Of a stretch of 64,000 nt of DNA, positions 1-64,000 are shown one piece after another (position 1 is the stretch's first letter; every line of letters begins with the position of its first letter). Made by a program: the position numbers and the translations under genes. Source of the DNA: Curtobacterium sp. SGAir0471 (GTDB lineage Bacteria; Actinomycetota; Actinomycetes; Actinomycetales; Microbacteriaceae); the NCBI RefSeq assembly GCF_005490985.1, contig NZ_CP027869.1, positions 1,922,001-1,986,000 of the forward strand. Direction: 5' to 3'. The notes under the pieces were generated by a model, which searched no databases, was not told the origin of the DNA, and saw only the letters and a program-made list of their open reading frames with translations.

Positions 1-1732
1 CGCAGGAGTAGTCGAACTCGACGCCCTGGCCGATGCGGTTCGGGCCGGAGCCGAGGATGACGACCTTCTTCCGGTCGCTCGGGGCGACCTCGGTCTCGGT
101 GTCGTACGACGAGTAGTGGTACGGCGTCAGGGCCGGGAACTCGCCGGCGCAGGTGTCGACGGTCTTGAACACCGGGCGGATGCCTGCGGCGTGCCGTGCG
201 TCGCGGGCCTCCTGCTCGGAGATGCCCCGCAGCGACGCGATCTGGGTGTCGCTGAATCCGTGCTCCTTCGCCCACCGCAGCGTGTCGGCGTCGAGCGTCT
301 CGGCGGCACGGACCTCGTCCGCGACCTCGTTGATGAGGACGATCTGGTCGATGAACCAGGGGTCGATCTTCGTGGCCTCGAAGACCTCGTCCGCAGTGGC
401 GCCGGCGACGAGGGCCTGCTGCACCGTGACGATGCGGCCGTCGGTCGGGGTCTGCGCCTTCTCGAGCAGGGCGTCCTTGTCGAGCTCGGCCGCCGGGGTG
501 TCCCAGTGGAAGCTCGAGCCGCGCTTCTCGAGCGATCGGAGGGACTTCTGCAGCGCGGTGGCGTAGTTGCGGCCGATGGCCATCGCCTCGCCGACGCTCT
601 TCATGGTCGTGGTGAGCGTGGCGTCCGCCGCCGGGAACTTCTCGAACGCGAACCGCGGGGTCTTCACGACGACGTAGTCGAGCGTCGGCTCGAAGCTCGC
701 CGGGGTCACGCGGGTGATGTCGTTCTCGATCTCGTCGAGGCGGTACCCGATGGCGAGCTTCGCGGCGATCTTCGCGATCGGGAAGCCCGTCGCCTTCGAC
801 GCGAGCGCGGAGGACCGGGAGACGCGCGGGTTCATCTCGATGACGATGATCCGGCCGTTCGACGGGTCCACCGCGAACTGGATGTTGCAGCCGCCGGTGT
901 CGACACCGACCCGACGGATGATGTCGATGCCGATGTTCCGCATGTTCTGGTACTCGCGGTCGGTCAGCGTCAGCGCGGGGGCGACGGTGATCGAGTCACC
1001 GGTGTGTACGCCCACCGGGTCGACGTTCTCGATCGAGCAGATGACGACGGTGTTGTCGAAGTTGTCCCGCATCAGCTCGAGCTCGTACTCCTTCCAGCCG
1101 AGGATCGACTCCTCGAGGAGCACCTCGGTGGTCGGGCTGGACTGCAGGCCGTCGCCCACGAAGCGGACGAGCTCCTCCTCGTTGTAGGCGAAGCCGGAAC
1201 CGAGACCGCCCATCGTGAAGGACGGCCGGACGACGAGCGGGTAGCCGAGGTCCTGGGCATACTCCTTCGCTTCTTCGAGCGTGTGGGCGATGTGGCTCCG
1301 TGCCACGTCCGCACCGGACTCGAGCACGAGCTCCTTGAACAGCTGGCGGTCCTCACCGCGCTGGATGGCGTCGACCTTCGCGCCGATGAGCTCGACGTCG
1401 TACTTCTCGAGGATGCCCTCGGCGTCGAGCTTGATCGCCGCGTTGAGCGCCGTCTGGCCGCCGAGCGTCGGCAGCACGGCGTCCGGGCGCTCGATCTTGA
1501 TGATCTCCTCGAGCGACGCGCTCGTGATCGGCTCGATGTACGTCGCGTCGGCGAAGTCGGGATCCGTCATGATCGTCGCCGGGTTCGGGTTGACGAGGAT
1601 CACGCGGACGCCCTCGGCGCGGAGAACGCGGCACGCCTGGGTGCCGGAGTAGTCGAACTCGGCTGCCTGCCCGATGACGATCGGGCCGGAGCCGATGACG
1701 AGGACCGAGTTGATGTCTGCGCGCTTCGGCAT
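1..1732 (-). CDS. carB: Carbamoyl-phosphate synthase large subunit, N-terminal part (cut by window edge)
   Basis: Large synthetase subunit of carbamoyl-phosphate synthase, which makes carbamoyl phosphate from bicarbonate, ATP and ammonia channelled from CarA, feeding pyrimidine and arginine synthesis in the cytoplasm. Reading the minus strand from 1732 gives [16 protein letters not shown], then [18 protein letters not shown] and [12 protein letters not shown], the classic start of the first ATP-grasp half. About 577 codons are visible; the family has about 1,070-1,110 residues, so the C-terminal half lies left of the window. The ATG overlaps the carA stop by one base (TGATG), so the subunits are translationally coupled. 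It is the last visible gene of the pyr operon. Confidence 0.97.
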
Positions 1733-2961
1733 CAGTTGCTGCTTTCGTTCTGCGCGGCCGACGCGCCGGCGTCGGTCGTCGGGTCGGCTGCGGGGGTCGT
1801 GGCGGTGGCGGTCGCCGCGTCGAGCGGCTCGCCGTCGCGTCGCGCACGGACCAGGTCCGCGAACCGGTCGAACAGGTACATGGAGTCGTGCGGACCGGCC
1901 GCCGCCTCGGGGTGGTACTGCACGCTGAACGCGGGCACGTCGAGCGCGCGGAGGCCCTCGACGACCTGGTCGTTCAGGGAGTAGTGCGAGACCTCGACCC
2001 GGCCGAACCCGGCCGGCGACTCGAGCACCTCGCCCAGGGGCGCGTCGACCGCGAACCCGTGGTTCTGGCTCGTGATCTCGACCTTGCCGGTGGCGGTGTC
2101 GAGCACGGGCTGGTTGATGCCGCGGTGGCCGAACGGCAGCTTGTACGTGCCGAAGCCGAGCGCGCGGCCGAGGAGCTGGTTGCCGAAGCAGATGCCGAAG
2201 AACGGGCGGCCGGTCTTCAGGGACTCCTGCAGCAGCTCGACCTGTGCGTCGCTCGCGGCGGGGTCGCCGGGGCCGTTCGAGTAGAAGAGGGCGTCGGGGT
2301 CGAGCTCCTGCAGCGCGCTCGCCGTGATGTCCTGCGGCACGACGTGCACCTCGAACCCGCGCTCGGCGAGGTACCGGGTGGTCGACGCCTTCACACCGAG
2401 GTCGAGCACGGCGAGCCGGCCGATCTGCTCGCCGACCGCGGGGACCACGTAGGTCTCCGGGGTCGACACGATCGACGAGAAGCTCGCACCGGCCATGCCG
2501 GCCTGGTCGCGCACGACCTGCAGCTGCTCGTCGGCGGACAGCTCGGCGTCCGCCCCGCTGAACACGCCGCCCTTCATGGCGCCCGCGTCGCGGATGCGGC
2601 GCGTCAGTGCACGGGTGTCGATGCCGGAGATCCCGACGATCCCGTCGCGCACCAGGTGGTCGTCGAGGGTCGCGTTCGCGCGGTGGTTCGACACGACGCG
2701 GCTGGGGTCGCGGACCACGTAGCCGGCGACCCAGATGCGACGGGACTCGGGGTCCTCGTCGTTGACGCCCGTGTTGCCGATGTGCGGCGCGGTCTGCACC
2801 ACGATCTGCCCGGCGTAGGACGGGTCGGTCAGCGTCTCCTGGTAGCCGGTCATGCCGGTGGCGAAGACGACCTCTCCCAGGGATCGGCCTCGGGCGCCGT
2901 AGGCCCGTCCGTCGTAGCGGGTGCCGTCCTCGAGGACCAGTACGGCCCGTTCGCGTGTCAT
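1732..2961 (-). CDS. carA: Carbamoyl-phosphate synthase small (glutaminase) subunit
   Basis: Glutamine amidotransferase subunit that hydrolyses glutamine and passes ammonia to CarB. 409 residues. The N-terminal CPSase_sm_chain domain begins [18 protein letters not shown]. The class I glutaminase domain has the nucleophile Cys in [10 protein letters not shown] and the His-Glu pair in [12 protein letters not shown]. The start at 2961 was chosen because the ATG overlaps the TGA of the upstream PH protein (TGATG) and begins exactly at the conserved N-terminus; an open frame continues upstream but is antisense-like noise. The last 30 or so residues are an Ala/Thr-rich tail beyond the usual family end. 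It lies between the PH protein and carB, as in mycobacteria. Confidence 0.97.
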
Positions 2962-3503
2962 CAGTTCGTCCCTTCGCCCGCGGTGTGCGGGTGTTCGTGC
3001 GTCGTCGTCAGTCCCTGCAGGGCGGCGAGTGCTGCTGCGTCGCCCTCCGGGAACCGGAAGTAGGTGTCGAGGTCCGTCGCTCCTGCGGCGCCGGTCGCCG
3101 TCCATCGCAGACGGACCAGTCCCCCGGGCTCGACCACCCGGTCGATGGCCGAGGTCGCCCGGTCGGCGCCGCGGACGTCGGCCGCGGCGATCCACCGGTC
3201 GGCGGCGCCGGCGTGGTGCAGGACCACCCCGGTGTCGTGCACGGTCACGCCGCCGCGGCCCCGGAACCCGAGTCCGCCCGCCGTGATCCGCTCGAGCGGC
3301 TGGTCGGCGCGGGTCGTCGCGACGGTGAAGCCGTCCCACGACCCGGCCGCCGGACCCAGCCCGGTCGGGACCGGGACGGGAGGCACGGCCGCGGTCTGCG
3401 CACGGGTCCGGGTCCGCCAGGTGCGCGCCATGGCGACGAACAGCGCGGCCACCAGGAGCAGGATCACCGCTCCCGTCAGCCAGCGCAGCGCGTCGCCGCT
3501 CAC
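2961..3503 (-). CDS. Membrane-anchored PH-like domain protein of the pyr operon (Rv1382-type)
   Basis: 180 residues with one N-terminal transmembrane helix (about residues 11-33, [14 protein letters not shown]), a basic stretch, then a soluble domain containing [19 protein letters not shown] and DTYFRFPEG that looks like a small beta-rich PH-like fold. A membrane protein in this position between pyrC and carA is conserved in Actinobacteria (Rv1382 in Mycobacterium tuberculosis) and is usually labelled export or PH-domain protein; its function is unknown. The start is GTG at 3503, 16 bp after the pyrC stop, and its TGA overlaps the carA ATG. The tight coupling suggests co-expression with pyrimidine synthesis, but nothing in the sequence shows an enzymatic role. 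Confidence 0.85.
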
Positions 3504-3519
3504 CGCGTCACCGCCGGGG

Positions 3520-4902
3520 TCACGCGGTCCCCGCCTTCGCCGCGTCCGCCGCGTTCGCCGCGTCCGCCGCCGAAGCCGCCGCGGCCACGCGCTCGGCGTC
3601 GACGAGCGCGCCGTCGAGGAGCGTCGGGTACCCGTGGTGGAACGTCGCGACGACCCGACCCGGCAGGCGCATGCCGAGGTACGGCGAGTTCTGCGACTGG
3701 CCGGCGAGGTCGTCGACCGAGAACTCCCGCACCGCCGCGGGGTCGTACAGGGTCAGCTCGGCCGGGGCACCCTCGGCGATCGCACGACCGTGCCCCTCGA
3801 CCTGGCCGATGCGTGCGGGCGCCTCGGACAGTACCCGCGCGACGTCGGCCCAGTCGAGCCGGCCGTCCTCGACCACGGCGGCGTGCACGACGCTCAACGC
3901 CGATTCGAGCCCGACCATGCCGTTCGCGGCGGCCGGCCACTCGCAGCACTTCGCCTCGGCGGTGTGCGGTGCGTGGTCCGTCGCGACGATGTCGATCGTG
4001 CCGTCGGCGAGGGCGGCGCGCAGGGCGTCGACGTCCTCGCGGGAGCGCAGCGGCGGATTCACCTTGTAGCGGGCGTCGTACCCGGCCGCGCCGTCGACCC
4101 CGGCGATCAGGTCCTCGGTCAGCACGAGGTGGTGCGGGGTGACCTCGGCCGTGACGTCGATGCCGCGGGACTTCGCCCAGCGGATGACCTCGACGCTGCC
4201 CGCGGTCGAGACGTGGCAGACGTGCAGGCGTGCGCCCACGTGGTCGGCGAGCAGCACGTCGCGGGCGATGATGGCCTCTTCCGCGACGGCAGGCCACCCC
4301 GCGAGCCCGAGCTCCGACGACAGCCGGCCCTCGTTCATCTGCGCGCCGATCGTCAGCCGGGGTTCCTGCGCGTGCTGCGCGAGGACGCCGCCGAAGCCCT
4401 TGATGTACTCGAGCGCCCGGCGCATGAGCAGCGGGTCGGCGACGCACGAGCCGTCGTCCGAGAACACCCGGACCTTCGCGCGGCTCGTCGCCATCGCACC
4501 GATCTCGGACAGGTGCGTGCCCTGCAGGCCCTGCGACACCGCGCCGATCGGGCGCACCGTGACGTACCCGGCGTCGTCCCCGAGCGCCTGCACCTGCTCG
4601 ACCACGCCCGCGGTGTCGGCGACCGGCGACGAGTTCGCCATCGCGTTCACCGCGGTGAAGCCGCCGGCGGCGGCCGCCCGCGAACCGGTGAGCACCGTCT
4701 CCGACTCCTCGAAGCCGGGCTCGCGCAGGTGCGTGTGGAGGTCCACGAGACCGGGCAGGGCGATCAGGCCGTCCGCGTCGACGACCGTCGCGCCGGCCGC
4801 GTCGAGACCGGAGCCGACCGCCGAGATGCGCCGTCCCTCCAGACGGATGTCGGCTCGCGAGCCGTCGACCAGCTGCGCGCCGCGGATCAGGTGGGCGGTC
4901 AT
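3520..4902 (-). CDS. pyrC: Dihydroorotase
   Basis: Zinc amidohydrolase that cyclises carbamoyl-aspartate to dihydroorotate, third step of pyrimidine synthesis. 460 residues. Metal-site motifs are visible: [10 protein letters not shown] near residue 56, the histidine in HVCHVSTAG, and ATDHAPHT near residue 300. The substrate-side NPPLRS motif is present. This is the long, class I (multifunctional-like) dihydroorotase. The last 25 or so residues form a low-complexity Ala/Asp tail (repeated ADAA units) beyond the catalytic domain. ATG at 4902 overlaps the pyrB stop by 4 bp (ATGA). Confidence 0.97.
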
Positions 4903-5861
4903 GCGACGGACTCCTTCGGTTCGTGCTCGCCGGTCAGGGCGAGGTACAGGACGGCCATGCGGACCGACACACCGTTGGCGACCTGCTCGACGACCGTCGA
5001 GCGCGGGTCGTCCGCGGCGACGCCGGCGATCTCGAGGCCGCGGTTCATCGGCCCCGGGTGCATGATCAGCGTCCGGTCGGACAGGGCGGCCGCGCGGGCG
5101 GCGGTGAGTCCGAAGTGGCGGGTGTACTCGCGGGGGTTCGGGAAGAACGCGTCGTTCATGCGCTCCTGCTGGATCCGGAGGAGCATCACGACGTCCGGGT
5201 CCTCGGCGAGGGCCGCGTCGAGGTCGTGGTGCACGGCGGCGCCGAACGGGCGGTCCACCGCGGGGAGCAGGGTCGGCGGTGCAGCGAAGGTGACCTCTGC
5301 ACCGAGCGTGCGGAGCAGCCAGGCGTTGCTCCGCGCGACACGGCTGTGCAGGACGTCGCCGACGATCGTGACCCGAACGCCGTCGAGGCCCTTCCCACGG
5401 CTGGCCTCGCCGTGGAGCCGACGCCGCATCGTGAAGGCGTCGAGCAGGGCCTGGGTGGGGTGCTCGTGCGTGCCGTCGCCCGCGTTCACGACCGGGACGT
5501 CGATCCAGTCGGCCTCGGCCAGCACCCGCGGGGCGCCCGATGCCGGGTGGCGCATGACGATGCCGTCGATGCCCATCGCACCGAGGGTCTGGACGGTGTC
5601 CTTGAGCGACTCGCCCTTGGAGACGCTGGAGCCCTTCGCCGCGAAGTTGATGACGTCGGCGGACAGGCGCTTGGCGGCGGCCTCGAAGGAGATGCGGGTG
5701 CGGGTCGAGTCCTCGAAGAAGAGGTTCACGACGGTCTTGCCCCGCAGTGCGGGGAGCTTCCGGACCTCGCGGGTGTTGACCTCGGCCATCTCCTCGGCGA
5801 CGTCGAGGATCCGGACGGCCTGGTCGCGGGAGAGGTCGGCAGTGGAGAGGAGGTGCTTCAC
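4899..5861 (-). CDS. pyrB: Aspartate carbamoyltransferase catalytic subunit
   Basis: Transfers carbamoyl from carbamoyl phosphate to aspartate, the committed step of pyrimidine synthesis. 320 residues. The carbamoyl-phosphate loop [13 protein letters not shown], the Ser/Lys loop [18 protein letters not shown] and the C-terminal MHPGPMNRG are all intact. No pyrI regulatory subunit is seen. The start is GTG at 5861 ([11 protein letters not shown]), which overlaps the pyrR stop by 4 bp (GTGA) and matches the family N-terminus; longer in-frame extensions would run through pyrR. Expression should follow PyrR control of the operon. Confidence 0.97.
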
Positions 5862-6499
5862 GCTGCGCCTCCCTGCTCGGCCGCCTGCTGAGCGTTCGGC
5901 TGCTGAGCGTCCGGCTGCTGCGCGCTCGGCTGCTGCACGTCGGGCTGCTGCGCGTCGGGCTGCTCGATGACGACCTCGTCGGTGCGGTCGGTCTCCGTCA
6001 GGCGCAGCGTGACCCGCTCGTCGGATGCAGTGGGCAGGTTCTTGCCGACGTGGTCCGCCCGGATCGGCAGTTCGCGGTGCCCCCGGTCGACGAGCACCGC
6101 GAGGCGGACGGCGCGCGGCCGGCCGATCCCCTGCAGCGCGTCGAGCGCCGCGCGGACCGTGCGGCCGGAGAAGAGCACGTCGTCGACGAGCACGACGACC
6201 TTGCCGTCGATGCCACCGGCCGGGATCGTCGTCCGGTGCGGGGCGCGACCGATGCCGTGGCCGAGGTCGTCCCGGTGCATGGTGACGTCGAGGGTGCCGG
6301 TGCGGGTCGGCCCCGGCGTCCACTCGGGCTCGATGTCGGCCAGGATGCGGTCGAGCCGCTCGGCCAGGACGGCACCCCGCGTCGGGATGCCCAGGAGCAC
6401 GAGGTCCGAGGCGCCGTGGTTGGCCTCGAGGATCTCGTGCGCGATGCGTGTCAGAGCACGCGTGATGTCGGGGTGTTGCAGGACCGTTCTGGTGCCCAC
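5858..6499 (-). CDS. pyrR: PyrR bifunctional pyr-operon regulator / uracil phosphoribosyltransferase
   Basis: RNA-binding regulator of the pyr operon with the type I phosphoribosyltransferase fold. 213 residues, about 30 longer than usual. The PRPP-binding signature [19 protein letters not shown] is intact, and [14 protein letters not shown] and TMHRDD are typical. Start is GTG at 6499 with a strong AAGGAGG ribosome site 5 nt upstream. The tail after about residue 178 consists of five-residue PDAQQ-like repeats encoded by a 15-bp tandem repeat at 5883-5957 and is not part of the conserved fold. It leads pyrB-pyrC-PH-carA-carB. A candidate PyrR-binding loop lies directly before its ribosome site, so autoregulation at translation is likely. 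Confidence 0.95.
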
Positions 6500-6504
6500 G
6501 CCGA

Positions 6505-6535
6505 CCTCCTTCCCCGCCTCACCGGACGGACTTAA
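6505..6535 (-). promoter_or_regulatory. Candidate PyrR RNA-binding loop overlapping the pyrR ribosome-binding region
   Basis: On the minus strand the leader reads tccggtgaggc (6526-6516), an exact match to the core UCCNGNGAGGY of the Bacillus PyrR-binding loop (ARUCCNGNGAGGYU). Flanking UCCG and CGGG can pair as a short stem around it. The AAGGAGG ribosome site (6511-6505) follows after only 4 nt. This fits the translational repression known for mycobacterial PyrR. The leader also contains the AT-rich hexamer tttaag at 6532-6537, which could be part of an internal promoter. Confidence 0.5.
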
Positions 6536-6556
6536 AGGATGCTGACGTGGACAACC

Positions 6557-7075
6557 CTACTCGGACTCCTGGTCCCCCGCGACAGTCCGACCGGACGGTG
6601 CGGCGGCCTGCTCAGCGTCGCCGCCGGACGGTGCGGCGGCCTGTTCGGCGCCCCGGACGGACGGGGCTCGTCCGCCCGCGACGGCGCCGAGCACGCCGTT
6701 CACGAAGCCGGCCGAGTCGTCGGTGGACAGCGACTGCGCGAGCTCGACCGCCTCGGCGATCGCGACCGCGTCCGGGACCTCCGGGTTGTACCGGAGCTCC
6801 CAGACGCCCATCCGCAGGATGCAGCGGTCGAGCACGGGCATGCGGGCGATGGACCAGCCCTGCGCGTGCTCGACGATCACCTTGTCGATCGCCGCGCGGT
6901 CGTCGTCGACACCGGTGACGATCTGCCGCGCGTAGTCCCAGCTCGAGGCGCGCTCGGGCTGGTCCAGGTGCCGCACCGTCTCGGTGGCCAGCACGTCCGC
7001 GATCGGGAGCTCACGCACCTCGGCGACGTACAGCATGTCGAGGGCGCGCTTGCGGGCCTTCGAACGAGCACTCAT
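6557..7075 (-). CDS. nusB: Transcription antitermination factor NusB
   Basis: NusB binds boxA RNA with S10 (NusE) in rRNA antitermination complexes. 172 residues. The N-terminus MSARSKARKRALDMLY carries the arginine-rich RNA-binding helix, and FVNGVLGAVA is the typical end of the helical fold. The last 35 or so residues are an extension containing two copies of AEQAAAPSG, encoded by a 33-bp direct repeat. Start ATG 7075 is 11 bp after the efp stop, so efp-nusB are cotranscribed and read on into pyrR (57-bp gap). Confidence 0.95.
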   Translation of the reverse strand: MSARSKARKRALDMLYVAEVRELPIADVLATETVRHLDQPERASSWDYARQIVTGVDDDRAAIDKVIVEHAQGWSIARMPVLDRCILRMGVWELRYNPEVPDAVAIAEAVELAQSLSTDDSAGFVNGVLGAVAGGRAPSVRGAEQAAAPSGGDAEQAAAPSGRTVAGDQESE

Positions 7076-7086
7076 GTGGCGGACGC

Positions 7087-7650
7087 CTAGTTGTTGACGC
7101 GGCCGAGGAAGCTGCCGTCGCGCGTGTCGATCTTCACGGTGGTGCCGTTCTCCAGGTACAGCGGCACCTGGATGCGGTGGCCGGTCGCGATGATCGTCGC
7201 GTCCTTCGTGCCACCGGAGGAACGGTCGCCCTGCAGGCCCGGCTCGGTCTCGACCTCGGTGACGATCGACGTCGGGAGCTCGATGTAGAGCGGGTTGCCC
7301 TCGTTCATCGCGATGGTGACCATGGCGGACTCGAGCAGGTAGTTCTTGGCGTCGCCGACGACGGTCTCCGACACGGGGACCTGGTCGTAGGTGTCGGTGT
7401 CCATGAAGACGTACGACTCGCCGTCCTGGTACAGGTACTGGTAGTCGCGGCGGTCCACGGTCGCGGTGTCGATCTTCGCGCCGGCGTTGAACGTGCGGTC
7501 GACGACCTTGCCCGAGACGACGTTCTTGAGCTTGGTGCGGACGAAGGCGCCGCCCTTGCCCGGCTTGACGTGCTGGAACTCGACGACCGACCAGAGCTGC
7601 CCGTCGATGATGAGAACGGCGCCGTTCTTGATGTCAGTGGTACTCGCCAT
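7087..7650 (-). CDS. efp: Translation elongation factor P
   Basis: EF-P relieves ribosome stalling at polyproline stretches. 187 residues, normal length, with the three beta-barrel domains in order. The loop that contacts tRNA is PGKGGAF with Lys32 at its tip; which modification it carries cannot be told, and no EpmA/YmfI enzyme is in this window. ATG 7650 is preceded by GGAAG at 5 nt. A leader of about 85 nt runs from a TACACT -10 hexamer, and contains a small hairpin (7684-7699). First gene of the efp-nusB-pyr transcription unit. Confidence 0.97.
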
Positions 7651-7740
7651 GGGTCTTCCGTTCGATGGTGTTGTGAAGGTCTCCCGGACGTGCGTCCGGT
7701 CCTGGCGACGACGGGGTGTGCCCGCGCCGACGCCCCGACG

Positions 7741-7746
7741 AGTGTA
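7741..7746 (-). promoter_or_regulatory. Probable -10 element of the efp-nusB(-pyr) promoter
   Basis: TACACT on the minus strand fits the actinobacterial TANNNT -10 consensus and lies in the short gap between the ABC1 kinase stop (7772) and efp. No clear TTGACA -35 is present. The same hexamer in near-identical context (TACACTCGT) occurs upstream of the 60-residue gene at 18061. Confidence 0.45.
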
Positions 7747-7771
7747 GCGGACGAGCTCCGCCGGACCGGGC

Positions 7772-9460
7772 TCACCGTCGCCGTCGTGCCCGCCACGCGT
7801 CGACCGCCGCCCAGACCAGCAGCACCACGGCGGTCCCGCCCAGGATCCCGCCGGCCGCACCGGTGGAGAGCACCGCCGTCGGGCGCGCCGGTGACGCGAG
7901 GTACACGATCGCCAGCACGCCGGCACCGGCTCCGAGCAGCACGAGCAGCACGCGTCGGACCAGCCCGGAGACCACCTCGCGGTCGCGGCGGTCCGAGAAC
8001 AGCCGGATGTTCACGGCGAGCTTGCCGGTCTCGAGCGCCTCGGTGATCCGGTCGACCCGACGGGGCAGCTTCCGCGCCGCCGACACCACACCGAAGAGTT
8101 CCCGGACCGCGAGGTCCCGCACGGCCCGCGGTCGCAGCTGGTCGCGGATCTGCTGCCGGGCCAGGTCGCGCGACTCCTCGAGCAGGTCGAACGTCGGCGC
8201 GAGGCTCCGTAGTGTGCCCTCGAAGATCGCGAGCGCTCGGGCCGCTGCGACGAAGTCCGGTGGCGGCTTGAGCCGGTACCGCCCGAACACCGCGACGGCG
8301 TCGTCCACGGTCTCGACGCCGATGCGGGCACCCGGTCCGAGCTCGTCCGCCACGAACGCCGCGATGTCCCGACGGAAGTCGGGTTCGTCCTCGGCGTCCC
8401 GCACGGGCGCCATCCGCATCACCGCATCGGCGATCCGCTCCGTGTCGTCCTGGATGTAGCCGGCGAGCAGGTCCTGGACGGTGCCGCGAAGACCCGGGTC
8501 GAGCCGCCCGACGGACCCGAAGTCGATCAGGGCCGGGCGGCCGTCCGGCAGCAGCACGACGTTCCCCGGGTGCAGGTCGGCGTGGTAGATCCCGTCGAAG
8601 ACGATCTGCCGGAGGAAGGCGTCGAGCACGGCACGCATCGGGGTGTCGAGGTCCTGGCCGGTGCCCGCTGCGCGCAGGGCGCTGAGCGTCTCGCCCTCGA
8701 GGAACTCCATCACCATCACGCGACGCCCGGACATGTCCCGGTACGGCTCCGGGTAGGCGACCGCGTCGGGACGGGCGCTCCGCGCCTGTGCCGCGCGGAG
8801 GGCGGTCAGGTTCCGCATCTCCGACGTGAAGTCGACCTGCCGCACCAGGTCGTCGGCGTACTGCTGCGCGACGTCGGCGACCCCGACCTGGCGCGCCTCG
8901 GTGCTCGTCCGCGCGAGGAAGCGGACCACCCGCAGGGCGATGTCGACGTCGCGACGGACCGCGGCGTCGATGCCGGGTCGTTGGACCTTCACCGCGACGA
9001 CCGTCCCGTCGCGCAGGGTCGCGCGGTGCACCTGCGCGATCGACGCCGCGGCCACCGGCTCGGTGTCGAACGATGCGAACACCTCGCCGACGGGCGATCC
9101 CAGCTCCTCCTCGAGGAGGACGGCGACCTCGGCCGCGTCGGCCGGGCGGACGCTCCGCTGCAGGTGCGCGAGCCCCTCGGTCCACTCGTCCGGCAGCAGG
9201 TCGTCGCGGGTCGACAGGAGCTGTCCCATCTTCACGAAGCCACCACCCGCCTCCTCGAGGGCACGGCGCAGGTGCTCGGCCTGCCTCCGGCGCAGGTCCG
9301 ACGTCTCCGGGTCGCGGGAGAAGTCGAGCCGACGGAAGGGCACGAGCTCGTGTCGGCGGGCGATCGACAGCAGCTCGGCGAAGCGTCGGGCACGGGATCG
9401 CAGGCTGCCGACGGCGACGTCCTGCTGGCCGAGGTCGCTCAGGCGGGGCGGGGTGGGCAC
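7772..9460 (-). CDS. ABC1/UbiB/AarF-family atypical kinase, membrane-anchored
   Basis: 562-residue protein of the UbiB/ADCK family, atypical kinases or ATPases linked to quinone and lipid metabolism. Visible hallmarks: the KxGQ motif in [12 protein letters not shown], the Ala-rich nucleotide loop [10 protein letters not shown], the ion-pair lysine in [18 protein letters not shown] catalytic loop and IDFGSVGRL metal loop. Two hydrophobic helices close the protein ([20 protein letters not shown] and [17 protein letters not shown]), as in membrane-bound UbiB. The start is uncertain; GTG 9460 ([11 protein letters not shown]) was chosen because conserved sequence begins soon after, and the frame remains open further upstream. 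It stands alone between aroB and efp. Substrate and pathway are not shown by context. Confidence 0.9.
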
Positions 9461-9586
9461 CGGACCAGTCTGCTCCCCGGCCCTGCGGACCCACCCCGCT
9501 CCTGCACAGCCGGGAGGCGCGGCGCACCCTCCACAGGTCGGCCCGCCCGCCCCTCCCTGTCGCGTCCACTGCGCGACGCTCCTCAC

Positions 9587-9982
9587 ATGGACACCGCACT
9601 GATCACCACGTCGATCGCGGCCGCCGCGTCGATCGCCGCTGCCGTCGTCAGCTGGTTCGGCGCGTTCCAGGCGAGACGGTCCGCCGACCGTGCACACGAC
9701 ATCTCGATCGCTGTGCTCCGGAACCTCGCGACCGTAGCGTGGTGGCCGAAGGCCGACCGGCGGCTGGCGCACCGCGCACTCCGAGGTCGCTCGGATCCCG
9801 GCCACCGAGCGGACGGATCGACAGGAGGAGACCTCGGACGATGCGGATCTTCAAGCCACTGCCCGACGCGCTCGACCCCGATCGCGACGGAGACGAGTAC
9901 TGGGCGTGGGAGAACGGTGCGACGCTCGACGAGTTCCGCGAATGGGAACGCACGGGCGTGCTCACGCTCTCCATGCGTCTGA
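9587..9982 (+). CDS. Doubtful small membrane-anchored ORF
   Basis: 131-codon plus-strand ORF whose first 55 or so codons look like protein: an N-terminal hydrophobic helix (ITTSIAAAASIAAAVVSWFG) followed by AFQARRSADRAHDIS. After about residue 70 the codon pattern deteriorates, and the ORF runs into the next small gene in another frame. It may be a real short membrane protein whose 3' half is frameshifted or decayed, or a chance frame. No convincing ribosome site precedes the ATG. No family is recognised. It is divergent from the ABC1 kinase. Confidence 0.35.
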   Translation: MDTALITTSIAAAASIAAAVVSWFGAFQARRSADRAHDISIAVLRNLATVAWWPKADRRLAHRALRGRSDPGHRADGSTGGDLGRCGSSSHCPTRSTPIATETSTGRGRTVRRSTSSANGNARACSRSPCV

Positions 9983-10020
9983 AGTGGTGGTGGCGCCGGA
10001 CCCGCCCGACCCTCCGCTAG
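9841..10020 (+). CDS. Hypothetical 59-residue protein
   Basis: Short ORF, MRIFKPLPDALDPDRDGD at the start, a Trp/Glu-rich middle (YWAWENG, EFREWER) and a basic WWWRRTRP tail. The main support is an excellent ribosome site, AGGAGGAG at 9823-9830, 10 nt before the ATG. It overlaps the end of the preceding doubtful ORF in a different frame. Its TAG shares the palindrome CTAG (10017-10020) with the stop of the convergent aroB. No family recognised; it could encode a small regulator or be a remnant. Confidence 0.5.
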   Translation: MRIFKPLPDALDPDRDGDEYWAWENGATLDEFREWERTGVLTLSMRLKWWWRRTRPTLR

Positions 10021-11114
10021 ACGCCGACCTCCTGGTAGGCGGTGAACAGCAGGTGGTCCTCGGGGCCCTCGAGCGTCACGGGCTTGCCGACCCCGTCGAG
10101 GATGATGAACCGGAGCATGCCCGCACGTGCCTTCTTGTCGCGGCGCATCGTCGCGAGCAGACCCTCCCACCGTCCGATCCCGTAGGTCGTCGGCAGCTCC
10201 AGCGACTCGAGGATCGACCGGTGCCGGTCGACGGTCGCGTCGTCGAGGTGCCCGGTCAGCCGGGCGAGCTCCGCGGCGAACACCATGCCCACGGACACCG
10301 CCGCACCGTGCCGCCACTGGTAGCGCTCGGCGTGCTCGATCGCGTGCCCGAGGGTGTGCCCGTAGTTCAGGATCTCCCGGCGGCCCTGCTCGGTGAAGTC
10401 CTCGGAGACGACCTCGGCCTTCAGCGCGATCGCGAGCTCGACCACCCGGCGGAACTCCGGCGTCGTCGGGTCGGTGACGCGGTCGACGTCGGCCTCGATG
10501 ACGTCCAGGATCTCGGGGACGGCGATGAACCCGGCCTTCACGATCTCGGCGAACCCGGTGAGCACGTCGTTGCGCGGCAGCGTCCGGACCAGGTCGAGAT
10601 CGGCGACCACGGCACGCGGGTGGTGGAACGCCCCGACCAGGTTCTTGCCCTCGTTGGTGTTGATGCCGGTCTTCCCGCCGACACTCGCGTCGACCAGTCC
10701 GAGCACACTCGTCGGCATCGCCAGGAACGGCACGCCGCGGAGCCACGTCGCGGCGACGAACCCGGCGAGGTCGGTGACGGCCCCCCCGCCGAGGCCGATG
10801 ACGGCGTCGGTGCGGGTGAAGTCCGCCTGGCCCATGACCTGCCAGCAGAACGCCGCGACCTCGACGCGCTTGGCGGCCTCGGCGTCCGGGACCTCGGCGA
10901 TGAGCGCGTCGAGACCGGCGTCGACGAGGACGGCACGCAGCTCGTTCGCCCGGGCGCCGAGCGTCGGCGCGTGCACGATGAGCACCTTGGCGACGCGCGG
11001 GCCGAGCAGCGACCGGACCGAGCCGAACAGGTCGTTGCCGACCACGACGAGGGACCCGCCCTCGCCGCCGACACGGATCTCGGTGGTGCCCTCGGGCAGG
11101 TTCGTCGCGGTCAC
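10017..11114 (-). CDS. aroB: 3-dehydroquinate synthase
   Basis: NAD- and metal-dependent enzyme turning DAHP into 3-dehydroquinate, second step of the shikimate pathway. 365 residues, normal length. Signature motifs GLGGGAVTDLAGF, DASVGGKTGIN, the catalytic Lys region EGKNLVG and the metal ligands in NYGHTLGHAIEH are present. GTG 11114 (VTATNLPEG) overlaps the aroK stop by 4 bp. It is the last gene of aroC-aroK-aroB and no terminator hairpin follows; its stop instead meets the stop of a convergent small gene. Confidence 0.97.
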   Translation of the reverse strand: MTATNLPEGTTEIRVGGEGGSLVVVGNDLFGSVRSLLGPRVAKVLIVHAPTLGARANELRAVLVDAGLDALIAEVPDAEAAKRVEVAAFCWQVMGQADFTRTDAVIGLGGGAVTDLAGFVAATWLRGVPFLAMPTSVLGLVDASVGGKTGINTNEGKNLVGAFHHPRAVVADLDLVRTLPRNDVLTGFAEIVKAGFIAVPEILDVIEADVDRVTDPTTPEFRRVVELAIALKAEVVSEDFTEQGRREILNYGHTLGHAIEHAERYQWRHGAAVSVGMVFAAELARLTGHLDDATVDRHRSILESLELPTTYGIGRWEGLLATMRRDKKARAGMLRFIILDGVGKPVTLEGPEDHLLFTAYQEVGV

Positions 11115-11734
11115 GGTGTCCCTCCGGTGGTGTGCTCCGGGCCGGAGCCGATGTGGTCCTGGTCGGAGCCGGTGTGCTCCTCGTCGGAGCCGGTCTGCTG
11201 CTCGGTCACCCACGCCACGACGTCGCGGACGACGTGCGACATCGGGCGCCGCGAGGTGTCGAACGTCGCGTGCGCGAGCTCCGCGTACGTGGCCGCCCGT
11301 TCGTCGGCGATGGTCTGCCAGGCATCGATCCCGCCCTGTGCCAGCAGCGGCCGGTCGCTCCCGGAGATCCGGGCGGCGACGGCCTCGGGCGACACCGTGA
11401 GCAGCACGATGCGCGCGCCCCGCAGGGCGGCACGGGTGTCGGCGTGCGTCACGGCTCCGCCGCCGACCGAGACGACGCCTCCGGTCGCGACGGCGTTCCG
11501 GACGGCCTCGGCCTCGAGCAGCCGGAACGCCGGCTCGCCGCGATCGGCGAAGATCCCCGGGATGGGGCCGTGCGTCCGGGCGATGACGCGGTCGGTGTCG
11601 GTGAACGGCACGCCGAGCGCCTTGGCGACACGCTTGCCGACGCTCGACTTGCCCGCACCCATCGGTCCGATCACGACGACCGGCGTGTCGAGCCGCGCAG
11701 TCGGAGCGGGCACCGACGCGTCGGCGCCGCTCAC
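11111..11734 (-). CDS. aroK: Shikimate kinase
   Basis: Phosphorylates shikimate at the 3-hydroxyl. 207 residues against about 170-180 in the family. P-loop [11 protein letters not shown] near residue 23, the shikimate-binding DTDR and GGGAV, and the lid region GSDRPLLAQ are intact. The extra C-terminal 30 residues are acidic repeats ([21 protein letters not shown]) encoded by a 21-bp tandem repeat at 11130-11192. GTG 11734 overlaps the aroC stop (GTGA). Cytoplasmic; coupled between aroC and aroB. Confidence 0.96.
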
Positions 11735-12966
11735 CGGACCGACGACGACTCCGCCGCCATCGACCCTGCCCCGTCCGTCCGGCGGGTGCGCAGGGTCTCC
11801 GGGAGCGCGGCGAGGTAGGCGTCGAGGTTGCGCTTCGTCTCGGTCAGGCTGTCACCGCCGAACTTCTCCAGCACGGCGTCGGCGAGCACGAGCGCGGCCA
11901 TCGCCTCGGCCACGACCCCCGAGGCCGGGACCGCGCAGACGTCGCTGCGCTGGTGGTGGGCCGCGGCGTCCTCGCCCGTGGCCACGTCGATGGTGTGCAG
12001 CGCGTGCGGCACGGTCGCGATCGGCTTCATGCCCGCGCGGACGCGGAGCACGGTGCCGGTGGACATGCCGCCCTCGGTCCCCCCGGCCCGGTCGCTCGTC
12101 CGGACGATCTCGCCGTCCTCGCGGTACAGCTCGTCGTGCGCCTCGGACCCGCGGCGTGCCGCGGTGGCGAACCCGTCACCGACCTCGACGCCCTTGATCG
12201 CCTGGATCCCCATGATCGCCGCGGCGAGCCGGGCGTCGAGACGGCGGTCCCAGTGCACGTGCGAGCCGAGGCCCGGCGGGACGCCGTAGAACAGCACCTC
12301 GACGACACCGCCCAGGGTGTCGCCGTCCTTCTTCGCCGCCTCGACCTCGGTGACCATCCGGGCGGAGGTCTCCGGGTCGGCGCAGCGGAGCTGGTCCTCG
12401 TCGAGGCGGTCGACGTCGTCGGGCAGGGGCAGCGGCGTGCCGTCGGGCACGCGGACCGTGCCCACCTGCAGCGTGTGGGCGACCGAGCGGATGCCGAGCT
12501 CGGCCAGGAAGGACTTCGCGACCGCACCGAGGGCGACCCGCGCCGCGGTCTCGCGGGCGGACGCGCGCTCGAGGATCGGCCGTGCCTCGTCGAAGCCGTA
12601 CTTCTGCATGCCGACCAGGTCGGCGTGGCCGGGGCGCGGCCGGGTCAGGGGCGCGCTGCGGCCGCGGGACATCTCGGTGGACTCGACGGGTTCAGGGTTC
12701 ATCACCTCGACCCACTTCGGCCACTCGGTGTTGCCGATGCGGATGGCGATCGGGCTGCCGAGGGAGTACCCATGGCGCACACCACCCGAGACGTGCAGCT
12801 CGTCCTGCTCGAACTTCATGCGCGACCCGCGCCCGTAGCCGAGCTTCCGTCGCGCGAGGTCGGTGCGGATGGACTCGAACGACACCGGGACGCCGGCGGG
12901 CAGGCCCTCGAGCATCGCGATGAGTTCGGGTCCGTGGGACTCACCAGCGGTCAACCAACGAAGCAT
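11731..12966 (-). CDS. aroC: Chorismate synthase
   Basis: FMN-dependent enzyme making chorismate from EPSP, the last shikimate step. 411 residues. AGESHG, GRGSRM, the FMN-site stretch RPRPGHADL and [12 protein letters not shown] are all typical. Two in-frame ATGs exist at 12975 and 12966. The ribosome site GGGAGG abuts the first and lies 9 nt before the second, and [12 protein letters not shown] is the family N-terminus, so 12966 was chosen. First gene of aroC-aroK-aroB, separated from mltG by a terminator. Confidence 0.97.
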
Positions 12967-12984
12967 GTCGACCATCCTCCCACA

Positions 12985-13013
12985 GGGTCCGGCCGTGCGA
13001 CGCGGCCGGACCC
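12985..13013 (-). terminator. Terminator hairpin after mltG
   Basis: Perfect 11-bp inverted repeat (12985-12995 with 13003-13013) around a 7-nt loop, just 3' of the mltG stop and before aroC. No U tract follows, as is common in GC-rich Actinobacteria. Confidence 0.65.
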
Positions 13014-13021
13014 CGGCGGGC

Positions 13022-14656
13022 CTACTGGTACTCAGGGTGTGCCCGGAGCCAGGCCTGGAACTGCTTCACGGCGACCTGGTGCTCCGCGTACGTGTCCGAG
13101 AAGACGGTCTCCCCCGTGTCGAGGTCCACCGTCACGAAGTAGAGCCACTTCCCGTCGGCCATGTTCGTCACGGCCTTGATGGCCACGTCGCCCGGGTTCG
13201 AGATCGGCGCCGGCGGCAGCCCCTTGTGCACGTACGTGTTGTACGGGTTCCCGGCGTCGGCGCGCTCGGCGTCCGTCGTCGTCACCTTGTGCGTGTTGCC
13301 CGTCCCGTAGGCGACGGTCGCGTCCGACTGCAGCGGCATGTCGATGTCGAGGCGGTTCTGGAACACGCGGGCGACCTTCGGGTAGTCGGCGGCGAGCCCG
13401 GCCTCCTTCTGCACGAGCGAGGCGAAGACGACCACGCGCTCCTGGTCGGCCTCCGCGACACCGGCGGCCGCCAGGTGCTCCTTCATGGTGTCCACCATCG
13501 ACTGGAAGTACTGCTGTGCGGTCCACCCGGGGTTGATCGGGTAGGTCGCCGGGAAGAGCCAGCCCTCGAGCGTCGTCGTGCCCGCCGGCAGCCCGTACGC
13601 CTGCACGTCCTTCGCCGCAGCGCTCACCTCGGCCTCGGAGAGCCCCGCCTTCGAGACCATGCCCGCCTCGATGTCCTGCAGTGCGGTCCCCTCGGGGATC
13701 ACGATCGAGGCCTGGACGCGGTTGGCGGAGTCCTTGAGCGCGGCCAGCGCGGCCTTCGAGCTCATCTCCTTCTTCAGCTCGTAGGAGCCCGGCTGGAACG
13801 ACACGTCCGGCGAGGTCAGCAGCAGCTTGTAGAAGACCTTCGAGCTCTTCACGACCCCGCTGCGCTGCAGGGTCTTCGCGACGTCCTCGCCGATGTCGCC
13901 CTGCTTGATGGTGATCGTGACCTTGCTCGTCCCGTCGCCGGTGTAGTCGTCGGGCTCACTCGACCCACCGATCGCGCTGACCAGTTGCTGCACCTTGGGC
14001 GCCGCGAAGGCGTACGCACCGACGCCGCCGACCAGCACGAGGGCGACGATCACGATCCCGGCGATCAGCGGCCCGCGACGGCGCTTCGGTCGCGGTTCGC
14101 GTGGCGGCCTGGAGGCTCCCCCGCCTCCGCCACCCCGCCCGCGTCCGCCTCCGGTGCCGCCGACCCCGTGGTCACCCTCGGCAGGTCCGCTCGCGGCAGC
14201 CGCGGACCCGCTCGCGGCAGCCGACGAACCGTCGCGACCGCTCGCGGCCCGCGCGTCCGGGTCCTGCCGGTCGCCGGCGCTGGCCTCGCGGACGGCCTGT
14301 GCGTCCGGAGCCCGGAGCTCGCCGGTGAGCAGCGCCCGCACGTCGGGGTGGAGCTCGTCGTCCGACCGGGCGACCGGGGCGTCCGCCGGGGACGCGGGCC
14401 GCGCCGTGGCCCGCCCACGCTGTTCGCCGGCCGACGAGGCGGGATCGCCGTCGGTCCCGGTCGCTGGCCGGCCGAGGCGTTCGGCCTCCGCAGCTTCGGC
14501 AGCGCGTGCCTCGCGGCGGGACATCGGCCGGTCGGACCCGGCTGCGGGGTCGGCGGTGCGTCGTCGCTGTCCGGCATCGTCGCCGGGCGCGATGATCGCG
14601 TCCCAGTCCAGGTCGTCTGCCAAGGGATCCTCGGTCTCTCGGGTCGGGGGCTCCAC
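13022..14656 (-). CDS. mltG: Endolytic murein transglycosylase MltG (YceG-like)
   Basis: Membrane lytic transglycosylase that cuts nascent peptidoglycan glycan strands and sets their length. 544 residues. A cytoplasmic, Ala/Arg/Pro-rich disordered N-terminus of about 185 residues precedes one transmembrane helix ([20 protein letters not shown]). The extracellular part holds a LysM-like subdomain ([20 protein letters not shown]) and the catalytic YceG domain, with the conserved glutamate in ASLVQKEAG and [15 protein letters not shown] near the end. Start is uncertain: GTG 14656 gives the longest frame, but an internal TTG near 14623 would yield a start close to ADDLDWDAI. In-frame AASGS-type repeats occur in the linker. 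Confidence 0.93.
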
Positions 14657-14712
14657 CTGGGCCCCGTCGGTCCGGGGACGACGGTCTCCCGACCCGTCCC
14701 GGGGCCGGTCGG

Positions 14713-15162
14713 TCAGGGGAGCGTTGCGCCGGGAGCGGCGCTGGACGCACGCTCGTGGTCGAGCGCGTGTTGCAGGATGATAACAGCGGCCGCTTGATCG
14801 ATCACGGCCCGGGACTTCTTCGTGTTCCGTCCGGCCTGGTGCAACCCGCGCTGCGCCGTCACCGTGGACAACCGCTCGTCGACCAGGCGGACCGGACGGT
14901 GCTCGGCCAGCAGCTCCGCGAAGCCCCTGGCGTCCGCGGTCGACGGGGTGTCGTCGCCGGACATCGACAGCGGCAGCCCGACGACGATCTCGAGCACGTC
15001 GTACTCGTCCGCGAGCTCGACGATCCGACGGACGTCGGTCGCCTGCGCCCGCGGCACCGTCTCGACCGGGGTGGCCAGCAGGCCGTCCCGGTCGCAGACG
15101 GCGACACCGATGCGGGCCTTGCCGACGTCGACGCCGAGACGGCGCCCCGGACGGATCGGCAC
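14713..15162 (-). CDS. ruvX: RuvX/YqgF-family RNase H-like nuclease
   Basis: 149-residue RNase H-fold protein; the family (YqgF) is implicated in 16S rRNA 5'-end maturation and proposed as a Holliday junction resolvase. The first acidic strand GVDVGKARIGVAV, EIVVGLPLSMSG, LVDERLST and the C-terminal DQAAAVIILQ match the family. GTG 15162 follows the alaS stop by 2 bp. The alaS-ruvX-mltG order is standard in Gram-positive bacteria. Confidence 0.94.
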   Translation of the reverse strand: MPIRPGRRLGVDVGKARIGVAVCDRDGLLATPVETVPRAQATDVRRIVELADEYDVLEIVVGLPLSMSGDDTPSTADARGFAELLAEHRPVRLVDERLSTVTAQRGLHQAGRNTKKSRAVIDQAAAVIILQHALDHERASSAAPGATLP

Positions 15163-15164
15163 GC

Positions 15165-17822
15165 TCAGCCCGCCAGTCGTGCGGTCACGGCGCGGAGTGC
15201 CGCGGGCAGCGCGGCAGCATCCGTGCCACCGCCCTGGGCGAGGTCCGGCTTGCCGCCACCACCACCGCCGAGCACACCGGCGGCCTCCTTGGCCAGTGGT
15301 CCCGCCTGCACACCGGCAGCGCGGGCCGCGTCGTTGGTCGCCACGATGACCACGGGCTTGCCGTTGACCACGGCACCGAGGACCACGACCGCGGCGCCGT
15401 CATCGAGCTGCCCGCGCACGCCGGTCGCCAGGGAGCGCAGGTCGTCGCCGGACTGCAGCCCGTCGACCGTCTCGGCGACCACGGTCACCGCGCCGACGGT
15501 CTCGGCCTGGCGAGCGATCGACGGCACCCGCTGCTGCAGGTTCGCCGACTCGAACTCGGCGACCCGCTTCTGCGCGGTGCGGAGGTCCTCCATCAGCGCC
15601 TGCACGCGGGTCGGCAGGTCCTCGCGGGGAGCCTTCAGGGCGCTCGAGAGCTGCGACACGATCGTCCGCTCGACGGCGAGGTCGCGGAAGCCCTCGAGTC
15701 CGACGAGTGCCTCGACGCGACGGTTGGTCGAACCGACGCTCGACTCCCCCACCAGGTTCACGAGGCCGACCTGCGCGCTGGACGCGACGTGCGTACCACC
15801 GCACAGCTCGCGCGACCACGGGCCGCCGATGTCGACCATGCGGACCTCGGCGCCGTACTTCTCGCCGAACAGCGCCTGCGCGCCGAGCGCCTTCGCCTCG
15901 TCGAGCGGGAGCACGCGGGTCTGCACCGCGAGGTCGGAGCGGATCGCCGCGTTCACGACCTCCTCGATCTCGGACCGGGTGGCGCCGGAGACGGGCTGCG
16001 ACCACGAGAAGTCGAGACGCATGTAGCCGGACTTGTTGTACGAGCCGGCCTGGAGGGCCTCCGGGCCGAGCACGTCGCGCAGGGCCGCGTTCACGAGGTG
16101 GGTCGCGGAGTGTGCCTGGGTCGCCCCGCGGCGGTACTCGGCGTCGACGACCGTCGTGGCTGCGTCGCCGACACCCACCTCGCCCGAGCGGACCTGGACG
16201 GTGTGGCTCCAGAGACCCGCGACCGGACGCTGCACGTCGAGCACCTCGAGGTCGAAGCCGTTGCCGACGATCGATCCCTGGTCGGCGTCCTGGCCGCCGG
16301 ACTCCGCGTAGAGGGACGTCTCACCGAGGATGACCTCGGCGATGTCCCCGGCGACGGCGCGGTCGACACTGACGCCGTCCACGATGATGCCGAGCACGGC
16401 GGACTCGGCCTCGAGGGCGTCGTAGCCCAGGAAGACCGTCTCGCCCTTCGCGCGGAAGGCGCTGTAGACGCTGAGGTCGGCGAGGGCGGTCTTCTTGCTC
16501 TTCGCGTCGGCCTTCGCCCGGGCGCGCTGCTCCGACATGAGGGTCTCGAACGCCCCGCGGTCGACCTGGACCCCGGCCTCCTCCGCCATCTCCATGGTGA
16601 GGTCGATCGGGAAGCCGAAGGTGTCGTGGAGCAGGAAGGCGGTGTCCCCGCCGATCGCGGGGGCGCCGTCCTGCTTCGCGCGCTCCACCGCGACGTCGAG
16701 GATCGTGGTGCCCTGCGCGAGCGTCCTGAGGAACGTCTCCTCCTCCGCGTAGGCGATCCGGGCGATGCGGTCGAAGTCGCCGGCGACCTCCGGGTACGCC
16801 TCCTGCATCGCGTCGCGCGAGGCCGGGAAGAGATGCGGGAAGGTCGCGCCCTCGACGCCGAGCAGGCGCATGGCGCGCACAGTGCGTCGGAGCAGACGGC
16901 GGAGGATGTAGCCGCGACCCTCGTTCGACGGCGTGACGCCGTCGGCGACGAGCATGAGCGAGGAGCGCACGTGGTCGGCGATCACGCGCATCCGGACGTC
17001 GTCCTCGTGCACGGCGCCGTACCGACGACCGGAGATCCGCGCGGCCTCGTCGAGGACCGGGCGCACCTGGTCGATCTCGTACATGTTGTCGACGCCCTGC
17101 TTGATGAAGGCGACGCGCTCGAGCCCCATGCCGGTGTCGATGTTCTTGTTCGGCAGCTCGCCGGTGATCGTGAAGTCGTACTTCGACCGCACGTCGGCGA
17201 TCTGGTACTGCATGAAGACCAGGTTCCAGATCTCGACGTAGCGGTCGTCGTCGGTCGCGGGACCGCCGTCGATGCCGTACTCGGGACCACGGTCGAAGAA
17301 GATCTCGGAACACGGGCCGGCGGGACCGGGCTGGCCGGTGGACCAGTAGTTCGTGTCCTTGCCGAGGCGCTGGATGCGGTCGTCCGGCAGCGACGAGTGC
17401 TGCTTCCAGAACGCGATCGCCTCGTCGTCGTCCTCGTACACCGTGACCCACAGGTCGTCGGCGGAGAACCCGAGGCCGCCGTCCGACTCCGGGGTGGTCA
17501 GGAACTCCCAGGCGTACTGGATCGCCTGCTCCTTGAAGTAGTCCCCGAACGAGAAGTTGCCGTTCATCTGGAAGAACGTGCCGTGGCGAGGGGTCTTGCC
17601 GACCTCCTCGATGTCGTTCGTGCGGATGCACTTCTGCACGCTGGTCGCGCGCGGGTACGGAGCGGGGACCAGCCCGGTCAGGTACGGGATGAACGGGACC
17701 ATGCCGGCGACCGTGAAGAGCAGCGACGGGTCGTCCGAGACGAGCGACGCGGACGGGACGACGGTGTGTCCGCGGTCGCCGAAGAACTGGAGCCAACGGC
17801 GGCGGATCTCTGCGGTCTGCAT
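15165..17822 (-). CDS. alaS: Alanyl-tRNA synthetase
   Basis: Charges tRNA-Ala and edits mischarged Ser/Gly. 885 residues, full length. Class II core near the start (RHGTFFQMNGNFSFGDYFK), tRNA-recognition region, editing domain with the zinc-type HSATHLVNAALR and CGGTHV motifs, then the C-Ala oligomerisation domain ending in the glycine-rich GVLGGGGGGKPDLAQGGG. ATG 17822 gives the conserved MQTAEIRRRWLQFF. It is followed by ruvX 2 bp later and preceded by a small membrane-protein gene. Confidence 0.98.
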   Translation of the reverse strand: MQTAEIRRRWLQFFGDRGHTVVPSASLVSDDPSLLFTVAGMVPFIPYLTGLVPAPYPRATSVQKCIRTNDIEEVGKTPRHGTFFQMNGNFSFGDYFKEQAIQYAWEFLTTPESDGGLGFSADDLWVTVYEDDDEAIAFWKQHSSLPDDRIQRLGKDTNYWSTGQPGPAGPCSEIFFDRGPEYGIDGGPATDDDRYVEIWNLVFMQYQIADVRSKYDFTITGELPNKNIDTGMGLERVAFIKQGVDNMYEIDQVRPVLDEAARISGRRYGAVHEDDVRMRVIADHVRSSLMLVADGVTPSNEGRGYILRRLLRRTVRAMRLLGVEGATFPHLFPASRDAMQEAYPEVAGDFDRIARIAYAEEETFLRTLAQGTTILDVAVERAKQDGAPAIGGDTAFLLHDTFGFPIDLTMEMAEEAGVQVDRGAFETLMSEQRARAKADAKSKKTALADLSVYSAFRAKGETVFLGYDALEAESAVLGIIVDGVSVDRAVAGDIAEVILGETSLYAESGGQDADQGSIVGNGFDLEVLDVQRPVAGLWSHTVQVRSGEVGVGDAATTVVDAEYRRGATQAHSATHLVNAALRDVLGPEALQAGSYNKSGYMRLDFSWSQPVSGATRSEIEEVVNAAIRSDLAVQTRVLPLDEAKALGAQALFGEKYGAEVRMVDIGGPWSRELCGGTHVASSAQVGLVNLVGESSVGSTNRRVEALVGLEGFRDLAVERTIVSQLSSALKAPREDLPTRVQALMEDLRTAQKRVAEFESANLQQRVPSIARQAETVGAVTVVAETVDGLQSGDDLRSLATGVRGQLDDGAAVVVLGAVVNGKPVVIVATNDAARAAGVQAGPLAKEAAGVLGGGGGGKPDLAQGGGTDAAALPAALRAVTARLAG

Positions 17823-17878
17823 GGTGCTTCCTGATTCAGGTCGGCGGAGGGTGCGTGGGAGCTGGGGCGCGGGGACGC

Positions 17879-18061
17879 TCAGGTGTCGGTGCGGAGTTCG
17901 GCCTCGCGGGAGCGGTACCCGTCGGCCACGGCGTCGGTGAACGCCTTCGTCCGGGCGTCGACGTCCGCGAAGAGTCGTGCACCACCGGGCGTGTTGGCGA
18001 TCCGGTGCGCGGCGGCAAACCCGATGACGACGCCGACGGCGACGAAGAACAGCTGCTTCAC
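17879..18061 (-). CDS. Conserved small membrane protein upstream of alaS
   Basis: 60 residues: one N-terminal transmembrane helix (QLFFVAVGVVIGFAAAHRI) and a short charged helix ending in TDT. A small single-pass protein in the rpsD-alaS gap is a known actinobacterial feature, sometimes as a DUF6167-like protein; function unknown. GTG 18061 has a good purine-rich ribosome site (GAGGGAGAGG). Its own TACACT promoter lies about 45 nt upstream, so it probably starts the alaS transcription unit. Confidence 0.75.
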   Translation of the reverse strand: MKQLFFVAVGVVIGFAAAHRIANTPGGARLFADVDARTKAFTDAVADGYRSREAELRTDT

Positions 18062-18105
18062 GGTGCCTCTCCCTCTCGCGCACGCGAGCGGTGCGTGCCC
18101 GAACG

Positions 18106-18111
18106 AGTGTA
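18106..18111 (-). promoter_or_regulatory. Probable -10 element for the 60-residue gene and alaS
   Basis: TACACT on the minus strand, between the rpsD terminator and the GTG at 18061. It is followed by a leader of about 45 nt with a ribosome site. Confidence 0.4.
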
Positions 18112-18133
18112 GTGGCGCGGGATGGCCGGGACG

Positions 18134-18177
18134 CCGAACGGCGGGCCGTCCTCCTGAGAGGACGACCCGCCGTTCGG
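18134..18177 (-). terminator. Terminator hairpin after rpsD
   Basis: 20-bp inverted repeat (18134-18153 with 18158-18177) with a 4-nt loop. The single mismatch becomes a G-U pair in the minus-strand transcript, which orients it for rpsD. No U tract. Confidence 0.75.
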
Positions 18178-18191
18178 GTGTGATCGGTGGA

Positions 18192-18821
18192 TCAGCGAGC
18201 TGCGTAGTACTCGACGACGAGCTGCACTTCACAGGTCACGGGGACCTCGGCGCGCTTCGGACGACGGACCAGGCGGGCCTGGAGCTTGTCGATCTCGACC
18301 TCGAGGTAGCCCGGGACCTTCGGCAGCACTTCCTGGTGCCCACCGGCGGCGGCGACCTGGAAGGGCTCAAGGGACTCGGAGCGCTGCTTCACGTGGATGA
18401 GCTGCCCCTCCTTCACGCGGAAGGACGGACGGTCGACGAGCTTGCCGTCGACCAGGATGTGACGGTGCACGATCAGCTGACGGGCCTGCGCGGTGGTGCG
18501 GGCGAAGCCGGCACGCAGCACGAGGGCGTCGAGGCGCTGCTCGAGGAGCTCGACGAGGTTCTCACCCGTCAGGCCCTTCGTCTTGCGGGCCTCTTCGAAG
18601 ACGATGCGGAGCTGCTTCTCGCGGATGCCGTACTGGGCACGCAGACGCTGCTTCTCACGGAGACGGACGGCGTAGTCGCTGTCCGCGCGACGGCGGGTGC
18701 GGCCGTGCTCACCGGGGCCGTAGGGGCGCTTCTCGAGGTACCGGGCCGCCTTCGGCGTCAGCGGGATGCCGAGCGCGCGCGAGAGGCGGGTCTTGCTGCG
18801 GGTGCGTGACTTGGTAGACAC
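18192..18821 (-). CDS. rpsD: 30S ribosomal protein S4
   Basis: Primary 16S rRNA-binding protein of the small subunit. 209 residues. N-terminal S4 region, then the S4 RNA-binding fold (RLDALVLRAGFARTTAQARQLIVHRHILVDGK). The N-terminus has no cysteine cluster, so this is the zinc-free form. GTG 18821 is preceded by AAAGGA. It is encoded alone, away from the rpsM-rpsK-rpoA cluster, as usual in Microbacteriaceae and relatives, with a strong terminator behind it. Confidence 0.98.
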   Translation of the reverse strand: MSTKSRTRSKTRLSRALGIPLTPKAARYLEKRPYGPGEHGRTRRRADSDYAVRLREKQRLRAQYGIREKQLRIVFEEARKTKGLTGENLVELLEQRLDALVLRAGFARTTAQARQLIVHRHILVDGKLVDRPSFRVKEGQLIHVKQRSESLEPFQVAAAGGHQEVLPKVPGYLEVEIDKLQARLVRRPKRAEVPVTCEVQLVVEYYAAR

Positions 18822-19073
18822 AGGGTCCTTTTCTCTGTCTGAACTGAATGACTCGCCGGAACGCGACCGACCGCGGGCGCTGCGCGCACGTGGGAGGTCG
18901 ACCCCGACGACGGGATCCAGAGGGATGAGCCTGTGGGATCGGACGGCTACAGTCCGAACCTCTGCCCCCGTCCCACCGGAGTGGGACTCTGTCCTCGGCG
19001 CAGCCGCACGCGAGGACCAGGACGTAGGCCCGTCAACGATAGCAGCATCGGGCCCCCGGGTGAAGCACCGCGC
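18822..19073 (-). promoter_or_regulatory. Structured leader/promoter region of rpsD
   Basis: 252 bp between rarA and rpsD hold no gene. Two compact inverted repeats are visible, TCCCAC/GTGGGA (18972-18987) and a GGAC/GTCC pair around 18942-18956. No clear -35/-10 pair can be assigned. It probably contains the rpsD promoter and 5' leader; S4 autoregulation at this leader is possible but not shown. Confidence 0.35.
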
Positions 19074-20483
19074 TCACTCGCCGCGCGTGATCCTCCGGAG
19101 GCGTTCGAGCCGGGGGCCGACCTCGCGCTCGTACCCGTTGCCGGTCGGGGTGTAGTACTCCGTGCCCTCGAGCGCGTCGGGCAGGTACTGCTGGCGGGCG
19201 ACCCCGTGCTCGGCGTCGTGCGAGTAGACGTAGCCCTTGCCGTGCCCGAGTCGCTTCGCGCCCGGGTAGTGCGCGTCGCGCAGGTGCACCGGGACGACGC
19301 CCATCCGCCCCGCCTTGACGTCCGCCACGGCGGCGTTGACACCGTTGTAGGACGCGTTCGACTTCGGTGCGGTCGCGAGGTACACCACGGCCTCGGCCAG
19401 GGGGATGCGCCCCTCGGGCATCCCGATGAGCTGCACCGCCTGCGCCGCGGCGACGGCGATCGGCAGCGCCTGCGGGTCCGCCATGCCGATGTCCTCGGAC
19501 GCCGAGATGATGATGCGGCGGGCGATGAACCGCGGGTCCTCGCCAGCCTCGATCATCCGTGCGAGGTAGTGCAACGCGGCGTCGACGTCGCTCCCCCGCA
19601 CCGACTTGATGAACGCGCTGATGACGTCGTAGTGCTCGTCGCCCTGCCGGTCGTAGCGCAGCAGCGCCCGGTCGACGGCCGCGGCGACGGTGTCCGCGTC
19701 GACCAGCGGGACCGTCGCGACGTCGTCGGGCGAGAGCTCGTCGTCGTCGTCGTCCGTGTCCGAGGCCGCCGCGGCGATCGCCGACGACGCCGCTGCCTCG
19801 AGCGCGGTGAGCGCCCGGCGGGCGTCGCCGGAGGACAGGCGGACGATCGCCGCCCGGGCGTCGTCGCCGAGGACGACCGAGCCACCGAGGCCGCGCGGAT
19901 CCTCGACCGCCCGGTCGACGAGCATGCCGAGGTCCTCGTCGGTGAGCGGCTTGAGGGTCAGCAGGAGCGAGCGGGAGAGCAGTGGGGAGATGACCGAGAA
20001 GGACGGGTTCTCGGTCGTGGCAGCGATGAGGATCACCCACCCGTTCTCGACGCCGGGCAGCAGGGCGTCCTGCTGGGCCTTGCTGAACCGGTGGATCTCG
20101 TCGAGGAACAGCACGGTGGTCGAGCCGTAGAGGTCGCGGTGCGTCAGGGCCTTCTCCATGACCTCGCGCACGTCCTTCACGCCGGCCGTCACCGCGGACA
20201 GCTCGACGAACTCGCGGCCGGACTGCCGCGCGATCGCCTGGGCGAGGGTCGTCTTGCCGGTACCGGGCGGTCCCCAGAGGATCACGGATACCCCGCCGGG
20301 GTTCTCGCGCGTGCCGGTGGCGAGCTGCACCAGCGGGCTGCCGCGCCCGAGCAGGTGCTGCTGCCCCGCGACCTCGTCGAGGCTCGTCGGCCGCATCCGC
20401 ACCGCCAGCGGGACGGACCCCTGAGCCAACCCGGCGCGACCACCCGTCGTGGGCGCGCGCATGCCCGATCGATCCGCTGCCAT
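19074..20483 (-). CDS. rarA: Replication-associated recombination protein RarA (MgsA)
   Basis: AAA+ ATPase of the clamp-loader clade acting at stalled replication forks. 469 residues. Walker [12 protein letters not shown], Walker [19 protein letters not shown], sensor AATTENPSF, then the C-terminal tetramerisation domain with [14 protein letters not shown] and [14 protein letters not shown]. An acidic DTDDDDDEL insertion sits in the lid region. ATG 20483 lies 6 nt after a TACGAT -10 hexamer, so the transcript is probably leaderless; Met at 20462 is a possible shorter start. Confidence 0.96.
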
Positions 20484-20489
20484 GCTCCG

Positions 20490-20495
20490 ATCGTA
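20490..20495 (-). promoter_or_regulatory. -10 element of a leaderless rarA promoter
   Basis: TACGAT on the minus strand, 6 nt before the rarA ATG. Initiation about 6-7 nt downstream would place the 5' end at the start codon. Confidence 0.5.
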
Positions 20496-20550
20496 GGCCG
20501 GACCACCGACGTGCTGCGTGCCTCCAGGCCGACGCCGCCCGTCGGTCCGC

Positions 20551-20556
20551 TACGCT
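20551..20556 (+). promoter_or_regulatory. Probable -10 element of the cyclophilin gene
   Basis: TACGCT on the plus strand, about 35 nt before the GTG at 20592. A GAGAGG purine stretch between them can serve as ribosome site. Confidence 0.4.
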
Positions 20557-20591
20557 CGTCGGCACAGTCGACGAGAGGTCCGATCAGCACC

Positions 20592-21398
20592 GTGGCACCG
20601 AAGAACCAGGCGCGCGACAACCGCGAGGCGCGTGAGCGGCTCCGTCTGTACCAGGCCCGACAGGGCCTGCACGACCGGCAGCGACGCCGGCGGGTGCGGG
20701 ACGACGTCGTCGGCGTGGGGGTGCTCGTCCTGGTCGCTGCCCTGGCGACCGGGTCACAGCTCGCCTTCGCGGGGTCGCGGGCCGGGGACGCGCCGAGCGC
20801 GAGCGCGACGTCCACCCCGACCCCCTCGGCGAGTGCGACGGCCGGCAACACCGGGACGGTGCCGAGCAAGGACATCGCGGACGGGGCGACCTGGACCGGC
20901 ACGCTGACGCTGAACAAGGACGTCCGGCTCGGCATCGAGCTCGACGGGAAGGCCGCACCGCAGGCGTCGAGTGTCGAGATCGACCTCATCCGGAAGCAGT
21001 TCTACGAGGGCACCACCTGCCACCGACTCGCCGACAGCGCGGACTTCCGGTTCCTGCAGTGCGGCTCCGCCAACGGGGACGGCACGGGTGACGCCGGGTT
21101 CCAGTACGGCCCGCTCGAGAACGTCCCGAGCGACGGCCGGTACGCCGCGGGCACCCTCGCGATCGCGCGCGGTGCGTCGCCGTACTCGCAGTCGACGCAG
21201 TTCTTCATCGTCTACGGCGACACGACGCTCGACGGCTCGACGGGCGGGTACACCGTCGTCGGCAAGGTCACGAGCGGGCTCGACGACCTGGAGCGCGAGA
21301 TCACCTCGAAGGGCATCGCGTCGGCGGGGTCGGACGGCACCGGCGAGCCGAAGGTCGCGACCACGATCACCGGCGCGACCATCCGCGAGCAGGACTGA
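20592..21398 (+). CDS. Membrane-anchored cyclophilin-type peptidyl-prolyl isomerase
   Basis: 268 residues. A basic cytoplasmic N-terminus (about 40 residues), one transmembrane helix (VVGVGVLVLVAALATGSQLAFAG), a Ser/Thr/Pro/Ala linker, then a cyclophilin domain facing outwards. FYEGTTCHRL, FLQCGSANGDGTGDAGF, GTLAIARG, QSTQFFIVYGD and GYTVVGKVTSGLDDL follow the family pattern with the usual substitutions of the actinobacterial secreted branch. Probably assists folding of exported proteins. GTG 20592 was chosen because it begins the lysine/arginine-rich N-terminus after a plausible ribosome site. Confidence 0.93.
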   Translation: MAPKNQARDNREARERLRLYQARQGLHDRQRRRRVRDDVVGVGVLVLVAALATGSQLAFAGSRAGDAPSASATSTPTPSASATAGNTGTVPSKDIADGATWTGTLTLNKDVRLGIELDGKAAPQASSVEIDLIRKQFYEGTTCHRLADSADFRFLQCGSANGDGTGDAGFQYGPLENVPSDGRYAAGTLAIARGASPYSQSTQFFIVYGDTTLDGSTGGYTVVGKVTSGLDDLEREITSKGIASAGSDGTGEPKVATTITGATIREQD

Positions 21399-21479
21399 CC
21401 GGACCGGTCGGACCCGACGCCGGACTCCGGTCGTCCACAGCCCGCACGTCCGACTGGCCCCCGGGCCCCTCCGGTGCAA

Positions 21480-21485
21480 TAGGCT
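21480..21485 (+). promoter_or_regulatory. Probable -10 element of the DUF349 gene
   Basis: TAGGCT on the plus strand, about 60 nt before the GTG at 21547 and downstream of the cyclophilin stop. Confidence 0.4.
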
Positions 21486-21546
21486 GACGACCTGACCGTG
21501 CCGACGGGGACGTCGGCGATGCACGACCACGATCGAGGCGAGACCT

Positions 21547-22779
21547 GTGGGACCTGACGAAGCAACGACCTGGGGCCGGGTCGACGAGAACGGGACGGTG
21601 TACGTCCGGTACGACGACGGCGAGAAGGCCGTCGGCGAGTACCCGGACGCCACCCCGGACGAGGCCCTCGCGTACTTCGCGCGCAAGTACGCCGACCTCG
21701 AGGGGCAGGTGAAGATCGCCGAGCAGCGCGTCCAGCGCGGCGCCTCGGCGAACGACGTCGCTCGGACCGTCGAGCACCTGCGCACGCAGGTCGCCGAGGC
21801 TCGTGTGGTCGGTGACCTGAAGTCGCTCGAGAACCGGGTCGCCGCCCTGTCCGAGCAGGTGGGCTCCCTCACGAAGGAGCAGCAGGCGCAGGCACAGCAG
21901 GCGCTCACCGACGCACTGGCGTACCGGACCTCGCTGGTCGAGGAAGCCGAGTCGCTCGCCGCCGTCGACCCGGCTCGGGCGCAGTGGAAGCAGATCACCG
22001 CGCAGCTCGACGACGTCTTCGCCCGCTGGCAGCAGCACCAGCACGACGGCCCGCGCCTGCCCAAGAACGAGGCCAACGAGCTGTGGAAGCGCTTCCGCGC
22101 CGCCCGTTCGACCGTCGACCAGCACCGCCGCGCCTTCTACTCGGAGCTCGACGCGCAGCACCGCGACGCGCGGAACCGCAAGCAGGAGCTCGTCCAGCAG
22201 GCGGAGGCGCTCGCGTCCCGCGGCTCCGACGGCATCCCCGCCTACCGTGAGTTGCTCGACGACTGGAAGCGTGCCGGCCGTGCCGGGAAGCGCCACGACG
22301 ACGCACTCTGGGCACGCTTCAAAGCCGCCGGTGACGTGCTGTTCGAGCAGCGCCACGCCGAGGCCGCGGTCGAGAACGAGGAGTTCTCCGCGAACCTCGT
22401 CGCGAAGCAGGCCCTGCTCACCGAGGCCGAGCCGCTGCTGCAGCAGAAGGACCGGGTCGCCGCCCGTCGCACGCTGACGGACATCCAGCGCCGCTGGGAC
22501 GAGATCGGCAAGGTCCCGCGCGGCGACGTCCGTCGGATCGAGGACCGTCTGCGTGCGGTCGAGGACCACGTGCGGAGCCTCGAGGACGAGCACTGGAAGG
22601 CGTCCGACCCGGAGCGCAAGGCACGGCAGACCGGGCTCGCGAGCCAGCTCGAGGACGCCATCGGCAAGCTCCAGGCCGAGCTCGAGGCCGCGCAGGCCTC
22701 CGGTGACTCGCGCAAGATCAAGGAGGCGCAGGAAGCGCTGGACGCCCGCAAGATCTGGCTCGACGCGCTCGGGAGCTGA
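21547..22779 (+). CDS. DUF349 domain protein, largely coiled coil
   Basis: 410 residues, acidic and helical. The first 45 residues form a small beta domain (GRVDENGTVYVRYDDGEKAVGEY). The rest consists of repeated DUF349 units of about 70 residues, each with the typical W-K-x-x-G/A plus LWxRF pattern (LLDDWKRAGRAGKRHDDALWARFKAA, ELWKRFRAARSTVDQ), ending in a long coiled coil. DUF349 proteins are common in Actinobacteria; their function is unknown. Start GTG 21547. A strong bidirectional hairpin follows it. Confidence 0.93.
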   Translation: MGPDEATTWGRVDENGTVYVRYDDGEKAVGEYPDATPDEALAYFARKYADLEGQVKIAEQRVQRGASANDVARTVEHLRTQVAEARVVGDLKSLENRVAALSEQVGSLTKEQQAQAQQALTDALAYRTSLVEEAESLAAVDPARAQWKQITAQLDDVFARWQQHQHDGPRLPKNEANELWKRFRAARSTVDQHRRAFYSELDAQHRDARNRKQELVQQAEALASRGSDGIPAYRELLDDWKRAGRAGKRHDDALWARFKAAGDVLFEQRHAEAAVENEEFSANLVAKQALLTEAEPLLQQKDRVAARRTLTDIQRRWDEIGKVPRGDVRRIEDRLRAVEDHVRSLEDEHWKASDPERKARQTGLASQLEDAIGKLQAELEAAQASGDSRKIKEAQEALDARKIWLDALGS

Positions 22780-22794
22780 CCAGCGCCAGGCACG

Positions 22795-22833
22795 AGGACG
22801 CCCCGCGACCGTCGATCGGTCGCGGGGCGTCCT
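22795..22833. terminator. Bidirectional terminator between the DUF349 gene and ribF
   Basis: Perfect 17-bp stem (22795-22811 with 22817-22833) with a 5-nt loop between two convergent genes; works in either orientation. Confidence 0.8.
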
Positions 22834-22869
22834 GCATCACCGGCTGTCAGCGGCCGGTCGGGATCGGCG

Positions 22870-23832
22870 TCAGACCGGTGCGGGCAGACCGAGCAGCAGC
22901 CGGATGTCGAGGTCGTCCTGCCGCATCTGGGCCGCGAGCTCGTCCATCGACGAGAACGCGACCATGCCGCGCACGTACGAGACGAAGAGCACCGAGATCG
23001 TGTCGCCGTACAGGTCGATGTCGACGTCGAGCAGGTGCGCCTCGATCTGCTTCGCCGGCACGCCCTGGAACGTCGGGTTGTTGCCGACCGACACCGCGGC
23101 CGGGTAGACGGTGCCCTCGTGCAGCACGCGCGCCGCGTAGACGCCGTCGGCCGGGACGAAGCCCTCGCACGCGGGGTCGAGGTTGGCCGTCGGGTAGCCC
23201 ATCGCCCGGCCACGCTGGTTCCCGTGCACCACGGTGCTCCGGACGGCGTGCTCGCGACCGAGCAGTCGAGCGGCCTCGGCCACGCGACCGTCACCGAGCA
23301 GCTCGCGGATCCAGGTCGAGGAGACGCGTCGCTCGTCGGACGGGCGGACGTCGTCGCGCAGGTCGACGTCGTCGATGAGCTCGACGCGGAAGCCGTGCTG
23401 CTCCCCCAGTCGGCGCAGCAGGTTGACGTCGCCGGCGCCGCGGGCACCGAAGCGGAAGTCGCTGCCGACGAAGACCAGCTCGGCGTGCAGGGTACGGACG
23501 AGGACCTCGGACACGAAGGCCTCGGGTGCCTGCGACTGCAGGTCCTGGTCGAAGCGCAGCAGGAGCATCGCGTCGACCCCGATCTCCTCGAGGAGCTCGC
23601 GGCGCTGCGCGGTGCTCGTCAGCGCTGGCGGCACGCGGTCGGGGTCGATCACGCTGAGGGGGTGGCGGTCGAACGTCACCACGGTGGAGACGAGCCCGCG
23701 CTCGCGTGCGGCGCGTTCGAGGTGCGCGATCACCGCACGGTGGCCGACGTGGACCCCGTCGAACTTGCCGATCGTGACGGCGCTCGGACCGAAGCCCTGC
23801 GCCACGTCGGCGACGTCGTCGTAGTACTGCAC
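22870..23832 (-). CDS. ribF: Bifunctional riboflavin kinase / FAD synthetase
   Basis: Makes FMN from riboflavin and FAD from FMN. 320 residues. The N-terminal nucleotidyltransferase half has GKFDGVHVGHRAVI (HIGH-like) and the typical VSSTWIRELL; the C-terminal flavokinase half has GRAMGYPTANL, DGVYAARV and the NNPTF motif. GTG 23832 (VQYYDDV) is the best start, 8 bp after the stop of the upstream membrane protein, although its ribosome site is weak. Next to truB as often seen in bacteria. Confidence 0.96.
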   Translation of the reverse strand: MQYYDDVADVAQGFGPSAVTIGKFDGVHVGHRAVIAHLERAARERGLVSTVVTFDRHPLSVIDPDRVPPALTSTAQRRELLEEIGVDAMLLLRFDQDLQSQAPEAFVSEVLVRTLHAELVFVGSDFRFGARGAGDVNLLRRLGEQHGFRVELIDDVDLRDDVRPSDERRVSSTWIRELLGDGRVAEAARLLGREHAVRSTVVHGNQRGRAMGYPTANLDPACEGFVPADGVYAARVLHEGTVYPAAVSVGNNPTFQGVPAKQIEAHLLDVDIDLYGDTISVLFVSYVRGMVAFSSMDELAAQMRQDDLDIRLLLGLPAPV

Positions 23833-23840
23833 GCCGGGCC

Positions 23841-24281
23841 CTACTCGCCGACCGTGACCGACGCGGCCGCGGGCTCGACGGCGGCGGCCCGGTGGTGCTT
23901 CCGCAGCCACCAGAGTCCGGCGATCGGGAGCACCAGCGGCGCGAAGACGTAGCCGAGGCCGTAGTACGACCACACGGTGTCGTCGGGGAACAGCTGTCGG
24001 TCGATCAGGGACAACGTGCCGACGATCAGCACCCCGGCCATCTCGAAGCCGATGGTCACGCACGCGACGCGGTACCAGGCGCGGCCGGGGGCGATGAGCG
24101 CGATCATCGCGACGATGTAGACGACGGCCGCGACGGCGCTGAGCGTGTAGGCGAACGGCGCGAACGAGAACTTCTCGATGATCTGGACGACACTGCGTCC
24201 GGTGGCCGCGAGGGCCAGGATGCCGTACACGGCGATGAGGACGCGGCCGACGCCGGTCGCGAGGGAGGATCTGTTCGCCAC
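23841..24281 (-). CDS. Four-helix membrane protein of unknown function
   Basis: 146 residues with four transmembrane helices (RVLIAVYGILALAATG; TLSAVAAVVYIVAMIALIA; VTIGFEMAGVLIVGTL; YVFAPLVLPIAGLWWL). Not recognised as a named transporter. The frame is open to 24353, but GTG 24281 (VANRSSLATG) begins right before the first helix and lies 7 nt after a TAGACT -10 hexamer, so I take it as a leaderless start. It runs into ribF with an 8-bp gap. Confidence 0.8.
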   Translation of the reverse strand: MANRSSLATGVGRVLIAVYGILALAATGRSVVQIIEKFSFAPFAYTLSAVAAVVYIVAMIALIAPGRAWYRVACVTIGFEMAGVLIVGTLSLIDRQLFPDDTVWSYYGLGYVFAPLVLPIAGLWWLRKHHRAAAVEPAAASVTVGE

Positions 24282-24288
24282 GGCGATG

Positions 24289-24294
24289 AGTCTA
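24289..24294 (-). promoter_or_regulatory. -10 element of a leaderless promoter (membrane protein-ribF)
   Basis: TAGACT, 7 nt before the GTG at 24281 on the minus strand. Confidence 0.45.
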
Positions 24295-24357
24295 CCGACG
24301 ACGGGTGACGTGCGCGGACGCCACCAGCGCCCGGCAGGCACGGAGACGGGCACCGGG

Positions 24358-24723
24358 CTAGTTGAGCGCGAACCAGATCTGGTACATCCGGTAGACCATC
24401 ACCGCGACGGTGAACGCGCCGGCTCCGAGCACGACCGTGCTCCACTTCGTCCGGTCGATCAGCGCCCAGAGGATCGCGGCCGGCGGCACGAGCAGCACCG
24501 AGACCGCGTAGACCCCGAACTCGAGCGCGTTGCCCTGCGGCGGGCTGCCGACCGCGGGGAGCACGAGCGACACCACGCCCTGCGCCAGGAGCAGGAGCTC
24601 GATCAGTGCGAGCGACCCGACGGTGTAGTCGTTCGGCTTCCAGCCGAGGAACCCGACGACCACGGCGAACAGCCCGGCGACCACGGACACCGCGAGCTGC
24701 ACCCACATGAACCACTCGATCAC
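24358..24723 (-). CDS. Four-helix membrane protein downstream of truB
   Basis: 121 residues, four predicted transmembrane helices separated by short loops (VQLAVSVVAGLFAVVVGFLG first, AGAFTVAVMVYRMYQIWF last), ending FALN. No family recognised. GTG 24723 overlaps the truB stop by 4 bp, so translation is coupled to the pseudouridine synthase. Resembles its neighbour at 23841 in size and topology but not visibly in sequence. Confidence 0.8.
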   Translation of the reverse strand: MIEWFMWVQLAVSVVAGLFAVVVGFLGWKPNDYTVGSLALIELLLLAQGVVSLVLPAVGSPPQGNALEFGVYAVSVLLVPPAAILWALIDRTKWSTVVLGAGAFTVAVMVYRMYQIWFALN

Positions 24724-25682
24724 GCGTGCGCTCCGTCCGTCGTGGTGCCGACCGGGGCCGGCGCCGGGAAGTTCGTGATGACCCGCAGCCGACCACGCCG
24801 CACGGAGACGAGGCCGACGAGTCGGTCGTCGTCCTTCGCCACAGCCGCGACCGGGCCGTCGTGGTCGGGGTGCTCGACCGCGACACGCTTGCCGTCTGTC
24901 AGGTCCTTCGCCGCGGCCGCGTCGAGTGCCACGACGTCGAAGAGGCGACGTGCGACGTCCGCCGGGCGGGCGAGGGCTGCGGCGACGTCGACCGAGTCGT
25001 CCTCGAGGTCCACCGCGTCCGCGACGTCGAAGGGTCCGACCGCGGTGCGTCGGAGGGCGGTGAGGTGCGCCCCGGTGCCGAGTGCCGCACCGACGTCACG
25101 CGCCAGCGCACGGACGTACGTCCCCGACGAGCAGTCGACGACGACGTCGAGGTCGACCACGGGGACGTCGACGCCGTCGACCGTGACCGTGTGGTCGTCC
25201 CGGCCGGTCACCACGAAGCGGGACACCGTGACGGTGCGCGAGCGCAGGACGACCTCCTCGCCCTTCCTGGCGAGGTCGTAGGCTCGGCGCCCGTCGACCT
25301 TGATCGCGCTGACCGTCGAGGGCACCTGGTCGATGACGCCGCGCTGTGCGGCGACGGCTCGCTCGATCGCGTCGTCCGACACGTCCGCCGCCGCGACACC
25401 CGCAGCCGAGGTCGGCGTGCCGTCCGCGTCGTCGGAGTCGGTGCCGACCCCGAGTCGGATCGTCGCCGTGTAGGTCTTGCCGAGGCCGACCAGGTGCGTC
25501 AGGAGCCGCGTGGAGGGCCCGGCGCCGAGCAGCAGCAGTCCCGTCGCCATCGGGTCGAGCGTGCCGGCGTGACCGATCTTCTTCAGGCCGAGACGCCGAC
25601 GTGCGATCGACACCACGCGGTGGCTGGAGATGCCCTGCGGCTTGTCGACGAGGAGGATGCCGTCAGGCTGGGGAGCGACCAC
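24720..25682 (-). CDS. truB: tRNA pseudouridine(55) synthase
   Basis: Modifies U55 in the T arm of tRNAs. 320 residues. DGILLVDKPQGISSH, the catalytic aspartate in GHAGTLDPMATG, the YTATIRLGVGTDSDD strand and CSSGTYVRAL are intact; a C-terminal domain (KRVAVEHPDHDGPVA) replaces the E. coli PUA, as in Actinobacteria. GTG 25682 (VVAPQPDGILL) is 6 nt after a TAGCCT hexamer, consistent with leaderless transcription. Confidence 0.97.
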   Translation of the reverse strand: MVAPQPDGILLVDKPQGISSHRVVSIARRRLGLKKIGHAGTLDPMATGLLLLGAGPSTRLLTHLVGLGKTYTATIRLGVGTDSDDADGTPTSAAGVAAADVSDDAIERAVAAQRGVIDQVPSTVSAIKVDGRRAYDLARKGEEVVLRSRTVTVSRFVVTGRDDHTVTVDGVDVPVVDLDVVVDCSSGTYVRALARDVGAALGTGAHLTALRRTAVGPFDVADAVDLEDDSVDVAAALARPADVARRLFDVVALDAAAAKDLTDGKRVAVEHPDHDGPVAAVAKDDDRLVGLVSVRRGRLRVITNFPAPAPVGTTTDGAHA

Positions 25683-25688
25683 CGGACG

Positions 25689-25694
25689 AGGCTA
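25689..25694 (-). promoter_or_regulatory. -10 element of a leaderless truB promoter
   Basis: TAGCCT on the minus strand, 6 nt before the truB GTG. Confidence 0.45.
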
Positions 25695-25730
25695 CCAGCG
25701 CGGCGCTCCCGCACGGGGTCGGTCGGACCG

Positions 25731-26177
25731 TCAGCAGGCGTCGTTCCACTCGCGACGCGGGTGGTCCGGGTCGGTCACGTCGAGCACCGCCGACGCGGCG
25801 ATCTTGACGTCCGCGCGCCGCTCGAGGCGACCGTCCTCCTGCTCCACCCAGAGCGACCAGCGCCAGAGGTTCCTGGTGCCCGACGCGAGCAGTCCCTGGC
25901 CGTGGACGACGAGCACGCCGTCGCCCGCACCCGTCGTCCGGAAGGGCGTGACGACGTCGGCCCGGAGAACGTCGAGGTCGGCGGAGGGCGCCGCCGCGGC
26001 CATCGCGGACACCCCGTGCTGCTGGAAGGCGGCGACGAGCGCCGCAGCGACCCGCTCGAGGTCGGTGCCGTCCTGTCCGTCGATGCCGACGACGGTCCGG
26101 TTCGTGCCGACCTGCGCGATCACCTCGCCCGCGATCGCAGCCATCGTGTCGGTCTCCTGCGGTGCCCAGCGTGCCAT
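25731..26177 (-). CDS. Uridine kinase-like protein with degenerate P-loop
   Basis: 148 residues: MARWAPQETDTMAAIAGEV, then VVGIDGQDGTDLERVAAAL, where a uridine-kinase-like protein would have a GxxxxGK[ST] P-loop. The lysine and Ser/Thr are missing. The rest (DVVTPFRTTGAGDGVLVVHGQGLL, RRADVKIAASAVLDVTDPDHPRREWNDAC) ends like a nucleoside-kinase-type substrate/lid segment. I therefore call it a P-loop-fold relative that probably no longer binds ATP in the normal way; this is inference from pattern, not a family assignment. ATG 26177 is 6 nt after TACGGT, so it is probably leaderless, and it is divergent from mutY. Confidence 0.7.
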   Translation of the reverse strand: MARWAPQETDTMAAIAGEVIAQVGTNRTVVGIDGQDGTDLERVAAALVAAFQQHGVSAMAAAAPSADLDVLRADVVTPFRTTGAGDGVLVVHGQGLLASGTRNLWRWSLWVEQEDGRLERRADVKIAASAVLDVTDPDHPRREWNDAC

Positions 26178-26183
26178 GCTCCC

Positions 26184-26193
26184 ACCGTAGGCT
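26184..26193. promoter_or_regulatory. Overlapping divergent -10 elements (P-loop-like gene / mutY)
   Basis: ACCGTAGGCT contains TAGGCT for mutY (26188-26193, plus) and TACGGT for the divergent gene (26189-26184, minus). They share the TA at 26188-26189. Each lies 6 nt before a start codon (26200 and 26177). Confidence 0.5.
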
Positions 26194-26199
26194 GTCGTG

Positions 26200-27147
26200 G
26201 TGAACGCGAGCGGAGCCTCCCGGCAGCCTGTGGAGGAGACGACGGCTGTGGAGGACCCGACGGACCCGAGCCGTCCCGACATCGCGTCCCCGCTCGTGGC
26301 GTGGTTCCGCACCGAGGCCCGCGACCTGCCGTGGCGCCGTCCGGGGTTCCCCGCCTGGGGCACGCTGGTGAGCGAGATCATGCTGCAGCAGACGCAGGTC
26401 GCGCGGGTCGTCCCCCGTCTGGAGGCGTGGCTCACCCGGTGGCCGACCCCTGCGGACCTCGCGGCGTCGCCTCCCGGCGAGGCGGTCCGTGCCTGGGACC
26501 GGCTCGGCTACCCGAGGCGCGCGCTCGCGCTGCACGCGGCCGCCACCGCGATCGCCGAGCAGCACGACAACGTGGTCCCGCGGGACGTCGACGCGCTCCT
26601 CGCCCTGCCCGGCATCGGCGACTACACCGCCAGGGCCGTGGCGGTCTTCGCCTACGGCGACCGGCACCCCGTCGTCGACGTCAACGTCCGGCGTGTGCTC
26701 GCCCGGGCGGTCCTCGGCGAGGGCGAGCCCGGACCGGCGAAGGCGCGGCGCGACCTGCCGCTCATGGAGTCCGTGCTCCCCGAGGACCGCGAGGCGGCCG
26801 CCGCGACGAACGCCGCGGTGATGGAGCTCGGTGCGCTCGTCTGCGTCGCCCGCTCCCCCGCGTGCGACGTCTGCCCGATCGCCGACCGCTGCGCCTGGCG
26901 GGCCGCCGGGTACCCGGAGCACGACGGACCGCGCGCCCCGAAGCAGGCACGCTTCGCCGGCAGCGACCGCCAGGTGCGCGGTCTCGTGATGGCCGAGCTG
27001 CGGGCGAGCGACGTGCCGGTCACGCGGGACGAGGTCGACCTGGTCTGGCCGGACGCCGAGCAGCGTGCCCGTGCGCTCGCGTCCCTGCTGCACGACGGGC
27101 TCGTCGTCGGCGACGACGCATCGGGCTACCGGCTGCCCGACGCCTGA
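26200..27147 (+). CDS. mutY: A/G-specific adenine DNA glycosylase
   Basis: Removes adenine opposite 8-oxoguanine. 315 residues from GTG 26200 (316 from the adjacent GTG 26197). Catalytic glutamate in SEIMLQQTQV, helix-hairpin-helix LPGIGDYTARAVAVFAYG with the catalytic aspartate in VVDVNVRRVLAR, and the [4Fe-4S] cysteines CVARSPACDVCPIADRC (C-X6-C-X2-C-X5-C). The C-terminal NUDIX-like domain of E. coli MutY is replaced by a short basic region. GTG 26200 lies 6 nt after TAGGCT, which supports the downstream of the two GTGs and a leaderless transcript. Confidence 0.96.
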   Translation: MNASGASRQPVEETTAVEDPTDPSRPDIASPLVAWFRTEARDLPWRRPGFPAWGTLVSEIMLQQTQVARVVPRLEAWLTRWPTPADLAASPPGEAVRAWDRLGYPRRALALHAAATAIAEQHDNVVPRDVDALLALPGIGDYTARAVAVFAYGDRHPVVDVNVRRVLARAVLGEGEPGPAKARRDLPLMESVLPEDREAAAATNAAVMELGALVCVARSPACDVCPIADRCAWRAAGYPEHDGPRAPKQARFAGSDRQVRGLVMAELRASDVPVTRDEVDLVWPDAEQRARALASLLHDGLVVGDDASGYRLPDA

Positions 27148-27235
27148 CCGACGACCGGCGACCGCCGGCAGGCGGCACGCGGCACGCGGCACGCGACAGC
27201 CGGGCCGGGCGGCCGCGCGATTGGGTGGCACACGA

Positions 27236-27270
27236 CGACGGCCGCCGGACGAGGTGTCCGGCGGCCGTCG
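27236..27270. terminator. Bidirectional terminator between mutY and rbfA
   Basis: Perfect 15-bp stem (27236-27250 with 27256-27270), 5-nt loop, between convergent genes. A short GGCACGC triplet repeat lies just before it (about 27174-27195). Confidence 0.8.
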
Positions 27271-27285
27271 CGGTGCTGCGGTGGA

Positions 27286-27732
27286 TCAGGCGCGCTCGCC
27301 GCGCTCCTCGTCCTGGTCGTCGTGCTTGTACGGGTCGGCGTCACCGGCGTACTGCGCCCCGGCCGACGCGGCACGCACCTGCGCGTCGCGCTGCTGGGCC
27401 TGGACGAGCAGGTCCTCCATGTGCGCCGACGTCTCCGGCAGCGCGTCGGCGATGAACTCGAGCGACGGGGTGAGCCGTGCGGTGATGTTCTTGCCGACCT
27501 CGCTCCGGAGCATGCCGGTCGCGGCCTTGAGCGCAGCGGCGGAGTCGGCGCGCTCCTCGTCGGAGCCGTAGACCGTGTAGAACACCGACGCGTGCTGCAG
27601 GTCGCCGGTCACACGGACGTCGGTGATGGTGACGAAGCCGAGGCGCGGGTCACGCAGCCCCTTGTCGAGCCGCCGTGCGACGACTTCCTTGATGCGGTCC
27701 GCCATCTTGCGCGCGCGCTGCGGATCGGCCAT
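27286..27732 (-). CDS. rbfA: Ribosome-binding factor A
   Basis: Cold-shock factor for 30S maturation. 148 residues. MADPQRARKMADRIKEVVARRL, DPRLGFVTITDVRVTGDL and the KH-like core match; LTPSLEFIADALPE closes the fold. The charged tail (YKHDDQDEERGERA) is an extension. ATG 27732, cotranscribed behind infB but separated by a hairpin at 27773-27806. Confidence 0.96.
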   Translation of the reverse strand: MADPQRARKMADRIKEVVARRLDKGLRDPRLGFVTITDVRVTGDLQHASVFYTVYGSDEERADSAAALKAATGMLRSEVGKNITARLTPSLEFIADALPETSAHMEDLLVQAQQRDAQVRAASAGAQYAGDADPYKHDDQDEERGERA

Positions 27733-27772
27733 GGGTGCCTCCTGGGGCAGTGATCTACTGGTGGAACGGGAC

Positions 27773-27806
27773 GGACCCCGCCCCTCCCGAGGGAGGAGCG
27801 GGGTCC
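27773..27806 (-). terminator. Hairpin between infB and rbfA
   Basis: 16-bp stem (27773-27788 with 27791-27806), 2-nt loop; its one mismatch becomes G-U in the minus-strand RNA. It probably terminates or attenuates infB read-through into rbfA. Confidence 0.65.
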
Positions 27807-27820
27807 AGGATAGCCAGACG

Positions 27821-30682
27821 TCAGTCGCGCGGCTTCTCGACGAGCTCGGTGGTCTCGATCTCGTCACCGACCTGGATGTCGTTGTACTTGCCCAGACCGA
27901 TACCGGCTTCGAAGTCCGTGCGGACCTCGGTGACGTCGTCCTTGAAGCGACGCAGCGACTCGATGGCCAGGCCGTCGGCGAGCACCACACCTTCGCGGAT
28001 GACGCGCGCCTTGGCGTTGCGCGTGATCGTGCCGGACCGGACGATGACACCGGCGATGTTGCCGAACTTCGAGGAGCGGAACACCTCGCGGATCTCGGCG
28101 ACACCCGACTGGACCTCTTCGTACTCGGGCTTGAGCATGCCCTTGAGGGACTGCTCGATGTCCTCGAGTGCGTTGTAGATGACCGAGTAGAAGCGCACGT
28201 CGATGCCTTCGCGCGCCGCACGCTCGCGGGCCTTGACGTCCGGGCGGACGTTGAAGCCGACGACGATCGCGTTGTCGATCGTGGCCAGGTCGATGTCCGA
28301 CTCCGTGATCGCACCCACACCGCGGTGCAGGATGCGGAGCTGGACGCTGTCGTCGACCTCGATGTCCAGGAGCGACTGCTCGAGTGCCTCGACGGCACCG
28401 GAGACGTCACCCTTGATGATGAGGTTGAGCGAGTCGACCTTGCCCTCCTCGAGAGCACGGGTGAAGTCCTCGAGCGAGATGCGCTTGCGGGCCTTGGCCA
28501 GCTGGGCGTTGCGCTCGGCCGCTTCACGCTTCTCGGCGATCTGGCGGGCCGTGCGGTCCTCCTCCGTGACCAGGAAGGTGTCACCGGCGCGCGGCACCGA
28601 CGACAGACCCTGCACCTGGACCGGACGGCTCGGCGTCGCCGCCTTGACCGCGACACCGTTCTCGTCGGTCATCGCACGGACGCGGCCGTAGGCCGTACCC
28701 GCCACGATGGCGTCACCGACGTGCAGGGTGCCGGACTGGATGAGCACCGTGGCGACCGAACCGCGACCCTTGTCGAGTCGGGCCTCGATCGCGACACCGC
28801 GGGCGTCCTTGTCGGGGTTCGCCCGCAGGTCGAGACCGGCGTCCGCCGTGAGCAGCACCGCGTCGAGCAGGTCCTGGATGCCGACGTTGTTGCGCGCCGA
28901 CACGTCGACGAACATGACGTCGCCGCCGTACTCCTCGGCCACCAGGTTGTACTCGGTGAGCTGCTGCCGGACCTTGGCCGGGTTCGCGCCCTCCTTGTCG
29001 ATCTTGTTCACCGCGACCACGATCGGCACACCGGCCGACTGCGCGTGGTTCAGCGCCTCGATCGTCTGGGGCATGATGCCGTCGTCCGCCGCGACCACGA
29101 GGATCGCGATGTCCGTCACCTGCGCACCACGGGCACGCATGGCGGTGAAGGCCTCGTGACCCGGGGTGTCGATGAACGTGATCGGACGGTCGACGCCCTC
29201 GTGCTCGGTGACGATCTGGTACGCACCGATGTGCTGCGTGATGCCGCCGGCCTCGCCCTCGACCACCTTCGAGTTGCGGATGGCGTCGAGCAGGCGGGTC
29301 TTGCCGTGGTCGACGTGACCCATGACCGTGACGACCGGGGGACGCTGCTGCAGGACGGAGTCGTCCTCGTCGGCGTACTCGGCGTCGATGTCGATGTCGA
29401 AGCCCTCGAGGAGCTCGCGGTCCTCGTCCTCCGGCGAGACGATCTGGATCTTGTAGCCCAGTTCCTCACCGAGGACCTCGAACGTGGCCTCGTCCAGCGA
29501 CTCGGTCGCCGTGGCCATCTCACCGAGGTGGAACAGCACGGTCACCAGGTTGCCGGGGCTCGCGTCGATCTTGTCCGCGAAGTCCGAGATGCTCGCACCA
29601 CGACGGAGGCGCACGACCGTGTTGCCGTCACCGCGAGGGACCTGCACACCGCCGAGCGACGGCGCCTGCCGCATCTCGTACTCGGCGCGCTTCGTCCGCT
29701 TCGACTTGCGGGCACGGCTCTTGCCGCCACCGCGACCGAACGCGCCGGCGGTACCACCACCGGGGCCACGACCGCGGCCACCGCCACCGGCGGGACGCGG
29801 GCCGCTGAAGGCCGGACGGGGGAAGCCGCCACCGGCACCACCGGCACCGCCCGGACGACCACCGGGGCCGCCACGACCGCCACCCTGGCCCGGGCGCTGC
29901 CCGAAGCCGTTCGGGCGGTTCGCCTGGCCGGGGCCACCCGGACGCGGAGCACCCGGACGGGGCACGCCGGGACGCGGCGGGGCCGGACGCGGGATGCCGT
30001 TGCCACCACCGGCACCGCCGGCGGGACGCTGACCCATGCCCTGGTTCGACGCGTACGGGTTGTTGCCGGGACGCGGCGGGCGCGAGCCCATGCCCTGGCT
30101 CGACGCGTAGGGGTTGTTGCCCGGGCGTGCACCCGGCTTGGGGCCACCCGGCTTCGGGCCGGCAGCGGAGCCGGGCTTCGGCGCGCCACCGGGCTTGACG
30201 GAGTCGCTCTTCGACGCGCTCGCGTCACCACCGGACTGCGCTCCGGAAGCGGCCTGCTCGGCTGCGGCTGCCTTCTCGGCGGCTGCAGCCTTCTGTGCGG
30301 CCTCGGCCTCGGCCTGACGCTGCGCGACGGACTTCGGCGCGGCGGGCGTCGGGGTCTCGGCGACGGGCGCCTGCACCTCGGGCTCGGCCTTCGGCGCGGG
30401 TGCCGGACGCGCCGGACCCGGGCGGGGACCGCCGGGCTTCGGGGCGCCGGACCGCGGGGCGGCGGCCTTCGCGGGAGCGCTCGGGGTCGCCGAAGCCGCG
30501 GGCTTCGACGCCGTCGAGGCGCCGTCCGCCTGCAGCGCAGCACGGAGCTTGCGCGCGACGGGGGGTTCCACACTGGAGCTCGGGCCCTTGACGAACTCGC
30601 CGAGTTCCTTGAGCTTCTCCATTGCGGTCTTGCTGTCGACACCGAGTTCGGATGCGATCTCGTGTACGCGTGGTTTTGCCAC
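27821..30682 (-). CDS. infB: Translation initiation factor IF-2
   Basis: GTPase that delivers fMet-tRNA to the 30S subunit and joins subunits. 953 residues. N-terminal IF2_N domain ([20 protein letters not shown]), a Pro/Gly/Arg/Ala-rich linker of about 290 residues with near-repeats such as [22 protein letters not shown], a second IF2_N, the G domain ([12 protein letters not shown] near residue 457, [12 protein letters not shown]), and C-terminal beta barrels. GTG 30682. Part of nusA-ylxR-infB-rbfA. The linker is the usual actinobacterial type. Confidence 0.98.
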
Positions 30683-30757
30683 AGTTCTCCTTCACGGGTC
30701 CCACCCCGCGAAGGGGGCAGGACTCACTGGATGACGGGTCTCATCTCGAGCCGCTCA

Positions 30758-31075
30758 TCAGTTGTCCATAAGCCGTTCAGCCTGTTCTGTCGTGTCCCGG
30801 TGACGCGCCTGCTCTTCGGCGCTGAGCGCCTCGAGGTAGTCACGTACCGCTGACGTGTCCGGTTCACGATCGAGTCGGAGCGCGCGGCGGTAGGCCCTGC
30901 GCTTGACGGCCTGATCGTGTGCCTCGACGGTCGGGGTGAGCCAGGCTCCCCGCCCCGGCATGACTGCCTTCGGGTCCGCCACGACGCGACCGTCACTCAG
31001 GGCGACGACACGGAGGAGGGAGGACCGGGGAGCACGACGACGACTGCCGATGCATGTTCTGACGGGAACCACCAT
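30758..31075 (-). CDS. ylxR: YlxR-family (DUF448) nucleic-acid-binding protein
   Basis: 105 residues between nusA and inf[25 protein letters not shown] and the GRGAWLTPT motif match the YlxR/DUF448 fold, a small basic RNA/DNA-binding protein reported to affect transcription of many genes and to interact with RNase P in Bacillus. ATG 31075 has an AAGGAG ribosome site. Confidence 0.93.
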
Positions 31076-31174
31076 ACTCCTTGCCTCCGACCACCGCGAT
31101 CCGGCGCGCCCGGACGGGCCACGCCACCAGCGAAACGGTGCCGGGCGACGGTCGCCGTCCGGCGTGTTCCGGTC

Positions 31175-32170
31175 CTACTCGTCGCCGTCCAGGATGCTGT
31201 CGGGCTGGATGTCGATGCGCGCACCGGTCAGCTTCGCGGCGAGGCGGGCGTTCTGCCCCTCCTTGCCGATCGCGAGCGACAGCTGGTAGTCCGGCACCAG
31301 GGCGCGGACCGCCTTCGTCGAGGCGTCGAGCACGAACGCACTCGTCACCTTCGCCGGCGACAGCGCGCTCGCGACGAACGACGCCAGGTCGGACGAGTAG
31401 TCGACGATGTCGATCTTCTCGGCCCCGAGCTCGGTCGTCACGGCCCGCACACGCGCGCCGAGCTCGCCGATGCAGGCGCCCTTCGCGTTGACGCCCGGCT
31501 CGTTCGCCTTCACCGCGAGCTTCGTGCGGTGCCCGGCCTCGCGGGCGATCGAGGTGATCTCGACGACGCCCGATGCGATCTCCGGGACCTCGAGCGCGAA
31601 CAGCTTGCGGACCAGGCCCGGGTGCGTCCGCGACACGGTGATCTGCGGCCCCTTCGCGCCGCGGCCGACGCTCGTGACGTACACGCGGATGCGGTTGCCG
31701 TGCTTGTACTCCTCGCCCGGTACCTGCTCCTCGGGCGGCAGGATCGCCTCGACGGTACCGAGGTCGACGTGCACCATCTTCGGGTTCGGACCCTGCTGGA
31801 TCACACCCGCGACGATGTCGCCCTCCTTGCCGCGGAACTGGCCGAGGATCTTGTCGTCGCCGATGTCCCGCAGGCGCTGGTTGATGACCTGCTTCGCGGC
31901 GAAGGCGGCGATGCGGCCGAAGTCGCTCGGCTGGTCGACGGCCTCGCCGACGACGGTGCCGTCCTCGTCGCGCTCCGGCACGTAGACGGAGACCTCGCCG
32001 GACTTGCGGTCGAGTTCGACGCGGGACTGCGCGTCGACGGGCTCGTCGTTCTCCGCGCGGTGCTTCTGGTACGCCGTCAGGATGGCGGATTCGATGATGC
32101 GGACGAGTTCGTCGAACGGGATCTCCCGCTCGCGCTCCATGAGTCGCAGGACTGCGAGGTCGATCTTCAC
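31175..32170 (-). CDS. nusA: Transcription termination/antitermination factor NusA
   Basis: RNA polymerase-associated pausing and antitermination factor. 331 residues, the short form without the C-terminal AR repeats. N-terminal polymerase-binding domain ([19 protein letters not shown]), S1 domain ([22 protein letters not shown]), KH1/KH2 ([32 protein letters not shown]). GTG 32170. First gene of nusA-ylxR-infB-rbfA; rimP, which usually precedes it, is not present between proS and nusA. Confidence 0.97.
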
Positions 32171-32256
32171 CGAGGTGCCTCCGTATTCAGCTGAGTCGCT
32201 CCCGCGGGTGGATCTGCGCGGAAGTCGGCGACCAGCCTACCTCAGGACGGGCGACG

Positions 32257-32296
32257 GACGGGAGGCGCGTGGCGGGCCCGCCACGCGCCTCCCGTC
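32257..32296 (-). terminator. Perfect 40-bp palindrome behind proS
   Basis: 20-bp arms (32257-32276 with 32277-32296) with no loop in the DNA, centred on GGGCCC. It should act as proS terminator. The arm begins GACGGGAGGC, shared with the ispG terminator. Confidence 0.7.
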
Positions 32297-32319
32297 CCCC
32301 TCTGCTCACCCCGGACACG

Positions 32320-32404
32320 CGAGACGCGCCCGGCACGACGAGACGCCCCCAGCACGCCGAGACGCCGCCGGATCCAGCGGCGTCTCGATGATGTGGGGGC
32401 GTCT
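32320..32404. repeat. Three 19-bp direct repeats plus inverted copies (GAGACGCC element)
   Basis: Units at 32320-32338, 32339-32357 and 32358-32376 all begin CGAGACGC and repeat every 19 bp. They are followed by inverted parts: GCGGCGTCTCG (32377-32387) pairs with 32358-32368, and TGGGGGCGTCT (32394-32404) pairs with 32341-32351. The result is nested stems in the 260-bp proS-nusA gap, directly before the proS stop. Confidence 0.7.
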
Positions 32405-32430
32405 TGCGCAGACGGTCCCGTCTGGCGCGA

Positions 32431-34185
32431 TCAGATCGCGCGGACCGCCTCGAGCAGGTCGGCGACCGGCACGTCGCGGCGCTCGCCCGATGCTCGGTCC
32501 CACAGCTCGACGACGCCGTCGGCGGCGTTCCGGCCGGCGACGACGACGACCGGCATGCCGAGCAGTTCGGCGTCGCGGAGCTTCACGCCGGGCGACACCT
32601 TCGGGCGGTCGTCGTACACGACCTCGAAGCGGTCGCCCTCGAGGGTCTCGACGATCGAGGACGCGAGGTCGTAGGCGACATCGTCCTTGCCGGTCGCGAC
32701 GACGTGCACGTCGAACGGCGCGACGTTCTTCGGCCAGACCAGGCCCTTCTCGTCGTTGTGCGCCTCGGCCAGGATCGCGAGGATGCGCGTGACGCCGATG
32801 CCGTAGGAGCCCATCGTCACCGTGGCCAGCTTGCCGTTCTCGTCCTGCACCTTGAGCCCGAGCGCCTCGGCGTACTTGCGGCCGAGCTGGAACACGTGGC
32901 CGATCTCCATGCCGCGCGCGGTCTCCAGCGGACCGGAGCCGTCCGGCGCGGGGTCGCCGGCGCGGACGTCGGAGACCTCGGCGACGCCGTCGGCCGTGAA
33001 GTCACGGCCCATCACGAGGCCGGAGACGTGCACACCGCGCTCGTTCGCACCGGTGATCCAGGCCGTGCCGTCGACCACGCGGGGATCCACGAAGTAACGG
33101 ATACCGGAGGGGCTGTCGGCGCCGAGCACCTGCGGGCCGATGTAGCCCTTGACGAAGACGCCCGGGTGCTTCCGGAAGTCGTCGTCGCCCGCGGCCTCGA
33201 CCTCGGCGGGCGCGAAGGCCACCTCGGCGCGCTTCAGGTCGACCTCGCGGTCACCCGGCAGGCCGACGACGACGACCTCACGGGTGCCGTCGAGGTGCGT
33301 CAGCGCCAGCACGACGTTCTTCAGCGTGTCGGCCGCAGTCCACGGGGCACGGTCGCGCGGGGCGACCGCGTTGGCGTGGGCGACCAGCGTGTCGATCGTC
33401 GGGGTGTCCGCGGCCGGCAGCAGCACGGGCTCCGGCTGGCCGTCGATCGGCAGCGACTCCGGGACGGGCGTGACGTAGGCCTCGACGTTCGCGGCGTAGC
33501 CACCGGCGCTCCGGACGAAGGTGTCCTCGCCGACCGCGATCGGGTGCAGGAACTCCTCGGACTTCGAGCCGCCCATCGCGCCCGCGTCGGCCTTGACGAT
33601 CGCGTACTCGAGACCGAGGCGCGCGAAGATCCGCTCGTAGGCGTCGCGCATCGTCTGGTAGCTGCGGTCGAGGCCGGCGTCGTCGATGTCGAACGAGTAG
33701 GCGTCCTTCATCGTGAACTCGCGGCCGCGCAGGAGCCCGGCGCGGGGACGGGCCTCGTCGCGGTACTTGTCCTGGATCTGGAAGAGCGTGACGGGGAGGT
33801 CCTTGTACGACGAGTACAGGTCCTTCACGAGCAGCGCGAAGAGCTCCTCGTGGGTCGGCGCGAGGAGGTAGTCGGCGCCCTTGCGGTCCTGCAGGCGGAA
33901 GATGCCGTCGCCGTACTCTGTCCAGCGGTTCGTCGCCTCGTACGGCTCGCGCGGGGCGAGTGCCGGCAGCAGGACCTCTTGCGCGCCGGCCGCGACCATC
34001 TCGTCGCGGATGATGCCCTCGATCCGGGCGCGGACCCGGAGGCCGAGCGGGAGCCAGGCGAAGATGCCCGGGGCCTGACGACGGATGTACCCGGCGCGGA
34101 CGAGGAGCTTCGCGCTCGTGACCTCGGCGTCGGAGGGGTCGTCGCGGAGCGTGCGGAGGAAGAGATGGGAGAGCCGTGTGACCAC
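32431..34185 (-). CDS. proS: Prolyl-tRNA synthetase (bacterial type)
   Basis: Charges tRNA-Pro. 584 residues, with the editing INS domain between class II motifs 2 and 3. [17 protein letters not shown] (motif 1 region), [24 protein letters not shown] (motif 2), [16 protein letters not shown] (motif 3) and the C-terminal anticodon domain are present. GTG 34185 ([14 protein letters not shown]) is the family N-terminus; the frame stays open to 34281 but that part looks non-coding. The start lies 7 nt after TAGGCT, so the mRNA is probably leaderless. Confidence 0.97.
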
Positions 34186-34192
34186 GGACGCA

Positions 34193-34198
34193 AGCCTA
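34193..34198 (-). promoter_or_regulatory. -10 element of a leaderless proS promoter
   Basis: TAGGCT on the minus strand, 7 nt before the proS GTG. Confidence 0.5.
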
Positions 34199-34226
34199 GC
34201 GGCGCGGCGCTCGCCCAGCCGTCCGG

Positions 34227-34276
34227 TGACGGACGGGAGGCACGGTGCCAGCCGGAACCGTGCCTTCCGTCCGTCA
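34227..34276 (-). terminator. Terminator hairpin after ispG
   Basis: 20-bp arms (34227-34246 with 34257-34276), one mismatch, 10-nt loop, starting 8 bp past the ispG stop. The stem contains ACGGACGGGAGGCACGG, a sequence related to other hairpins in this window. Confidence 0.75.
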
Positions 34277-34284
34277 GACATGCA

Positions 34285-35439
34285 CTACGGCGCGGTGATC
34301 ACCTGGACGGAGCCGGTGGCGGCAGCCGGGCCCATCTCGTCGGCGATGCGGTTCGCCTCCTCGATGAGGGTCGCGACGATCTCGCGTTCCGGCACGGTCT
34401 TGATGACCTCGCCCTTGACGAAGATCTGGCCCTTGCCGTTGCCCGAGGCGACGCCGAGGTCCGCCTCGCGCGCCTCGCCCGGACCGTTCACGACGCAGCC
34501 CATCACCGCGACGCGCAGGGGCACGGTCATGCCCTCGAGACCCTTGGTCACGTCGTTCGCCAGCTGGTAGACGTCGACCTGCGCGCGGCCGCAGCTCGGG
34601 CAGGAGACGATCTCGAGCTTGCGTTCGCGCAGGTTCAGCGACTGCAGGATCTGCAGGCCGACCTTGACCTCCTGTGCAGGGGGTGCGGAGAGCGAGACGC
34701 GGATGGTGTCGCCGATGCCCTCGGCGAGCAGGATGCCGAACGCGGTGGCGCTCTTGATGGTGCCCTGGAACTCCGGCCCGGCCTCGGTGACGCCGAGGTG
34801 CAGCGGCCAGTCCCCCGCGGCGGCGAGCTGGCGGTAGGCCTTCACCATCACGATCGGGTCGTTGTGCTTGACCGAGATCTTGAAGTCGTGGAAGTCGTGC
34901 TCCTCGAACAGGCTGGCTTCCCAGACGGCCGACTCGACGAGCGCCTCGGGCGTGGCCTTGCCGTACTTCTGCAGCAGGCTCGGCTCGAGCGATCCGGCGT
35001 TCACACCGATGCGGAGCGAGACGCCGGCGTCCTTCGCGGCCTTCGCGATCGCGCCGACCTGGTCGTCGAACTTGCGGATGTTGCCCGGGTTCACACGGAC
35101 GGCGGCGCACCCGGCGTCGATGGCCTGGAAGACGTACTTCGGCTGGAAGTGGATGTCCGCGATGACCGGGATCTGCGACTTCTTCGCGATGATCGGCAGC
35201 GCGTCGGCGTCGTCCTGGCTCGGCACCGCCACGCGGACGATGTCGCACCCCGACGCCGTGAGCTCGGCGATCTGCTGCAGTGTCGCGTTGATGTTCGTCG
35301 TCGGGGTCGTCGTCATCGACTGCACGGAGACCGGGGCATCCCCGCCCACGAGGACCTTGCCCACCCGGATCTGCCGCGACTTCCGACGCGGGCTCAGGGT
35401 TTCGGGGACTTTCGGCAGACCGAGGTTCACTGCTGGCAC
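34285..35439 (-). CDS. ispG: 4-hydroxy-3-methylbut-2-enyl diphosphate synthase (GcpE)
   Basis: [4Fe-4S] enzyme converting MEcPP to HMBPP in the MEP isoprenoid pathway. 384 residues. [10 protein letters not shown] near the start, VRVNPGNIR, and the cluster cysteines in SCPSCGR and [10 protein letters not shown] are all present. GTG 35439 ([12 protein letters not shown]) lies 7 nt after TAGAGT, suggesting leaderless transcription. In Mycobacterium the order is dxr-rip1-ispG; here a permease/hydrolase pair sits between. Confidence 0.97.
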
Positions 35440-35446
35440 GGGTGTG

Positions 35447-35452
35447 ACTCTA
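35447..35452 (-). promoter_or_regulatory. -10 element of a leaderless ispG promoter
   Basis: TAGAGT on the minus strand, 7 nt before the ispG GTG. Confidence 0.45.
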
Positions 35453-35468
35453 CGCGCTCCCGGTGACG

Positions 35469-36044
35469 TCACACCTGGTCGGTGACCAGGTCCGTCCCGC
35501 GCTCCACGACCGTGATGAGCGGCGCGTACAGGCGCATGAGCGCGAGGGCACGCTCGTGGTCCTCGTCGCTCGCGCCGGCGCACGCGTCGGCGACGACGGT
35601 GACGCGCGCCCCGGCGTCCGCGGCGGCCAGCGCCGTGGACACGACGCAGCAGTCCGTGGAGACGCCGGTGAGCACGAGGTGCGGACGGTCCCCGACGACG
35701 GCCCGGAGGCTCGTCCCCCACTTGCCGAAGGTCGGCTCGGTCACGACCGGGGTGCCGTGGTCCGTCACCGCGGCTGCGAAGGGCGCGGTCAGGTCGTACA
35801 GGGGGTCGGTGTCGGGCACGAGCGCGAACGACCACTCGCGGTAGTACGGCACCCACGCGCCCTGCGGTCGCTCCGGCGCCACGAACCGCGTGAACACCGT
35901 GCGTCCGGCGAAGTGCGGCAGCAGTCGCGCCGTCCCCGCCGCGGCCTCGTCGTACCGGGGCGTCGACCAGGGGCTGTCACCGGTGAAGACCCGCTGCAGG
36001 TCGATCGCGACGAGCCAGGCGTCCGCGGGCACGACGACACTCAC
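35469..36044 (-). CDS. Isochorismatase/nicotinamidase-family cysteine hydrolase
   Basis: 191 residues of the isochorismatase superfamily. The Asp-Lys-Cys triad is visible: [18 protein letters not shown] and [13 protein letters not shown], and the cis-peptide region precedes the cysteine. The substrate cannot be read from sequence; nicotinamide, ureidoacrylate-like or N-carbamoyl compounds are all possible. GTG 36044 overlaps the permease stop by 4 bp, so it probably processes what the permease imports. Not canonical PncA in its metal-binding stretch. Confidence 0.88.
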
Positions 36045-37525
36045 GGCTGGTCCTGCCGGACCGGGACGGTCCGCTGGGCCGGCTGGGCTTCCTGGCGGCG
36101 CACGCTCCCGCGGGCCGTGAGCAGCGTGCCGGCGAAGCCGACGACCAGGGCGACGAGGACCCCGAGGTTCGCGTAGGCCCAGGCCCCCTCGCGTCCGCCG
36201 AGACCGAACGGGCCGAGCAGGTAGCCCTGCCAGTTCAGCCACGCCGGCACGCCGTACGTGTTGGTGACGAGTCCCCACCCGAGCACCGTCCCCAGCACGA
36301 CGAGACCGATCGCGGCCCAGCGCACGTCGCCGTAGCGACCACGCACGTCGTCGAGCTCGGCGTCGGCGTACGCGCGGCGCCGCAGCACCACGTCGGCGAC
36401 GAACACGCCGGCCCACGCGGCGATCGGGACGCCGAGGGTGACGAGGAACGCCTGGAACGGCGAGATGAAGTCCTTCGCGAAGAAGACGACGTAGACGGCG
36501 CCCGCGACCATGAACACGCCGTCGACGCCCGCTGCGACCGGTCGCGGGATCCGGACGCCGGCACTGAGCAGGGCAAGGCCCGACGAGTAGATGTCGAGCA
36601 CGGCGCCGCCGACGAGCCCGAGGATCGCCACGATCGCGAACGGCACGAGGAACCAGACCGGCAGGATCGTCGTCAGCGCCCCGATCGGGTCCGCGCCGAT
36701 CGCGTCGTCCAGGTCCTTCGACGAGCCGGCGAGCAGGACGCCGACGACGACGAGGACCGCGGGCGCGAGGGCGCCGCCGAACGTCGTCCACCAGACCACG
36801 CCACCCGTCGAGGACGTGCGCGGCAGGTACCGCGAGTAGTCCGCCGCCGCGTTCACCCATCCGAGGCCGAAGCCCGTCATCACGAGCACGAGGGCACCGA
36901 TGACGTTCTGCGCACTGCCCGCCGGCAGGGCACCGAGCGTTCCGAGGTCGATCGACGGCGCCGCGAGCACGACGTACACGACGGTGAGCACGGCGGTGAC
37001 GACGGTGATCACGGTCTGCAGGCGCATGATCACGTCGAAGCCCGCGATGCCGGCACCGACGACGAGGGCCGCGACGACCACGAGGGCCACGAGCTTCGTC
37101 ACGACGCCGTCGTCCCACCCGAGCTCGCGGAACACCGTCGAGGTGGCGAGGACGGCCAGCGATGCGAGCGCGGTCTCCCACCCGACCGTCAGCACCCAGC
37201 TGAGGAACGACGGCAGTCGGTTCCCCCGCACGCCGAAGGCCGCACGGCTCAGCACCATCGTGGGCGCCGAGCCCCGCTTGCCCGCGATCGCCACGATGCC
37301 GCAGAGCAGGAACGAGAACGCGACACCGACGACGGAGACGATCGTCGCCTGCGCGAGCGAGATGCCGAAGCCGAGGACGAACGAGCCGTAGCTCAGCCCG
37401 AGCACCGACACGTTGGCGGCGAACCACGGCCAGAACAGCCCGCGGGGTCGCCCCTTGCGGTCGGACTCGGCGATGACGTCGATGCCCTGGCGCTCGACGG
37501 CGCGGACCTCTGGCGCGGTGCTCAT
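36041..37525 (-). CDS. NCS1-family purine/cytosine-type permease
   Basis: 494 residues with about 12 hydrophobic segments and the NCS1 pattern: GLFWPWFAANVSVLGLSYGSF in helix 1, GWVNAAADYSRYLPR and GAVLDIYSSGLALLSAG. Relatives import cytosine, allantoin, hydantoins or nicotinic-type nucleobases with Na+ or H+. The coupled isochorismatase-type hydrolase suggests catabolism or salvage of a small amide. ATG 37525 lies 6 nt after TACGCT, hence probably leaderless. Confidence 0.9.
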   Translation of the reverse strand: MSTAPEVRAVERQGIDVIAESDRKGRPRGLFWPWFAANVSVLGLSYGSFVLGFGISLAQATIVSVVGVAFSFLLCGIVAIAGKRGSAPTMVLSRAAFGVRGNRLPSFLSWVLTVGWETALASLAVLATSTVFRELGWDDGVVTKLVALVVVAALVVGAGIAGFDVIMRLQTVITVVTAVLTVVYVVLAAPSIDLGTLGALPAGSAQNVIGALVLVMTGFGLGWVNAAADYSRYLPRTSSTGGVVWWTTFGGALAPAVLVVVGVLLAGSSKDLDDAIGADPIGALTTILPVWFLVPFAIVAILGLVGGAVLDIYSSGLALLSAGVRIPRPVAAGVDGVFMVAGAVYVVFFAKDFISPFQAFLVTLGVPIAAWAGVFVADVVLRRRAYADAELDDVRGRYGDVRWAAIGLVVLGTVLGWGLVTNTYGVPAWLNWQGYLLGPFGLGGREGAWAYANLGVLVALVVGFAGTLLTARGSVRRQEAQPAQRTVPVRQDQP

Positions 37526-37531
37526 GCGCTG

Positions 37532-37537
37532 AGCGTA
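37532..37537 (-). promoter_or_regulatory. -10 element of a leaderless permease promoter
   Basis: TACGCT on the minus strand, 6 nt before the permease ATG. Confidence 0.45.
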
Positions 37538-37572
37538 GTGGGCGCGCGACCCCGCGGGTCCGACCGGCCGCG

Positions 37573-38907
37573 CTACCCGAACAGGTTGACGGGGCGGACG
37601 ATGTCGGCGTAGATGAGCAGGGCGCTCATCCCCGCCAGCAGCACGACGACGACCATCGTCAGCGGCATCGTCTTCGCGAGGTCGATCGCGCCCGGGTCGG
37701 GCTTCCCGACGAGCACGTACGCGCGGCGCTTCACGGCCTCCCACAGCGCACCCGCGATGTGCCCGCCGTCGAGGGGCAGGAGCGGCACCATGTTCAGCAC
37801 GAACAGGCCGATGTTCAGCGAGGCGAGCAACCCGAGGATCGTGTACGCCTTGTCGACGACGGGCACACCGCTCATCGACGAGACCTCTCCGATCGCCCGG
37901 CCCACGCCGACGACCGACACCGGGCTGTCCTGCGACCGCTCCTGCGCGCCGAACGCGGCGTTCCACACGGCGACGAGACGCTGCGGCAGGTCGATGATCA
38001 GGTGAGCGGACGCGGCGATCTGCGCGCCGGTCGCGGGCAGCACCGCGGCGGGCGACTGCCGGACCAACGACTGCCCGATGCTGACGCCGACGACGCCCAC
38101 GCGCTGCGTCTTCGTGGTGCCGTCCGCGTTCTTCGCGACCGTGCCCTGCTCGGTCACGACGTCACGGGTCGCGAGCTGCGGCGTGACCTCGAGCGTCCGG
38201 CGCTGCCCGTCGCGCTCGACGACGACCGTGACCGACTCGCCCGCCGACCGCTGGAAGACCCGGGAGACCTCGGCGATCGTCGGGTCCTGCTGCCCGTCCA
38301 CCGCGAGCACGACGTCGCCGTCGCGGATGCCCGCCTGCTTCGCGGGCGACTCCGCGTCGCCCGGCGTGCACCGCGTCGCACTGCTCGTCGGCAGCACGCA
38401 ATCGACGCTCGACGTGAAGGTCGTGGTCGGCGCACCGAACCCGCACAGCAGCACCCCGAACAGCACGATGCCGATCACCAGGTTCATGGCCGGACCGGCG
38501 ACCATCACGATGATCCGCTTCCACGGCGTCAGCCGGTAGAACGCCCGCGAGTCGTCGCCGCCCGAATCGGCGATCTGCTCCGCGCTGGCCTGGCGGGCGT
38601 CCTGCACGAAGGCGCCGTACATCCCGGTGTTCGTGATCGCGTTCGGCTTGCCGGACGCACGGGGCTTGAGCATGCCGACCATCGAGATGTACCCGCCGAG
38701 CAGGATCGGCCGGATGCCGTACTCGGTCTCGCCCCGGCGGAAGGACCAGATCGCCTTGCCGAACCCGAGGGAGTACTGCGTGACCTTCACCCCGAAGAGC
38801 TTCGCGAAGGTCAGGTGTCCCAGCTCGTGGAGTCCGATCGAGACCAGCAGGCCGACGATGAAGACGACCACGCCGAGGACGAAGAGGAGCACGGATTCGA
38901 CGGTCAC
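37573..38907 (-). CDS. Site-2 protease (RseP/Rip1-type M50 zinc metalloprotease)
   Basis: Intramembrane protease that cleaves anti-sigma factors and other membrane substrates. 444 residues. First helix with the zinc motif HELGH, a PDZ domain (KQAGIRDGDVVLAVDGQ), and the third-helix metal ligand motif NMVPLLPLDGGH. GTG 38907 (VTVESVLLFVLG) lies 6 nt after TACCCT and begins just before the first helix; the frame open upstream is noise. Adjacent to dxr as in most Gram-positive and proteobacterial genomes. Confidence 0.95.
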   Translation of the reverse strand: MTVESVLLFVLGVVVFIVGLLVSIGLHELGHLTFAKLFGVKVTQYSLGFGKAIWSFRRGETEYGIRPILLGGYISMVGMLKPRASGKPNAITNTGMYGAFVQDARQASAEQIADSGGDDSRAFYRLTPWKRIIVMVAGPAMNLVIGIVLFGVLLCGFGAPTTTFTSSVDCVLPTSSATRCTPGDAESPAKQAGIRDGDVVLAVDGQQDPTIAEVSRVFQRSAGESVTVVVERDGQRRTLEVTPQLATRDVVTEQGTVAKNADGTTKTQRVGVVGVSIGQSLVRQSPAAVLPATGAQIAASAHLIIDLPQRLVAVWNAAFGAQERSQDSPVSVVGVGRAIGEVSSMSGVPVVDKAYTILGLLASLNIGLFVLNMVPLLPLDGGHIAGALWEAVKRRAYVLVGKPDPGAIDLAKTMPLTMVVVVLLAGMSALLIYADIVRPVNLFG

Positions 38908-38913
38908 CGTCAG

Positions 38914-38919
38914 AGGGTA
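38914..38919 (-). promoter_or_regulatory. -10 element of a leaderless site-2-protease promoter
   Basis: TACCCT on the minus strand, 6 nt before the GTG at 38907. Confidence 0.4.
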
Positions 38920-38964
38920 CGGGACCCTGCCCATGACGGAGCCGAGCGCGCCCTGAGAGGTCTG

Positions 38965-38994
38965 CCGTGCCTCCCGGCCGGCCTGGAGGCACGG
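38965..38994 (-). terminator. Terminator hairpin after dxr
   Basis: Ten perfect base pairs (38965-38974 with 38985-38994), one mismatch, then a GGCCGGCC centre that also self-pairs. Contains GTGCCTCCCGGCCGG, a motif repeated in other gaps of the window. Confidence 0.65.
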
Positions 38995-39052
38995 ATCACC
39001 GCCGGCGCGCCCGTCACGCGACCGTGTGGCGGGCTCGCGTCGTCCGCTCGCG

Positions 39053-40243
39053 TCAGCGGGCCAACAGGCGGTCCGCCTCGGTGCGCGCCCAGCGCTCCGC
39101 GGCGAGCACGCCGTCGAGGGACGGCTCCCCCGCGATGTGCACGTCGACGACGCGGCGGACCGTGTCGACGATGTCCAGGAAGCCGATCGCCCCCGCATGG
39201 AACGCGGCGACGGCCTGCTCGTTCGCGGCGTTGAACACCGCCGGGAAGGTCCCACCGAGGCCGCCGACGTGCTTTGCCAGGTCGACCGCGCCGAACGCCT
39301 CGGTGTCGAGCGGTTCGAACGTCCAGGTGCTCGCGGTCGTCCAGTCGAGCGGCACGCCGACGCCGGGCACGCGATCCGGCCAGGCGAGGCCCAGCGCGAT
39401 CGGCAGCCGCATGTCCGGCGGGGACGCCTGCGCGATCGTCGAGCCGTCGACGAACTCGACCATGGAGTGCACGATCGACTGGGCGTGCACGGTGACGTCG
39501 ATGCGGTCGTAGGGCACGTCGAACAGCAGGTGGGCCTCGATGACCTCGAGCCCCTTGTTCACCAGGGTCGCGGAGTTCGTCGTCACGACCAGCCCCATGT
39601 CCCACGTCGGGTGCGCCAGCGCCTGCGCCGGCGTGACGTCGCGCAGGCTCTCCCGGGAGCGTCCGCGGAACGGACCGCCGCTGGCCGTGAGCACGAGGCG
39701 GCGCACCTCGGAGCCGGCACCGGAACGCAGCGCCTGCGCGATCGCGGAGTGCTCGCTGTCGACAGGCACGATCTGTCCGGGACGGGCGGCGGCCTGCACC
39801 AGCGGACCACCAACGATCAGGCTCTCCTTGTTCGCGAGGGCCAGGGTCGATCCGGTCTCGAGCGCGGCGAGCGTCGGGCCGAGGCCGACGGAGCCGGTGA
39901 TGCCGTTGAGCACGACGTCCGCTGCGACGGTCCGGACGAGCCGTTCGGCGTCGACGGCACCGAACGCGGTGTCCCGGACCCCGAACCGGGCCGCCTGCTC
40001 GGCGACGAGGTCCCGGTTCGTGCCGGCGGTCAGGCCGACGACCTCGAACCGGTCGGGGTTCCGGGCGACGACGTCGAGGGCCTGCGTGCCGATCGAGCCC
40101 GTGCTGCCGAGGACGACGATGCGGCGCCTGGTCGGCGCGGCGGTGACGTCGGTGCCGCGCCCGGCGGTCGTCGGCACGGTGGCGCCGTCGGCACCGGCGG
40201 TCGTCAGCACGGTGGCGCCGTCGGCACCGGCGGTCGTCGGCAC
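39053..40243 (-). CDS. dxr: 1-deoxy-D-xylulose 5-phosphate reductoisomerase
   Basis: NADPH-dependent first committed step of the MEP pathway. 396 residues. NADPH loop [17 protein letters not shown] near residue 43, [32 protein letters not shown] and the HPTWDMG metal/substrate loop are intact. The first 36 residues are an unusual repeat ([15 protein letters not shown], three copies) encoded by a 33-bp tandem repeat at 40161-40246; internal GTGs there could be the true start. It follows the FKBP stop by 3 bp. Confidence 0.96.
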
Positions 40244-40246
40244 GGT

Positions 40247-41218
40247 TCAGCCCTTGGCGAGGATGTCGACGACGAAGACGAGCGAGGCGTCCTTCGGGAT
40301 GCCCGAGCCCTCGGGCGGGTTCGAGCCGTAGGCGTCCTCGGGGGTGGTGACGATGAGGACCTGCGAGCCGACCTTCTGTCCGACGAGTCCGGTGACGAAG
40401 CCCTTGATGAGCGAGCCCTCGGAGACGGTGAAGGTCGTCGGAGCGCCCTTCGACCACGAGGAGTCGAACTCCTTGCCGTCCGCCAGGGTCACGCCCTTGT
40501 ACTGCACGAGCGCGGTGTCGCCGTTCTCGATCGTCGCGCCGTCGCCCTGCTTCAGGACCTCGACCTCGGTCTTCGACGGGGCCGTCGCGCCCGACGGGAT
40601 CGTGATCTCCGGCTCACCGTCGGCCTTGTCCTCGACCGTGGGAAGCGACGGGTCCTGCGTCTGCGGGGTGCCGGTCGCCTTCGTCGGGGTCTGCGCGACG
40701 ACGTCCGCCACGACGACGATCTCGCCGCCGGTGTTGAAGCCGAGCGCCGAGGACTGTCCGACGACCGCGACCCGGTCGCCGACCTTCGTGCAGGCGAGCA
40801 GGGCGCCGAAGCCGGTGCCGCCGACCGAGAGCACCTGCGGGTTGCCCTGGTCGAACCCGACCGCGCCGAGCTTCGAGGCGTCCGAGGCCTTGTAGACGGC
40901 GTAGGAGACCTGGGCGAACTCGCCGTCCTTGAGTGCCCTGCCCGAGCCCTCCACCACCGTGGTGGCCTGCGGGGTCTTCGCGCTGAGCCCCTTGTCGAAG
41001 GTGACCTTCGGCGCTTCCGTGCCGGCGACAGCCCCGGTGACCTCGATGCTCTTCGACGCCGAACCCGACTCCGGGCACGACGAGATGGGCGTCGCCGTGG
41101 CGCTGGACGACGCGCTCGGCGAGGCCGAGGCGTCACCAGAGCCGTTCCCGGAGCAGGCGGCGAGTCCGAGCACGACGGCGGGGACGATGGCGATCGGGAG
41201 CAGGCGGAGACGCTTCAC
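40247..41218 (-). CDS. FKBP-type peptidyl-prolyl isomerase lipoprotein
   Basis: 323-residue exported lipoprotein. Signal peptide and lipobox LAAC with Cys22, a Ser/Ala linker, a degenerate first FKBP-like domain (about residues 55-180, AVYKASDASKLGAVGF, ALLACTKVGDRVAVVG) and a typical second FKBP domain (GDTALVQYKGVTLADGKEFDSSW, VIKGFVTGLVG-like core, LIVTTPEDAYGSNPPEG). Likely folds secreted proteins at the membrane outer face. GTG 41218. It precedes dxr by 3 bp, so it shares the transcript. Confidence 0.94.
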   Translation of the reverse strand: MKRLRLLPIAIVPAVVLGLAACSGNGSGDASASPSASSSATATPISSCPESGSASKSIEVTGAVAGTEAPKVTFDKGLSAKTPQATTVVEGSGRALKDGEFAQVSYAVYKASDASKLGAVGFDQGNPQVLSVGGTGFGALLACTKVGDRVAVVGQSSALGFNTGGEIVVVADVVAQTPTKATGTPQTQDPSLPTVEDKADGEPEITIPSGATAPSKTEVEVLKQGDGATIENGDTALVQYKGVTLADGKEFDSSWSKGAPTTFTVSEGSLIKGFVTGLVGQKVGSQVLIVTTPEDAYGSNPPEGSGIPKDASLVFVVDILAKG

Positions 41219-41224
41219 GGGGAC

Positions 41225-41701
41225 CTATCCTGCCGCACGCACCTTGGTGACCGGCGTGTGGTGGACGGGGAACGCCACCGAACGCGCGATGAAGCACAGT
41301 CGGTTCGCCTCGGCGTGCGCGGTCTCGGCGTCGGCGACCCGGTCGGCCTCGAGCACCGTGACGACGGGGCGGAGGGTGACCTCGGTGACCTCGCCGGTGC
41401 CGTCGCGGTGCACGTCGAGCGACGCCGTCGCCGTGTCCTCGTAGTCGACGACCGTGAACCCCCGCCGCACCGCCACGTAGAGGTAGCTCATCATGTGGCA
41501 CTGGGCGAGGGCGCCGAGCAGCATCTCCTCGGGGTTCCACCGGTCGCGGTCGCCGCGGAAGGCCGGGTCGGCCGACCCCGCGATGGGGTGCTTGCCCGCT
41601 GCGGTGACGTCGTGGTCGCGGCCGTAGTCCCGGTAGCCGCTGGTCCCGGTCCCCCGGTCCCCGGTCCAGCGGACGGAGACCTCGTAGGTGTGGTCGGTCA
41701 C
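41225..41701 (-). CDS. OsmC/Ohr-family peroxide-scavenging protein
   Basis: 158 residues of the OsmC family. WNPEEMLLGALAQCHMMSYLYVA carries the first redox cysteine, RLCFIARSVAFPVHHTP the second. Members reduce organic hydroperoxides with lipoyl-type thiols. GTG 41701 was taken as start because VTDHTYEVSVRWTG is the family N-terminus; the frame open upstream is antisense to the asparaginase. Divergent from the asparaginase across a duplicated 39-bp segment. Confidence 0.92.
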   Translation of the reverse strand: MTDHTYEVSVRWTGDRGTGTSGYRDYGRDHDVTAAGKHPIAGSADPAFRGDRDRWNPEEMLLGALAQCHMMSYLYVAVRRGFTVVDYEDTATASLDVHRDGTGEVTEVTLRPVVTVLEADRVADAETAHAEANRLCFIARSVAFPVHHTPVTKVRAAG

Positions 41702-41712
41702 GGTGCGCTCCT

Positions 41713-41790
41713 TCGTGCTGGTGTTCGGTGGGCGGAGCGTGTCCCGCCCGCTCGTGCTGGTGCTCGGTCGGCGGAGCATGTCCCGCCCGC
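41713..41790. repeat. 39-bp tandem duplication in the OsmC/asparaginase intergenic region
   Basis: Two head-to-tail units (41713-41751 and 41752-41790), 36 of 39 bases identical, directly abutting the asparaginase -10 region and 12 bp from the OsmC start. Each contains TCCCGCCCGC and GTGCTGGTG. Confidence 0.85.
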
Positions 41791-41794
41791 TCGC

Positions 41795-41800
41795 TACGAT
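41795..41800 (+). promoter_or_regulatory. -10 element of a leaderless asparaginase promoter
   Basis: TACGAT on the plus strand, 6 nt before the ATG at 41807 and immediately after the 39-bp duplication. Confidence 0.5.
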
Positions 41801-41806
41801 GACGAC

Positions 41807-42799
41807 ATGACGGTGAGCCACGACGTCCGCACAGACCGCCATCCTCTCACCGCCGAGGGCTCCGTCGAGCTCGCGGTGCTCGACCGGAACGGCTTCGACG
41901 AGAGCCGCCACGTCGGCGCCGGCGTGGTGGTCGCCGCGGACGGGACCGTGCTCGACGCCGTCGGCGACGTGAGCGCGAGCATCTACCCGCGCTCCACCAT
42001 GAAGCCGTTCCAGGCACTGGCGATCCGTCGCGCCGGTGCGGTCTTCAGCGACGACGAACTCGTCCTCACGACGGCCAGCCATGCCGGGACCGTGCCGCAC
42101 CAGGCCCTCGCGCTGCACATGCTCGAGTCCTTCGACCACGTCGAGTCCGACCTCGGGTGCCCGCCCGACCTGCCGTTCGACCGCGCCACCGCGCGCACGA
42201 TGGACGGCCCGCGCCGCCTGGCGATGAACTGCTCGGGCAAGCACGCCGGGATGCTCGCCGCGTGCCGTGTGAACGGGTGGGACGAGGCGACCTACCTCGA
42301 GGTGACGCACCCGCTCCAGCAGCGCGTCCGCGAGACCGTCGAGGAGTACACCGGCGAGGTCGTCGACGTCGTCGGTACGGACGGCTGCGGTGCGCCCGTG
42401 TTCCCGCTGACCCTGCGCGGACTCGCGCGCGGCTTCGCCGGGGTCGTCGCACGGTCGGACGCGGACACCGCAGCGCTCGTCGACGCGGTGCTCGACCACC
42501 CGTGGGCGATCGACGGCGTCGGGCGCGCCAACACCGTGACGATCGAACGGCTCCGGGTGCTCGCGAAGTTCGGCGCGGAGGGCGTGATGGTGATGGGCCT
42601 GCCCGGTGGTGCGGCGGTGGCCGTGAAGACGCTCGACGGCTCCCAGCGCGCCGGGACGCTCGCGGCCCTCACGCTGCTCGAGCGCAACGGTCTGGTCGAC
42701 GCCGCGGGGGTCGCGGACGTGCTGGCCGCCACGGGCGAGCAGGTGCTCGGCGGTGGCGTGCCGGTCGGCACGGTCCGCGCGGGGTCCGGGTTGCGCTGA
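41807..42799 (+). CDS. Asparaginase II-family amidohydrolase
   Basis: 330 residues of the Asparaginase_II family (thermolabile-type, Rhizobium etli AnsA-like). VYPRSTMKPFQALAIR-like start (IYPRSTMKPFQA), TTASHAGTVPHQALA, MNCSGKHAGMLAACR and GTDGCGAPVFPLTL are the family's conserved blocks. Hydrolyses asparagine to aspartate and ammonia, in the cytoplasm as no signal peptide is seen. ATG 41807 fits the leaderless promoter; the frame is open upstream but non-coding. Confidence 0.94.
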   Translation: MTVSHDVRTDRHPLTAEGSVELAVLDRNGFDESRHVGAGVVVAADGTVLDAVGDVSASIYPRSTMKPFQALAIRRAGAVFSDDELVLTTASHAGTVPHQALALHMLESFDHVESDLGCPPDLPFDRATARTMDGPRRLAMNCSGKHAGMLAACRVNGWDEATYLEVTHPLQQRVRETVEEYTGEVVDVVGTDGCGAPVFPLTLRGLARGFAGVVARSDADTAALVDAVLDHPWAIDGVGRANTVTIERLRVLAKFGAEGVMVMGLPGGAAVAVKTLDGSQRAGTLAALTLLERNGLVDAAGVADVLAATGEQVLGGGVPVGTVRAGSGLR

Positions 42800-42807
42800 C
42801 CGGCTGC

Positions 42808-42829
42808 TGCGCTCCCCCGTCGGAGCGCA
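42808..42829. terminator. Hairpin between the asparaginase and the 42846 gene
   Basis: Perfect 8-bp stem (42808-42815 with 42822-42829), 6-nt loop, 8 bp past the asparaginase stop, between convergent genes. Confidence 0.6.
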
Positions 42830-42845
42830 CCGCATCCAGGGCACC

Positions 42846-43778
42846 TCACCCTGGTACGGGAGCGAGGTCCGCACCGAGCGGATCGCCCGGAGACCGGGTG
42901 CCCACCAGCAGCGGGAGCACCGGGTCCAGGGGCACCGGTCCGCCGCCGCCGCTGTCGCCGCCGCCGCTGTCGCCGTCGCCGTCGCCCCAGACGCGACAGC
43001 CGTGGCGCGTGACCTCCAGGACCCGGTCGTGCCGTCGTGGGAGCAGACCGACTCCGGGCACGAGCACGACGGTCGCCCACGGCCGGCCCAGATCGTCGAG
43101 GCGCGCGGCGACGGCTGTGCCGGTCGGCGTCGGGCGGAGCCCGGGTGGCGCTCCCGATCGAGAGCCGTCATCGGTGACGATCCGGACGTCCGGACCCGGC
43201 TCGTCGGTACTGACGGCATCGGCCGCGGCACCGACGACCGCGGCACCGACGACCGCGGCACCGAGGACTGCGGCACCGTCGACCCCGGCATGGTCGGCCG
43301 CCGCCGTGCGACCGACCCCGAGCCCGGTGAGCTGCGCGCCGAGCGCCTCGAACACCGCGCGCGCACAGGGGCCGGGCCCGACGACGACCACGTGGCACGG
43401 CGCGGACGGCCCCACCTCGACGCTCTCGGTCCCCCCGTCCGGTCGTCGACCGAGCACCAGCGTGCCGCCGGCATCGGCGCACGGGGCCGAGGGCGGGTCA
43501 CGGTCGGCCACACGGCCCGACTCGCCCGCGCCGGTGCCGCCTGCGGGCACGGACCCGTGATGTCCCGAGGTGTCGACCGGGCCCGGCGGCAGGGTGACGA
43601 CGACCCGGGGCGGACCAGCACCGGGAGCACGTACCGTCAACGCGTCGAGCACCGCGCAGCACGCCGCCGCCGCGAGCAGCACCACCCTGGCCGTCCCGGC
43701 GAGGTCGGCGAGGACCCCGACGAGCACGAGCACCACGGCCGACCCGACCAGGCACCATCGAGCGACGAGCGGAGACAT
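42846..43778 (-). CDS. Hypothetical membrane protein with possible degenerate FtsK/EccC-like segment
   Basis: 310 residues from ATG 43778 (GTG 43790 also possible). Two N-terminal transmembrane helices (LVGSAVVLVLVGVLADLAG; VVLLAAAACCAVLDAL), then a soluble part with VLGRRPDGGTESVEVGPSAPCHVVVVGPG. This resembles the stretch before the P-loop of FtsK/EccC-type ATPases, but the Walker A that should follow is PGPCARAVFEAL, without GK[ST]. WATVVLVPGVGLLPRR would correspond to a Walker B-like strand. An Ala/Gly/Val repeat lies between. Function unknown; the ATPase relationship is my inference. Follows the FHA operon after a terminator. Confidence 0.65.
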   Translation of the reverse strand: MSPLVARWCLVGSAVVLVLVGVLADLAGTARVVLLAAAACCAVLDALTVRAPGAGPPRVVVTLPPGPVDTSGHHGSVPAGGTGAGESGRVADRDPPSAPCADAGGTLVLGRRPDGGTESVEVGPSAPCHVVVVGPGPCARAVFEALGAQLTGLGVGRTAAADHAGVDGAAVLGAAVVGAAVVGAAADAVSTDEPGPDVRIVTDDGSRSGAPPGLRPTPTGTAVAARLDDLGRPWATVVLVPGVGLLPRRHDRVLEVTRHGCRVWGDGDGDSGGGDSGGGGPVPLDPVLPLLVGTRSPGDPLGADLAPVPG

Positions 43779-43788
43779 GCCGAGAGCC

Positions 43789-43830
43789 AAGCAGCCCCAT
43801 GTGTCCGTGCTCGGACTCTTGGGGCTGCTT
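43789..43830 (-). terminator. Terminator of the kinase/FHA operon
   Basis: Outer 11-bp arms AAGCAGCCCCA (43789-43799) and TGGGGCTGCTT (43820-43830) with an inner GTCCG/CGGAC stem, 57 bp past the zinc-ribbon/FHA stop and just upstream of the next gene. Confidence 0.65.
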
Positions 43831-43886
43831 GTGGACGCAGTGCGACGAGGGCCCCGCTGTGGAGGACGGTCGTCGCCGCTGCCGGA

Positions 43887-45836
43887 CTACTGCACGAGGA
43901 AGAACTGCTCGCCGATGTCGACCCGCGCGCCACGCTCCACCCGGTAGCGACGTCCGGGTTCGCAGCGCCGGATGCTCCCGTCGATGTGCCGGATGACCGT
44001 GCCGTTGCCCGAGTGTCGGTCCGACACCCAGAGGTCGTCGCCGTCACGTCCGAGCTCGAGGTGCGTCTTCGACACCGACTTGCCGGGGTCGTGCACCGTC
44101 AGCAGGTCGTCGAAGCGCTCCGCCGGCTCCGGGCGTGGCAGACGCCCGAGCAGGCCCGTCCCGTGGACGGCGGTGCGCTCCCCGGTGCTGAAGTGCAGCA
44201 CGAAGGGCGCGGTCGACTCGGTCTTCACGACGATGCGCGTCTCCTCGACGTCCTCGTCGGGGTCGAGGTCACCGCTCGACGGCACCATCGCGATGTCGAC
44301 CGGCGGGAGGACCGGCCCGATCGAGCCCGGGATCGGCGGTAGCGGAGCAGCGCGCGGGACCGGCGGCAGGTCCTGATCACCGGTTTCGACGCCCACGCCG
44401 TCGCGGACGTCAGCGTCGGTGGACCGGGCCGAGGACGGCACGGTGGGCGAGACCGGCTCGGGCGGGATCGCCGCGCCGTCGGTCGCGCGCTCGGGCTCCT
44501 CGACCTCGGACCGCGCCCCGTCGACGTCGTCGACGTCGACCGGGCCAGCATCGGCCGCACCGGCATCGGTCGCGACGTCCGCGGCCCGATCACGCTCGGC
44601 GGCTCGGTCGCCGTCAGCGACGAGATCGCCGTCAGCGACTCGATGGCCGTCGGGGGCGCCGGTCGCCGAGTCGTCGTCGAGCTCGGACGCTCCGGACCCG
44701 CCGTCGACGCCGTTCTCCGACGGCTCGTCGCCGGCGCGGACCTCGTCGTCGGCTGCCCAGTCCGGCCGGGCCATCGGCAGCGGGACGACCGGGCCGGTGA
44801 AGGCCGCGGTCACGGTCGGACGGACGGCACCGCACTCCGCACAGAAGATGTCGTCGGGCTCGAGGGTGTGGCCGCACACTGGGCAGGTCGCAGGTCCGCT
44901 CCCCGGAGCGATCAGCGGCGTCGGCGCGGGACGACGATCGACCAGGGGTTCGACCACCGCGGTGTCGCCGGCACGGGACTGCTCGTCACCGGACGACACC
45001 TCGTGCTGGTCCTCGACGGGCGGATCGGCGGCGGCGGGACCACGCCCGACCCACCAGGAGGGTCGCGAGGGCGCTGCCGTCGGCTGCTGCGCGACAGGAG
45101 GAGACCACACCGGGGCCGCAGGCGGTTCGGGGCGCTCCGACGTCGCGTCGGTGGTCGGCGCGAGCCGGGTGCGTTCGGTGTCGGCGAGCTCGCCGGACGA
45201 GGTGCTCCGGTCAGCCGAGGCGAGCGGGTCCGGGGAGGACGGGTACGCATCGGGGTCGAGGGGCGGCTCCACCTCCGGAGCACCCGCCCGCAGGTCGGCT
45301 GCGCCCGACACGGCCGAGGTGCCCGCCGGACTCCCGGTCTCGCCGGCTCCGGCGCCGGTCGCGGGGGTACCGGTCGCGTCGCTACCGGTTGCGGCGGTAC
45401 CGACCGGATCAGCACCGATCGCCCCGGTACCGGTCGATCCCGTCCCGCGGCGTGGTCGGCCCGGGTCGCCGTCCTCGGGTCGCGCCCACGAGGGTCCACC
45501 GACCGGAGCGCCGGGGACGGCGTGATCGGGCGGACCCATCGGCCCGGCCGGTGCTGACGGACGATCGGGCACGGGACCCGGGGACCGCCGGTCCTCGCCG
45601 GTGAGCCAAGCACGCGTCGCGGGGTCGAGCGTCGCCTCCGGCAACCACGCCTCGGCCGCCGGGTCGGGCCGGTGACCGTACTGGTCGGGCTGGCGGAGCG
45701 GCGGCGGTGGGGTGTCGTCCGCGGGCGCCGCCGGAGCGGGCCGGCGGTTCGCCGAGACGTTCACCGACCGCCCGCACTCACCGCAGAAGATCGCGCCGTC
45801 CGGCAGCATCGATCCGCAGTGTTCGCATCTGATCAC
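43887..45836 (-). CDS. Double zinc-ribbon, FHA-domain protein
   Basis: 649 residues, cytoplasmic. Two zinc ribbons of the CxxC...CxxC type: CEHCGSMLPDGAIFCGECG at residues 4-22 and CPVCGHTLEPDDIFCAECG near residue 320. Between and after them lie long Pro/Gly/Ala/Asp-rich disordered linkers with short repeats ([11 protein letters not shown] units). The C-terminal 100 residues are an FHA phosphothreonine-binding domain, with SVSKTHLEL and SDRHSGNGTVI. GTG 45836 overlaps the transglutaminase-like gene by 4 bp. It should read phosphothreonine marks made by the operon kinase, possibly bridging to the membrane partner. Confidence 0.9.
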   Translation of the reverse strand: MIRCEHCGSMLPDGAIFCGECGRSVNVSANRRPAPAAPADDTPPPPLRQPDQYGHRPDPAAEAWLPEATLDPATRAWLTGEDRRSPGPVPDRPSAPAGPMGPPDHAVPGAPVGGPSWARPEDGDPGRPRRGTGSTGTGAIGADPVGTAATGSDATGTPATGAGAGETGSPAGTSAVSGAADLRAGAPEVEPPLDPDAYPSSPDPLASADRSTSSGELADTERTRLAPTTDATSERPEPPAAPVWSPPVAQQPTAAPSRPSWWVGRGPAAADPPVEDQHEVSSGDEQSRAGDTAVVEPLVDRRPAPTPLIAPGSGPATCPVCGHTLEPDDIFCAECGAVRPTVTAAFTGPVVPLPMARPDWAADDEVRAGDEPSENGVDGGSGASELDDDSATGAPDGHRVADGDLVADGDRAAERDRAADVATDAGAADAGPVDVDDVDGARSEVEEPERATDGAAIPPEPVSPTVPSSARSTDADVRDGVGVETGDQDLPPVPRAAPLPPIPGSIGPVLPPVDIAMVPSSGDLDPDEDVEETRIVVKTESTAPFVLHFSTGERTAVHGTGLLGRLPRPEPAERFDDLLTVHDPGKSVSKTHLELGRDGDDLWVSDRHSGNGTVIRHIDGSIRRCEPGRRYRVERGARVDIGEQFFLVQ

Positions 45837-48334
45837 GGTTCGCCTCTGTCCTCACTCGGCCGTCCACGACGCTCGCCGGCCTCCGGACCATCGTAGTCAC
45901 GGCCACCGGGACGCCCCTGGTCGCCCCGGCCCCCGACGCCGACGCCGACGTTCCCCCGACCGGCCGGTCCCGTCCCGGCGACCAGGTGCGGTCGCCCGGC
46001 GCCGGACCAGACGGACCGCAACGACACGGCCGCTCGGAGGCGTTCGCGCCGGTTCCGCCCCTCGCGCAGGCTCTCGATCGCCTCGTCGGTCGCCGACCAC
46101 ATCCGGTCGGCGGTCGCCGGGTCGACGTCGTCCGGCCCGAAGACACTGCGGTCCGCCAGCGCGGCCAGCCCGGTACCGCCACGGCCGGGAGCACCGGCGA
46201 CGGCCTCGCGACGGGTCGCGCCTCCGGGCACGGCGTGCCCCCGGTCGAGCAGCGCGTCGCGGTACTCGTCCCACGCACCGGTGACGCGGGCACGAGGGGT
46301 CGGTGCCCTGCGTCGTCGGCGTCGCCGGACCCGCTTGCACAGCAGCACGGTCGCGAACGGCAGGAGGACGAGGGCCACGAAGCCCAGCGTCGCGAGGACC
46401 CACGGCATCGCCGCGAGCAGCACCTGGAGCCACAGCGGCGGCACCGGCGGTGTCTCGCGGTCGGTCTGCGGCGGCGCCTGCTGGTCCTGGTCCTGCCGCT
46501 CGACGGGCGGCGGCGGGACGACCGTCTCCGGGCGCGTGACGGGTTGCGGGGTCTGGTCCTGCTCCTCCGGGATCTCCCGGACGACGGGGTTCGGGTTCAG
46601 GGTGACCCAGCCCCACTGTGCCGTGTCCACCTCGACCCGCGCGGTCACGTCGGACCCGCGTAGCGTCGTCGTCCCGCCCGAGCTGGCTGTCCGGCCGGAC
46701 GATGAGGCGCCGGAGTCGCCGCCCGGGGTGAACCCCATCACGACCCGCGACGGGAACCCGATCTGCCGCGCCATCAGTGCAGCTGCCACCGCGTACTGCT
46801 CCTGGTCGCCGATCATGACCGGCGCGGTGAGGAGCTCCTGGATGCGGTCCGCGCCGTGCCCGGAACGGCTGGCACGGTCGTCGCCGACGCCGTGGCTGAC
46901 GTAGCCGGTGCTGGTGAGCCACCGGACGGCGGCGACGAGCTTCTCGCCGTCCGTCCGGGCATCGGCGGTCGTCGACTCGACGCGCTCCCGCACGGCGTCC
47001 GGCACCCCGGTCGCCGGCGGGACCGCAGCCGTCCCCGGCCGTGCCGAGGCGAGCTGCTGGTCGTCCGGCTGGTCGGGCAGCACAGCGTCGAGGTCGTAGC
47101 GGGTCCCCGCCCCGACCCCGCCGACGACGGCGCCGGTCGACGTCGCACGGTCGTAGAAGAAGGAGCGCCGCGCCTGCTCTGCGCCGTCCCCGCGGAAGGT
47201 GACCGACTCCAGGTCCCCGACGGTCGGCAGCCAGACGCCACGGTAGGCGTCGACGTCCACTCCGACCCGGAGGTCGCTCCCCCGCACGCCGCCGACGTCG
47301 ACGGTCGTCGGCACCCGCTCGAACGTGCCAGACACGGACGCCCCGTCGTCGCCGCCGACCCGGAACACGACGCCGTCGTACGTGTCGAGGGTCGCGATCC
47401 GGACGAACCCGCCCTGCGGCAGCCCCGAGACGCGCAACTGCGCCGCGTCGGCCGAGCCGGTCTCCTCGTACGCCCGGAAGGTGCTCAGCGGGCTGACCTC
47501 GTCGCGGGGGTCGAAGGGCTTGACGACGTCGGTGCGTGCGACGGTGCGGCCGACCGACGGCGGCGCGACCAGCCCGAGTCCGGTCGCGACGACCGCCGCC
47601 GCCAGCACGGTCCCCGTCCCGACGAGCGCGGGTCGCGCCACGGACCGCCACACCGGGACCGGCGCGCCGACGGTCGTCGCGACGGCGGCCGCCCTGCGGG
47701 AGTGGCGGACGACGAGCGCCCAGACCAGGGCGATCCCGCCGAGCGCGACCGCGGTCGCGACCGGCACATCGAGGCGGCTCGGTCCGACGACGACACCCGC
47801 CGCGAACAGGACGAGGGCCGGGATGCTCGCGGTCTCCGGTCGGGAGGCGCGGGTCGCCACGGTCACGGCCGTCACCGTGGCGACGAGGGTCGTCACGAAG
47901 TACGGCACGAGCAGGGACTCGTAGGACCCGACCGGCAGGCTGACGGTGACGAGGCGCTTCCAGTCGAGCGCGACGCCGGCGAAGAGGTCGACGAGGCCCG
48001 GCCCGGTCGGCAGCAGCCCTGCGGCCTCGGCCGGGACCGCGACTGGCACGCCGGTCAGGGTGAAGACGGCCACGGTCAGGACGCCGACGACCAGCGTCGG
48101 CAGTCGCCCGAGCGCGCCGGCCCACGCCACGGCGGTCCCGGCGACGACCGCGGTGACGCCGGCGGTGACCATCGAGCCGTCGCGGTGGACCGGCCACCAG
48201 GCGGTGCTCGCCACCGCGACGAGGAGCCAGACGACGAGCGTGCCACCGACCAGCCGTGCGGGCGCGCGCCGGCGAGCCGCGCGACGGGTCGCACGACGGC
48301 TGCGCGTCCGTCGGTCCGTGGACGTGGTACTCAC
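45833..48334 (-). CDS. TgpA-like membrane protein with a catalytically dead transglutaminase domain
   Basis: 833 residues. A basic N-terminus and about six transmembrane helices (to residue 240), an outward transglutaminase-fold domain (about 490-600), a Pro/Gln linker, one more helix (PPLWLQVLLAAMPWVLATLGF, about 645) and a cytoplasmic tail (DUF4129-like). The active-site motifs are recognisable but changed: GDQEQYA for GxCxx[FY]A (Cys to Gln), VTARVEV for AHAWVEV (His to Thr), LNPNP for [FL]DPTP (Asp to Asn). The domain should not be an active protease or transglutaminase. GTG 48334 overlaps the DUF58 stop. Position and topology match the MoxR-DUF58-TgpA trio. Confidence 0.9.
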   Translation of the reverse strand: MSTTSTDRRTRSRRATRRAARRRAPARLVGGTLVVWLLVAVASTAWWPVHRDGSMVTAGVTAVVAGTAVAWAGALGRLPTLVVGVLTVAVFTLTGVPVAVPAEAAGLLPTGPGLVDLFAGVALDWKRLVTVSLPVGSYESLLVPYFVTTLVATVTAVTVATRASRPETASIPALVLFAAGVVVGPSRLDVPVATAVALGGIALVWALVVRHSRRAAAVATTVGAPVPVWRSVARPALVGTGTVLAAAVVATGLGLVAPPSVGRTVARTDVVKPFDPRDEVSPLSTFRAYEETGSADAAQLRVSGLPQGGFVRIATLDTYDGVVFRVGGDDGASVSGTFERVPTTVDVGGVRGSDLRVGVDVDAYRGVWLPTVGDLESVTFRGDGAEQARRSFFYDRATSTGAVVGGVGAGTRYDLDAVLPDQPDDQQLASARPGTAAVPPATGVPDAVRERVESTTADARTDGEKLVAAVRWLTSTGYVSHGVGDDRASRSGHGADRIQELLTAPVMIGDQEQYAVAAALMARQIGFPSRVVMGFTPGGDSGASSSGRTASSGGTTTLRGSDVTARVEVDTAQWGWVTLNPNPVVREIPEEQDQTPQPVTRPETVVPPPPVERQDQDQQAPPQTDRETPPVPPLWLQVLLAAMPWVLATLGFVALVLLPFATVLLCKRVRRRRRRRAPTPRARVTGAWDEYRDALLDRGHAVPGGATRREAVAGAPGRGGTGLAALADRSVFGPDDVDPATADRMWSATDEAIESLREGRNRRERLRAAVSLRSVWSGAGRPHLVAGTGPAGRGNVGVGVGGRGDQGRPGGRDYDGPEAGERRGRPSEDRGEP

Positions 48335-49743
48335 GCGGCGGCCGCCGATCGGTGCAGGGCCTGGCGCAGGTCCTCGAGGTAGCCGACGGTCAGCACGGTG
48401 AGACCGGCGACACGGAGCACGCGCGGCTGGGCCTCGGGCTCGCAGGTGACGGCCACGACCTCGACCCCGACGGGGAAGCGCGTCGCGGCGAGCCGGAGCG
48501 CCGGCAGCCCGACCGCAGGACCAACCACCAGGAAGGCGACCGAGATGCCCGCGGTGTCGTTGCCGACGATCCCGGCGACCTCGGCGACGGGCAGGCACGC
48601 ATCGGAGAGTCCGACGGTCGCGAACTCGTCCAGCAGTCGGGTCGGGGTGACGGTGGTCAGCCGGTGCACCGCCCGCACCGGGCGTTTGGCGTACTCCGGC
48701 GTGCGCTCGGACACGACGACGGAGACCTCCCGGCCGTCCCGGACGGCGCGCGCGCCGAGGGACGCGGCGACGCTCACGGCGAGCTCGAACTCGTCGTCGT
48801 CGTCGAACTCGGACCGTCGGGTCGCGAGGGCCACCACGAGGTGGGAGCGCCGGGTGTCCTCGAACTGCCGGACCATCAGCGCGCCGGACTTCGCGGTCGA
48901 CTTCCAGTGGATGGTGCGCGGGTCGTCGCCGGGGACGTACTCACGCACGGCGTGGAACGCGATGTCCGCCGAGGAGAGGTCGGTCGTCGCCTGCCCCTCG
49001 AGGTCGCGGACGAGTCCGGTGCTCGTCGACGGGATCGCGATCGTACGCGGGTGGACGATCACCTGCTCCCGGGCGGTCCAGACGACCTCGCGTCGCACCA
49101 GCCCGACCGGGTCGGCCCGGACGCCGGTGACCGGACCGACGTCGAGGACGCCCCGGCGCACCGTCGGCACCGGCACCAGTTCCTCGAACACGCCACCGGG
49201 GGCGACGGACGGCACCGCGACGTCCACCAGGCCGGAGCCGACGGGCAGCTCGACCGTGGTCGGCACGGACGGCAGCCGCGCAGGGTTCTCCGCGGTGACC
49301 ACGACCCCGGCGTCGTCACCGACCGCCACGCGGTGCTGCGGCAACCGCATGCCCACGACCAGACGGGTCCGCCCGACGAGCGCGACGGCAGCCACGACCG
49401 CGAGCACGGCGCCGGCGAAGCCCACCACCACGACCTCACGCAGTCCGGAGCGGTACCCGACCACGAAGGCGACGACCGTGACGGCGGCGACCGTCCACCC
49501 CAGGCCGGTGACCACCGCGGCGACCTCGGCCCACAGACGTCGTGCGGTCCTCCAGGCCGCCGCCCACGCCTTCGCCGCACCGACGACCGCGTCGGCGGCG
49601 ACGCCCTCGCGGTCGCCGACGAGCCGGGTGCGCACGTTCGTGAGGCCGGCGACCGTCGTCGTCCGTTCGGGCGAGACCGGACCGCGACGGGACCTCGTGC
49701 TGCCGCGTCGCGTCCTGGTGCCGGTGGGACGGCGGTCGGTCAC
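48331..49743 (-). CDS. DUF58-domain membrane protein
   Basis: 470 residues. Disordered basic N-terminus, two transmembrane helices (LGWTVAAVTVVAFVVGYRSG; VVVVGFAGAVLAVVAAVALVG), a beta-rich extracytoplasmic or membrane-proximal part, and the DUF58 core EYVPGDDPRTIHWKSTAKSGALMVRQFE, followed by a von Willebrand A-like fold. DUF58 proteins are constant partners of MoxR ATPases; the pair is thought to assemble or mature membrane or surface complexes. GTG 49743 overlaps the moxR stop by 4 bp. Confidence 0.93.
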   Translation of the reverse strand: MTDRRPTGTRTRRGSTRSRRGPVSPERTTTVAGLTNVRTRLVGDREGVAADAVVGAAKAWAAAWRTARRLWAEVAAVVTGLGWTVAAVTVVAFVVGYRSGLREVVVVGFAGAVLAVVAAVALVGRTRLVVGMRLPQHRVAVGDDAGVVVTAENPARLPSVPTTVELPVGSGLVDVAVPSVAPGGVFEELVPVPTVRRGVLDVGPVTGVRADPVGLVRREVVWTAREQVIVHPRTIAIPSTSTGLVRDLEGQATTDLSSADIAFHAVREYVPGDDPRTIHWKSTAKSGALMVRQFEDTRRSHLVVALATRRSEFDDDDEFELAVSVAASLGARAVRDGREVSVVVSERTPEYAKRPVRAVHRLTTVTPTRLLDEFATVGLSDACLPVAEVAGIVGNDTAGISVAFLVVGPAVGLPALRLAATRFPVGVEVVAVTCEPEAQPRVLRVAGLTVLTVGYLEDLRQALHRSAAAA

Positions 49744-50711
49744 GACGCCGCTCGGTCGGCCGGTGGCGGCGTCTCGACAAGGAGCTGCGCCACGACGCTC
49801 GTGGCGCTGACCCCGTCGAACTCCGCCTCGGCGTCGAGCACGAGCCGGTGGGCCAGCACCGGGACGGCCAGTGCCTTCACGTCGTCCGGTGTGACGTAGT
49901 GGCGGCCCTGCACCGCGGCGTACACACGGGCGGCGCGGACGAGTCCCATCGCACCGCGGACGCTCACGCCGAGCCGGACCTCGCTCGCGGCTCGGGTCGC
50001 GTCGACGAGGCGGGCGACGTAGTCGGCGATCGTCGGGTCGACGTGGACGGTGCGGGCGAGGGCCGCCATCTCCGTGACGGTCGCCGCGGGGACGACGCTC
50101 GGCAGGGGCACCGAGGTGGACGGTGCCGAGGAGGTCTCGAGGATGCGGACGGTCGCGGCGTGGTCCGGGTAGCCGATCGAGGTGCGCACGAGGAACCGGT
50201 CGAGCTGGGCCTCGGGCAGGCGGTACGTTCCGGCCTGCTCGACGGGGTTCTGCGTCGCGATCACCATGAACGGGGCCGCCAGGCGGTGGTTCACACCGTC
50301 GACGGTCACCGCCGACTCCTCCATCGCCTCGAGGAGCGCGGACTGGGTCTTCGGGCTCGCCCGGTTGATCTCGTCGGCGAGCACGACGTTGGCGAACACC
50401 GGGCCCCGGTGGAAGTCGAACTCCTGCGTGCGCTGGTCGTACACGCTGATGCCCGTGATGTCGCCGGGCAGCAGGTCCGGGGTGAACTGGATCCGGTTCG
50501 TCGACCCCTGCACGCTCTGCGCCATCGCCCGGGCGAGGCTCGTCTTGCCCGTCCCGGGGACGTCCTCGAGGAGCAGGTGCCCCTCGCTGAGCATGGTCGT
50601 CACGGCGAGCCGGATGACGAACGTCTTCCCGAGGAGCACCTGCTCGACGTTGGTCACGATCCGGCCGGCGACGTCGGCGAACCAGGTGGCCTGCTCGGGG
50701 GTCATGCTCAT
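49740..50711 (-). CDS. MoxR-family AAA+ ATPase
   Basis: 323 residues, MoxR/RavA-type chaperone ATPase. Walker A LEDVPGTGKTSLARAMAQ, Walker B VLADEINRASPKTQSALLEAMEE, sensor 1 ATQNPVEQAGTYRLPEAQLDRF and the C-terminal lid (VSVRGAMGLVRAARVYA) are intact. It should act on the adjacent DUF58 and transglutaminase-like proteins. ATG 50711 (MSMTPEQ; Met 50705 also possible). 49 bp after the giant surface-protein gene. Confidence 0.96.
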   Translation of the reverse strand: MSMTPEQATWFADVAGRIVTNVEQVLLGKTFVIRLAVTTMLSEGHLLLEDVPGTGKTSLARAMAQSVQGSTNRIQFTPDLLPGDITGISVYDQRTQEFDFHRGPVFANVVLADEINRASPKTQSALLEAMEESAVTVDGVNHRLAAPFMVIATQNPVEQAGTYRLPEAQLDRFLVRTSIGYPDHAATVRILETSSAPSTSVPLPSVVPAATVTEMAALARTVHVDPTIADYVARLVDATRAASEVRLGVSVRGAMGLVRAARVYAAVQGRHYVTPDDVKALAVPVLAHRLVLDAEAEFDGVSATSVVAQLLVETPPPADRAAS

Positions 50712-50760
50712 GCGGTGGTGTCCTCGTTCTCGGGGGCGGGATCGCTGGCGGGTCGAGACC

Positions 50761-53700
50761 CTAGCCTGCGGCGGGGTTGCTCGGGTCGGTACCGGACGGC
50801 GGGTCGTCCGTACCCGTGGCCGGCGTGACGGTACCGCGCGCGCCGGTCGGGTCCTGCTGCCCGTCCACGGTCGCCTTGACCCGGATCGAGGAGTACCCGC
50901 TCGGGACCGGATCGCTCGTCGTCCACGGCGCCCTCGTGGTCGGGTTCGTGTCGTCGCAGACGTCGCCGAGGATGGTCGAGCGGCAGTACGAGATCTGGTA
51001 GCCGTCCGCTGCGATGCGCCCGTTGTTGTCCGGCGGGTTGATCACCGGGGCCTGACCGACGACTGCGCTGACGACGGACGCCCGGGTGGTGAACGCGGTC
51101 GCCGTCTGCGCATCGCTCGAGGTGCAGTACTGGCCGTCGGCTGCGCAGGCAGTGAACACGACGCTCGTCTGCAGGCCGTAGCCGGCGCCCGCCCCGAGGG
51201 AGGCCGAGCCGCTGAAGCGCACGGGCTGCCCGCCGCCGACGGAGTAGTACAGGTACGGCGCGCTCGACTGCGCACTCGCCGTGAGGCCGACCGTCCCGTC
51301 GGTGCCGGGCTGCTGCGCGCGCTCGAGCGTGCCGGTCGGCGCGTCCGGTGCCTGGTAGCCCTGCACGTCGGCGGGCTGGGAGGCGGTGCAGAAGAGTCCG
51401 TTGTCGGCGAGGGCGACGTAGCGGTACCGGCTCGTGATGCGGTCGCTCGCCGTCTGGGCGTTCCAGACCTTCTCGGCACCGGTCGTCGAGCAGCCGGACG
51501 GGATCGGCGTGGACGCCGCGTACTTCGCGATCCGCCACCCGGCGGTACCGCCGGCCCAGTCGGCCTCGGACGCGCTGAGCGTCACCGCGGTTGTCGATCC
51601 GTCGGGTTGCCCGGTGGCCGACAGCTCCGGGGTGGCGGGGGCGCCGACGGCCGAACCGGTGGCGGACGCCTCGTTCCACTGCACGGGGCTGCCGTCGCGG
51701 TCGGCCGCGTTGCGCGCGGACACCCGCACGGTGTACTCGGCACCGCTCTGGGCACCGGGGAACGACGTGCTGGTCGCGGTGCCGACGTTCTTCGTCGAGG
51801 ACAGGCCGGGGCCCTGGACGGTCACCGCGTAGTTCGACACCGGCGACCCGCCATTCGGCGTCCCGACGGCACTCCAGGTGACGTCGAGCTGGTCCGGGGT
51901 CGTGCTGCTCGGCGTCACCCGGACGCCCTTCGGCGCTGCCGGGACGAAGTCGGCGCTCATCGGCGCGGACTGCGACGAGGGCTCGGACTCGCCGACGGCG
52001 TTCCGCGCGACGACCGAGAAGCGGTACGACGCAGACGGGTCGACGCCCGTGAGGGTGCAGACCGTCGCGGTCCCGCAGTCCTTCGCGACACCGTTCGTGC
52101 CCTGGACCCGGTAGCCGGTGATCGGCGCGTTGTTCGCCTGCGGAGTCGCCCACGTGAGCGTGAGCTTACCGCCCTGGAAGGTGCCGGTCCTGGTGGGTGC
52201 CCCCGGCGCGTCCGGGACGTCCTGCACGGCGATCGTCACGTCGGCCCAGACGTACCGGGAGGGGTCGTCCGTCGCGTCCGCCACCTGGTACTGCAGGTGT
52301 GCGTCGACGGGTTGCGCCCGGTCGGCGACGGTGACCTGCAGTCGGGACCGGTCGGCGCTCGGCGTGACGCTCACCCCGGCGGGGAGCCCACCGGCGAGTC
52401 CGCGGATCGCGACCACCCGCAACGGCCGGTCCGGGAAGGGGTTCGTCGCCTGGTCGTTCGACAGGACGTCGATGGTCGCGGTCGTCCCGCGCTGGACGAC
52501 GGCCCGATCGGCTCCCGGCTGAACGAGGGGCCTGGTCGACCCGACGATGCCGACCTGGACGACGCCGGCGCGGCCCTGGTTGGCGGCGTCGGACACCCCG
52601 ATGCCGATCGACGCCGTCGTGTCCTTCGGCGCGTCCTCGGCCACGGACACCCGGAGCTGCTGGCCCTGGACGGTCGCGGTGGTGCCGGAGCCCGGACGGC
52701 TGACGACGGAGTACCGCAGCTCCCCGAGGTCGTCCGGGTACGGGTAGTCCGTCAGCTTCGTCAGGTCGAGCGTCCGGGAGTCGCCCGGCTGCATGTCGAT
52801 CGACGACCCGGTGAACGCCGGTGGCTGGTTCGACCGCGGTGTGACCTTGATCGGCAGGACGAGCGTCGCGACCCGGCCCTTGCCGCCGTTCGTGCTCGAC
52901 CCGTCGGTGACCTCGAAGGAGATCGACGCGTTGCCGTAGAAGAGCTTCGACGACGTGAACTGCAGCGTTGACCGGTCGACCACGAGGTCCTGTCCGTTCG
53001 CGTGCGTCGCCTTCACGGTGCTGCGGTCGGTGATCTGCGCGGTGCGCCCGTTCGCCGTGACCACGTAGCGGTCGAGCGGGATGCGGACCGTCGCCTCGCT
53101 CTTCACGGTCACGGCGCCGACGCTGCGGTCGACCTGCGGCAGGGCGTCGTCGAACCCGGGCACGTGCACGAAGCCGTAGGACACGACGTCGGGGTGGTCG
53201 CTCCGGGCGACCGAGAACGGCACGACCTGCGCGGCGTCCGTCAACCGGATGGTGATCCGACGGTCCTTCGTCACCTGCGCGGTGTCGCCGTAGCCGTCGA
53301 CCACGCCGACCTCGAGCCGCGAGGTCGACCCCTCGGCGAAGAAGACGTTCTGCAGCACGTCGACCGTCACGCTCTCGCGACGCAGGATGTCCTGCAGGTC
53401 GAGCGTGGTGTCCTCGACCTCGGGCCGGAGCGGCGGGGCGTCGCGGTCGACCGTCACGGTCAGGAAGGCGGTGCTCGACCCTCCGCTCGCGTTCGCGACC
53501 GTGTAGAGCACCGCGAAGTCACCCTCGGTGGCGGAGCGGGGCGGCGTGACCCGCACCTGGGTGCGCTGGAGGACCTTCGCCGTGACCCCGGCGGCGGTGG
53601 GCTCCGCGGCGGTGACGGTGAGCTGCCCGCCCTCGGGGTCGGAGTCGTTCTGGAGGACCCGCACGGTGACGGACCCCCCGGGACGGATGGTCACGTGGTC

Positions 53701-56598
53701 GGCCTGGGCGACGGGGTTCGCGGCCTGCTCGGCACGGGGGCTGATGCCGACCCGGACCGTCCCGGTCGCGCGGGCGCCGAGCGCGTCGACGACGGTGTAC
53801 GTGAACTCGTCGGTACCGGAGGAGTAGTCCCCCGCGTCGTAGGTGAGCGCGTCAGCGGTGACGTCGCTCACCGATCCCTTCTGGGGGTTGTCGGCGACGC
53901 CGACGAGCTGCACCGAGTCGCCGTCGGGATCGATGCCGTTCAGCGGCACGGTGATGCGCACGGCCTGTCCGGCGACGGCGCGCGCCGTCACGGTCTCGGG
54001 CACCGGCGGGTTGTTCGTCGCGGCGTCGCGCTCCCGCACGGAGATCGACACCGTCGCGTCGGCGTACTGCCCGTCCGGCCCACGGACGCGGTAGACCGCG
54101 GTGTGGTTGCCGGGCGTCTGCGGTGCGAGGTACCGGAGCCGGTCGCCCGACACGAAGAGCAGCCCGCCGTCGCCCGGGACGTTCTGCACGAGCTGCGGGT
54201 CGAGCGTCAGCGGCTCGCCCTCCGGCTGGGTGTCGTTCGCCAGGACGTCGATCTCGGCGACGTCCCCGACCCGGACCGTGGCGGAGTCGGACTGCGCGAC
54301 GGGCGGTTGGATCCGGTCGGGCTTCGGGATCTCGACCACCGTGATCGTCCCGGCGGCGGTGGCCAGACCGTTCGACTCCGTGTACCCGAACGTCACCGGC
54401 CCGTCGAGCGGCGCGGTGAGCGTGACCCGGACGACGTGCTGGTCGAGGATGCTCGCCTGCACCCCGGTGGCGCGTCCGGGCCCGTCGAGCGCCGTGACCA
54501 TCAGGACGCCGCCGGCCGGGTCGGTGTCCGTCGCGGTGACGTCGGTGTCCTTCGTCGACAGGGTGGTGACGAACACCGTCTTGGGCGTCGTGATCGGCGG
54601 GGTCGAGGCATCGGGCGGCGCGAGCACGGTGACCCGGACGACGCCGCTCGCGGTCTTCGTGCCGTCGGTGACGGTGTACTCGAGCTGGTGGTCCCCCACC
54701 CCGGCACCCTGGACGCGGAACGTGCCGGCGTCGTACGAGGGGGTGACCGTCAGGCCGCTCGACGACGACACGCTGGTGAGCGTGACGGTGCCGTTGCCGC
54801 CGCGGACGTGGTCGAGCGGCTCCACCGTGAACGCCTTGCCGGCGTAGCCCTGCACCGCGAAGGCGTCGGCGCGCAGCGGGACGTTCCCCTGCGCCGCGAC
54901 CCGGACGGTCATCGACCCGCGGCCGCGGTCGCGTCCGTCGCTCACGACGAGCTGCACGGTGCGGTCTCCGGTCCGGCCGCTCGCGTTGCGGAAGTCGAGC
55001 AGCCCGTCCGGCGTGGTGGAGACACGGTCGCCGTCCGCGGAGGCGGACTCCAGGTAGACCGGGTCACCGTCCGGGTCGACCCAGTCCGACAGCACGTCGG
55101 TCACGACGTGCCCGTTCTGCACGACGTCGGCCGAGGTGCTGCGGACCTGTCGCGGCGGCTCGTTCTCCGTGTCGGGACGGACGGTCACGCGCACGGTCGC
55201 GCTGTCCGACCCGCCGTTGCCGTCGGTGATCGTGTACGGGAAGGACAGCGTGCCGCGGGCGTCCGCGGTGAGCGTGACCTGCAGTCGCTGCCCGTCGCCG
55301 ACGATCGCGACGCTGCCCTGGGCGTCGGGGATGCTGCCGACCTCGCTGATGACCAGCGGGTCGCCGTTCGGGTCGTAGTCGTTGAGGAGCACCGGCAGGC
55401 TCGTCGTCCGTCCGGGACGCGCGCCGAGCTCGTCGTCCACGGCCACCGGCGGCTTCTGGTCCTTGTCCACCTGCGGGTCGTCGTCCGACACCCGTTCCTG
55501 CTGCCGCTCGTCGTCCTGGTCGACCAGGTCGGACCAGTTGTCGATGAGCTGTCCGCTGCGACCGATCGCCCACGACCGCCCGCTCCGCGGGTCGTTCGCC
55601 ACGACGGTGCCGCCGTTGTGCACGATCTGCAGGTCGTCGGCGTCGGCGCTCTGCGCCAGCCGCTGCAGCCCGCTGCCGCGGCAGGAGTCCATCGCCTGCC
55701 CGCCCGCCCACGCGGCGTAGGTGCACGAGCCGACCACGGTCGGGCGCGCCGCTCGACCCGAGACCCGCAGCGCCGTCCGGTCCACCTGGCCGGAGGCGGA
55801 GACCCGCACCAGGCCCGCGGTACCGGCGACCAGGACCGAGGACGAGGAGTCGGACGACCGCTGCAGCGCGGGGGTCCCGCCGACGCGGTCGCCGAGGTCG
55901 ACGGTGTCCCCGTCGACCGAGAGCTGCCCCGTGGTCCGGTCGAGGACGGCGACGTGGTCCCCGAAGGACGCGACCTGGAACTCGTGGGAACGGTCGAACC
56001 GGACGTCCCACCGCTGCTCGACCGTCAGTTCGGGCCCGACGTCGACGAGTGACGCCCGCCCGGTGCGCGGCGAGTAGACGGTGACCCGGTCGTCGGAGGC
56101 GTCGAAGACGGCGTCGGCACCGAGGGTCAGGTCGGCCCTGGCCGAGGCGTCGAAGTCGGCCAGCCGGGCAGCCGGGGTCGCCCAGAGCTCACCGGTGTCG
56201 CCGTTCCCGACGACGGCGGTGTCCCCGGCGAAGAACACCTGCGGCGACCCGGCAGGCAGGGTGACGGCGTCGCCCACGGTCGCGTCGGCGACGTCGACCC
56301 TGGCCACGGTCCCCTTCGTGCCGTCGACGCTGTAGACCTCGGCGCCGCGCTGCACGACCGAGAGATCGTCGCTCGGTGTCTCGACGGCCGTGTTGAGCGC
56401 CAGGACCCCGGTGTTCGCGCGGCCGACGGCACCGTACTGCGCGGAGGGCACCCACACCGTGCCGTCGCCGAGGTCGATCCGCTGCGTGTGGTACCCGGTC
56501 GACACGACCGCAGCGGTCGCCACCACGGCACCGACGACGACCGACGCACCGAGCGTGACGGCCGCCGACCGGTGCTTCGCCAGGAGCGCCCGGATCAC
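50761..56598 (-). CDS. Giant surface protein: cadherin/Ig-like and fibronectin type III repeats
   Basis: 1945 residues. One N-terminal signal-anchor helix (SAAVTLGASVVVGAVVATAAVV, about 14-36) and then wholly extracellular. Residues about 45-370 form a repetitive beta region like a propeller. From about 385 to 1460 come tandem cadherin/Ig-like domains, with the calcium-type loops DYDPNGDPL (407), DPDGDPV (512), DPDGDSV (891) and SDPEGGQL (986). Two fibronectin type III domains follow (from about 1464 and 1554), then two further beta domains with paired cysteines and a short disordered end. No LPXTG or C-terminal helix. GTG 56598 overlaps the kinase stop (GTGA); an extension to 56622 would run into the kinase frame. 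Adhesin- or sensor-like. Confidence 0.92.
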   Translation of the reverse strand: MIRALLAKHRSAAVTLGASVVVGAVVATAAVVSTGYHTQRIDLGDGTVWVPSAQYGAVGRANTGVLALNTAVETPSDDLSVVQRGAEVYSVDGTKGTVARVDVADATVGDAVTLPAGSPQVFFAGDTAVVGNGDTGELWATPAARLADFDASARADLTLGADAVFDASDDRVTVYSPRTGRASLVDVGPELTVEQRWDVRFDRSHEFQVASFGDHVAVLDRTTGQLSVDGDTVDLGDRVGGTPALQRSSDSSSSVLVAGTAGLVRVSASGQVDRTALRVSGRAARPTVVGSCTYAAWAGGQAMDSCRGSGLQRLAQSADADDLQIVHNGGTVVANDPRSGRSWAIGRSGQLIDNWSDLVDQDDERQQERVSDDDPQVDKDQKPPVAVDDELGARPGRTTSLPVLLNDYDPNGDPLVISEVGSIPDAQGSVAIVGDGQRLQVTLTADARGTLSFPYTITDGNGGSDSATVRVTVRPDTENEPPRQVRSTSADVVQNGHVVTDVLSDWVDPDGDPVYLESASADGDRVSTTPDGLLDFRNASGRTGDRTVQLVVSDGRDRGRGSMTVRVAAQGNVPLRADAFAVQGYAGKAFTVEPLDHVRGGNGTVTLTSVSSSSGLTVTPSYDAGTFRVQGAGVGDHQLEYTVTDGTKTASGVVRVTVLAPPDASTPPITTPKTVFVTTLSTKDTDVTATDTDPAGGVLMVTALDGPGRATGVQASILDQHVVRVTLTAPLDGPVTFGYTESNGLATAAGTITVVEIPKPDRIQPPVAQSDSATVRVGDVAEIDVLANDTQPEGEPLTLDPQLVQNVPGDGGLLFVSGDRLRYLAPQTPGNHTAVYRVRGPDGQYADATVSISVRERDAATNNPPVPETVTARAVAGQAVRITVPLNGIDPDGDSVQLVGVADNPQKGSVSDVTADALTYDAGDYSSGTDEFTYTVVDALGARATGTVRVGISPRAEQAANPVAQADHVTIRPGGSVTVRVLQNDSDPEGGQLTVTAAEPTAAGVTAKVLQRTQVRVTPPRSATEGDFAVLYTVANASGGSSTAFLTVTVDRDAPPLRPEVEDTTLDLQDILRRESVTVDVLQNVFFAEGSTSRLEVGVVDGYGDTAQVTKDRRITIRLTDAAQVVPFSVARSDHPDVVSYGFVHVPGFDDALPQVDRSVGAVTVKSEATVRIPLDRYVVTANGRTAQITDRSTVKATHANGQDLVVDRSTLQFTSSKLFYGNASISFEVTDGSSTNGGKGRVATLVLPIKVTPRSNQPPAFTGSSIDMQPGDSRTLDLTKLTDYPYPDDLGELRYSVVSRPGSGTTATVQGQQLRVSVAEDAPKDTTASIGIGVSDAANQGRAGVVQVGIVGSTRPLVQPGADRAVVQRGTTATIDVLSNDQATNPFPDRPLRVVAIRGLAGGLPAGVSVTPSADRSRLQVTVADRAQPVDAHLQYQVADATDDPSRYVWADVTIAVQDVPDAPGAPTRTGTFQGGKLTLTWATPQANNAPITGYRVQGTNGVAKDCGTATVCTLTGVDPSASYRFSVVARNAVGESEPSSQSAPMSADFVPAAPKGVRVTPSSTTPDQLDVTWSAVGTPNGGSPVSNYAVTVQGPGLSSTKNVGTATSTSFPGAQSGAEYTVRVSARNAADRDGSPVQWNEASATGSAVGAPATPELSATGQPDGSTTAVTLSASEADWAGGTAGWRIAKYAASTPIPSGCSTTGAEKVWNAQTASDRITSRYRYVALADNGLFCTASQPADVQGYQAPDAPTGTLERAQQPGTDGTVGLTASAQSSAPYLYYSVGGGQPVRFSGSASLGAGAGYGLQTSVVFTACAADGQYCTSSDAQTATAFTTRASVVSAVVGQAPVINPPDNNGRIAADGYQISYCRSTILGDVCDDTNPTTRAPWTTSDPVPSGYSSIRVKATVDGQQDPTGARGTVTPATGTDDPPSGTDPSNPAAG

Positions 56599-58004
56599 CC
56601 GGTGCTCCCGATCGTCCCGCACTGCTCGGGGCTCGCGGCGCCCGTCTTGCCGTCACGGTTCACGGCGACCGTGATGCACTGCTCGGCCCCCGTCCCGCCG
56701 GACACGACGAAGGTGGTGCCGGTCTGCTGGCTCGTCGCGCCGGACGAGGTGATCACGTAGGTGTCACCGGGACGGAGCCCCGGGTCGGCCCAGCTGAACG
56801 ACACCGAGTCGGCACCGGCGCGGGCGCTGACGTCGCGGACGGTGGGGATCGACGCGGTGCCCGCGCGTGTGACGAGCAGGACGCTCACCACGGCGACGGC
56901 CGCGAGGACGAGGACACCGGCCGATCCGGCCACCACGACGTTCGTGCGACCCCGCCGACGCGCGACGGTCGCCGATCCGGTGCGGTGGACCGTCCCCACG
57001 CTCTGCACCCCCGTGGAGGCCCCGCCCCGGACGGCGCGCCGCGTGCGGCGCCGGGCACCGGTCCGGGAGGGCGGCTGCAGCTCGCGGACGACGGTCCGGT
57101 CCGCGTCGGACGACGGGGTCGCGACCGCCCACGACTCGACCGCCACCTCGGCGGGGGTCTGCGGGATCCCGAGCTCGGCCTCGACCTGCTGGAGTCCGCG
57201 GACGAACTCCATCACGGTCGCCGGGCGCGTGGACACCCGGCGCGACATCGCCGTGGCGAGCAGTCGCTCGAGCGACGGCGGGACGTCGGTCCTGCCCGTC
57301 GGTCGCGCGCCGCCCTTGTCGATCCGGTCCATCAGGTCCGCCGCGGCGTTCTTCCCCCCGGGGACCTCGAACGGGCTGCGCCCTGCGAGCAGCGAGTAGA
57401 CGGTGGCGGCGAGCGAGTACACCTCGGACTGCACGGTCCCGCGCGACTCGTCGCCGAGCACCTCGGGCGCGGACCACGGGATCGACATGCCCACCGGTTC
57501 GTCCGGGTCGGCGCTGCCGATCGTCGCGGCGATGCCGAAGTCCGACAGGACGGGTGCGCCGTAGGCGGTGCGCAGGATGTTGGAGGGCTTGACGTCCCGG
57601 TGGAGCACGCCTTCCCGGTGGGCCGTCTCGAGCGCCGAGCCGATGCGGATGCCGACGGCCAGGACCTCGGACACGGGGAGCGGCTCGCGACGGTAGCGCT
57701 GGCTGAGCGAGGACGAGCACAGCTCCATGACCAGGTACGGTCGGCCGTCGGCCGCGATGCTGGCCTGGAACACCGTGAGGATGGAGGGGTGCGTGCTGAG
57801 CCGGGCCATCAGGTTCGCCTCGGCCTGGAACATCTGCCGGACGCGCTCGTCGACGACCTCGTCCAGGAGCACCTTCACCGCGACCTGTCGTCGGGGCATG
57901 TCCTGTTCGTAGAGGAACACGTCGGCGAAGCCACCGGAACCCAGGACGTGGACGGGGCTGAACCCGGCGATGACGGGCGGATCGGACGGCAGGCGTCGGG
58001 CCAT
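56595..58004 (-). CDS. Membrane Ser/Thr protein kinase with FN3-like ectodomain
   Basis: 469 residues. Hanks-type kinase at the N-terminus: glycine loop LGSGGFADVFL, VAVKVLL lysine, HRDVKPSN catalytic loop, SDFGIA metal loop and SAPE; all catalytic residues are present. An Arg-rich juxtamembrane segment leads to one helix (VVVAGSAGVLVLAAVAVVSVLLV, about 360-382). The roughly 85-residue ectodomain (VRDVSARAGADSVSFSWADPG) looks like one fibronectin type III domain with two cysteines, not the PASTA repeats of PknB. ATG 58004 has a GGGAGGGAA ribosome site. It heads the operon of the giant protein and MoxR module. Confidence 0.94.
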   Translation of the reverse strand: MARRLPSDPPVIAGFSPVHVLGSGGFADVFLYEQDMPRRQVAVKVLLDEVVDERVRQMFQAEANLMARLSTHPSILTVFQASIAADGRPYLVMELCSSSLSQRYRREPLPVSEVLAVGIRIGSALETAHREGVLHRDVKPSNILRTAYGAPVLSDFGIAATIGSADPDEPVGMSIPWSAPEVLGDESRGTVQSEVYSLAATVYSLLAGRSPFEVPGGKNAAADLMDRIDKGGARPTGRTDVPPSLERLLATAMSRRVSTRPATVMEFVRGLQQVEAELGIPQTPAEVAVESWAVATPSSDADRTVVRELQPPSRTGARRRTRRAVRGGASTGVQSVGTVHRTGSATVARRRGRTNVVVAGSAGVLVLAAVAVVSVLLVTRAGTASIPTVRDVSARAGADSVSFSWADPGLRPGDTYVITSSGATSQQTGTTFVVSGGTGAEQCITVAVNRDGKTGAASPEQCGTIGSTG

Positions 58005-58061
58005 CGGCGTCGTTCCCTCCCCCGGCCCCCGGCCGGCTCGTCCGTTCCTCGCAGCCAGGTC

Positions 58062-58067
58062 ATTCTA
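58062..58067 (-). promoter_or_regulatory. Probable -10 element of the kinase-giant-MoxR operon
   Basis: TAGAAT on the minus strand, about 57 nt before the kinase ATG, in the 155-bp gap after the phosphatase gene. Confidence 0.45.
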
Positions 58068-58120
58068 CGAAGCGCGCTCCGACACCCGGCGGCCGCGAGC
58101 CACCCTGTGGACAGCGACCA

Positions 58121-58137
58121 TCCCCCACTTCGGGGGA
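58121..58137 (-). terminator. Short hairpin after the PP2C gene
   Basis: 6-bp stem TCCCCC/GGGGGA with a 5-nt loop, 23 bp past the phosphatase stop and before the kinase promoter. Confidence 0.45.
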
Positions 58138-58159
58138 CGCCCGAGCCCGACGACCGCGG

Positions 58160-58981
58160 TCAGTGCCGCGGCAGCGTGTCCTCGACGTCGGGGTCCTCGG
58201 GCGCGCCGTCGACCTGCACGACCACCACCGTGACGTTGTCGCGGCCGCCGGCGACGACCGCGTCCCCGACCAGCCGCTCGGCCAGTGCCTGGGCCGCGGG
58301 CACCCGCGCCGCGATCCGGGCGATACCGACGTCACCGAGTTCCTTGGTGAGCCCGTCGGAGCACACGATGTAGCGGTCACCGGCACGCAGCGGCAGCGTC
58401 CACCAGTCGGGCTCCGGCGGCTCACCGAAGCCGACCGCGCGGGTGATGACGTTGCTGTCGGGGTGCTGCTCGGCGTCCTCGGCCCGGAGGAGCCCGGCGT
58501 CGACCATCTCCTGCACGACCGAGTGGTCCACCGTCACGCGCCGCAGTGCGCCGGACTCGATCCGGTAGGTGCGGGAGTCACCCACGTTGAACACGAGCGC
58601 AGCCGGCTGCCCGTGGCTCGCGACGAGCGCGACGCCGGTCACGGTGGTCCCGGCGCCGAGGGCGTTGCCACCGGCCGCCCGCTCGATGTCGGCGGTGGCG
58701 AGCAGCAGGGCCCGCTGGATGTCCTGGCGGCTGGTGAAGTCGCCCGTCGCGACCTGGTCGAGTCGTCGGACGACCGCGTCGCTCGCCCGGTCGCCCGCGA
58801 GGTGCCCACCCATGCCGTCGGCGACGACGAAGAACGGCGCACCGACGACGTAGCTGTCCTCGTTGTGGTCCCGACGTCGACCGACGTCGGTCGCGGCTCC
58901 CCACGAGAGCGTCAGGGGGGTGCCGGCTGCGCCGGGGACGTCGATGGCGTGCTCGGTGGCAGCTCGGCCGAGTTCGGTCAC
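58160..58981 (-). CDS. PP2C-family Ser/Thr protein phosphatase
   Basis: 273 residues, soluble, PstP/SpoIIE-type PP2C. Metal and catalytic motifs: RRDHNEDSYVV, VADGMGGHLAGD, GTTVTGVAL, FNVGDSRTYRI, CSDGLTKELGD and GGRDNVTVVVV. No membrane helix, unlike mycobacterial PstP. It should reverse the kinase and act on the FHA proteins. GTG 58981 (VTELGRAATEHAID) was chosen as the last start that keeps the whole domain; its GTGA overlaps the stop of a 19-codon mini-ORF coupled to the upstream FHA gene. Confidence 0.93.
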   Translation of the reverse strand: MTELGRAATEHAIDVPGAAGTPLTLSWGAATDVGRRRDHNEDSYVVGAPFFVVADGMGGHLAGDRASDAVVRRLDQVATGDFTSRQDIQRALLLATADIERAAGGNALGAGTTVTGVALVASHGQPAALVFNVGDSRTYRIESGALRRVTVDHSVVQEMVDAGLLRAEDAEQHPDSNVITRAVGFGEPPEPDWWTLPLRAGDRYIVCSDGLTKELGDVGIARIAARVPAAQALAERLVGDAVVAGGRDNVTVVVVQVDGAPEDPDVEDTLPRH

Positions 58982-59037
58982 GGTTTCAGGATCGCTCTCT
59001 GGGAGTGGAGGGACGTGCCGGGCGGACGGTTCGTCAC
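58978..59037 (-). CDS. 19-residue bridging mini-ORF between the FHA and PP2C genes
   Basis: GTG 59037 overlaps the FHA stop as GTGA, the frame runs 19 codons (start VTNRPPG) and its TGA overlaps the PP2C GTG, again as GTGA. It may serve only to carry ribosomes across the gap, or mark an ancestral longer N-terminus. No recognisable product. Confidence 0.35.
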   Translation of the reverse strand: MTNRPPGTSLHSQRAILKP

Positions 59038-59708
59038 GGGTTCGGAGGGAACGGTGGGAGGCCGTCGTCCGGTCCGACCCGGAGGTGCGGCGACAGGACC
59101 TCGACGACGTTGCCGTCACCGATCTCGACGAGCGTACCCGTCAGGACGACGATCGACGCACCCGCGGCCATCCGGAACGGCGCGGCGCCCGGGGGTCGCA
59201 CCACGGTGCCGTTCGTCGACCGCAGGTCCTCGACGACGGCGGCCTCGCCCGCAGCGTGCACGAGCAGGTGGGACGAGGAGACCTGCCCGCTCGGCGACGG
59301 CACGGGCACGAGGACGGGACCGTCGTCGACCACCACGCGTGGCGCAGCGGGGCGACGTCCGACGACCAGTGGTCGGTCGAGCCGGACGGTGCGTCCACCG
59401 ATGCGGACGGACGGCGTCCGGCGGCGGACCGGTTGCTCGTCGCTGCGCGGGACGGCCGCACTCGGTGGCGCTCCCCCCGGTGTCCCGGTCGGCGTCGGCC
59501 GACCGGGCCGATCACGCAGGACCGTGTCATCGGCAACCGGTCCGGGCCCCGGTCCGACGCCCCGCACGGGCCGGATCACCGTGTCCCCGTACGGGTCGTC
59601 GTCGCGGAGACCGTCCGGCTCTGCACCGGGAAGGCCGACGGGACCGGCGTCGAGACGCGCACGGATCACCGTGTCGTCGTCGCGCACCGGTTCCCGCTCC
59701 ATGGTCAT
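59034..59708 (-). CDS. FHA-domain protein with N-terminal DTV[IL]R threonine motifs
   Basis: 224 residues, cytoplasmic. The first 90 residues are disordered and carry three copies of DTV[IL]R (Thr13, Thr43, Thr62). A C-terminal FHA domain follows: PLVVGRRP, SSSHLLVHA and DLRSTNGTVV are the phosphothreonine-binding loops. This layout recalls GarA/OdhI, where a kinase phosphorylates an N-terminal threonine that the FHA domain then binds. ATG 59708 overlaps the upstream stop (ATGA); Met 59702 is possible. Followed by the phosphatase. Confidence 0.9.
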   Translation of the reverse strand: MTMEREPVRDDDTVIRARLDAGPVGLPGAEPDGLRDDDPYGDTVIRPVRGVGPGPGPVADDTVLRDRPGRPTPTGTPGGAPPSAAVPRSDEQPVRRRTPSVRIGGRTVRLDRPLVVGRRPAAPRVVVDDGPVLVPVPSPSGQVSSSHLLVHAAGEAAVVEDLRSTNGTVVRPPGAAPFRMAAGASIVVLTGTLVEIGDGNVVEVLSPHLRVGPDDGLPPFPPNP

Positions 59709-60340
59709 CCCACCGTAGACGATCCTGTCGACCCCGTGGGCGTGGCCCACCCGGGTCCGTGTCCGGACCGGACGGCGCGCAGGACCAACCAGCCGAAGGG
59801 GTCGTCCGGGCGCGTGTCCAGGGCGTGCCGCGCGCGGACCTCGGCCCGCGCGGAGGACCCGAGCGCCCAGGCGCACCACGCACCGAGTGCGAGGGCACCG
59901 GCCGCGCCGATCGCCACGTCTCCCCCGACCGCCCCGTCGGCGCGCCAGGTCCGCCAGGCAGCAGCGCACCGGTCACCCGCCACCCGCAGCCGCGCGCGGT
60001 CCGGCTCCGGACCCGATCCGCCGAGCGCCGGCGGCGTCGGGTCGCGGAACGGGTCGAACGGCACGACCGTCCCGGGGTCCGGGCGACCCCGCGAGGCGAG
60101 GAAGCCGACCAGCGCGAAGCGGGTCGCGAGCGCGCCGCACGCCGTCGTCACCGCGACGGCCTGCGGACGCGCGAGCACCTCGTCGCCTGCCGACGCACCG
60201 GCTCGCTGGGGCGCGAACGACGCGGACGGCGGGGACGGCGCGACGAGCGCGGCACAGGCGGCGCGCAGGGTGACCGCAGCGGCGATCTCACGCGGGTAGC
60301 GCACCTGGGTGGACGAAGGGCGTCGTGTCGTGGAGGTCAT
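59705..60340 (-). CDS. Hypothetical membrane-associated protein upstream of the FHA gene
   Basis: 211 residues, Ala/Arg-rich. Moderately hydrophobic stretches at about 20-40 and 58-80 and one clear helix (VAIGAAGALALGAWCAWALG, about 139-158); the tail is charged then Gly/Pro-rich. No family recognised. ATG 60340. Its TGA overlaps the FHA ATG, so it belongs to the phosphatase operon and may be its membrane partner. Confidence 0.75.
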   Translation of the reverse strand: MTSTTRRPSSTQVRYPREIAAAVTLRAACAALVAPSPPSASFAPQRAGASAGDEVLARPQAVAVTTACGALATRFALVGFLASRGRPDPGTVVPFDPFRDPTPPALGGSGPEPDRARLRVAGDRCAAAWRTWRADGAVGGDVAIGAAGALALGAWCAWALGSSARAEVRARHALDTRPDDPFGWLVLRAVRSGHGPGWATPTGSTGSSTVG

Positions 60341-60446
60341 GCACGAGATCGTGACCCGTGCCGTGCCTCCAGGCCGGTCGCACCGGAGCATCTGTGGACG
60401 GGTCCGACGGATCCGCCGGTTGTGCAGGACGTCTTCCCGCCGCCGG

Positions 60447-61208
60447 TCAGACGCGGACCGGCTCGAGGCTCTCCGCGACCAGGTCCCAGCCGTCGTCCGT
60501 GCGTTCGACCACCACGCCGTGCTCGCCGGCCCACCGAAGCAGTCCCGCGGTGTCGCCCACCTCCGCACCGGTCCGTCCGAGGAGCGCGGTCAGCCGCCCC
60601 TTCGCGGTCTTGTTCCAGTGGTTCAGCGCCCGACGACGTCCGCCGTCGTCGACGCTGACCACCCGGAGGGTGAGCGCCTCGGGGACCGGCCCGAGCGCAC
60701 GGTAGCCCTCGGAACGCAGGTCGAGCACGAGACCATCGGCGCGACGACCGAGCACACGGGAGGACGGCTCGGGCCAGTGCTTCGCGAGTCGGAGCGCGCC
60801 GAGCCTCGAGTCGTGCGAGAGCCGGTACGCGGGGATCTCGTCGCCGGCGCCGATCGGGCCGAACATCGCGGACTGGACCACGACGTGGTCCGCCCACCAG
60901 CGCCGCGTCGCGTCGTCCGCACCCGGAGCGTCGAGTGGGTCGTAGAGCACACCGGTGTACCGCTCGATCGCCGGCAGCGTCGGTGCGGTGTCGAGCGCCA
61001 GGTTGCGGAGTCGCTCGCCCACCGACCTCGGGCCGAGCTTCAAGGCCGTCCGTGCCGTGGACTCCTCGGAACTGACGGAGCGGGCCGCGGTGATCACCGC
61101 GGCCCGCTCGTCGGACAGTTCCGGGAAGGACAGCGCACCCAGGTCGAGGGTGCGTGCCGTGTCCCCGCCCTCCCGCTTCGTCTCGGACGGCGGGAGGAGG
61201 ACGGTCAG
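60447..61208 (-). CDS. yaaA: Peroxide stress protein YaaA (DUF328), with an apparent CTG start
   Basis: 253 residues of the YaaA family, which lowers free iron and protects from oxidative DNA damage. The conserved N-terminus VLLPPSETKREGG is encoded, and ERYTGVLYDPL, SAMFGPIGAGDEIPAYRL and NHWNKTAKG are typical. No in-frame ATG, GTG or TTG exists before it; only CTG at 61208 or 61217. The CTG at 61217 overlaps the atpC TGA as CTGA, just as neighbours use ATGA. The first standard start (GTG 61097) would remove about 37 conserved residues. Non-canonical initiation or a frameshift is implied. Confidence 0.88.
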   Translation of the reverse strand: MTVLLPPSETKREGGDTARTLDLGALSFPELSDERAAVITAARSVSSEESTARTALKLGPRSVGERLRNLALDTAPTLPAIERYTGVLYDPLDAPGADDATRRWWADHVVVQSAMFGPIGAGDEIPAYRLSHDSRLGALRLAKHWPEPSSRVLGRRADGLVLDLRSEGYRALGPVPEALTLRVVSVDDGGRRRALNHWNKTAKGRLTALLGRTGAEVGDTAGLLRWAGEHGVVVERTDDGWDLVAESLEPVRV

Positions 61209-61213
61209 TCCGG

Positions 61214-61477
61214 TCAGGACGCCAGCGCGGCCTGCCGCGCCACGATCGTGACCGTGTCGTGCTCGACCGACAGGAAGCCGTCCTCGGCGTCCGCCGTCAC
61301 CGTCGAGCCGTCGGCCCGGGTGATGCGGACCTGGCCCTGCGCGAGGGTCGCGAGCAGTGGCTCGTGCCCCGCGAGGATGCCGATCTGGCCCTCCGTCGTC
61401 CGTGCGACGACCATGGTGGCGTCGCCCGTCCAGACCTCACGGTCCGCCGAGACGACGCTCACGGTGAGTGCCGCCAT
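61214..61477 (-). CDS. atpC: ATP synthase epsilon subunit, short form
   Basis: 87 residues: the N-terminal beta barrel only (MAALTVSVVSADREVW, GQIGILAGHEPLLATL, GFLSVEHDTVTIVA). The C-terminal two-helix regulatory domain of E. coli epsilon (138 residues) is absent. ATG 61477 follows the atpD stop by one base. Part of F1 on the cytoplasmic side. Last ATP synthase gene, running into yaaA. Confidence 0.96.
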   Translation of the reverse strand: MAALTVSVVSADREVWTGDATMVVARTTEGQIGILAGHEPLLATLAQGQVRITRADGSTVTADAEDGFLSVEHDTVTIVARQAALAS

Positions 61478-61478
61478 G

Positions 61479-62981
<1,503 letters not shown>

Positions 62982-63884
62982 CTACTTCTTCTTCGACGAG
63001 AGGGCGTCGGCGCCGCCGACGATCTCGGAGATCTGCTGGGTGATCTCGGCCTGACGCGCGTTGTTCGCGAGCCGGGTGAACTCGTTGATGAGCGAGTCGG
63101 CGTTGTCGCTCGCGGACTTCATCGCCTTCTGACGGGCGGCGTGCTCGGAGGCAGCCGACTGCAGCATGGCGTTGAAGATCCGGCTCTCGATGTAGACCGG
63201 GAGCAGCGCGTCGAGGACGGCGTCGGCGTCGGGCTCGAACTCGTACAGCGGCAGGGGCTCACCGTCGGCCGGCTCCTCCACGCCCTCGACGACCTCGAGC
63301 GGGAGCAGGCGCACGACCTGCGGCTCCTGGGTCGCCAGGCTGATGAACCGGTTGAAGACGATGTGGATCTCGTCCACGCCGCCCTCCGCCGTGTCCTGGA
63401 GGAACTTCGACACGACCGCGTCGCCGATCTCCTTGGCCGTCGAGAACTCCGGCTGGTCGGTCCCACCGATCCACTGCCGCTCGGACGGGCGCTCGCGGAA
63501 CGCGAAGTACCCGACCGACTTGCGGCCGACGAGGTAGAACACGACCTCCTTGCCCTCGCTCCGGAGCAGGGAGGCGAGCTCCTCGCCCTGCTTGAGGACG
63601 TTGGTGCTGAACGCGCCGTTCAGACCACGGTCGGACGTGAACAGCACGACCGCGGCACGCGTCGACGACTCGGGCTCCGTGGTCAGCACGTGGTCGACGT
63701 TCGAGAACGTCGCCACGGCCGACACGGCCCGCGTCACGGCCCGCGAGTACGGGCCGGACGCGGCCATGCGGGCCTGCGCCTTCTGGATCCGCGACGCCGA
63801 GATCAGCTCCATCGCGCGAGTGACCTTCTTCGTGGTCTTCGCCGACTTGATGCGCTGTCGGTAGACCCGGACCTGTGCTGCCAT
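62982..63884 (-). CDS. atpG: ATP synthase F1 gamma subunit
   Basis: Central stalk that rotates within the alpha/beta hexamer. 300 residues. [28 protein letters not shown] at the N-terminus and the C-terminal helix with [32 protein letters not shown] are the family signatures; a short acidic EEPADGEPL insertion lies in the middle domain. ATG 63884 follows the atpA TAG directly. Confidence 0.98.
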
Positions 63885-64000
63885 CTAGCGACGACCCTTG
63901 ACGATCTGCTCCTGGTCGACGTCCTCGGCGTCCGCCGCGTCGAACTGCTCCGAGCCGAGCGTCTTGCCGTCGCTCGTCTGGAAGCCCTTCTTGAACGCGT
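63885..64000 (-). CDS. atpA: ATP synthase F1 alpha subunit, last codons (cut by window edge)
   Basis: Only the C-terminal 38 codons lie in the window, reading AFKKGFQTSDGKTLGSEQF and ending IVKGRR. The ending FKKGF...TSDG is typical of AtpA from Actinobacteria. Its TAG abuts the atpG ATG. The rest lies right of the window, so the subunit order alpha-gamma-beta-epsilon is the standard one. Confidence 0.93.
   Translation of the reverse strand, partial: AFKKGFQTSDGKTLGSEQFDAADAEDVDQEQIVKGRR

What the first reader, a model, noticed from the sequence alone, without database searches (positions are those of the whole stretch)
43887..60340. A two-operon kinase/phosphatase/FHA/MoxR/pseudo-transglutaminase/giant-protein locus as a possible undescribed envelope signalling system
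Nine genes sit together: an unknown membrane protein, an FHA protein, a PP2C phosphatase, a Ser/Thr kinase, a 1945-residue cadherin/FN3 surface protein, MoxR, DUF58, a dead TgpA-like protein and a zinc-ribbon FHA protein. Most junctions overlap by 4 bp. The parts are known separately (MoxR-DUF58-TgpA trio; kinase-FHA modules), but their fusion with a giant extracellular protein suggests that a phospho-switch controls assembly or function of a surface structure. That job is inference.
Basis: partly seen in the sequence, partly recalled or inferred. Interest (0 to 1): 0.7.

Follow-up and report, generated by a model that had tools for sequence, protein, structure and literature searches.

The report
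Actinobacterial PFNA operon with dead transglutaminase
This gene cluster in a plant- and soil-type bacterium belongs to a kind described only from gut bifidobacteria and said to be unique to them; many related bacteria examined here carry it too, with a giant surface protein of similar length and a transglutaminase that has lost its catalytic cysteine, which points to a general cell-envelope machine more than to a gut-specific one.

Summary
In detail: nine co-directional genes at 43887-60340 of a Curtobacterium-like chromosome, 4-bp overlaps at 5 of 8 junctions. The system is not undescribed. Its core, kinase - giant Ig/FN3 protein - MoxR - DUF58 - TgpA-like protein, is the PFNA operon of Bifidobacterium (passages of PMC8430577, PMC6803598), with the same order and a giant that aligns collinearly over 1639-1741 residues. 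New here: (1) papers call PFNA bifidobacterial only; I find it linked in 12 families of the window's order, one family of another order, two of other classes, and a search for the giant's base alone finds it beside a TgpA-like gene in 40 of 41 positive genomes. (2) The 'transglutaminase' is a pseudoenzyme: 0 of 113 readable giant-linked members have the nucleophile Cys; the tree needs one change. (3) Full-length giants keep their length (1756-2156 residues in 82), with some truncated exceptions. The 'unknown membrane protein' is not part of the conserved set. Best reading: a phospho-regulated MoxR/DUF58/pseudo-transglutaminase machine that assembles or positions a surface stalk. Membership is firm; mechanism is inferred.

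The parts
59705..60340 (-). u1: 211-aa protein, weak DUF4192-like C-terminus; overlaps FHA1 by 4 bp but a clear homologue was seen only in the genus; probably a neighbour only
   Evidence: DUF4192 24.0 bits, cut-off 27.8; phmmer finds it in 2 of 20 family regions, both same genus, with one further marginal match
59034..59708 (-). FHA1: FHA-domain phosphothreonine reader; GR, S..H and NG motifs present
58160..58981 (-). PP2C Ser/Thr phosphatase (PrpC-like), active-site motifs intact
   Evidence: (NF033484, 185.8 bits, below its cut-off of 230)
58005..58159 (-). 155-bp gap; a TAGAAT box by eye at 58067-58062, possible promoter of the kinase-led unit
   Evidence: the consensus scan found no sigma-70 site
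56595..58004 (-). Ser/Thr kinase (Pkb2 counterpart): catalytic motifs intact, one TM (353-387), about 80-residue ectodomain
   Evidence: 32-33% identity over 473-503 aa to Bifidobacteriaceae loci L114 and L116, 40% over 272 aa to L117
50761..56598 (-). giant surface protein, 1945 aa (FN3 counterpart): N-terminal TM 11-36, propeller-like base to about residue 380, Ig/cadherin-like stalk, FN3 domains from 1474, variable C-terminal tip
   Evidence: 30-31% identity over 1639-1741 aa, collinear with Bifidobacteriaceae giants
49740..50711 (-). MoxR-type AAA+ ATPase
   Evidence: 52-55% identity to Bifidobacteriaceae loci
48331..49743 (-). DUF58 protein, two strong TM segments; the first Asp of the MIDAS-like motif is replaced
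45833..48334 (-). TgpA-like pseudo-transglutaminase: six hydrophobic segments, extracytoplasmic transglutaminase domain with C to Q, H to T, D to N, one further TM, cytoplasmic tail
   Evidence: topology from hydropathy only
43887..45836 (-). FHA2: two zinc ribbons, long low-complexity linker, C-terminal FHA domain

Best explanation
The locus is the Curtobacterium member of an Actinomycetota-wide operon known in print only as the PFNA operon of Bifidobacterium. Shown here: gene content and order, collinear homology of the giant, intact kinase/phosphatase/FHA/AAA motifs, a transglutaminase domain whose catalytic Cys is gone in every readable giant-linked member, and full-length giants of nearly constant length. 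Inferred: the giant is a membrane-anchored stalk (TM, propeller-like base, Ig-like rod, FN3 pair, variable tip) reaching out through the wall. MoxR (ATP-driven) with DUF58 and the polytopic pseudo-transglutaminase acts as a membrane chaperone that recognises the giant outside the membrane without cross-linking it, and remodels, positions or switches it. The kinase, whose ectodomain is outside, sets the state by phosphorylating MoxR (reported for B. longum) and perhaps cytoplasmic tails; the FHA proteins read the phospho-sites and PP2C resets them. The conserved base and rod serve a general envelope function; the variable tip meets the surroundings, which in bifidobacteria may have been turned towards host ligands.
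For: Membership: same five core genes in the same order and direction as PFNA; against three Bifidobacteriaceae loci the identity is 52-55% (MoxR), 30-31% over 1639-1741 aa (giant), 28-32% (DUF58), 31-33% (TgpA-like), and these loci show kinase-giant-MoxR-DUF58-TgpA-PP2C-FHA. Mechanism: giant-MoxR-DUF58-TgpA uninterrupted in 112 of 114 giant loci that reach the TgpA gene, co-oriented kinase in 122 of 134 (these stretches were fetched around TgpA hits); independently of that choice, 41 of 99 order genomes have the giant's base and 40 of the 41 have a TgpA-like match downstream on the same strand (places compared by eye). 0 of 113 giant-linked TgpA-like proteins have Cys, yet G[DN]xEQ[YF] around it is kept in nearly all shown, so the domain is held by selection for something other than catalysis; one Cys change on the tree. 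82 full-length giants of 1756-2156 residues, mean occupancy per 50-residue block at least 0.92 to residue 1650, conservation 0.40-0.63 in the rod against 0.19-0.20 in the last 95 residues. Pkb2 phosphorylates MoxR (PMC8430577). Signalling motifs intact.
Against: No direct evidence for any physical interaction or phosphorylation in this organism. No structure could be predicted, so the propeller base rests on profile matches of E 6e-5 to 0.003. MoxR is absent from one locus (L115). Kinase, PP2C and FHA change position between families and are not seen in some stretches, so the switch may be an add-on. Giant length is not without exception: truncated giant-like frames of 456 (L109), 434 (L122) and 419 codons (G207) occur next to TgpA-like genes, and an extra giant without a TgpA-like match on its contig occurs in G124. 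Five Microbacteriaceae genomes of 2.7 Mb or more lack any TgpA-like match, so the system is dispensable. Reports of cytokine binding and of adhesion by bifidobacterial FN3 fit an adhesin equally well.
Confidence: 0.5

Rival explanations
1. Host-interaction adhesin and immune sensor, as proposed for PFNA: the giant binds host ligands through its FN3 region, the kinase senses them, and MoxR folds the giant.
For: Cytokine binding of the Bifidobacterium FN3 C-terminal fragment, induction of the operon by TNF-alpha and adhesion by B. bifidum FN3 are reported (passages). WSx[DPE]S motifs in residues 1460-1660 occur in 2 of 6 Bifidobacteriaceae giants against 3 of 76 others. The tip is the variable part.
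Against: The operon is present outside Bifidobacteriaceae, with named carriers such as Curtobacterium, Salinibacterium, Cryobacterium, Frigoribacterium, Microbacterium and Xylanimicrobium, and in other classes. The six Bifidobacteriaceae rows are one nested clade of the TgpA-like tree. The rod is more conserved than the FN3 and tip region.
Confidence: 0.2
2. Envelope or septum function like that of the mycobacterial moxR1-DUF58 neighbourhood: MoxR/DUF58 act on a cell-wall hydrolase or synthase and the giant is a wall-spanning scaffold for it.
For: MoxR1 is reported to interact with the hydrolase RipA, and the resemblance of that operon to PFNA has been noted in print (PMC12067865, passages).
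Against: No hydrolase or synthase gene is in the window's operon. Whether one recurs beside relatives was not tested: only the operon's own gene models were searched for in the fetched loci.
Confidence: 0.2
3. A MoxR-vWA-beta-propeller conflict (defence) system.
For: MoxR, a DUF58 (vWA-related) protein and a propeller-like domain occur together; MoxR matches bpMoxR at 36 bits.
Against: MoxR matches AAA_3 at 212.7 bits. In those systems the propeller is fused to the vWA component and also on a third protein with a variable N-terminus (PMC7159879, passages); here it is at the base of an Ig/FN3 giant. Pfam shows no effector module in the nine genes. PADLOC was not searched.
Confidence: 0.04
4. 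Active TgpA-type transglutaminase that cross-links the giant or the wall.
For: TgpA of P. aeruginosa has a conserved triad and activity (PMC3507681, passages) and is the only solved relative found at E 0.01.
Against: 0 of 113 giant-linked members have Cys; in the window the Cys, His and Asp positions are Q, T and N.
Confidence: 0.02

Closest known systems
PFNA operon of Bifidobacterium (pkb2-fn3-aaa-atp-duf58-tgm, with prpC, a hypothetical gene and fha in some species)
   Same: Five core genes, order and direction; giant of about 2,000 aa with an FN3 pair near residue 1,480-1,670 (B. longum 1,994 aa, domains 1494-1581 and 1586-1671; window best fn3 stretch 1474-1544); kinase with TM and ectodomain; PP2C and FHA accessories
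   Different: FHA1 and PP2C lie upstream of the kinase and a two-zinc-ribbon FHA protein follows tgm; the carrier is not a bifidobacterium; tgm is called a transglutaminase in print, but the nucleophile position is Ser in the 6 Bifidobacteriaceae loci read here and Gln in the window
MoxR-DUF58-transglutaminase trio (MoxR Proper neighbourhoods, PMC6803598 quoting Wong and Houry 2012, passage)
   Same: Same three genes adjacent, same order
   Different: Trios without the giant upstream keep C and H in 8 of 17 loci; giant-linked ones have no C in 113 readable
TgpA of Pseudomonas aeruginosa (PDB 6g49/6g4h)
   Same: Same domain by profile (E 2.8e-9) and same TM-then-transglutaminase layout (passages of PMC3507681)
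   Different: The aligned His is Thr or Ser in 81 of 115 giant-linked members (59 and 22) and the nucleophile Cys is absent
moxR1-DUF58-vWA operon beside ripAB of mycobacteria
   Same: MoxR next to DUF58; likeness to PFNA noted in PMC12067865 (passages)
   Different: No giant and no pseudo-transglutaminase are described there in the passages read

Membership tests
PFNA operon | kinase-fn3-MoxR-DUF58-tgm, contiguous, this order, one strand | tested here: met
   definition from PMC8430577 (passages)
PFNA operon | fn3 product of about 2,000 aa, N-terminal membrane anchor, FN3 domains near 1,490-1,670 | tested here: met
   1945 aa, hydrophobic segment 11-36, two fn3 stretches with the best at 1474-1544; collinear alignment with Bifidobacteriaceae giants
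PFNA operon | accessory prpC and fha genes in some species | tested here: met
   PP2C, FHA1 and FHA2 present, at partly different positions
PFNA operon | kinase phosphorylates the operon's MoxR | not testable with these tools
   reported for B. longum
PFNA operon | FN3 region binds cytokines | not testable with these tools
   reported for B. longum and B. bifidum fragments
PFNA operon | found only in bifidobacteria (a published claim, not a defining trait) | tested here: not met
   homologous operons outside Bifidobacteriaceae
TgpA transglutaminase (enzyme) | Cys-His-Asp triad | tested here: not met
   Q/T/N in the window; 0 of 113 giant-linked have Cys
TgpA transglutaminase (domain layout) | TgpA_N TM region followed by Transglut_core | tested here: met
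   37.0 and 42.4 bits, both above cut-off; hydropathy segments
MoxR AAA+ ATPase | AAA_3 with AAA_lid_2 and Walker motifs | tested here: met
   212.7 and 84.7 bits; Walker B VVLADEI by pattern; PGTGKT seen by eye in the translation, while my stricter Walker A pattern did not match
MoxR-vWA-beta-propeller conflict system | bpMoxR as best MoxR class and propeller fused to vWA | tested here: not met
   bpMoxR 36 bits against AAA_3 212.7; Pfam shows no propeller on the DUF58 protein

The most novel reading that the evidence does not exclude
PFNA is not a bifidobacterial host-communication operon but an ancient Actinomycetota envelope machine: a MoxR/DUF58 motor with a transglutaminase-derived pseudoenzyme, inactivated once before or at the origin of the system, that builds or gates a fixed-length Ig/FN3 stalk under kinase/phosphatase/FHA control; the immune ligands of bifidobacteria are a late use of the variable tip.
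Probability: 0.45. Interest if true: 0.75.

Novelty: new member of a known kind. Interest (0 to 1): 0.55.

Why it matters
A gene cluster that three papers treat as unique to bifidobacteria (passages), and use to argue for microbe-host immune dialogue, is found across families and classes of Actinomycetota. That opens it to genetics in easily grown species without a host. Its 'transglutaminase' should be re-labelled a pseudoenzyme, which changes what a biochemist would assay. The constant length of most full-length copies of a repeat-built giant protein is an unusual, testable constraint.

Tried and rejected
Chance neighbours: rejected by conserved order and by a search for the giant's base alone. 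Active transglutaminase: rejected by the missing nucleophile. Conflict system: not met. DUF58 MIDAS loss as a second signature: the first Asp is mostly lost in giant-linked members, but the motif is imperfect in plain trios too, so it does not separate the groups cleanly. Cytokine-receptor WS motif at the FN3 B-strand Trp: 0 of 76 non-bifidobacterial rows and 0 of 6 f4 rows, so that position was the wrong test; searched over residues 1460-1660 (WSx[DPE]S; the WSXYS form named in PMC12607495 was not in my pattern) it is 2 of 6 against 3 of 76, mildly against my reading. Promoter/terminator scan: nothing found. NCBIfam: no equivalog above its cut-off for any of the nine genes; only the tandem-95 repeat domain model passed, for the giant.

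Rows dropped and limits: the Tgm tree (quick search) left out L001-L011, the loci L012-L048 except L013 and L043, L050, L051, L054, L071, L081, L088-L092, and rows with over 40% gaps; 105 rows stayed. Its giant label needs 9 changes, not 1: several rows called dead_nogiant (L052, L057, L058, L068, L157, L159) have flanks too short to see a giant, and L109 and L122 carry truncated giant-like frames below my 400-bit threshold. The tool flags long rows (L155, L148, L126) and seven rows of odd make-up. The tree cannot tell gain from loss; I rooted it on the Cys-bearing rows. The giant alignment took only complete frames over 1000 bits (130), which favours full length, and kept 81 after a similarity filter, plus the window; the unfiltered stop-to-stop range of giant-linked loci is 936-2437, median 2000. 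Stretches were chosen mostly for strong hits, so counts over loci are not prevalences. Linkage places places was read by eye; the same was not tallied.
Full report
What is there. Pfam supports every label except the first gene. Five of eight junctions overlap by 4 bp; the others are gaps of 52, 155 and 49 bp. The window lies in a Curtobacterium-like chromosome: the closest named loci are Curtobacterium, and the own genome has one match to the TgpA-like protein.

What it is. The papers on the PFNA operon of Bifidobacterium describe five core genes always in the same order, pkb2, fn3, aaa-atp, duf58, tgm, followed in some species by prpC, a hypothetical gene and fha (PMC8430577, passages). The window has the same core order and direction. 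To compare like with like I looked for bifidobacterial genomes among the unnamed ones. Group f4 of the order search carries the Bif164 16S primer site (recalled sequence, up to one mismatch) in 5 of 7 genomes against 0 of 9 genomes of other groups. Three f4 loci (L114, L116, L117) show kinase-giant-MoxR-DUF58-TgpA-PP2C-FHA (the FHA gene is on the other strand in two of the three). The window's proteins align with theirs at 52-55% (MoxR), 30-31% over 1639-1741 residues in one collinear alignment (giant), 28-32% (DUF58) and 31-33% (TgpA-like). The B. longum protein is reported as 1,994 aa with FN3 domains at 1494-1581 and 1586-1671 (PMC10688814, passages); the window's giant has 1945 aa and its best fn3 stretch at 1474-1544. 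That is membership by gene order, length, architecture and homology.

How far it spreads. [quoted passage not shown] One scan with the window's TgpA-like protein gave 77 named loci. In the closer ones (L012-L078, L084) kinase-giant-MoxR-DUF58-TgpA-FHA is seen as far as the contigs reach, with frames broken in L071; in the diverged ones the kinase is weak (L079, L080, L087), downstream (L082) or not seen (L083, L085, L086), and L081 and L088 are too short. Of 120 genomes of the family, 101 have a TgpA-like match at 1e-5; of the 19 without, 14 are genomes of 1.8 Mb or less and 5 are of 2.7 Mb or more. Of 99 genomes of the order, 84 match at 1e-10, which includes ordinary TgpA proteins. I fetched 40 stretches of the order, mostly around strong hits; 35 hold a giant over 400 bits, L109 and L122 a truncated one, and L126, L131 and L132 none. 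With the stretches, a giant is linked in 12 families of the order (f1, f3, f4, f5, f6, f9, f10, f12, f13, f14, f18, f20; f3 without MoxR). In the class search 83 of 118 genomes match at 1e-10; of 20 stretches then fetched, 4 (three genomes of one further family, f45) are giant-linked, while the other 16 hold TgpA-like genes without a full giant, 14 of them with both MoxR and DUF58 seen alongside over my bit thresholds or in part. In the phylum search 7 of 149 genomes match at 1e-25, four of them outside the class; three of these four (L153, L154, L155; families f62 and f90) have giant-MoxR-DUF58-TgpA with some of kinase, PP2C and FHA, and the fourth (L156) has a trio with a giant-like gene in the other orientation.

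A check free of that choice. Because stretches were fetched around TgpA hits, I also searched for the giant's base alone. In the order sample 41 of 99 genomes have it. Comparing places, 40 of the 41 have a TgpA-like match downstream on the same strand and contig; the one left, G156, has its two matches on different short contigs. Two genomes have an extra base elsewhere (G124, a 2030-codon frame; G148, a 432-codon frame), two have two giants in tandem (G158, G202), and two linked giants are truncated (G163, 457 codons; G207, 419). The f10 giants known are missed by this search, so it undercounts. In the family sample 88 of 120 genomes have the base.

Order of genes. Over all giant loci, 112 of 134 show uninterrupted giant-MoxR-DUF58-TgpA; 20 of the other 22 are stretches that were cut near the TgpA start by design, and the two real exceptions are L115 (no MoxR, confirmed) and L156. 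A co-oriented kinase is present in 122 of 134. Three layouts recur: (A) FHA1-PP2C-kinase-giant-MoxR-DUF58-TgpA-FHA2, as in the window, with the upstream part in 19 of 20 family regions (L180 lacks FHA1 and PP2C, L182 has an extra FHA gene); (B) giant-MoxR-DUF58-TgpA-FHA-PP2C-FHA-kinase, 12 loci; (C) kinase-giant-MoxR-DUF58-TgpA-PP2C-FHA, the bifidobacterial form, 3 loci. The core stays, the signalling genes move. The first gene, u1, has a clear homologue in 2 of 20 family regions, both same genus, so I leave it out of the system.

Print. The seven paper searches that were answered (one search listed 25 of 217) showed me no paper that reports the operon outside bifidobacteria; one review notes that the mycobacterial moxR operon resembles it (PMC12067865, passages). 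I saw listings and starts of abstracts, and passages of seven papers; subscription papers are not held, so this is not proof of absence.

The dead transglutaminase. At E 0.01 the family's only relative in the PDB is TgpA of P. aeruginosa (6g49, E 2.8e-9); its DAHAWVE His falls on a Thr or Ser position in most members here. In the window the nucleophile position is Gln in GDQEQYA, the His position Thr, the Asp position Asn. Across loci, 0 of 113 giant-linked members with a readable column have Cys there (Q 62, D 22, A 9, E 9, S 7, G 4; two of 115 unreadable; many are Curtobacterium near-copies), while 8 of 17 trios without a giant over 400 bits in at least 9 kb of flank have Cys and His; 27 more have too little flank, 3 of them with Cys. 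The other nine of those 17 are also dead: L122, which carries a truncated giant (214.9 bits); L137, L143 and L148, which have a smaller giant-like protein of 74-183 bits; and L126, L138, two genes of L140, and L156. So loss of Cys is wider than the giant, but the giant is not seen with Cys. On a tree of 105 rows with the two catalytic columns left out, the 11 Cys-bearing rows form one side of a branch (SH-aLRT 98) and the Cys state needs one change; the six Bifidobacteriaceae rows are one nested clade (98). The motif G[DN]xEQ[YF] is kept (GFEEQYA in L155) although the catalyst is gone, which I read as selection on a binding surface.

The giant. Eighty-two full-length giants from these groups measure 1756-2156 residues counted from window residue 9, and mean occupancy per 50-residue block is at least 0.92 up to residue 1650 (only complete frames over 1000 bits were taken, see the exceptions above). 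Repeat number therefore rarely drifts, unlike many repeat adhesins (general knowledge). Conservation per block is 0.36-0.50 in the base (1-400), 0.40-0.63 in the rod (401-1450), 0.35-0.49 over the FN3 region (1451-1650) and falls to 0.19-0.20 in the last 95 residues. Cys 292, 306, 1508 and 1514 are each conserved in 93-94%. There is one N-terminal hydrophobic segment (11-36) and no C-terminal one.

How it most likely works. Shown: intact kinase, PP2C, FHA and AAA motifs; hydrophobic segments in kinase, DUF58, TgpA-like protein and giant. Reported: Pkb2 phosphorylation of MoxR in B. longum. Inferred: MoxR and DUF58 at the inner face, together with the pseudo-transglutaminase whose dead domain sits outside, act on the giant's base to assemble, position or switch it; the kinase sets this through MoxR and FHA readers, and PP2C resets it. 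I put identity as PFNA at about 0.95 and this mechanism at about 0.5.

Against it. Nothing physical is shown in this organism; the operon is dispensable in some large genomes; MoxR is missing in L115; some giants are truncated or doubled; cytokine binding and adhesion by bifidobacterial FN3 are reported, and WS motifs are commoner in the f4 giants (2 of 6 against 3 of 76), which fits a lineage-specific host role for the tip.

Verdict. The locus is a new member of a known kind; the interest lies in showing that the known kind is not what its literature says: neither confined to bifidobacteria nor equipped with a catalytic transglutaminase.

Noticed in passing
L079, L080, L083, L086, L087; also L093 and L162 (both genome G171): Some Microbacteriaceae carry a diverged form of the operon (TgpA-like protein at about 31-36% identity to the window's), again with giant, MoxR, DUF58 and a dead transglutaminase domain; G171 has both forms.
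   Followed up: partly
G158, G202; G053, G077, G091, G118; extra giant-like frames in L083, L086, L099: Two or three giant genes in tandem upstream of one MoxR-DUF58-TgpA set, so the giant can be duplicated while the trio stays single.
   Followed up: no
L137, L143, L148: Trios with a smaller giant-like protein (74-183 bits, 785-947-codon frames) and a nearby kinase; Ser and Leu at the Cys and His positions. A possible sister system.
   Followed up: partly
L140: Two MoxR-DUF58-TgpA trios with three kinase genes in one 20-kb stretch, no giant; Cys position Ala or Ser with His kept.
   Followed up: no
L115: Operon without MoxR: DUF58 follows the giant directly, the kinase is on the opposite strand.
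   Followed up: partly
window 42846-43778 (-): Gene after FHA2: 310-aa protein with strong hydrophobic segments near the N-terminus and at 168-194, no Pfam match at 0.1 or NCBIfam match at 0.01; seen after FHA2 in many Curtobacterium loci and in no other genus among the named loci.
   Followed up: partly
window 58062-58067 (-): TAGAAT box about 60 bp upstream of the kinase start, in the 155-bp gap; B. longum pkb2 has a reported start site 40-41 bp upstream of its start codon.
   Followed up: no
L071 (Curtobacterium flaccumfaciens Sample7_18): Kinase, giant, TgpA-like and FHA2 genes are each split into several frames, perhaps assembly errors.
   Followed up: no
DUF58 proteins of giant-linked loci: An RRSH-like motif precedes the degenerate MIDAS position in many giant-linked DUF58 proteins and in few plain trios.
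   Followed up: no
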